Positions 1-20,765 of a stretch of 20,765 bases of DNA are shown here, piece after piece. Made by a program: the position numbers and the translations under genes. Location of the stretch: positions 1-20,765 of IMG/VR virus record IMGVR_UViG_3300007734_000449; one strand, given 5' to 3'. This stretch comes from a virus. The first letter of the stretch is position 1, and the number at the start of each line of letters is the position of its first letter. The notes beneath the pieces are model-generated. The model worked only from the letters and a program-made list of their open reading frames with translations. It was not told the origin of the DNA and ran no database searches.

Positions 1-925
1 TGCCTTCTGTTCTAATACCGAATAGTAATGGACTTGTCACTCTATGTGCTACAAGTATTCTATCTTGTGCGTATTTTGCAACATAGTCATACTTCTCATG
101 TAGATTGTCAATTTGTATTACATCAATTGTAGGTTTAGTAGCAGGGTCATCGTTGAATGATAACATAAAACGACCTGCGTTTCTAGTACCTGTAAACTTA
201 TGTTGGACTAAATCCTCAATAGTTTGTCTTTCCTCTGGTGCCGGAATACCTGTATTAAAGTTAATCATAGCAGAGGGTAAGAAACCATTTTCAATATTGC
301 TTAAATGTAAGTTTGATAATTCAGCTTCAACATATGCAAATTGTAATGACGATACCCAATCAGGTAAAGAATAATAATATAAGTTAGGAGTATAATTCTT
401 AATATAAAGTATCTCCATATTTTCTTTACTAGTTCCAAATGCAGGCACTTTCTTTTTGTTTTTCATTGCTCTTTGGTCTAACCAATCTGTGCAATAATAA
501 TAGTTCTCTACTTTTGGATTTTGATATATCTTTTCTGCTCTTAAATACTGCACAGGTATATGATACATTTTTATAATCTGTGTATGTGCATCATTCCAAT
601 AAACTTGATATGCTGCATTACCAAATAATTTTAAGTCAAATGCAACTCTTTTAGTTTCCTCTTGTGGAATTAACTTTTGTAGAGTTTCATTAAATGCTTC
701 GTCTTTTGAGTATAAACCTTTACCAAATATTAAATCTGCTAAACCTTCTATACAAGCCGCAGTGGTTGTTGAGGTATTGTTGGCAGTTGATACTGCAATA
801 AAAAAGTCATCGTGTCCAAATACGCCAAACGGCACATAAGGTAAACGAGTTTTAGTATCCTCTGTTATAATAGGCAGAGAGTTAGGGTTTGACGATACGA
901 TTGAAAAGTTTTGTAATTTGTCCAT
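1..925 (-). CDS. Phage portal protein, C-terminally truncated by the window edge
   Basis: This is the N-terminal 308 residues of a portal protein, the dodecameric ring at the capsid vertex through which DNA is packaged. The frame is open from an ATG at 925 to the window edge. Visible family-like features are an early segment LPYVPFGVFGHDDFF, a middle stretch about bringing up a lateral domain (KLFGNAAYQVYW, PVQYLRAEKI), and the end TSPLLFGIRTEG, which resembles the portal motif in which the DNA-contacting helix begins. The ATG follows the HNH stop codon by one nucleotide. Identification is by recognition of these motifs and by neighbourhood (capsid, scaffold and terminase in the same window). 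It lies downstream of the capsid gene, whereas most tailed phages place the portal between terminase and capsid. The portal assignment is fairly secure; the subfamily is not. Confidence 0.8.
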   Translation of the reverse strand, partial: MDKLQNFSIVSSNPNSLPIITEDTKTRLPYVPFGVFGHDDFFIAVSTANNTSTTTAACIEGLADLIFGKGLYSKDEAFNETLQKLIPQEETKRVAFDLKLFGNAAYQVYWNDAHTQIIKMYHIPVQYLRAEKIYQNPKVENYYYCTDWLDQRAMKNKKKVPAFGTSKENMEILYIKNYTPNLYYYSLPDWVSSLQFAYVEAELSNLHLSNIENGFLPSAMINFNTGIPAPEERQTIEDLVQHKFTGTRNAGRFMLSFNDDPATKPTIDVIQIDNLHEKYDYVAKYAQDRILVAHRVTSPLLFGIRTEG

Positions 926-926
926 T

Positions 927-1268
927 TTAGTTATTTTTCATCATTTTAGAATATGGAAAAGGGCGACCTACTCTCCCTAAGACATCATAACTATGTTTAA
1001 CATTTTCTGAAGCCGTAAGCATTTCTAAATTATTTATATTATTATTTGATTTATTCCCATCTTTATGATTTACTTGCAATATTTCATTAAAAGTATCTAA
1101 AAAACATTTAGCCACTATTCTATGCACATATTCAGGTTTTCTATTTATTGATACACCTAAATATTTATTATTATTTCCACCTAAATTAAATGGTGTCATA
1201 ATTTTATTGGATTTATAACTAAATACATTTCCATTTTCAAATATTTCATAATTTTCTTTATACTTCAT
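927..1268 (-). CDS. HNH endonuclease, free-standing homing type
   Basis: A 113-residue protein with a NUMOD4-like N-terminal part (residues 5-40, including YEIFENGNVFSYKS) followed by an HNH core: VHRIVAKCFL at 48-57, then VNHKDGNKSNNNINNLEML at 66-84, which carries the His-x-Asp and Asn-Asn-Leu signature. Members cut DNA site-specifically or nick it and usually spread as selfish homing genes. Here it is wedged between a small structural-type gene and the portal start, with one nucleotide to the portal ATG, so it probably shares the portal transcript. That position is typical for homing nucleases inserted between essential head genes. An alternative role in packaging, as for HNH proteins beside terminases, is possible but the location does not favour it. 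Confidence 0.85.
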   Translation of the reverse strand: MKYKENYEIFENGNVFSYKSNKIMTPFNLGGNNNKYLGVSINRKPEYVHRIVAKCFLDTFNEILQVNHKDGNKSNNNINNLEMLTASENVKHSYDVLGRVGRPFPYSKMMKNN

Positions 1269-1277
1269 ACTTTAATT

Positions 1278-1640
1278 TTAATCCATGATAATGTATTCAT
1301 TTGTAGATACATTTGAAATATATTGGTCATTTTGTTGTTGATATGTTGATTTATATTGAGGAGCATTACTTTGAGACATATAAACTTGTATGCTACCATG
1401 CCATATTTCAGTTGTTCCATTTAATAATTTAGCTCTAAACTCTTGTGCAATATTTGTATTATTGATACTTGCAGTAAAAGATAAAAGACTTTCATATCCA
1501 TTATAAGTTAATCCTGATAAAGATGCGGTTGAGTTTACCTGTGTTGTCATATCTTGTAATGACATTGTAAAGCTATTTGACGCAGTAGGTTCAGTTCTTA
1601 TTGTGTATGCATTGCTGCCAGAGGTTATGTATGTAAGCAT
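1278..1640 (-). CDS. Small Ser/Thr-rich protein, probable virion component, unknown function
   Basis: A 120-residue protein rich in Ser, Thr, Asn and Gln with few charged residues, and alternating polar and hydrophobic stretches that suggest beta-sheet (SFTMSLQDMTTQ, LLSFTASI, EFRAKLLNGTTEIWHGSI). There is no signal peptide and no membrane segment. I do not recognise a family with confidence. Composition and position, between a tail-tube-like gene and the portal, suggest a head-completion, decoration or tail protein. It is the first gene after a strong terminator hairpin and a copy of the repeated TGTTAGATA motif, so it probably opens a separate transcript that continues through the HNH gene into the portal. 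Confidence 0.6.
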   Translation of the reverse strand: MLTYITSGSNAYTIRTEPTASNSFTMSLQDMTTQVNSTASLSGLTYNGYESLLSFTASINNTNIAQEFRAKLLNGTTEIWHGSIQVYMSQSNAPQYKSTYQQQNDQYISNVSTNEYIIMD

Positions 1641-1669
1641 TATCTATTGTTTATCTTGTATTACCTGTA

Positions 1670-1692
1670 TATCTAACAACATATTTTACAAA
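1670..1692 (-). promoter_or_regulatory. Putative phage late promoter, copy D
   Basis: On the minus strand TTTGT, nine bases, then TGTTAGATA, ending 29 nt before the ATG of the 120-aa gene. It is one of five copies of the 9-mer in gaps before structural-region genes. It directly follows the terminator hairpin at 1709-1746, as expected at a transcription-unit boundary. The promoter function is inferred. Confidence 0.5.
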
Positions 1693-1708
1693 AATGGTAG
1701 GTTATAGG

Positions 1709-1746
1709 CAAAATAAAAGCATACCCCTTATAAAAGAGTATGCTTT
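1709..1746 (-). terminator. Rho-independent terminator
   Basis: On the minus strand a perfect 9-bp stem, AAAGCATAC with GTATGCTTT, around a 13-nt loop, followed by TATTTTG. It lies 23 nt after the stop codon of the tail-tube-like gene and before the motif that precedes the next gene. Confidence 0.7.
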
Positions 1747-1768
1747 AATATATTTTAGTGCTTACTGA

Positions 1769-2329
1769 TTAAGCTGCTGACCCACTAACTACTGTTGGTG
1801 GATTTGCTACACCTGCGAAAGGGTTGGTTGGTGTGCTACCTGATAAGAATTGTGCTGGTAAAGGCTCTAATCCTGTCATGGTAATTGAATAACCGTACAA
1901 ATCCCCGAGCCCTGCTCCTGTTTGAATTGTTCCTGCGGTTAAATCCACACCTTTAGTCAAACCTGCTACCAATGCATCACCATTAGTTGTCCATACAATT
2001 GCAACCGGACGGCCATAAGCCAAAGTTTTCAATTGTGTAGTCATTTCAGCGGTCAATTTCTTTAAGTTAAGGGTTAATTCTTGTGAAAAGAATGTAGTTC
2101 CGTTTTCTCTTGAGGAATTGACAGTTTCAGTATATGCACTTGTTCCTTTAAGTTGATAAAAATATACCACACTTCCACTTGGGAAAGCTGTGACATATCC
2201 GGTAGATGCGTTATCTGTAAATGTTGGGTCAAAGGAGCTAGACGGGTAGTTCATAAAATAAACTCCCTGTAAGCCACCTACACTTTCTTTACAAACTTCT
2301 TGTCTACCTAAAGATAAATTACAAGCCAT
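1769..2329 (-). CDS. Putative tail tube-like virion structural protein
   Basis: A 186-residue protein starting MACNLSLGRQEVCKESVGGL. The middle reads like a tube or head-tail structural fold: SRENGTTFFSQELTLNLKKL (about 74-93) and then a Gly/Thr-rich region ending in GLGDLYGYSITMTGLEP (about 139-155). Major tail tube proteins often have this pattern, in which a residue stretch 'G-D-x-x-G-Y-x-ltxxGxE' precedes the C-terminus. There is no enzyme motif and no membrane segment. It lies immediately downstream of the major capsid gene, separated by a strong hairpin, and ends at a second terminator, so it is probably abundant but transcribed differently from what follows. Tail tube is my preferred reading; a capsid-associated or collar protein is the alternative. 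Confidence 0.5.
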   Translation of the reverse strand: MACNLSLGRQEVCKESVGGLQGVYFMNYPSSSFDPTFTDNASTGYVTAFPSGSVVYFYQLKGTSAYTETVNSSRENGTTFFSQELTLNLKKLTAEMTTQLKTLAYGRPVAIVWTTNGDALVAGLTKGVDLTAGTIQTGAGLGDLYGYSITMTGLEPLPAQFLSGSTPTNPFAGVANPPTVVSGSAA

Positions 2330-2359
2330 AATATTTTGATTTAATTTTGTTTGTTATTA

Positions 2360-2387
2360 AAAGGGTGAGTGTTTCTACTCACCCTTT
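2360..2387 (-). terminator. Hairpin after the capsid gene, possible attenuating terminator
   Basis: A perfect 11-bp stem, AAAGGGTGAGT with ACTCACCCTTT, and a 6-nt loop, 13 nt after the capsid stop codon. On the minus strand only TAATAAC follows, a weak T-tract, so termination may be partial or the hairpin may protect the mRNA 3' end. The T-rich side (ATTATTTTTT) faces the plus strand, where no gene is seen. Confidence 0.55.
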
Positions 2388-2400
2388 AATTATTTTTTGT

Positions 2401-3372
2401 TTAGTATGCTCCGTAGTATACAATGTCTTGACCGATACCGAAAATTACACCACCTGTGTATCTCATGATAACACGATAGTTTTGGCTTCCGTCAATGTTT
2501 GCCATATCCAATACTCTAACTTCGTTGTAATCAGATAATAAACCTGTTCCAAAGTGTAAGTTAGATTTTTGAGCTGCAACAATTTTAGATGCAGACATAC
2601 CTGGACATAATACGATTTCAACACCATTAAAGTTGAATGGTTTTTCACCAACGTTCATTTGGTTGTTCCAACCATTTGCACCAATTGCTCCACCTGCTAA
2701 TGCTTGTTGGTATGCTTTTGCTACATTTGTTGGCACATACATCAATACGTCCTCTTTACCATAAACTGTATCTGGGATACTATCTACTACTGAGTTCATT
2801 ACTGATAATACGTTTGCTGACGTAATACTTCCAGAGATAATCACACTACCAGATTTTGCTGGTAATACTGCTGTTGCTCCACCTGCTGCAATTGAAGCTG
2901 ATAATTGAGCTTGGAAACCAAGGAATGACCCGTTAGTTGCTGTTCCTTGCCAAATTGCTTGTTCAGTTGCTTGAGCTACGATACCACCTACATAAGAGAT
3001 TAAGTAATCGTTGAAAGATTTAGGGATAGTATCAAAAGCCGAGTACCCCATTTGGATGCTTTCCCAACTTGCTACAAAGTTTTGCTTACATAATTCTAAG
3101 TTAACTTGTAATTCTTTTGGAGTTAATACTGCTTCAGATAATGCTACACTACCTGAGGTCACGAAATCACATGATGCATCTTGTACGATACCATCTACTG
3201 CAATTCTTTGGATAACTTCTTTGTATTTCACGTTAGGGTGAATAGTCACATATTTGTTATCCAATGTTTTAGCCGATAATAAGCTACTTGCTATATACTG
3301 GCCTGCAAACTCACCTGCATACGTGTTTTGCGTAAATGTAGGTTGAGCTGTTAAGTTCAATGTTTTGTTCAT
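2401..3372 (-). CDS. Major capsid protein
   Basis: A 323-residue protein with the layout of the capsid family common in Bacteroidota phages, presumed HK97 fold. The N-terminal arm includes YAGEFAGQYIASSLLSAKTL, then a PNVKYKEVIQRIAVDGIVQ segment, then ELQVNLELCKQNF and WESIQMG (E-loop to spine region). The C-terminal part has the Gly-rich, non-charged look of an axial domain and ends in GGVIFGIGQDIVYYGAY. There is no protease or decoration domain fused to it. It follows the scaffold gene by 27 nt and shares its putative promoter at 4075-4097; the hairpin at 2360-2387 follows it. The start ATG at 3372 lies after an A/T-rich leader without a Shine-Dalgarno sequence. Length and neighbours fit a capsid of ordinary size. 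Confidence 0.85.
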   Translation of the reverse strand: MNKTLNLTAQPTFTQNTYAGEFAGQYIASSLLSAKTLDNKYVTIHPNVKYKEVIQRIAVDGIVQDASCDFVTSGSVALSEAVLTPKELQVNLELCKQNFVASWESIQMGYSAFDTIPKSFNDYLISYVGGIVAQATEQAIWQGTATNGSFLGFQAQLSASIAAGGATAVLPAKSGSVIISGSITSANVLSVMNSVVDSIPDTVYGKEDVLMYVPTNVAKAYQQALAGGAIGANGWNNQMNVGEKPFNFNGVEIVLCPGMSASKIVAAQKSNLHFGTGLLSDYNEVRVLDMANIDGSQNYRVIMRYTGGVIFGIGQDIVYYGAY

Positions 3373-3399
3373 TGTAAATATTTTTTGTTTGTTAATAAT

Positions 3400-4059
3400 T
3401 TATCTATACATTTTTGATAATACTGACGCTTGTGCGTTATCAGTTTTCTTACCAAAATTGTTAAAGTTCTCTTGTGAAAATCTGTTAATTTGTTCAACTG
3501 GAGCACCATCTAATTTAGGTAATTCCATTTCAACATCTTTTTCAGTTGCAATGTCAGCTGCTTTCTTATCAACTACTTCCTCTTTAGGTTTCATTTCTGC
3601 AAACATTGATTTCATTTCTGTCATTGCTTTTTCTAATTCGTCAATTCTATATCCTAAAGATATGATTGGGTTTTCAGTCTCCGGTGTTGCTACTTCGTTT
3701 GCATCACTTTCATCTGTTGTGTTAGGTAAGCTTTTTGCTTCCTCTGTTGTTGCATCTGCCATTTCCATTTCAGCTTCTGGCAATTCAACATTTTCTCTTT
3801 CAACGATTTTACCATCCATAGTCATAATTTTAATAAGAGTTTCATTACCCTCACTATCTCTTAAACTAATTTCATGTTCTCCGTCTGGAGCTTTTGTTTT
3901 TGTGCCGTCTTCAGCAACTACTTCTACATCCTCACCTACATCAAATGTTGGAGATTGTAAAATTGTGCCATCTTTTGTTTTGGCATCTGTAAAGTTAACT
4001 TCTTTTGCATCTAATGATAACAAAGTAGCTATTCTATTTAATACATTTTTCGCATTCAT
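3400..4059 (-). CDS. Capsid scaffolding protein
   Basis: A 219-residue, strongly acidic protein directly upstream of the capsid gene. The N-terminal half is a small beta-rich domain with repeated short strands (TFDVGEDVEVVAEDGT, EHEISLRDSEGNE, IKIMTMDGKIVE). A disordered Glu/Thr-rich linker follows, then a predicted coiled coil (YRIDELEKAMTEMKSMFAEM, about 137-156) and a basic C-terminus ending ASVLSKMYR. A central coiled coil with a short basic tail that docks on the capsid is the usual design of phage scaffolds. I see no Ser-His-Asp protease arrangement, so a fused prohead protease is unlikely. The gene carries a copy of the TGTTAGATA motif 15 nt before its ATG and seems to lead the head-gene transcript. 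Confidence 0.7.
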   Translation of the reverse strand: MNAKNVLNRIATLLSLDAKEVNFTDAKTKDGTILQSPTFDVGEDVEVVAEDGTKTKAPDGEHEISLRDSEGNETLIKIMTMDGKIVERENVELPEAEMEMADATTEEAKSLPNTTDESDANEVATPETENPIISLGYRIDELEKAMTEMKSMFAEMKPKEEVVDKKAADIATEKDVEMELPKLDGAPVEQINRFSQENFNNFGKKTDNAQASVLSKMYR

Positions 4060-4074
4060 ATTGTAATGTTTAAT

Positions 4075-4097
4075 TATCTAACAATACTAAAATCAAA
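4075..4097 (-). promoter_or_regulatory. Putative phage late promoter, copy C
   Basis: Minus strand TTTGA, nine bases, TGTTAGATA, ending 15 nt before the scaffold ATG. The TTTGA box overlaps the stop codon of the upstream methyltransferase gene. The 15-nt spacing and the following TTAAAC are shared with the copy at 13042-13064. A short AACAA/TTGTT inverted repeat frames the box. Confidence 0.55.
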
Positions 4098-5325
4098 TGT
4101 TGTTAAAAATATAGTCCTTTACAGAATTATTTTCTGTTTTACTCGTTAAAAGTTCTATTATTTTCGGTGAAACCAAGTCGGGATGCACCCACCAGTCCTC
4201 AAACCAGTTCTCTTTATCAATTGAAATGTTTGGCACAATCAATTTATATCCCATCATTTCCAAATACTTTCTGCTTTTATCTCTCATAGTTTTATCTACA
4301 TCTATATACCAATCATGTTCATATGTTATAACTGCAAATCTGTATTTGTCAAATGGAATAAGTAGCAATGCTTCAAATGTATTTCTTGCAGGTTCACAAT
4401 CTAATTGCAAATAATCATAATCAGTTCCCATGTTTTGACTATCTAATATTTCTAAGTAATTTGCTTTAGTTGCATCTCTATGTAAGCATGGATTTTTTCT
4501 TTTACCATTAAACCATGTCACTAACGGCCCGTTTATTTCTAATGATACACCTTTCCAATTAAACTTATCCTCTAATAGATAAGTGTTAGAATGTTCAAAT
4601 GGTTTATTAGCACCTATCTCTAAATACTTACCATTTGTTTTACCATCTAATGCCATCAGCACAAACATATCCTGAAATGCTTGTGAATGGTTTTTGTCAA
4701 TTTTATCCACACCATCAAACTTATATTTCAATTTATCTATTTGGTCTTTTGTATAGTAGCTAGGTTTAGTATAATCAAGTGTTCCCCATATGCACATAAT
4801 ATTTCCTTTAACAATTTGTGTATAGACATCACCTAAATCAACATTTTCTAAAAGATATGTAGATAGTTTAATGCTCTCATCAGTTCTACCCATATGCCAA
4901 CTAACTACACTTTTTTCAAACAAAAACCCCCATTTACCTGGGTATTCTACACTCTTTAGCTCGTCCAACTCAAAATTACTCACTAAAAGTCCTATTTCTG
5001 CAGCAGTATAACTTTCTTGCCACTCTCTGTTTCTTTCATACAATCTACTTAATAAGAAATGTCCTTCTGATTTCATAGGTAATACTGATATAGCGTGTAG
5101 ATACATTCCTTTTGCATAAGTCTTTCTCCAATTTTGCTTTTCAAAACATAAACCACACTTCAATAAACTTTCGTAAATCAATAAATCATTTTTGCTACAT
5201 TCGGTCACCCTTAGATAAAAAGATAATGCTGCTGCATATTCCTCTTTATCGTAATACCAATTTGCTAAATCAAAAACTACCAAATCATTGTATGGTGCTT
5301 GTATAAAACTACTTAATTCCGTCAT
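4093..5325 (-). CDS. TPR-like domain fused to FkbM-type SAM-dependent methyltransferase
   Basis: A 410-residue protein with two parts. Residues 15-190 are helical pairs of tetratricopeptide type (LANWYYDKEEYAAALSFYL, EGHFLLSRLYERNREWQESY, VVSWHMGRTDESIKLSTYLL). Residues 215-390 are an FkbM-like methyltransferase: SQAFQDMFV, the SAM loop KYLEIGAN at 233-240, the acidic ribose-binding SLEI at 261-264, and DYLQLDCEP at 304-312. FkbM enzymes O-methylate sugars or small metabolites. In phages such fusions often accompany glycan genes. The upstream GH130-like gene overlaps it by 17 nt, so the two are probably co-translated and act on the same substrate. Plausible targets are glycans on the virion fibres or the host surface; the substrate cannot be read from sequence. 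Confidence 0.75.
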   Translation of the reverse strand: MTELSSFIQAPYNDLVVFDLANWYYDKEEYAAALSFYLRVTECSKNDLLIYESLLKCGLCFEKQNWRKTYAKGMYLHAISVLPMKSEGHFLLSRLYERNREWQESYTAAEIGLLVSNFELDELKSVEYPGKWGFLFEKSVVSWHMGRTDESIKLSTYLLENVDLGDVYTQIVKGNIMCIWGTLDYTKPSYYTKDQIDKLKYKFDGVDKIDKNHSQAFQDMFVLMALDGKTNGKYLEIGANKPFEHSNTYLLEDKFNWKGVSLEINGPLVTWFNGKRKNPCLHRDATKANYLEILDSQNMGTDYDYLQLDCEPARNTFEALLLIPFDKYRFAVITYEHDWYIDVDKTMRDKSRKYLEMMGYKLIVPNISIDKENWFEDWWVHPDLVSPKIIELLTSKTENNSVKDYIFNNI

Positions 5326-6271
5326 AAACTAATTTTAAGAAATAATCTTTTGGGATTTCTAATAAGAATGCTGCATTATCTGAATATGCAAATGTAATCA
5401 GTATCTTATCATTATGTTCTGCAATACCACAACAAAACTCAATCATGCCTGTCATGAAGTCAAATACTTCTGTTCTATGAATTATATTCCATTCTTTATC
5501 AAACACAATTACTCTGTGTCTATATGTTGCATCTTTATTGTTTTGTGTATTCCTCCAATAATCTGTCTCGTGAATAACACACATCCTATGGTCACCAATC
5601 GTTATTACCTGACTGCCACCACGCATATCTTTTTCAATTGGTAGTATGTTCTTACCCAGAAACACCTGTTCAGTATCACCGTTTATATTTGCTTTAACAA
5701 TCTCTACGGGATTACACCACTTTACATAATGAAATGGCATATCTAAAATAGGCATCCAATTCTTTTCACAATAACTTTCTTTATTAAATGGTGTTGGTAT
5801 TCTAAACCTACTTACTTCTTTATTATCTTTAATTTTAGATAATTCCATTCTGCCTATACCAGTTGTTTCAGTATCTCTACGCACACCTGTAAGGTAAACA
5901 TCATTGTCCCAATCAACTAATCTGCAATCCTCTAAACCAACAAACTCCCATAAAGGTTTTGTATCAAAATTGCTTGTATCAACTTTTGTAGGATTTATTA
6001 ACTCACCATCTTTCCATTCACCTAAATAATTTGTTGTAGTAAGTGTAATATCGTTTTCAGGGTTAAGATAGCACAAAGGCCCAAACCTACTTTCATATTT
6101 GCCTGAGGTATGATATAGGGTATATTGACAATGCCTAATACTGATTAGTATTTCATTGTTCTTAACTAAAATTGAGGGATTGAATAATGCAGTCTTATTA
6201 TCTGTTGGAAAAACCAATGGATATATTTTGCCGCCATTATCTAAAATGAGTTTTGTAAGATTTGCCACCAT
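5309..6271 (-). CDS. GH130-like five-bladed beta-propeller glycan enzyme
   Basis: A 320-residue protein with the blade-like repeats and conserved pieces of glycoside hydrolase family 130 and relatives (mannoside phosphorylases and related enzymes): FNPSILVKNNEILISIR at 30-46, VGLEDCRLVD at 111-120 (family motif G-x-E-D-x-R, whose Asp is the usual catalytic acid), EKNWMPI at 169-175, GGSQVI with VIHETDYW at 218-239, YRHRVIVFD at 250-258 and IEFCCGIA at 277-284. There is no signal peptide. It overlaps the FkbM methyltransferase gene by 17 nt. The putative promoter box ends only 3 nt before the ATG, which would give an almost leaderless mRNA. It may modify or bind a glycan; catalytic activity is not shown, and a related non-catalytic sugar-binding propeller is an alternative. 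Confidence 0.65.
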   Translation of the reverse strand: MVANLTKLILDNGGKIYPLVFPTDNKTALFNPSILVKNNEILISIRHCQYTLYHTSGKYESRFGPLCYLNPENDITLTTTNYLGEWKDGELINPTKVDTSNFDTKPLWEFVGLEDCRLVDWDNDVYLTGVRRDTETTGIGRMELSKIKDNKEVSRFRIPTPFNKESYCEKNWMPILDMPFHYVKWCNPVEIVKANINGDTEQVFLGKNILPIEKDMRGGSQVITIGDHRMCVIHETDYWRNTQNNKDATYRHRVIVFDKEWNIIHRTEVFDFMTGMIEFCCGIAEHNDKILITFAYSDNAAFLLEIPKDYFLKLVYDGIK

Positions 6272-6274
6272 ACA

Positions 6275-6297
6275 TATCTAACACTAGAAAAACTAAA
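6275..6297 (-). promoter_or_regulatory. Putative phage late promoter, copy B
   Basis: Minus strand TTTAG, nine bases, TGTTAGATA, ending 3 nt before the GH130-like ATG. TTTAGTTTTTC is identical to the copy at 13042-13064. An AACACT/AGTGTT inverted repeat spans the region. The very short distance to the ATG implies a leaderless transcript or a non-promoter role. Confidence 0.5.
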
Positions 6298-6301
6298 AGT
6301 G

Positions 6302-6487
6302 TTAAATCTGTTCTATACTAATGATTTCACCACCTATTATGGCAATTGTTTTTAGTATTTCGGTTCTTGCACTTTCAATTGCTTCATCTAATGTCTCCGT
6401 ATTGGTATAGTAATCTCTATGTCTTTGAATGGTGATTTCACCTTCTGCAATTTGTGGATTATATACAACTCTAATTATTCTTTCCAT
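6302..6487 (-). CDS. Small hypothetical protein, 61 aa
   Basis: A 61-residue protein, MERIIRVVYNPQIAEGEITI onward, with an alternating pattern of short strands and one helix (TLDEAIESARTEILKTIAII). There is no signal, membrane segment or metal motif. I do not recognise it. It lies 10 nt after the Cys-rich tail protein gene and just ahead of the putative promoter of the glycan cassette, so it is probably the last gene of the fibre transcript. A fibre accessory role is only a guess from position. Confidence 0.5.
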   Translation of the reverse strand: MERIIRVVYNPQIAEGEITIQRHRDYYTNTETLDEAIESARTEILKTIAIIGGEIISIEQI

Positions 6488-6497
6488 AATTTATTTT

Positions 6498-7172
6498 TTA
6501 TACACTACACCAAGTATTACAATTGGTATAATTTGGTGATGCATTACATATTGCTCCTGGTCCTGTAAAGACCTCCTCACTTAAAATATAATAAAACCCA
6601 CCTGCTTGCAATTCATAAAACTTACCATAATTTGGTGTAAATGGTAATGCGAATGCTACTAATACATCTGACATACTAAATGTGCAAGTCACTCCATCAC
6701 AATAATACTCATCTGCTAAATACAAACCATAACTTGGACTAGAGCATGCAGTAATTGAGGTCACACCAGGATAACATCCATCAGGACAACTTTGATAATA
6801 TGCATCAGTTCCATTACTCCAATATCCTTGTGATGCTTCCGCAGTTCCTGTTGAGTTAGTATATAAAATTGTTCCTGTTGTTAAACTACCACTCCAATAT
6901 AAAGTTGTATTTGGTGTTCCTGCACATGCTGCAGCTGCACTTACACTACTATAATAAAATGTTCCACTATTATATCCACAATTTTGACAATATGAATACC
7001 AACTACTTAAACTAACTTGTCCACTTGAGGGCGGTTTAGAGGGAGAGAATTGATTTATAGCAACATATGTTCCAAGTCTGGCTTCATTTATTCCAAAAGG
7101 TGATTGACTAGGCACTCCTAATTCAACCCTTATATCATCCATACTGATTTGACCACTGCTTGGTAATGCCAT
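6498..7172 (-). CDS. Tail or fibre-associated protein with Cys-rich C-terminal repeats
   Basis: A 224-residue protein. The start, LPSSGQISMDDIRVELG, is a motif seen at the N-terminus of many phage tail and fibre proteins and is echoed inside by KPPSSGQVSLSSWYSY. From residue 62 on it is rich in Tyr, Ser, Thr and Cys, with the pattern A-A-x-x-C-x-G, then L-Y-x-x-x-x-x-x-G-x-x-L-Y-T, then G-Y-W-S-x-G-x-x-A-Y. This resembles DUF5977-type repeats of Bacteroidota surface proteins, and a second weaker unit follows. No transmembrane segment is seen. It follows the S74-ending fibre with one nucleotide between stop and start. I infer a distal tail or receptor-binding component. The Cys-rich part may carry disulphides or be a small adhesive domain. 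Confidence 0.55.
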   Translation of the reverse strand: MALPSSGQISMDDIRVELGVPSQSPFGINEARLGTYVAINQFSPSKPPSSGQVSLSSWYSYCQNCGYNSGTFYYSSVSAAAACAGTPNTTLYWSGSLTTGTILYTNSTGTAEASQGYWSNGTDAYYQSCPDGCYPGVTSITACSSPSYGLYLADEYYCDGVTCTFSMSDVLVAFALPFTPNYGKFYELQAGGFYYILSEEVFTGPGAICNASPNYTNCNTWCSV

Positions 7173-7173
7173 T

Positions 7174-8883
7174 CTATTTTATTTTAGCGTCTAATTCTTT
7201 AATAGCTTCAACTATCAATCCTATCATTTTAGAATAGTCCAAAGCTAAATACCCATCATCTCTTTTAATTACAACTTCAGGTAATACCTCATCAACTTCT
7301 TGTGCGATAAGTCCTGTTGCTGGTAATGTTTTTGTCACTTCGTCTGTATTATCCTCATTCCAATCCCATTTAACACCATTAAGTTTTTTAACTTTCTCTA
7401 ATGCATCTATGATTAAATGAATATTATTCTTTTGTCTTTTATCAGAGGTATAATATGCAGTAATGTTTCCAGTTGCAGTAATGCTACCACCAACTGCTAA
7501 TGTGCTTCCGTTATATGTTAAGTTGCTATCTGCTGCTACCGCAGTTGTAGATTGTGCAACTAATATTCTTGTATTTGCTCCGTTGGTTAAACTAATACCA
7601 CTACCTGTTGTTCCTTGTGGGCCAGTTGCACCTGTTGCTCCCTGAATACTGCTACCATTGGTTCCTGCCGTTCCTTGTGACCCGTTAGTTCCTGCCGTGC
7701 CTTGACTACCATTGGTGCCAGCGGTTCCTTGATTACCTGTTGTCCCGGTTGTCCCCTGATTACCCGTTGTCCCGGTTGTTCCCTGATTACCAGTATCTCC
7801 TTTAAGACCTTGCAAACCAGTTGAGCCTTGAATACCAGGTCCACCCGTAGCACCCGTTCCTCCTTGCACCCCTTGTGGGCCAGTTGTTCCTTGATTACCA
7901 TTGGTTCCTGAGGTTCCTTGGTTTCCTAAATCTCCTTTAGTTCCTTGAGGCCCTTGTAAACCTTGCAATCCATTACTACCTGCAATACCTTGATTACCTG
8001 CTTGACCTTGTAAACCTGTCAAACCTTGTGTTCCTTGCACACTAGTTCCGCCTGTTCCTTGTGACCCAGTTGTTCCTTGTAATCCTTGTGTTCCTTGGAC
8101 TGTTTGAGCAGTAGCACCTTGCGAGCCAACTGCACCTTGAATACCAGGTCCACCTTGTAAACCTTGCAGACCAGTTGCACCCTGACTACCATTAGTTCCT
8201 GCCGTTCCTTGACTACCATTTGTGCCTTGTGCTCCTGTTGAGCCTTGTAATCCGTTTGTGCCAGCAGTTCCTTGCAATCCATTAGCACCTTGTGGGCCAG
8301 TTATTGATTGACCACTTGCACCTTGTGTTCCACTTCCAGTTATACCTTGTATTCCTTGAGTTCCTTGTGCACCTGCAGGATATGTAGTTATGATAAATAA
8401 CATATCCTCATTATTAGTAAATGAGTATGTTGAGTTTATCAATGTCACAGGATAAGTCCAATAAGTTGTATTATCTACACCTGTTCCAATTAACCACTCT
8501 TGTATATTTCCTTGTGTTGTTTGTGATTGTAATGTAATAGTAGTTCCGCTTGGTAAGTTAGATAAAAATATATCCACATTATTGCTATTCTTGTCAGTAT
8601 CACTTACACTAATTGAGGTTGCTAAAGATTGTGTAAAACTATTCCAAATAATATGACCATTACTTGGGTCACCAGTTATTGCGTTATCTTTAGCTTGATA
8701 ATTAAAGAATGTATTACTATTACCAGTTGCACCTTGTGCACCTTGTGCTCCAGTTGCTCCTTGTGTTCCACCACTGCCTGTTGTAGGTAGTTGCACTCCG
8801 TTTATACTTAGCGACCCTGTAATGTTTACACTACCGGTGAATTGCTGAGAACCTGTTATTGATGCATTTAATATTAAACTCAT
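7174..8883 (-). CDS. Collagen-like tail fibre with C-terminal S74 intramolecular chaperone
   Basis: A 569-residue fibre protein. Residues 1-35 are a beta-rich attachment segment (ASITGSQQFTGSVNITGSLS). A short Gly-x-Gln stretch (38-54) precedes a globular domain (about 57-170). A long collagen-like Gly-x-y region covers 171-428, and a short shaft follows. The C-terminus from about 478 is the S74 (endosialidase-type) chaperone: TSDKRQKNNI, then GLIAQEVDEVLPEVV at 524-538 and DYSKMIGLIVEAIKELDAKI. This domain helps the trimer fold and then cuts itself off, with Ser480 the likely nucleophile by family rule. The protein probably trimerises and binds the host surface. It follows the larger fibre gene by 7 nt and is likely co-transcribed with it. 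Confidence 0.85.
   Translation of the reverse strand: MSLILNASITGSQQFTGSVNITGSLSINGVQLPTTGSGGTQGATGAQGAQGATGNSNTFFNYQAKDNAITGDPSNGHIIWNSFTQSLATSISVSDTDKNSNNVDIFLSNLPSGTTITLQSQTTQGNIQEWLIGTGVDNTTYWTYPVTLINSTYSFTNNEDMLFIITTYPAGAQGTQGIQGITGSGTQGASGQSITGPQGANGLQGTAGTNGLQGSTGAQGTNGSQGTAGTNGSQGATGLQGLQGGPGIQGAVGSQGATAQTVQGTQGLQGTTGSQGTGGTSVQGTQGLTGLQGQAGNQGIAGSNGLQGLQGPQGTKGDLGNQGTSGTNGNQGTTGPQGVQGGTGATGGPGIQGSTGLQGLKGDTGNQGTTGTTGNQGTTGTTGNQGTAGTNGSQGTAGTNGSQGTAGTNGSSIQGATGATGPQGTTGSGISLTNGANTRILVAQSTTAVAADSNLTYNGSTLAVGGSITATGNITAYYTSDKRQKNNIHLIIDALEKVKKLNGVKWDWNEDNTDEVTKTLPATGLIAQEVDEVLPEVVIKRDDGYLALDYSKMIGLIVEAIKELDAKIK
7600..8373 (-). repeat. Collagen-like Gly-x-y coding repeat, 569-aa fibre
   Basis: About 258 codons of mostly Gly-x-y triplets (residues 171-428), with short breaks. 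The C-terminal side holds near-perfect 27-bp tandem units (around 7670-7800) that encode GNQGTTGTT and GSQGTAGTN. Such units can expand or contract by slippage or recombination. Confidence 0.85.
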
Positions 8884-8890
8884 ATATTTT

Positions 8891-11800
8891 TTATGTTAAT
8901 CTTATCATTACGAAATTACCGTTTCTATATAATCCACCTAATGGCACTCCACCTGCTGCTGCGGCCGTATCATCTGCAAAGTTTAGAGATGCTGATACAC
9001 TTGTCAATATTGTATACGAATTAGCAATTAAACTACCTGATACTACTAATGGTGTTAATACCGATACTCTACCATCTGTCCAAGTTGATTTATTTTGAAA
9101 ACCTAAAAACGCAGGGTATAAATCACTTGGGTCATTTCCATATATTGCAGGTCCTGACCATCCACTTACACCATATGCATCAGTATCTAATGTAAAACCC
9201 AATTCATCTGCTGTTGTAGTATTTGATTGAGCTATTGAATATTGATTAACATAACTTGCTATATCAGTTCCTGTATTAGCTGTTCTAAATCCTGCAGGTG
9301 ATAAATAAACTGCACCATTGGAGCCTGATACAACCATACTATCTTTTACTATTAAATCGTATGTTGCGGACGAGCTTATCGTTAAACTACCCGTCATTGT
9401 TGTGCTACCAGATACATTCAAAGTTCCTTCAATAAATGTATTACTACCGCTATCAATTAAGAAGCCTGTTTTTCTTGTTGTTGTATTACCTGTTCCTACT
9501 GCAAATACTACATCAGAAGTTTTATTTCGTCTACTATCGTCTGCGTTAAATCTACCTACGAATACTGAGCCATTGGTGGATGCATCAGCTGTTAAACTGC
9601 TACCACTTACGATTAGATTATTTCCCATCAATCCAGTCCTAATTACATTTTTATATACAGCAGTGCCACTTAATCTTGCATTTGCAACATCTATATAAAT
9701 GGTATTGCTACCACCAAATATAAAGTTATCAGATATTGAGTTTGATTGTGCACCACCCACAGGTAATGACCCACTTATTGTAATTGAGTTTGATTGGCCA
9801 CTAATGGTATTTCTATTCAAATTGACAGTACCTAATCCTAAACTACTTGAATAATATTGATTTGTAAAAGTAAATCCAATATCGTTGATAATATTATTAC
9901 TCATTGCAACTGCAGAGGAGCTTAGGTTTAGAGTTGTAGCACCTGCAATTATATTGCTATTTATAGTCACACTTGAGGATAATGCACTTTGATTTGCAAT
10001 AAGGTTTAGTGCTCCTAGTAAATTATTACTATTTAGAGTTAATCCACTAACTAATTTTTCTGCGTTATTTGCTGCACTACTTCCTATGTTCACACCCAAT
10101 TGGACAATATTATTATTTATATTCCATGCAGAGCTACTTACTGGCCCTCTCATACCTAAAAATGTGGCACCAGTCACACTACCAAAATAGTTATTACTCA
10201 GCGTAATTGGAAACGCCATTGACCCACTCATTTGTGGTAAGTTTCCACTAAGCGATATATTTCCACTTGTTGCAAATCTCTTAAATCCTGCAGTCGGTGC
10301 AATTGGATTTGTAAATATATTTCCACTACCTGATATAATTGTATCTGCGGTATTATTATTATCTTTGAATACTAAATTGACTTGTCCGTTTGCTGATGCT
10401 GATATATGTGCAAATGACGAGCTCGTAAATGTATTTGCAACTAATATTAAACTACCTGAATAAGGATTTAATGTTGGGTTATTATATGTTGTTCCTCCAC
10501 CACCAAATGAGCTTGTTGCAACTAATGTAGATATACCACTTGCATTACCAACATAAGTAAATCCATTTGCTAATGATGCAGTAAAAGTTCCTTCTAACTC
10601 TAAATTACTAACTGCACCACTCTCATCTAACATTCGGAATGTGTTAGTTGTAGTATTGTATATTATTGTTGCACCTTGTGCAAAATCACTATCACTAATC
10701 TTTATTCCTCTAACAAATGACCCCGTGCCATAAAAAGTAAGATTTTTAGGGAATGACCCTTCCATTACAATACTTCCTGATTGCTTAAATACTAATCCAC
10801 CACTTGCTCCACTAATTCCAAAAGATGCAGTGCCAAATGACGGATTACTATTGTCTATCATATTATATACTCCACCATTTTTAGAAATAGTTTGATTGCC
10901 TGTAAATACATTGCTACCTGTTGTTGCAAAACTACCTGTGTTGATACTACTACCAGCAAATGAGCTAGTTGCTACTACTGTTGTATAATTACTACCATTA
11001 CCAACCCACACATATCCATTTGCTAAACTTGCAGTAAATGTTGAATTAGCTGCATCAATACCACCTTGTGCATTTATATTTAATTTACCAGTTGACCCAC
11101 TTACTACATTTAATGTAAAACCTGCAGCACCTCCTGTAAAGTTTATAGGATTACCTGCTCCTGCTTGTTGATTATCAAATGAAATAAAACTGCTACTAAC
11201 TCTGTTTATAAACTTTATAGAATTACCTTCACCACCTGGTCCAGCTGGTGGTTCAGTTATTAGTTGAATTGTGCTTGTTGCACTAATACTTGATATGTCA
11301 CCTGAATTACCTGAAAAACTTAAACCATTTGGAAAACTAAGATTACCACTACCTTGTATTGCAATAGACGAGGATACTAATGTTTGATTACCTCTAAATG
11401 TATTGCTACCTGTTGTTGCAAAACTACCTGTGTCAATACTTGTTCCGAATGAGCTTGTTGCAACTAATGTTGTTCTATTATTGCTATCACCTACCCATGC
11501 GTATCCTTGTTGTAAACTTGCAGTTAAACTACCAGTTAATTCTAGGTTTTGTAATCCAACAATTGGTCTTGGAAATGTCACTCTACCATCTGTATAAGAT
11601 GCTGTTGCAGCTTGAAATTCAATTACAGTATATGGTATACCACCCGGCGTATATGCTGATATTACAGGTTTTTCCGTTATATTGTCATATGCAAATCCTA
11701 ATTGGTTTTGGTTAAATCTTGTTAATACAAAACTACTAGGGCTTAGGCCCAAAGTGTTTTGATTGGTATAAAAAGGGGGCACCGGTAGTTCACCAACACG

Positions 11801-12781
11801 CACATTTCCATATACTATTAAATCAAGAGACGCACTACCTGAAATAGTGACTTGACCTGTTATAGTTTGATTGCCATTGAATGTATTGCTACCTGTTGTT
11901 GCAAACCCTGGTAAATCAAATGTAGTTGCATCTCCTTTTGTAAATGTTATATTTCTATTTGCAAAAGATGCAGTCACTAACAAACTACCTGAGCTTACAT
12001 TATCTCCTTGCGTTCCTTGCACACCTTGAATACCCTGTGCACCCTGTGCTCCATTACTACCAGTTATACCAGTTATACCCTGAATACCTTGTGCTCCGGT
12101 AAATCCTTGCACACCTTGTGTTCCAGTTGTTCCTTGCAATCCTTCTAAACCCTGTATTCCTTGTATACCTTGTGCACCTGTTGCACCTTGTGTTGAATTA
12201 TCTGCACCTTGTATTCCCTGTAAGCCTTGTGTTCCTTGGCTACCACTTACTCCCTGAATGCCTTGCAATCCTTGCAAACCTTGTACTCCCTGCAATCCCT
12301 GAGTTCCCTGTGTTCCTTGTAGTCCTTGAATACCTTGACTTCCACTTGCACCTTCAATTCCTTGGATACCTTGCAAACCTGTTATACCCTGTATGCCTTG
12401 TGTTCCTTGTAATCCTTGTATGCCTTGCAGACCTTGTAATCCTTGTAAGCCAGTTATTCCTTGAATGCCTTGTGTTCCCTGTAAACCCTGTAATCCTTGT
12501 ATACCTTGTGCACCTTGTAATGATATAGAGGAGGTTGCTACTGCTTGGTTATACCCATTACTATCACCTAACCAAATATAATTGGCAGGTAATTGTGCAG
12601 TCATAGTTCCACTAATGATTTGATTACCTATAAAAGTATTGCTACCTGATAATAATGCACTACTGCTTATCCAACTATCGTTTAAGTCTCTAACTGCAGA
12701 AGCAGATATACCACCATAGACATTTGTAAAGTAAGCTGCGTTAGACGCAGATATAAGTTGTTGTTTTGTATATTGAGCCAT
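8891..12781 (-). CDS. Large collagen-like tail fibre or adhesin, 1296 aa
   Basis: A 1296-residue, Ser/Thr/Asn/Gly-rich protein, likely trimeric and elongated. Residues 1-88 form the attachment region. Residues 90-260 are a Gly-Leu/Ile/Thr-Gln collagen-like shaft almost without proline. Residues 297-761 contain repeated modules of the type VATSSF ... [11 protein letters not shown]-x-GNQT (about 47-87, 297-308, 420-469, 583-633 and 734-761). Residues of about 830-1100 have many S-x-N-x-I and NN steps, suggesting a right-handed beta-helix. The C-terminus, ending in [15 protein letters not shown], repeats a domain also seen near 318-418 (LSP, TDGRV). I see no S74 chaperone here. It is probably the main receptor-binding or baseplate fibre. 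It follows the 79-aa gene by 5 nt and shares its putative late promoter. Confidence 0.8.
12002..12514 (-). repeat. Collagen-like Gly-x-Gln coding repeat, 1296-aa fibre
   Basis: About 171 codons (residues 90-260), dominated by GLQ, GIQ and GTQ triplets, with a few breaks such as GASGSQ and GADNSTQ. The DNA is a degenerate 9-bp repeat that resembles the one at 7600-8373, so recombination between the two fibre genes is possible. Confidence 0.85.
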
Positions 12782-12786
12782 GTATG

Positions 12787-13026
12787 TTAAGGATTAGTTT
12801 GTGTTAAGTCGTTTATAGGTGATTGGATTACACCGATACCTTGTTCTATTAAAGCACCTCCACAGCAATCTCTGCCGTATCTGTCCTCATTTATACATAG
12901 ACAACCTCTACGATTGTTTTTTGGACTTGATAAACCCTGAGTAGGGCCTATGTAAATCCCACTAGCATTCTGTCTGTTGACTGAATATCTTAGGTTTCCG
13001 TTTCTGCTATTGCTCCAAATTGCCAT
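12787..13026 (-). CDS. Small Cys-rich conserved phage protein, unknown function
   Basis: A 79-residue protein starting [20 protein letters not shown], with a central Cys cluster [17 protein letters not shown] (about 42-58) that could hold a metal or disulphides. It ends in [18 protein letters not shown] believe similar short proteins occur beside tail genes in Bacteroidota phages, but I cannot name a family. It starts the fibre transcript: a TGTTAGATA motif ends 15 nt before its ATG, and the giant fibre gene follows after 5 nt. A tail-tip, adaptor or fibre-assembly role is inferred from position alone. Confidence 0.55.
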
Positions 13027-13041
13027 TAAAGGTAAGTTTAA

Positions 13042-13064
13042 TATCTAACAACGGAAAAACTAAA
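13042..13064 (-). promoter_or_regulatory. Putative phage late promoter, copy A
   Basis: Minus strand TTTAG, nine bases, TGTTAGATA, ending 15 nt before the ATG of the 79-aa gene, in the short gap after the tail-chaperone pair. This spacing and the downstream TTAAAC match the scaffold-gene copy. It would drive the fibre genes. Confidence 0.6.
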
Positions 13065-13073
13065 TGTTGTGGG

Positions 13074-13385
13074 TTATCTTATAGATTTCATAGCTTCCTT
13101 ATGCATTAACTCTTGCATGAATGCTTTATCTGATTTATATGCTAATAGTAATAAGCATTTCTCTAATGGTTGATTGACTATTTCGTCAATGGCTCTGACA
13201 TCACCTCCTGCAAGTTCAACAATTGTTGCATAACTTTTCCACTTCTTTCCAAAGTTTGCTTGAGATTTGCTGGAATATCCCCCTTCGCTATCGTAGAGTT
13301 CAGGGTAGAGTTCAGTAAGTCCATTAACAAATTGACAAAAAAAAAGAGACAACCAAAATGCACATCCATACTTACCTCTAACCAC
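13074..13385 (-). CDS. -1 frame extension of the tail assembly chaperone (GT-like part)
   Basis: A second open frame, -1 relative to the 221-aa gene. Only the part from 13337 down to 13074 (87 residues) is used if ribosomes slip on the T9 run. It encodes NFGKKWKSYATIVELAGGD, then EIVNQPLEKCLLLLAYKSDK, a helical segment that looks like a conserved protein and not like random sequence. The upstream end at 13385 is only a GTG inside the other gene, with no credible start, and the first in-frame ATG is close to the C-terminus. Both facts favour translation by frameshift over an independent gene. The fusion would be 256 residues: 169 from the first frame plus 87. In lambda, the G-T fusion made by a -1 frameshift binds the tape measure and tail tube during tail assembly; the same role is inferred here. 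Confidence 0.6.
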   Translation of the reverse strand: MVRGKYGCAFWLSLFFCQFVNGLTELYPELYDSEGGYSSKSQANFGKKWKSYATIVELAGGDVRAIDEIVNQPLEKCLLLLAYKSDKAFMQELMHKEAMKSIR

Positions 13386-13843
13386 TTTGCTTCATCTATT
13401 ACTCCATCATAAGGTTTAATGGTATAAGTTTCGTTTTTCTTTTTAGTTTCTATTGGCCTGTATAGTATAGACATTATCTTTGCCCAATTCTTATCTATGG
13501 TAAGTGTTTCGTATTTAGTTATGTCAGCGTATGCACCATAAGTCATTTTAGATAAGTTAGGTTCAAAGCCGTATTCAACATCTCCAATCTTAACAAACCT
13601 TTCTAATGGTAAATCTACTTTATTCATAAACCCATGCAACTTATTCTTTATTTTAGTATATGCATCATTGGGTAATGCTTGTATTTCCTCTGCCGTTAGA
13701 TTACATAAGTGGTTTAATACAAATGCATCTTGTGCATCTATATCATCTTTATAGTTCTCTAAATCTAATTGTAATGCAAGATATTGTTTTAAGCTTATAT
13801 CTTTCCAACTATCAGGTGTCGTTATTGTTATTGTCTTTTTCAT
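13178..13843 (-). CDS. Tail assembly chaperone-like protein (G-like short form)
   Basis: A 221-residue protein of a family I associate with Bacteroidota phage tail or structural clusters. The start is SWKDISLKQYLALQL, then LCNLTAEEIQALP, then FVKIGDVEYGFEPNLSKMTY and ITKYETL, then KIMSILYRPI and finally FGCLFFFVNLLMDLLN. The body is mostly helical with no enzymatic signature. It follows the coiled-coil gene with a one-nucleotide gap. Near its end (residues 167-169, Phe-Phe-Phe) lies a run of nine T, and a -1 frame stays open for 87 more codons. The pair looks like the two products of tail chaperone genes in lambda-like phages. The short product ends in a 52-residue tail that is replaced in the fusion. 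Tail chaperone is an inference from architecture and neighbourhood. Confidence 0.7.
   Translation of the reverse strand: MKKTITITTPDSWKDISLKQYLALQLDLENYKDDIDAQDAFVLNHLCNLTAEEIQALPNDAYTKIKNKLHGFMNKVDLPLERFVKIGDVEYGFEPNLSKMTYGAYADITKYETLTIDKNWAKIMSILYRPIETKKKNETYTIKPYDGVIDEAKWLEVSMDVHFGCLFFFVNLLMDLLNSTLNSTIAKGDIPANLKQTLERSGKVMQQLLNLQEVMSEPLTK
13293..13315 (-). repeat. 12-bp tandem duplication in the dual-coding overlap
   Basis: CTGAACTCTAC occurs twice with a 12-bp period on the minus strand. It gives LNSTLNST in the main frame and ELYPELYD in the -1 frame. A 12-bp unit keeps both frames open. Confidence 0.7.
13337..13345 (-). other. Slippery T9 run, probable programmed -1 frameshift site
   Basis: On the minus strand the zero frame reads CTC TTT TTT TTT GTC. 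A -1 slip on the T run gives TTT TGT CAA and enters the 87-codon extension. A homopolymer allows re-pairing of both tRNAs at all positions. I do not see an obvious strong pseudoknot within the next 20 nt. Confidence 0.6.
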
Positions 13844-13844
13844 A

Positions 13845-14054
13845 TTAATTATTGTGATTATCGTTATTGTAAGGTTTCATAAATATCATTAGTTGTGTCG
13901 TAAGTTGTCTTACCTTTGCCTCCTCATTTAATAGTTTGGCATTCATTGCAATAAGGTTAGCATTTTGTGTTTCGTTTATGTTTAACAACTCTCTAATCAA
14001 TTCCTCTAATTGCTGTATCTGTTCGTCTGTGTATTTAGTATTCATAATAGTCAT
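13845..14054 (-). CDS. Small coiled-coil protein, 69 aa
   Basis: A 69-residue protein, almost all one predicted coiled coil (DEQIQQLEELIRELLNINET and NAKLLNEEAKVRQLTTQLMI), with a His/Asn-rich tail. No family recognised. It overlaps the zinc-ribbon gene by 20 nt (11 nt if the second Met, at 14045, is used) and leaves one nucleotide before the chaperone-like ATG, so it belongs to the terminase-tail operon. Coiled-coil peptides here could aid assembly or packaging; nothing more can be said. Confidence 0.6.
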   Translation of the reverse strand: MTIMNTKYTDEQIQQLEELIRELLNINETQNANLIAMNAKLLNEEAKVRQLTTQLMIFMKPYNNDNHNN

Positions 14055-14496
14055 GTGTGTTTGGGTAATCTTTTGTAATAGTTTTTTTACTCTTTACTTT
14101 TTTAGTTTCTGCAGTTTCTTTATCTCGTCTGTCGTTTATCCATTTCATTAAGGGTGCATCATTAAATATCTCATCTAACCTTTCATTAAAGTATTTCTGC
14201 CACTCCTCTCTTACTTTCATTTTATGTAGTTTTACTCTCAATGGATAAAATCTAGTATGGTAATCATGGTTAGGCCCTTGATATGGGTATGGTTCTTTTC
14301 TTTCATACCTAGCTCTCTTGTTTGTTTCAATTACCTTTTGTGCTTGATTAACACATGCTTTACATCTCCAGCTTGGTTTAGGTGTGTGAAACGATGCTCC
14401 ACATTCTTTACATTGTCTTGTCTCACCATTCTTGTGGTCAAACTTTACATTCCATAATCCCATATAACTTATTATTTTATATAATACTGATAACAT
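14035..14496 (-). CDS. Zinc-ribbon protein in the terminase cluster, unknown role
   Basis: A 153-residue basic protein with a clear four-Cys zinc ribbon: CKEC at 29-32 and CKAC at 45-48. The rest is rich in Lys, Arg, Tyr and Pro (RARYERKEPYPYQGPNHDYH) and helical toward the C-terminus. The longest frame starts at 14496, overlapping the terminase by 20 nt and with a weak AGG before it. An in-frame ATG at 14463 (residue 12) would start 13 nt after the terminase stop codon and keep the ribbon. It may bind DNA during packaging or be a small regulator. I do not see an HNH core. The family name is unknown to me. Confidence 0.6.
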   Translation of the reverse strand: MLSVLYKIISYMGLWNVKFDHKNGETRQCKECGASFHTPKPSWRCKACVNQAQKVIETNKRARYERKEPYPYQGPNHDYHTRFYPLRVKLHKMKVREEWQKYFNERLDEIFNDAPLMKWINDRRDKETAETKKVKSKKTITKDYPNTHDYYEY

Positions 14497-15658
14497 ACTT
14501 GCCTGCGTTTAGTTTCTTTGCATTCAATCTTTCCATTACACCATATCTTAAAGCATCTAATAGGTGATTGTTTGCGTCAATAGGTATGTTCGTCACATTA
14601 CCATTACCATCGTCTATCCATTCGTAGGAGTATAATTCCTCAATCAAGTTAGTATTATTTTTTGGAATTACCAAATTAAATTGCTTGACTAAATCTATGC
14701 CCCATTGTATACTATCCTTACCTTTCTTAACTCCTCTTGCTAATGGAAACCCTCCTCTCTTTATCTCGTCTATCAGTCTTGGTTCTGCACTATCTACTAC
14801 TATGATATCCTTACTATCTACATTACCTCTAAGCAATTCTAATATCTCAGCAGTAATTAAACCTTTTTGATATATGTGTTCATTTACTATTAAACTATTA
14901 CCTGCTTTCCAAATACTAACTAATGCAGTCGGGTCACTTACATATCCTATATCCATACCGAAACAAATAAAATCTGCTGTGTCCATGTCAAAATCATCTA
15001 CAATCTCAAACTCATATATTTGTTTCTCATTCACTGCAAACTGGCCTAAACCATATGTCATCCAAAATCTCGGGTTGGTTTCTCTATACTTTTCAATAAA
15101 TCTAACCTGCTCTATTGGTAAGTAAGGGTTTGACTTGTAAGTTGTAATAAAGGTTGCACAATCGTCTCCAGATTGCACCTGTGATATAATCCAGTGCTTA
15201 GGACTGAATGAGGGATTGAAACTAAGTATGATTGTCCCTGTTGTTCTAATTGCTAGTTGTAAGTATTGGTCATAACTAAGTTCGTTTGCTTCATCTATCC
15301 ATAATACATTTCTCCTTAGACCTTTTAACTTCTCTGCATTATCTGTTGAGAAAAACTCTATCTGACTATCGTTGTCAAATGTATAAACCTTTTCAGTTGC
15401 CATCCATCTCTCATCGTCCCATAAACCCATCTCTTGCATTATATCTTTGAAATCTCTTAACGCAGAGGTTCTAAGTGCAGGGAATGTTTTACGGACTACT
15501 GATATTAAAAGCTTTTCCGATAATGCTTTAACGATAAGGTATTGTAGTAATGCAAATGACTTACCACTTCTTGCACTACCTTGGTGTAGTTGTATTTTCT
15601 TTTGACAATCCCATGCATTCTGAAATGTAATGGTTGTGTTAATTTTCAACTCGCTCAT
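14477..15658 (-). CDS. terL: Terminase large subunit (ATPase and nuclease)
   Basis: A 393-residue DNA-packaging motor of the Terminase_3 type. ATPase motifs are GSARSGKS at 27-34 (Walker A variant), VLWIDEA at 118-124 (Walker B with catalytic Glu) and a coupling motif near SFNPS at 146-150. The C-terminal RNase H-like nuclease has metal-binding Asp candidates in GMDIGY (Asp236), VVDSAEP (Asp289) and NNHLLDAL (Asp368). It cuts concatemers and drives DNA into the prohead through the portal. Its ATG overlaps the small-subunit stop by 20 nt, a typical arrangement that supports translational coupling. Length is a little under the common 420-480 but all motifs are present. Confidence 0.95.
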   Translation of the reverse strand: MSELKINTTITFQNAWDCQKKIQLHQGSARSGKSFALLQYLIVKALSEKLLISVVRKTFPALRTSALRDFKDIMQEMGLWDDERWMATEKVYTFDNDSQIEFFSTDNAEKLKGLRRNVLWIDEANELSYDQYLQLAIRTTGTIILSFNPSFSPKHWIISQVQSGDDCATFITTYKSNPYLPIEQVRFIEKYRETNPRFWMTYGLGQFAVNEKQIYEFEIVDDFDMDTADFICFGMDIGYVSDPTALVSIWKAGNSLIVNEHIYQKGLITAEILELLRGNVDSKDIIVVDSAEPRLIDEIKRGGFPLARGVKKGKDSIQWGIDLVKQFNLVIPKNNTNLIEELYSYEWIDDGNGNVTNIPIDANNHLLDALRYGVMERLNAKKLNAGKYVISII

Positions 15659-15953
15659 CTGTGCCTTTAATTATATTGACTGATATAGATTGTATCTTTG
15701 CATTTATATCCATTGTCCCACTTACATCTAAACTCCTTAGCTTCGGCATTGAGTATTCCATTAGTTTCATTGCAAGTTCCATTGCTTTAACCGGGTCAGT
15801 CTTTTTTATTTCAGCTAAGTCCGTTTGTATTGTGTCTAATGTATTATTTACTGCACGAGCAATATTCAACCTCATCATTTCAGTTGTGCGGTTTAGTGCT
15901 CCCTTTGGTCTCCCATTTGCATTTATTCTTGTATCTCCTTTAACGAAAGGCAT
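15639..15953 (-). CDS. terS: Terminase small subunit-like DNA-binding protein
   Basis: A 104-residue protein starting MPFVKGDTRINANGRPKGAL. NGRPKGALNRTTE resembles the N-terminal basic motif of small terminases and DUF5681-type proteins from Bacteroidota phages. A helical region follows, ending in LMEYSMPKLRSLDV. It would recognise the packaging site and recruit the large subunit. Immediate overlap with the large-subunit gene is the strongest support. The ATG lies 25 nt after a TGTTAGATA motif, making this the first gene of the putative late operon. A clear helix-turn-helix is not obvious by eye. Confidence 0.75.
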   Translation of the reverse strand: MPFVKGDTRINANGRPKGALNRTTEMMRLNIARAVNNTLDTIQTDLAEIKKTDPVKAMELAMKLMEYSMPKLRSLDVSGTMDINAKIQSISVNIIKGTDERVEN

Positions 15954-15978
15954 ATTGTATTTTATTATATTTTACTAC

Positions 15979-16001
15979 TATCTAACACTACTTAAATTAT
16001 T
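15979..16001 (-). promoter_or_regulatory. Putative phage late promoter, copy E (weaker)
   Basis: TGTTAGATA on the minus strand, ending 25 nt before the small-terminase ATG. The upstream box is AATAA instead of TTTAG/TTTGA, so only the 9-mer is conserved. It overlaps the end of a tiny membrane-peptide ORF. Confidence 0.45.
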
Positions 16002-16101
16002 TTGTATTGAGTATCTCACATGCAATAGATAGTGTCAGGATTGTCAGGTATGCAATCAGGAGAGTTATTATATCTTTGTTATTATTATACCAATCTTTCA
16101 T
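15997..16101 (-). CDS. 34-aa hydrophobic peptide, possible membrane or lipopeptide
   Basis: A short frame, MKDWYNNNKDIITLLIAYL onward, 34 residues, with a hydrophobic stretch IITLLIAYLTILTLSIA (about 11-27) followed directly by Cys28 and a short polar tail. The helix with a Cys at its end resembles a lipoprotein signal (SIAC, an imperfect lipobox) or a single-pass membrane peptide such as a small holin or spanin piece. It overlaps the preceding 56-aa frame by 17 nt and ends inside the motif before small terminase. It is short, so it may be chance; the hydrophobic run and tight overlaps argue for a gene. Confidence 0.4.
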   Translation of the reverse strand: MKDWYNNNKDIITLLIAYLTILTLSIACEILNTK

Positions 16102-16255
16102 ACCCATACATTTTAACCATATTGCCTTCTAAGTCTGCTATTATCAAAGCACCTCTCATATTATTTCCTTTAAGTATAATTTGTTTATCACGTATCCATG
16201 TCCAATTAAAGTTGAAATATGCATAGTTGTAATCTATTTGGTGATAGTTAGTCAT
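16085..16255 (-). CDS. 56-aa hypothetical protein overlapping the sigma-like gene
   Basis: A 56-residue frame, MTNYHQIDYNYAYFNFNWTW onward, aromatic-rich and with a mixed strand pattern (GALIIADLEGNMVKMYGYE). The ATG overlaps the sigma stop codon in ATGACTAA, the same 8-nt overlap style seen at the sigma start (ATGCATAA), which suggests translational coupling. No family recognised. It fills the otherwise unexplained region between sigma and terminase genes. Confidence 0.5.
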   Translation of the reverse strand: MTNYHQIDYNYAYFNFNWTWIRDKQIILKGNNMRGALIIADLEGNMVKMYGYERLV

Positions 16256-16802
16256 GGAATGGGTTGTCTAATAAATCTCTCATATGTGACCTCATTTTTC
16301 GGATATGTATAAAGGTAGTTGATTTACTAATTCCAATACTATCTGCTACTTCATTAAGCGTTTTGTCCGAATACCAATAGTCCTCATATATCATAGCAGA
16401 AGCAAAATGCTTAGTCTTTTTTATATTTTGTAATTCATTTCTAACATCATCATATGCTTTCATTACATCTAAGTCCTTCTGCGTATCGTATTCTTGCATA
16501 GGTTCATCGTTCTCTATAAACCCTATATACTTAGTCCTATTTAATTTGGTGGTCTTATTTAACCATCTATGCTTCAGGAATGCCATTGCATACATTTTGT
16601 TATAACTGTCACCAAAGAATATCTTAGGGTTGCACTTCTCGTGCAAATAAATCATTAACTCTTGCACCAAATCCTCGCTTTCCTCTTTTGATTTAGTTAT
16701 GTTATATGCTACTTGCAGACACCATGTATTGCATGTTCTAAAGAATGTATCTAATCTCTTATCACATTCTATTCTCATACTACCGGTGACTTCGTTATGC
16801 AT
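16248..16802 (-). CDS. Sigma-70-like (ECF-type) transcription factor
   Basis: A 184-residue protein resembling sigma factors with regions 2 and 4. Region 2 is around CLQVAYNITKSKEESEDLVQ, with DLVQEL, a typical core-binding motif. Region 4 is a helix-turn-helix, TLNEVADSIGISKSTTFIHI, near the C-terminus, followed by basic residues that would contact a -35 box. Such proteins redirect host RNA polymerase. I chose the ATG at 16802, whose ATGCATAA overlaps the upstream stop codon; a TTG at 16811 in the same frame is possible. It lies upstream of the packaging, tail, fibre and head genes and next to the first TGTTAGATA copy, so it is a good candidate for the late-gene activator. That link is inferred. 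Confidence 0.75.
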   Translation of the reverse strand: MHNEVTGSMRIECDKRLDTFFRTCNTWCLQVAYNITKSKEESEDLVQELMIYLHEKCNPKIFFGDSYNKMYAMAFLKHRWLNKTTKLNRTKYIGFIENDEPMQEYDTQKDLDVMKAYDDVRNELQNIKKTKHFASAMIYEDYWYSDKTLNEVADSIGISKSTTFIHIRKMRSHMRDLLDNPFHD

Positions 16803-17031
16803 TCGTTTCAACTTTTGTTATAAAGTCTCTTATCGTATTCATTGCACCTCCCCAATACTTTGCAGCACTACCACACATGCAAGGTTGGTTTGATTTGTCA
16901 CCTGATAACAACTTAAAGTTATTCCAAACATAAGATGCTTTATCCTCTGGTATGTAATCTTTAATTGTTGATGCTATTTGTTTTAGCTCTATGTATGCTT
17001 CCTCTGTATATGGGTGATATTTATTCTCCAT
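16795..17031 (-). CDS. Small conserved-looking protein with C-x-C motif, unknown
   Basis: A 78-residue protein, mostly helical, with a distinctive centre, QPCMCGSAAKYWGGAMNTIR (about 49-68). The C-x-C-G-S motif followed by an amphipathic helix recurs, to my memory, in small proteins of Bacteroidota phages without known function. Its start overlaps the previous stop by one nucleotide (TAATG) and its end overlaps the sigma start, so all three genes are likely translated together. It could be a cofactor or regulator of the sigma-like protein, but this is inferred only from position. Confidence 0.6.
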   Translation of the reverse strand: MENKYHPYTEEAYIELKQIASTIKDYIPEDKASYVWNNFKLLSGDKSNQPCMCGSAAKYWGGAMNTIRDFITKVETNA

Positions 17032-17294
17032 TACTTTAAGGTTTTCAATTTTGGTAATTTAAGGTCTTGCTTTTCAGGAGCTTGATTTGGATAGATTGGA
17101 TTGTTTACATCTACAAATCTTTCCAATAAATTAAAGTGTGGGTGTGTTGGTGAAAAACTAAATCCTATACAAGCTAAAATTGTAATCAAGTCCTCTACCT
17201 TTTCTAATTTAGACCAGTCAATGTAATACAATGCCTTTTGGTCAATGTCGTTCTTTTGTAATGTAATGTTTGTTTGTGGGTTGTTTTGTTCCAT
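17031..17294 (-). CDS. Hypothetical protein, 87 aa
   Basis: An 87-residue protein. The first 20 residues are Gln/Asn-rich and probably disordered. The middle (YYIDWSKLEKVEDLITILAC) is helical, and the C-terminus is Pro/Lys-rich (QDLKLPKLKTLK). No domain recognised. It starts 20 nt after the DruA-like gene and joins the next gene through TAATG. Confidence 0.55.
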   Translation of the reverse strand: MEQNNPQTNITLQKNDIDQKALYYIDWSKLEKVEDLITILACIGFSFSPTHPHFNLLERFVDVNNPIYPNQAPEKQDLKLPKLKTLK

Positions 17295-17314
17295 GTTTAT
17301 TTTGTTTTTATAAT

Positions 17315-18571
17315 TTATCTACCTACTTCATTTAGATATTTTGATTTGCATTGTTCCCAAGTCATACCAATAACATCTATATAATAAAGTGTTTCGTTTT
17401 TTAATCTACCTTCTGTGTGTAGTGTTGTATATCTTTTAATTGCTTTATCTTTCCACCACTTAATCGTATAATCATCACCTTGTTCAAAAATGGGATTTAA
17501 CTTTAATTCCTCTGCGGAAATCTTACTTTGTAAATACTCTTTACCATTCTCGTGAAAGATTGAAAAGTATACACCTCTCTTAAATCCATGGTTATATGTG
17601 CCTGCTTTTATTCCAATCTCTTTTAAGATACGATTTAACATTACCTGTTTAGGGCCTGTTGCGTCTATTGAGTATGCGTAAAAGTCTGGATAAGTTTCTC
17701 TAATCCAATTCATCCAGGGTTTATAAACATTATCATCAGGTTTAATTCCTACTTTACCTGCACTTTCTCCTAATGTCTTAAAGTGTTTTATACCATTATA
17801 CATACTACTTGCACCATATAAAGCAGTTGTGTGTATTGCACATAAGACATCGTTGTATTTTCTATACCATTCATTACGAAAAGTTGGTGAGGTTGTTAAG
17901 GCTGCCATTAACTTACCACCTAAGAAATTGTATCCAAATGGTTGAGTTGCAACTATGGTTGTTCCCATTGCAATGTTATTTAATTTGCCTTCCTTAAACT
18001 TATTATCTTTATTCCATCCTATAAATTGGTCTCTTACCTTTACACTCACTACATCACTACCTAAACTTACAACACCTAATAGTTTGCCTGTTATTCTATC
18101 TTTAACATATGCCTTTACATTCCTGCCTGGGTTTGCTGTAAACTCCATAGTAGATATTAACCTTCTTATGTTAGTCCACTTTGTCATATCCTCTACAATC
18201 TCAACATAAGGTTCTAATGCATTTATTTCTGCAATAGTCAAATCTTTATTGAATATGTCTTTAGGTCTCCATATGTTATCGTAGTATGATTGTAATGCAG
18301 GTAATTTTTCCATAGACGAATGTAAGTCTTTATTCCACTCCTGCCATTTTTTATAGAGTGTGCTTTCCTCAACTGACATATTTGATAACATAGTAAAGTT
18401 ATCTAGCAAAACTTGTTTGTTTCTCTCAAAGTTAAACTCAGTTTCTACCTCAGGTCTATCCCAAAACTTTATACTGGTTTTTTCTTTTTTAACAAATACT
18501 TCATCTGCCACCCAATCAAAGTTATCACAAAAGTTTTCACCTGGTTCCAAACTATAATCTAATTCCACCAT
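17315..18571 (-). CDS. DruA/DUF4338-like protein
   Basis: A 418-residue protein. The central part (about 150-285) matches, by eye, the DUF4338 or DruA layout: GKLLGVVSLGSDVVSVKVRD at 162-181, IGWN, then NNIAMGTTIVATQPFGYNFL, then GGKLMAAL, W-x-x-K-Y-x-D, and LYGASSMYNGIKHFKTLGES. In DruA the counterparts are an 'R-D-x-x-I-G-W' strand, a short 'N-L-A-S-x-x-L' helix and a 'G-T-x-Y-x-A-x-N-W-x-x-x-G' stretch. N- and C-terminal regions look phage-specific. DruA is a Druantia defence component whose biochemistry is not settled. No helicase (DruE) or other Druantia gene is nearby, so this is not a defence system as it stands. It may be a phage DNA-modifying or DNA-binding protein. A Mom-like acyltransferase is a weaker alternative. 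Confidence 0.55.
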   Translation of the reverse strand: MVELDYSLEPGENFCDNFDWVADEVFVKKEKTSIKFWDRPEVETEFNFERNKQVLLDNFTMLSNMSVEESTLYKKWQEWNKDLHSSMEKLPALQSYYDNIWRPKDIFNKDLTIAEINALEPYVEIVEDMTKWTNIRRLISTMEFTANPGRNVKAYVKDRITGKLLGVVSLGSDVVSVKVRDQFIGWNKDNKFKEGKLNNIAMGTTIVATQPFGYNFLGGKLMAALTTSPTFRNEWYRKYNDVLCAIHTTALYGASSMYNGIKHFKTLGESAGKVGIKPDDNVYKPWMNWIRETYPDFYAYSIDATGPKQVMLNRILKEIGIKAGTYNHGFKRGVYFSIFHENGKEYLQSKISAEELKLNPIFEQGDDYTIKWWKDKAIKRYTTLHTEGRLKNETLYYIDVIGMTWEQCKSKYLNEVGR

Positions 18572-18758
18572 GCTGATTACAATTAAATAAGTTATCTAAA
18601 TATTGTTTCCTACTCTCACATCCACAATCTGGGTTCTTAAAGAAAGTCCATGCAACCCATCCGGCTAGGGATTTACCCCAACCGAATGATATTACATTTA
18701 TTAAACTTTCCAACCAGCTTCCTAGTGGAAAAACACAGAGTTTATTATTTTTTAACAT
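18552..18758 (-). CDS. Small membrane peptide with Cys motif
   Basis: A 68-residue protein with a hydrophobic region (about 12-40, including SLINVISFGWGKSLAGWVAW), then DCGCESRKQYLDNLFNC. The C-G-C-x-x-R-K-x-x-L-x-x-L-F pattern occurs, as I recall, in many small proteins of Bacteroidota phages, often near lysis or tail genes. It could be a holin-like peptide or a metal-binding tail. It overlaps both neighbours (14 and 20 nt). Confidence 0.55.
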   Translation of the reverse strand: MLKNNKLCVFPLGSWLESLINVISFGWGKSLAGWVAWTFFKNPDCGCESRKQYLDNLFNCNQHGGIRL

Positions 18759-19113
18759 TCTTTCTTTTAATTTGTATTCCTACTTCTTTCCATCTCGCTT
18801 CTACTCCCATTGCAGTTCTACCTAACTCATGTATCTGTCCTGATTGTGTATTGACAATTGCTGCAGCATCACCACCTGCTTTTGCTTTGGTAATGACAAC
18901 TCTATAATCTCTACTTTTGTTCCAACCATAACCATACTTGATATTCAAATCTCTTTCAGCGTCAGCTGCTTCGTCTATATCTGTGTAGGTAATAACTTGT
19001 TCTACATCGTTGATTGTATAACCTTTCCTGTAATGTAGTCTCTTAATTCTTTTGTGTAAGTTCTGTGTGCATCCCCATTGTTTTCTTTTAGGGATATGAT
19101 AAACATAATACAT
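18745..19113 (-). CDS. GIY-YIG family nuclease
   Basis: A 122-residue protein with the GIY-YIG core in the N-terminal half: YVYHI at 3-7 in place of GIY, QWGCT at 12-16 in place of YIG, then the pattern N-L-x-K-R-I (Arg22) and a Glu in DAERDLNIKYGY (Glu53). These are the expected Tyr, Arg and Glu positions. The C-terminal part, GGDAAAIVNTQSGQIHELGR, may be a small DNA-binding tail of the kind that follows homing GIY-YIG domains. It could be a homing nuclease or a host-DNA-degrading enzyme. It lies between the RHH-like gene and the small membrane peptide, with about 59 nt of A/T-rich DNA upstream. Confidence 0.7.
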   Translation of the reverse strand: MYYVYHIPKRKQWGCTQNLHKRIKRLHYRKGYTINDVEQVITYTDIDEAADAERDLNIKYGYGWNKSRDYRVVITKAKAGGDAAAIVNTQSGQIHELGRTAMGVEARWKEVGIQIKRKNVKK

Positions 19114-19172
19114 AGTGCCTTTGTTTTAGTTTGTATTTATAAATATAAGTAATTTTTTTTTAATTACCAAAA

Positions 19173-19331
19173 TTATTTTTTAATATATTGTTTGATAATG
19201 TTAGATGCCAATGCTGAAATCTTAAATCCATGGTGGTCACAATATGCTTTTAGCATTTCATGTGTCTCTTTGGTTACTTGAATTAGTGCCCAATTTCTGT
19301 CTTGTTTTGTTGTTGTTTTTTTGTCTGTCAT
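19173..19331 (-). CDS. 52-aa ribbon-helix-helix-like DNA-binding peptide
   Basis: A 52-residue gene with ATG at 19331. The sequence WALIQVTKETHEMLKAYCDH then ALASNIIKQYIKK reads as a beta-strand (W-A-L-I-Q-V) followed by two helices, the arrangement of ribbon-helix-helix (Arc/MetJ-type) repressors. RHH proteins bind operators as dimers. It follows the coiled-coil gene by 11 nt. Its target cannot be told; the A/T-rich gap at 19114-19172, just downstream, is a candidate. Confidence 0.6.
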   Translation of the reverse strand: MTDKKTTTKQDRNWALIQVTKETHEMLKAYCDHHGFKISALASNIIKQYIKK

Positions 19332-19342
19332 TTTGTTTGTTG

Positions 19343-19561
19343 TTAATTATTAAAATATTTGTTCCATCCTGTTTCATCTTGTGCAAGTTTATTTCCAAAC
19401 TTTGCGTCTGCGGATAATTCATCCTGTGTTTTTACTATGTCTCTTAATCTTTGGTTTTCTAATTCCAACTCTTTCATTTTAGCAGAAACATCTGTGACTT
19501 CTCCTGTTTCAACATTTACAAGTTTATTGTAAAGTTTTGTTTTGTTAAGCATATATTCCAT
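19343..19561 (-). CDS. Small coiled-coil protein
   Basis: A 72-residue protein with a short N-terminal part and a coiled coil (AKMKELELENQRLRDIVKTQ), then GNKLAQDETGWNKYFNN. The start at 19561 overlaps the upstream gene by 17 nt; Met4 at 19552 would give an 8-nt ATGCTTAA overlap, like other junctions in this window. No family recognised. Confidence 0.55.
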   Translation of the reverse strand: MEYMLNKTKLYNKLVNVETGEVTDVSAKMKELELENQRLRDIVKTQDELSADAKFGNKLAQDETGWNKYFNN

Positions 19562-20207
19562 TTTGATATTGTTGTTTTTTGTTTTTGTAATTTTGTTGTG
19601 CGGTAGTATCGTTAGGTAAATAAAGTTCTATTAAGTTATCAAAACCACCATAGTCCTCATTTATTTCTGACATTACTGATTGAAACTTAAATCTACTGTC
19701 TACTGAAATAAACTTATCTATAATTCTTTCTAACATAGGTCTTGTTAATTCTATATCAGTTTCATCTATCATATAATCTACTTCTGTATTTTCAATTTCA
19801 GGAATAAAAGGTGCAGTATAAACTGCAAGCATTTTCTCTTTCTCTTTATCTCTCTCTATATCTTTCTCTTTATCTTTCTCTTTATCTTTATCTTTAAGGT
19901 TTTGTGGGTTATTGTGGGTTTCCAAATAACCAGTTGGGTTTTGTGGGTTATGTTCGGTTTGTTTTGGTCTACCACCTAACTTACCATTTTTTCTATTTGC
20001 ATCCTTTTTCTTTTCATAGTTTTCAGCTTGCAACACAAAATCTCTTTTCATTACCATCCATATACCAATTAGTAATGGGTCATCAAATATTACTTGTTCA
20101 GCATTACAAAACTTTCCAATTCCTTTCATAAGTTTTCCAACCTGCTCAATTGATAATTGTTCTATAAGCTCCCAATGTGATTTGTAAATTATTAAGTTTT
20201 TTGACAT
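19545..20207 (-). CDS. DUF6291-like protein with charged repetitive linker
   Basis: A 220-residue protein. The first 75 residues look like DUF6291: IYKSHWELIEQLSIEQVGKL, then AENYEKKKDANRKNGKLGGR. This domain occurs in phage replication-module proteins, often DnaD-like. A highly charged tract, KDKEKDKEKDIERDKEKEK (residues about 107-126), encoded by short DNA repeats, links it to a C-terminal acidic and helical part. A replication or recombination accessory role is inferred from the family; no helicase or primase motif is seen. The NPQNP tract coincides with repeats that may be functional DNA (see 19898-19951). It starts 30 nt after a hairpin. Confidence 0.6.
   Translation of the reverse strand: MSKNLIIYKSHWELIEQLSIEQVGKLMKGIGKFCNAEQVIFDDPLLIGIWMVMKRDFVLQAENYEKKKDANRKNGKLGGRPKQTEHNPQNPTGYLETHNNPQNLKDKDKEKDKEKDIERDKEKEKMLAVYTAPFIPEIENTEVDYMIDETDIELTRPMLERIIDKFISVDSRFKFQSVMSEINEDYGGFDNLIELYLPNDTTAQQNYKNKKQQYQNGIYA
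19832..19896 (-). repeat. Short-unit repeat encoding the charged linker
   Basis: Alternating TTTCTC/TTTATC hexamers on the plus strand encode the Lys-Asp-Lys-Glu linker. The repeat has the look of a length-variable tract that keeps the frame. Confidence 0.7.
19898..19951. repeat. 15-bp direct repeat with GTGGGTT iteration
   Basis: GGTTTTGTGGGTTAT occurs at 19898-19912 and 19937-19951. GTGGGTT appears three times (19904, 19914 and 19943). It lies inside the DUF6291-like gene and also encodes NPQN twice. It could be coding repeat or an iteron-like site. Confidence 0.6.
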
Positions 20208-20237
20208 ATATTTTCACTTTAATTTTTGTTTAATAAT

Positions 20238-20259
20238 GGGGAGTATATTTCAACTCCCC
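20238..20259 (-). terminator. Hairpin, possible terminator or attenuator
   Basis: A perfect 7-bp stem, GGGGAGT with ACTCCCC, with an 8-nt loop, in the 59-nt gap between the 153-aa gene and the DUF6291-like gene. On the minus strand ATTATTAAAC follows, a weak T-tract, so termination may be partial. Confidence 0.5.
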
Positions 20260-20266
20260 GTTTTGT

Positions 20267-20728
20267 TTATTTAATGTAGATTGGATTACCCATATATTCC
20301 GTCACATATTTTAAGTTTGATTTGATTAAATCAATCAATCTAGATTTACTATCTTTTAGTTCTTTACCATCTTTACCTGGATAATTAGAATAATTACATT
20401 TAGTAATTAGTAAATCACCAAGACCCGCGATACCTACTGAAATTTCTATTTCATCAATATAACCTTCCGTATCTTTAATTGGTTTTAACATTATACAAAC
20501 ATCCTCACAACCTGTGGTAGTTTGATAAAGTTCTAAACCCATTTTTCTACCGGCAGAATTGAGTAATCTTGAAATGTAAATACCTTTCTTTGGATTTTCT
20601 TTCAAGTCATTTGTAAAAACTAAATAAGTTGGCGTATCTTTTCCATCATTACTTACAAGTTTAATTTGTTTCAAATCTGTTTCAGTTAAAATACTTTTAC
20701 TGATTTCTTTTTGTGTCTTTTTTGACAT
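20267..20728 (-). CDS. Hypothetical protein, 153 aa
   Basis: A 153-residue protein. The N-terminus is Lys-rich (SKKTQKEISKSILTETDLKQ), followed by an alpha/beta body (TPTYLVFTNDLKENPKK, GIYISRLLNSAGRKMGLELY) with two Cys near the middle (GCEDVCIM) and a C-terminus ending NLKYVTEYMGNPIYIK. No membrane segment, no metal-binding set. I do not recognise it. It is the first gene in the direction of transcription inside the window; its leader (20729-20765) is only partly present. It ends just before the hairpin at 20238-20259. Confidence 0.6.
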   Translation of the reverse strand: MSKKTQKEISKSILTETDLKQIKLVSNDGKDTPTYLVFTNDLKENPKKGIYISRLLNSAGRKMGLELYQTTTGCEDVCIMLKPIKDTEGYIDEIEISVGIAGLGDLLITKCNYSNYPGKDGKELKDSKSRLIDLIKSNLKYVTEYMGNPIYIK

Positions 20729-20765
20729 GTTGTTTTTGTTCCGTTTTTTTACCTACGGGACTATC

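Follow-up and report, generated by a model that had tools for sequence, protein, structure and literature searches.

Predicted bipartite late promoters, very probably read by a phage-encoded ECF-type sigma factor, in a family of uncultured phages

The word TGTTAGATA recurs before several genes of an uncultured virus that also carries a sigma-like gene, which raises the question of whether these copies are late promoters and whether the phage's own sigma factor reads them. The analyzed window is the IMG/VR viral contig IMGVR_UViG_3300007734_000449, a stretch of 20,765 bases (perhaps a fragment) in which the main genes all lie on the minus strand. We found exactly five matches to TGTTAGATA, all on the minus strand and none on the plus strand, compared to 0.60 expected; 0 of 100 shuffled sequences reached five. 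The first-pass annotation had placed five minus-strand copies in the gaps before the 120-aa, scaffold, GH130-like, 79-aa fibre-leader and small terminase (TerS) genes, and our scan recovered the same positions and the same distances to the ATG (29, 15, 3, 15 and 25 nt, respectively; Table 1). Its statement that no copy occurs above 16 kb also holds for the exact word. The sigma-like gene was described there as sitting immediately before the first copy; a 56-aa ORF (16085-16255) lies between them.

Using capsid, terminase and sigma protein searches, we collected 259 distinct IMG/VR contigs or loci as relatives. In this set, 492 of the 521 regions upstream of the TerS, 79-aa, scaffold and 120-aa genes contained TGTT[AT], i.e., it stood before TerS in 178 of 194 relatives, before the 79-aa gene in 122 of 133, before the scaffold gene in 108 of 109, and before the 120-aa gene in 84 of 85. 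In a smaller set, TGTTA occurred within 100 nt upstream of these four genes at 79, 90, 91 and 93% of loci, respectively, compared to 0-9% for nine control genes (capsid, 186-aa, portal, TerL, 221-aa, sigma, 78-aa, 87-aa and 68-aa) and 16-24% in shuffles. The full nine-nucleotide word is kept in close relatives only, and the wider core is TGTTA. The close relative G001, with a sigma protein 89% identical to that of the window, contains exactly five exact copies of TGTTAGATA, four before the same genes as in the window and one before a gene of the same glycan segment. A lack of conservation in relatives, or a motif just as common in coding and early regions, had been named as observations that would speak against the promoter reading; instead, the core TGTTA stands before the same late genes across relatives and is almost never found within coding sequence or at the starts of other genes. 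Nearly all contigs spanning the region keep the gene order 87-aa, 78-aa, sigma, TerS, TerL. One contig (IMGVR_UViG_3300043395_001957, 62,622 bases, loci L013 and L016) carries two different full phage gene sets; at roughly double the usual 31-35 kb, it probably represents two genomes joined in assembly.

The relatives' sites revealed a second conserved element, TAACTAYWWWT, that starts 22 nt before TGTT. When sites were picked by TGTT[AT] alone, without use of the upstream element, positions -22 to -12 read T (66%), A (68%), A (76%), C (47%), T (51%), A (84%, position -17), Y, W, W, W and T (60%). In the four target gene sets, the distance from AAC to TGTT peaked sharply at 21 nt and at 18 nt; the control gene sets showed no such peaks. 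The conservation of TAACTAYWWWT upstream of TGTT is indicative of a bipartite, -35/-10 promoter, the predicted consensus of which is TAACTAYWWWT, 11 nt, and TGTTA with a phage-specific tail (GATA in the window). A scan of the window with a bipartite model built from relatives returned the same five sites as the top five matches, with scores of 17.8-25.7, whereas the best score in 20 shuffled windows was 16.3; this is a consistency check only, because the tail part of that model was partly derived from the window sites. The same circularity caution applies to the strong bipartite hits in 22 phages, where 91 of 98 are intergenic on the late strand, 2 coding and 5 antisense, since the model was trained on part of those sites. 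The upstream element is present in all five window copies, including the TerS copy, which seemed to have no partner and has CAATACAAAAT, of a class that reads TAACTACAAA at the relatives' TerS sites. The first-pass annotation had proposed TTTRN as the upstream partner, and TTTGT, TTTGA, TTTAG and TTTAG do lie 9 nt upstream in four copies; the conserved element, in contrast, lies 3-8 nt further up. We rejected the proposed TTTRN-N9 partner as a -35 element because, among relatives, only G001 repeats it, whereas TAACTAYWWWT does recur, and TTTAG, TTTGA and TTTGT overlap just the 3' end of the latter.

Table 1. Predicted promoter elements, hairpins, sigma gene and late units of the window, with promoters of Nonlabens phage P12024S
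Feature	Position	Strand	Basis
-10-like element TGTTAGATA, 120-aa gene	1670..1678	-	motif scan
-35-like element CTACCATTTTT, 120-aa gene	1690..1700	-	bipartite model scan
Terminator-like hairpin, directly upstream of 120-aa promoter	1716..1746	-	
Terminator-like hairpin between major capsid and 186-aa genes, 12-pair stem	2360..2387	symmetric	
-10-like element TGTTAGATA, scaffold gene	4075..4083	-	motif scan
-35-like element TAACAACATTT, scaffold gene (window's top score)	4095..4105	-	bipartite model scan
-10-like element TGTTAGATA, GH130-like gene	6275..6283	-	motif scan; spacing
-35-like element TTAACACTTTT, GH130-like gene	6295..6305	-	bipartite model scan
-10-like element TGTTAGATA, 79-aa fibre-leader gene	13042..13050	-	motif scan
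-35-like element CCACAACATTT, 79-aa gene	13062..13072	-	bipartite model scan
-10-like element TGTTAGATA, TerS promoter	15979..15987	-	motif scan
-35-like element CAATACAAAAT, TerS promoter	15999..16009	-	bipartite model scan
Predicted phage sigma factor, 184 aa, ECF-type fold	16248..16802	-	AlphaFold2, Foldseek, VIA-align, phrog_1740
Predicted late unit: TerS-TerL and following			
Predicted late unit: 79-aa, fibre, collagen-like and tail genes			
Predicted late unit: GH130 and methyltransferase-like			
Predicted late unit: scaffold, capsid, (hairpin 2360-2387), 186-aa			
Predicted late unit: 120-aa, HNH, portal; promoter after hairpin 1716-1746			
P12024S promoters (L375, NC_018271.1)	167-181, 3019-3033, 5400-5414, 23949-23963, 25189-25203, 26790-26804		CGTTAMTAWWNNATG scan

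A weaker antisense late-type candidate was detected at 19189 (+) in the window, with a score of 15.0, inside the range of shuffled maxima, and the G004 contig has an exact TGTTAGATA at 32799 (+). Both point against early genes at a similar offset from sigma (-2387 in the window and -2360 in G004), and they may possibly drive transcription over early genes from the opposite strand.

TGTT is constant across phages and the following bases vary: the tail is AGATA in the window, G001 and G004, and AAATA, AAAGA, AAAAA, ATATA, ATTAT or TTTAA in others, and a given tail recurs at different promoters of one phage. Within-phage tail identity (+4 to +8) was 0.72, compared to 0.52 in permutations that reassigned the sites of each gene across phages (z 12.4, 0/1000); the outer flanks showed no within-phage excess (-30 to -23, z 0.9; +14 to +21, z 0.7). 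The sharing of tails by non-homologous sites in one genome suggests one trans-acting reader per phage, and this reader is most likely the phage sigma. Among 45 phages, tail distance correlated with sigma distance (Mantel r 0.41) and to a lesser degree with TerL distance (0.13); the partial correlation was 0.39 for sigma given TerL and 0.06 for TerL given sigma. Sigma also tracked the tail better than scaffold or portal, with the exception of capsid, for which the correlation was on par with that of sigma (r 0.44 vs. 0.37). Corrected for the rest of the protein, the signal within sigma was found at residues 25-36 (partial r 0.43-0.45) and 61-76 (0.28), followed by residues 130-139 (0.25); thus, tail variation appears to follow the phage sigma most strongly in regions 2.1 and 2.3. 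Mutual information with promoter positions +4 to +6 was high for V31, S66, N68, K69, M70, M73 and K77, and residue types track the tail type; at position 34, for instance, N34 accompanies A at +6, and K34 accompanies T. Residues E4 and N150 covary strongly with promoter base +5 though they lie outside region 2, possibly as a result of shared descent. It should be noted that in 93 independent nearest-neighbour pairs, region 2.1 was borderline (p 0.05) and no single residue was significant after correction. This test has low power because many nearest pairs hardly differ in tail, and its weak outcome means that part of the residue-level correlation may reflect shared descent. Between the -35 element and sigma region 4, no clear covariation was found.

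Extracytoplasmic-function-type (ECF, group 4) sigma factors consist of regions 2 and 4 only, at about 180-200 aa. The 184-aa phage protein has just these two, region 2 at about 8-85 and region 4 at about 111-183, and its putative target, assigned by correlation, is a bipartite promoter at fixed spacing. The AlphaFold2 model (pLDDT 82.9) contains two domains, with helices at 7-86 and 107-177; the pTM of 0.43 reflects the lack of a fixed arrangement between the domains. The best structural matches in Foldseek and VIA-align were SigL, SigH, sigmaE, SigW, SigR, AlgU and SigK: region 2 fits SigR (1h3l; Z 8.9, 2.4 A over 75) and region 4 fits sigmaE (2h27; Z 9.5, 2.7 A over 69), with the caution that helical folds easily reach middling Z, here with top rows that are almost all sigma factors. 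The predicted fold of the phage protein is, by this model, that of an ECF sigma. In profile searches, Pfam Sigma70_r2 (18.5 bits) and r4 (14.9 bits) both scored under the gathering cut-off for the window sigma, Sigma70_r2 matched 10 of 26 sigma family members (best 8.5e-5), and phrog_1740 (sigma factor) matched the window sigma with E 3e-6. We mapped residues to SigH by eye, from the family profile through SigR region 2, which pairs the invariant Y71 with SigH W81, M73 with Y83, and T26/W27 with D38/Q39. The covarying V31, K69, M70 and M73 then fall at or beside the -10-strand contacts of sigmaH (D38/Q39, specificity loop, W81 and Y83). In SigH, Y83 holds -10 bases -7/-6 and D38/Q39 contact the flipped-out base that ends the -10 element (PMC6411747).

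Two sigma queries against 50,697 phage genomes gave no match. In the species-genome collection, the sigma profile gave one short weak match (39 residues, in a Lachnospiraceae MAG), so that this search shows no sign of the sigma gene in host chromosomes. TGTTA precedes the sigma gene itself at 4% of loci, which fits a presumed early expression from a host promoter. A DruA-like gene (17315-18571; Pfam DruA, E 7e-23) lies upstream of sigma in the early operon, and few relatives have it.

We conclude that the five copies are very probably the -10 elements of a bipartite late-promoter regulon read by the phage-encoded 184-aa ECF-type sigma. The earlier proposal of late promoters for the phage's own sigma thus gains sequence-based support from conservation, intergenic placement and tail-sigma covariation. 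The main competitor, which we regard as quite unlikely, is that the sites are promoters for a host sigma, primary or alternative ECF, with tails that differ as the hosts differ. Each phage has its own host, so that agreement among the tails of one phage would also follow from the host, and host ECF sigmas could read GTT-type -10 elements (PMC6411747). Against this, the motif does not resemble the housekeeping pattern of Bacteroidota, the tails follow the phage sigma with a peak in its -10-reading regions, and almost every contig spanning the region keeps the sigma gene in synteny ahead of TerS. A point that counts against the phage-sigma reading, with its host-driven early phase, is that host-type TTTG/TAnnTTTG promoters were not enriched over chance in the window (27 near-matches, compared to 19-40 in shuffles), which gives no basis for calling early promoters; a scan for the sigma70-type consensus likewise showed no excess. 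One host-type near-match, at 19171 (-), falls in an early gap.

A short conserved word before several operons is also what would be expected of operators for a phage activator or repressor acting on host-sigma promoters. We consider such operators very improbable, because two elements at a fixed spacing of 18-22 nt, in nearly the same position with respect to gene starts, are what a promoter would show, and a sigma gene is present throughout the family. The location of the word 12-38 nt before start codons in the window, counted from the T of TGTT to the ATG, could likewise point to an RNA signal in the 5' leader, i.e., a processing site or a translation enhancer. However, the word occurs at some genes only, at the heads of transcription units and once right behind a terminator-like hairpin, and an RNA signal would leave the -35 partner 18-22 nt upstream unexplained; this option is hardly credible.

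The phage-sigma regulon would operate as follows. Early in infection, host RNA polymerase with a host sigma would transcribe the early operon that holds the 184-aa sigma gene. The two-domain phage sigma would then join the host core polymerase, with region 4 binding the -35 element and region 2 opening and reading TGTTA plus the tail, and transcription would begin some 12 nt past the T of TGTT. The units switched on in this way, presumably late, would be those for packaging (TerS), fibre (79-aa), glycan (GH130), scaffold/capsid and 120-aa/portal. The late genes are predicted to form five units headed by the five putative promoters (Table 1). At the hairpin after the capsid gene, a minus-strand transcript would form the same stem, followed by TTTT. 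The segment 4093-6271, with the GH130-like gene and then a TPR and methyltransferase-like gene, makes a separate late unit that is common to few relatives only (G001, G004 and G022). An HNH-endonuclease-like gene (927-1268) lies between the 120-aa gene and portal, and is absent there in G001 and other relatives.

With TGTT set at -12, as in SigL (PMC6372665), the predicted starts are 1666, 4071, 6271, 13038 and 15975. At the GH130 site, the T of TGTT is 12 nt before the ATG, and position 6271 is the A of the start codon; therefore, the GH130 mRNA is predicted to be leaderless. The other four predicted leaders are 12-26 nt long. The variable ATG distances are thus explained by short leaders plus one leaderless mRNA. 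Independent support for this start placement comes from the 12-nt spacing in the Nonlabens phages P12024S and P12024L (NC_018271, NC_018272; Inhavirus), distant relatives that resemble the window: a sigma-like gene of their own lies close to the terminase, and AAC...CGTTAATA stands ahead of several genes. P12024S is a cultured flavobacterial phage with a capsid 29% identical, and its sigma-like protein matches the family profile with 94.8% probability (E 5e-8). It has CGTTAMTAWWNNATG at six annotated gene starts, compared to 0.02 expected, each with exactly 12 nt from C to ATG; the sister phage P12024L has five such promoters, each also 12 nt from C to ATG. Unlike the TGTTA of the window, the -10 core of both phages is CGTTA, and their promoters abut the start codon, so that the mRNAs at the 12-nt promoters are predicted to be leaderless. 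A literature search found no transcription study of the P12024S and P12024L promoters.

Similar arrangements are known from other phages. In Salmonella phage 7-11, the phage sigma SaPh711_gp47 serves late genes with bipartite promoters, and early genes use host sigma70 (PMC8948821). The window resembles it in a phage-encoded sigma with predicted bipartite promoters before late operons, and differs in that phage 7-11 is enterobacterial and its consensus is GTAAtg-(16)-aCTA, compared to TAACTAYWWWT-(11)-TGTTA here. In phiEco32, phi32_gp36 reads tAATGTAtA before middle and late genes with a start 6-8 bp downstream; the promoter is a single element without a -35, and phi32_gp36 lacks region 4 homology and is helped by gp79 (PMC8948821). 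The window likewise has a sigma gene and a short word before late genes, with use of the word by sigma predicted; in contrast to phiEco32, it has a -35 element and a region 4. The feature that defines this type, a sigma gene with a shared word before late operons, was found in the window, and the consensus of the subgroup, tAATGTAtA or GTAAtg-16-aCTA, was not. Judged by these comparisons, the predicted system works like the phiEco32/7-11 kind while standing outside that subgroup. Among bacterial ECF sigmas, Mtb SigL and SigH and E. coli sigmaE share the predicted fold of regions 2 and 4 only, and the TGTTAG of the window is close to the -10 consensus of SigL, TGN(C/A)AG (PMC6372665), and to the GTT of sigmaH (PMC6411747). 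The -10-reading parts of these proteins are where the phage sigma and promoter covary. Unlike the bacterial ECF sigmas, to which it has 10-18% identity, the phage sigma has no known anti-sigma gene and is apparently dedicated to phage late genes.

In the open-licence PMC literature, we found no late promoters or working sigma reported for Bacteroidota phages, and phage-encoded late sigmas are characterized in few systems. What appears to be new is the family, its promoter, the leaderless cases and the joint variation of sigma and promoter; the mechanism is familiar. We lean towards the reading that, in a large uncultured family, sigma and late promoters have repeatedly shifted -10 specificity together via matched changes in regions 2.1/2.3, with at least some late mRNAs leaderless. 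Under this reading, the -7-like base would have become G, A or T, and the base after it A or T. Because sigma/promoter pairs differ by few residues and bases, -10 specificity is open to swap tests, and the cultured P12024S is a ready laboratory system with a sharp prediction of leaderless mRNAs. If true, these results would supply nearly two hundred uncultured phages with a predicted regulon, and would offer a natural series in which to decipher how sigma region 2 recognizes the -10 element.
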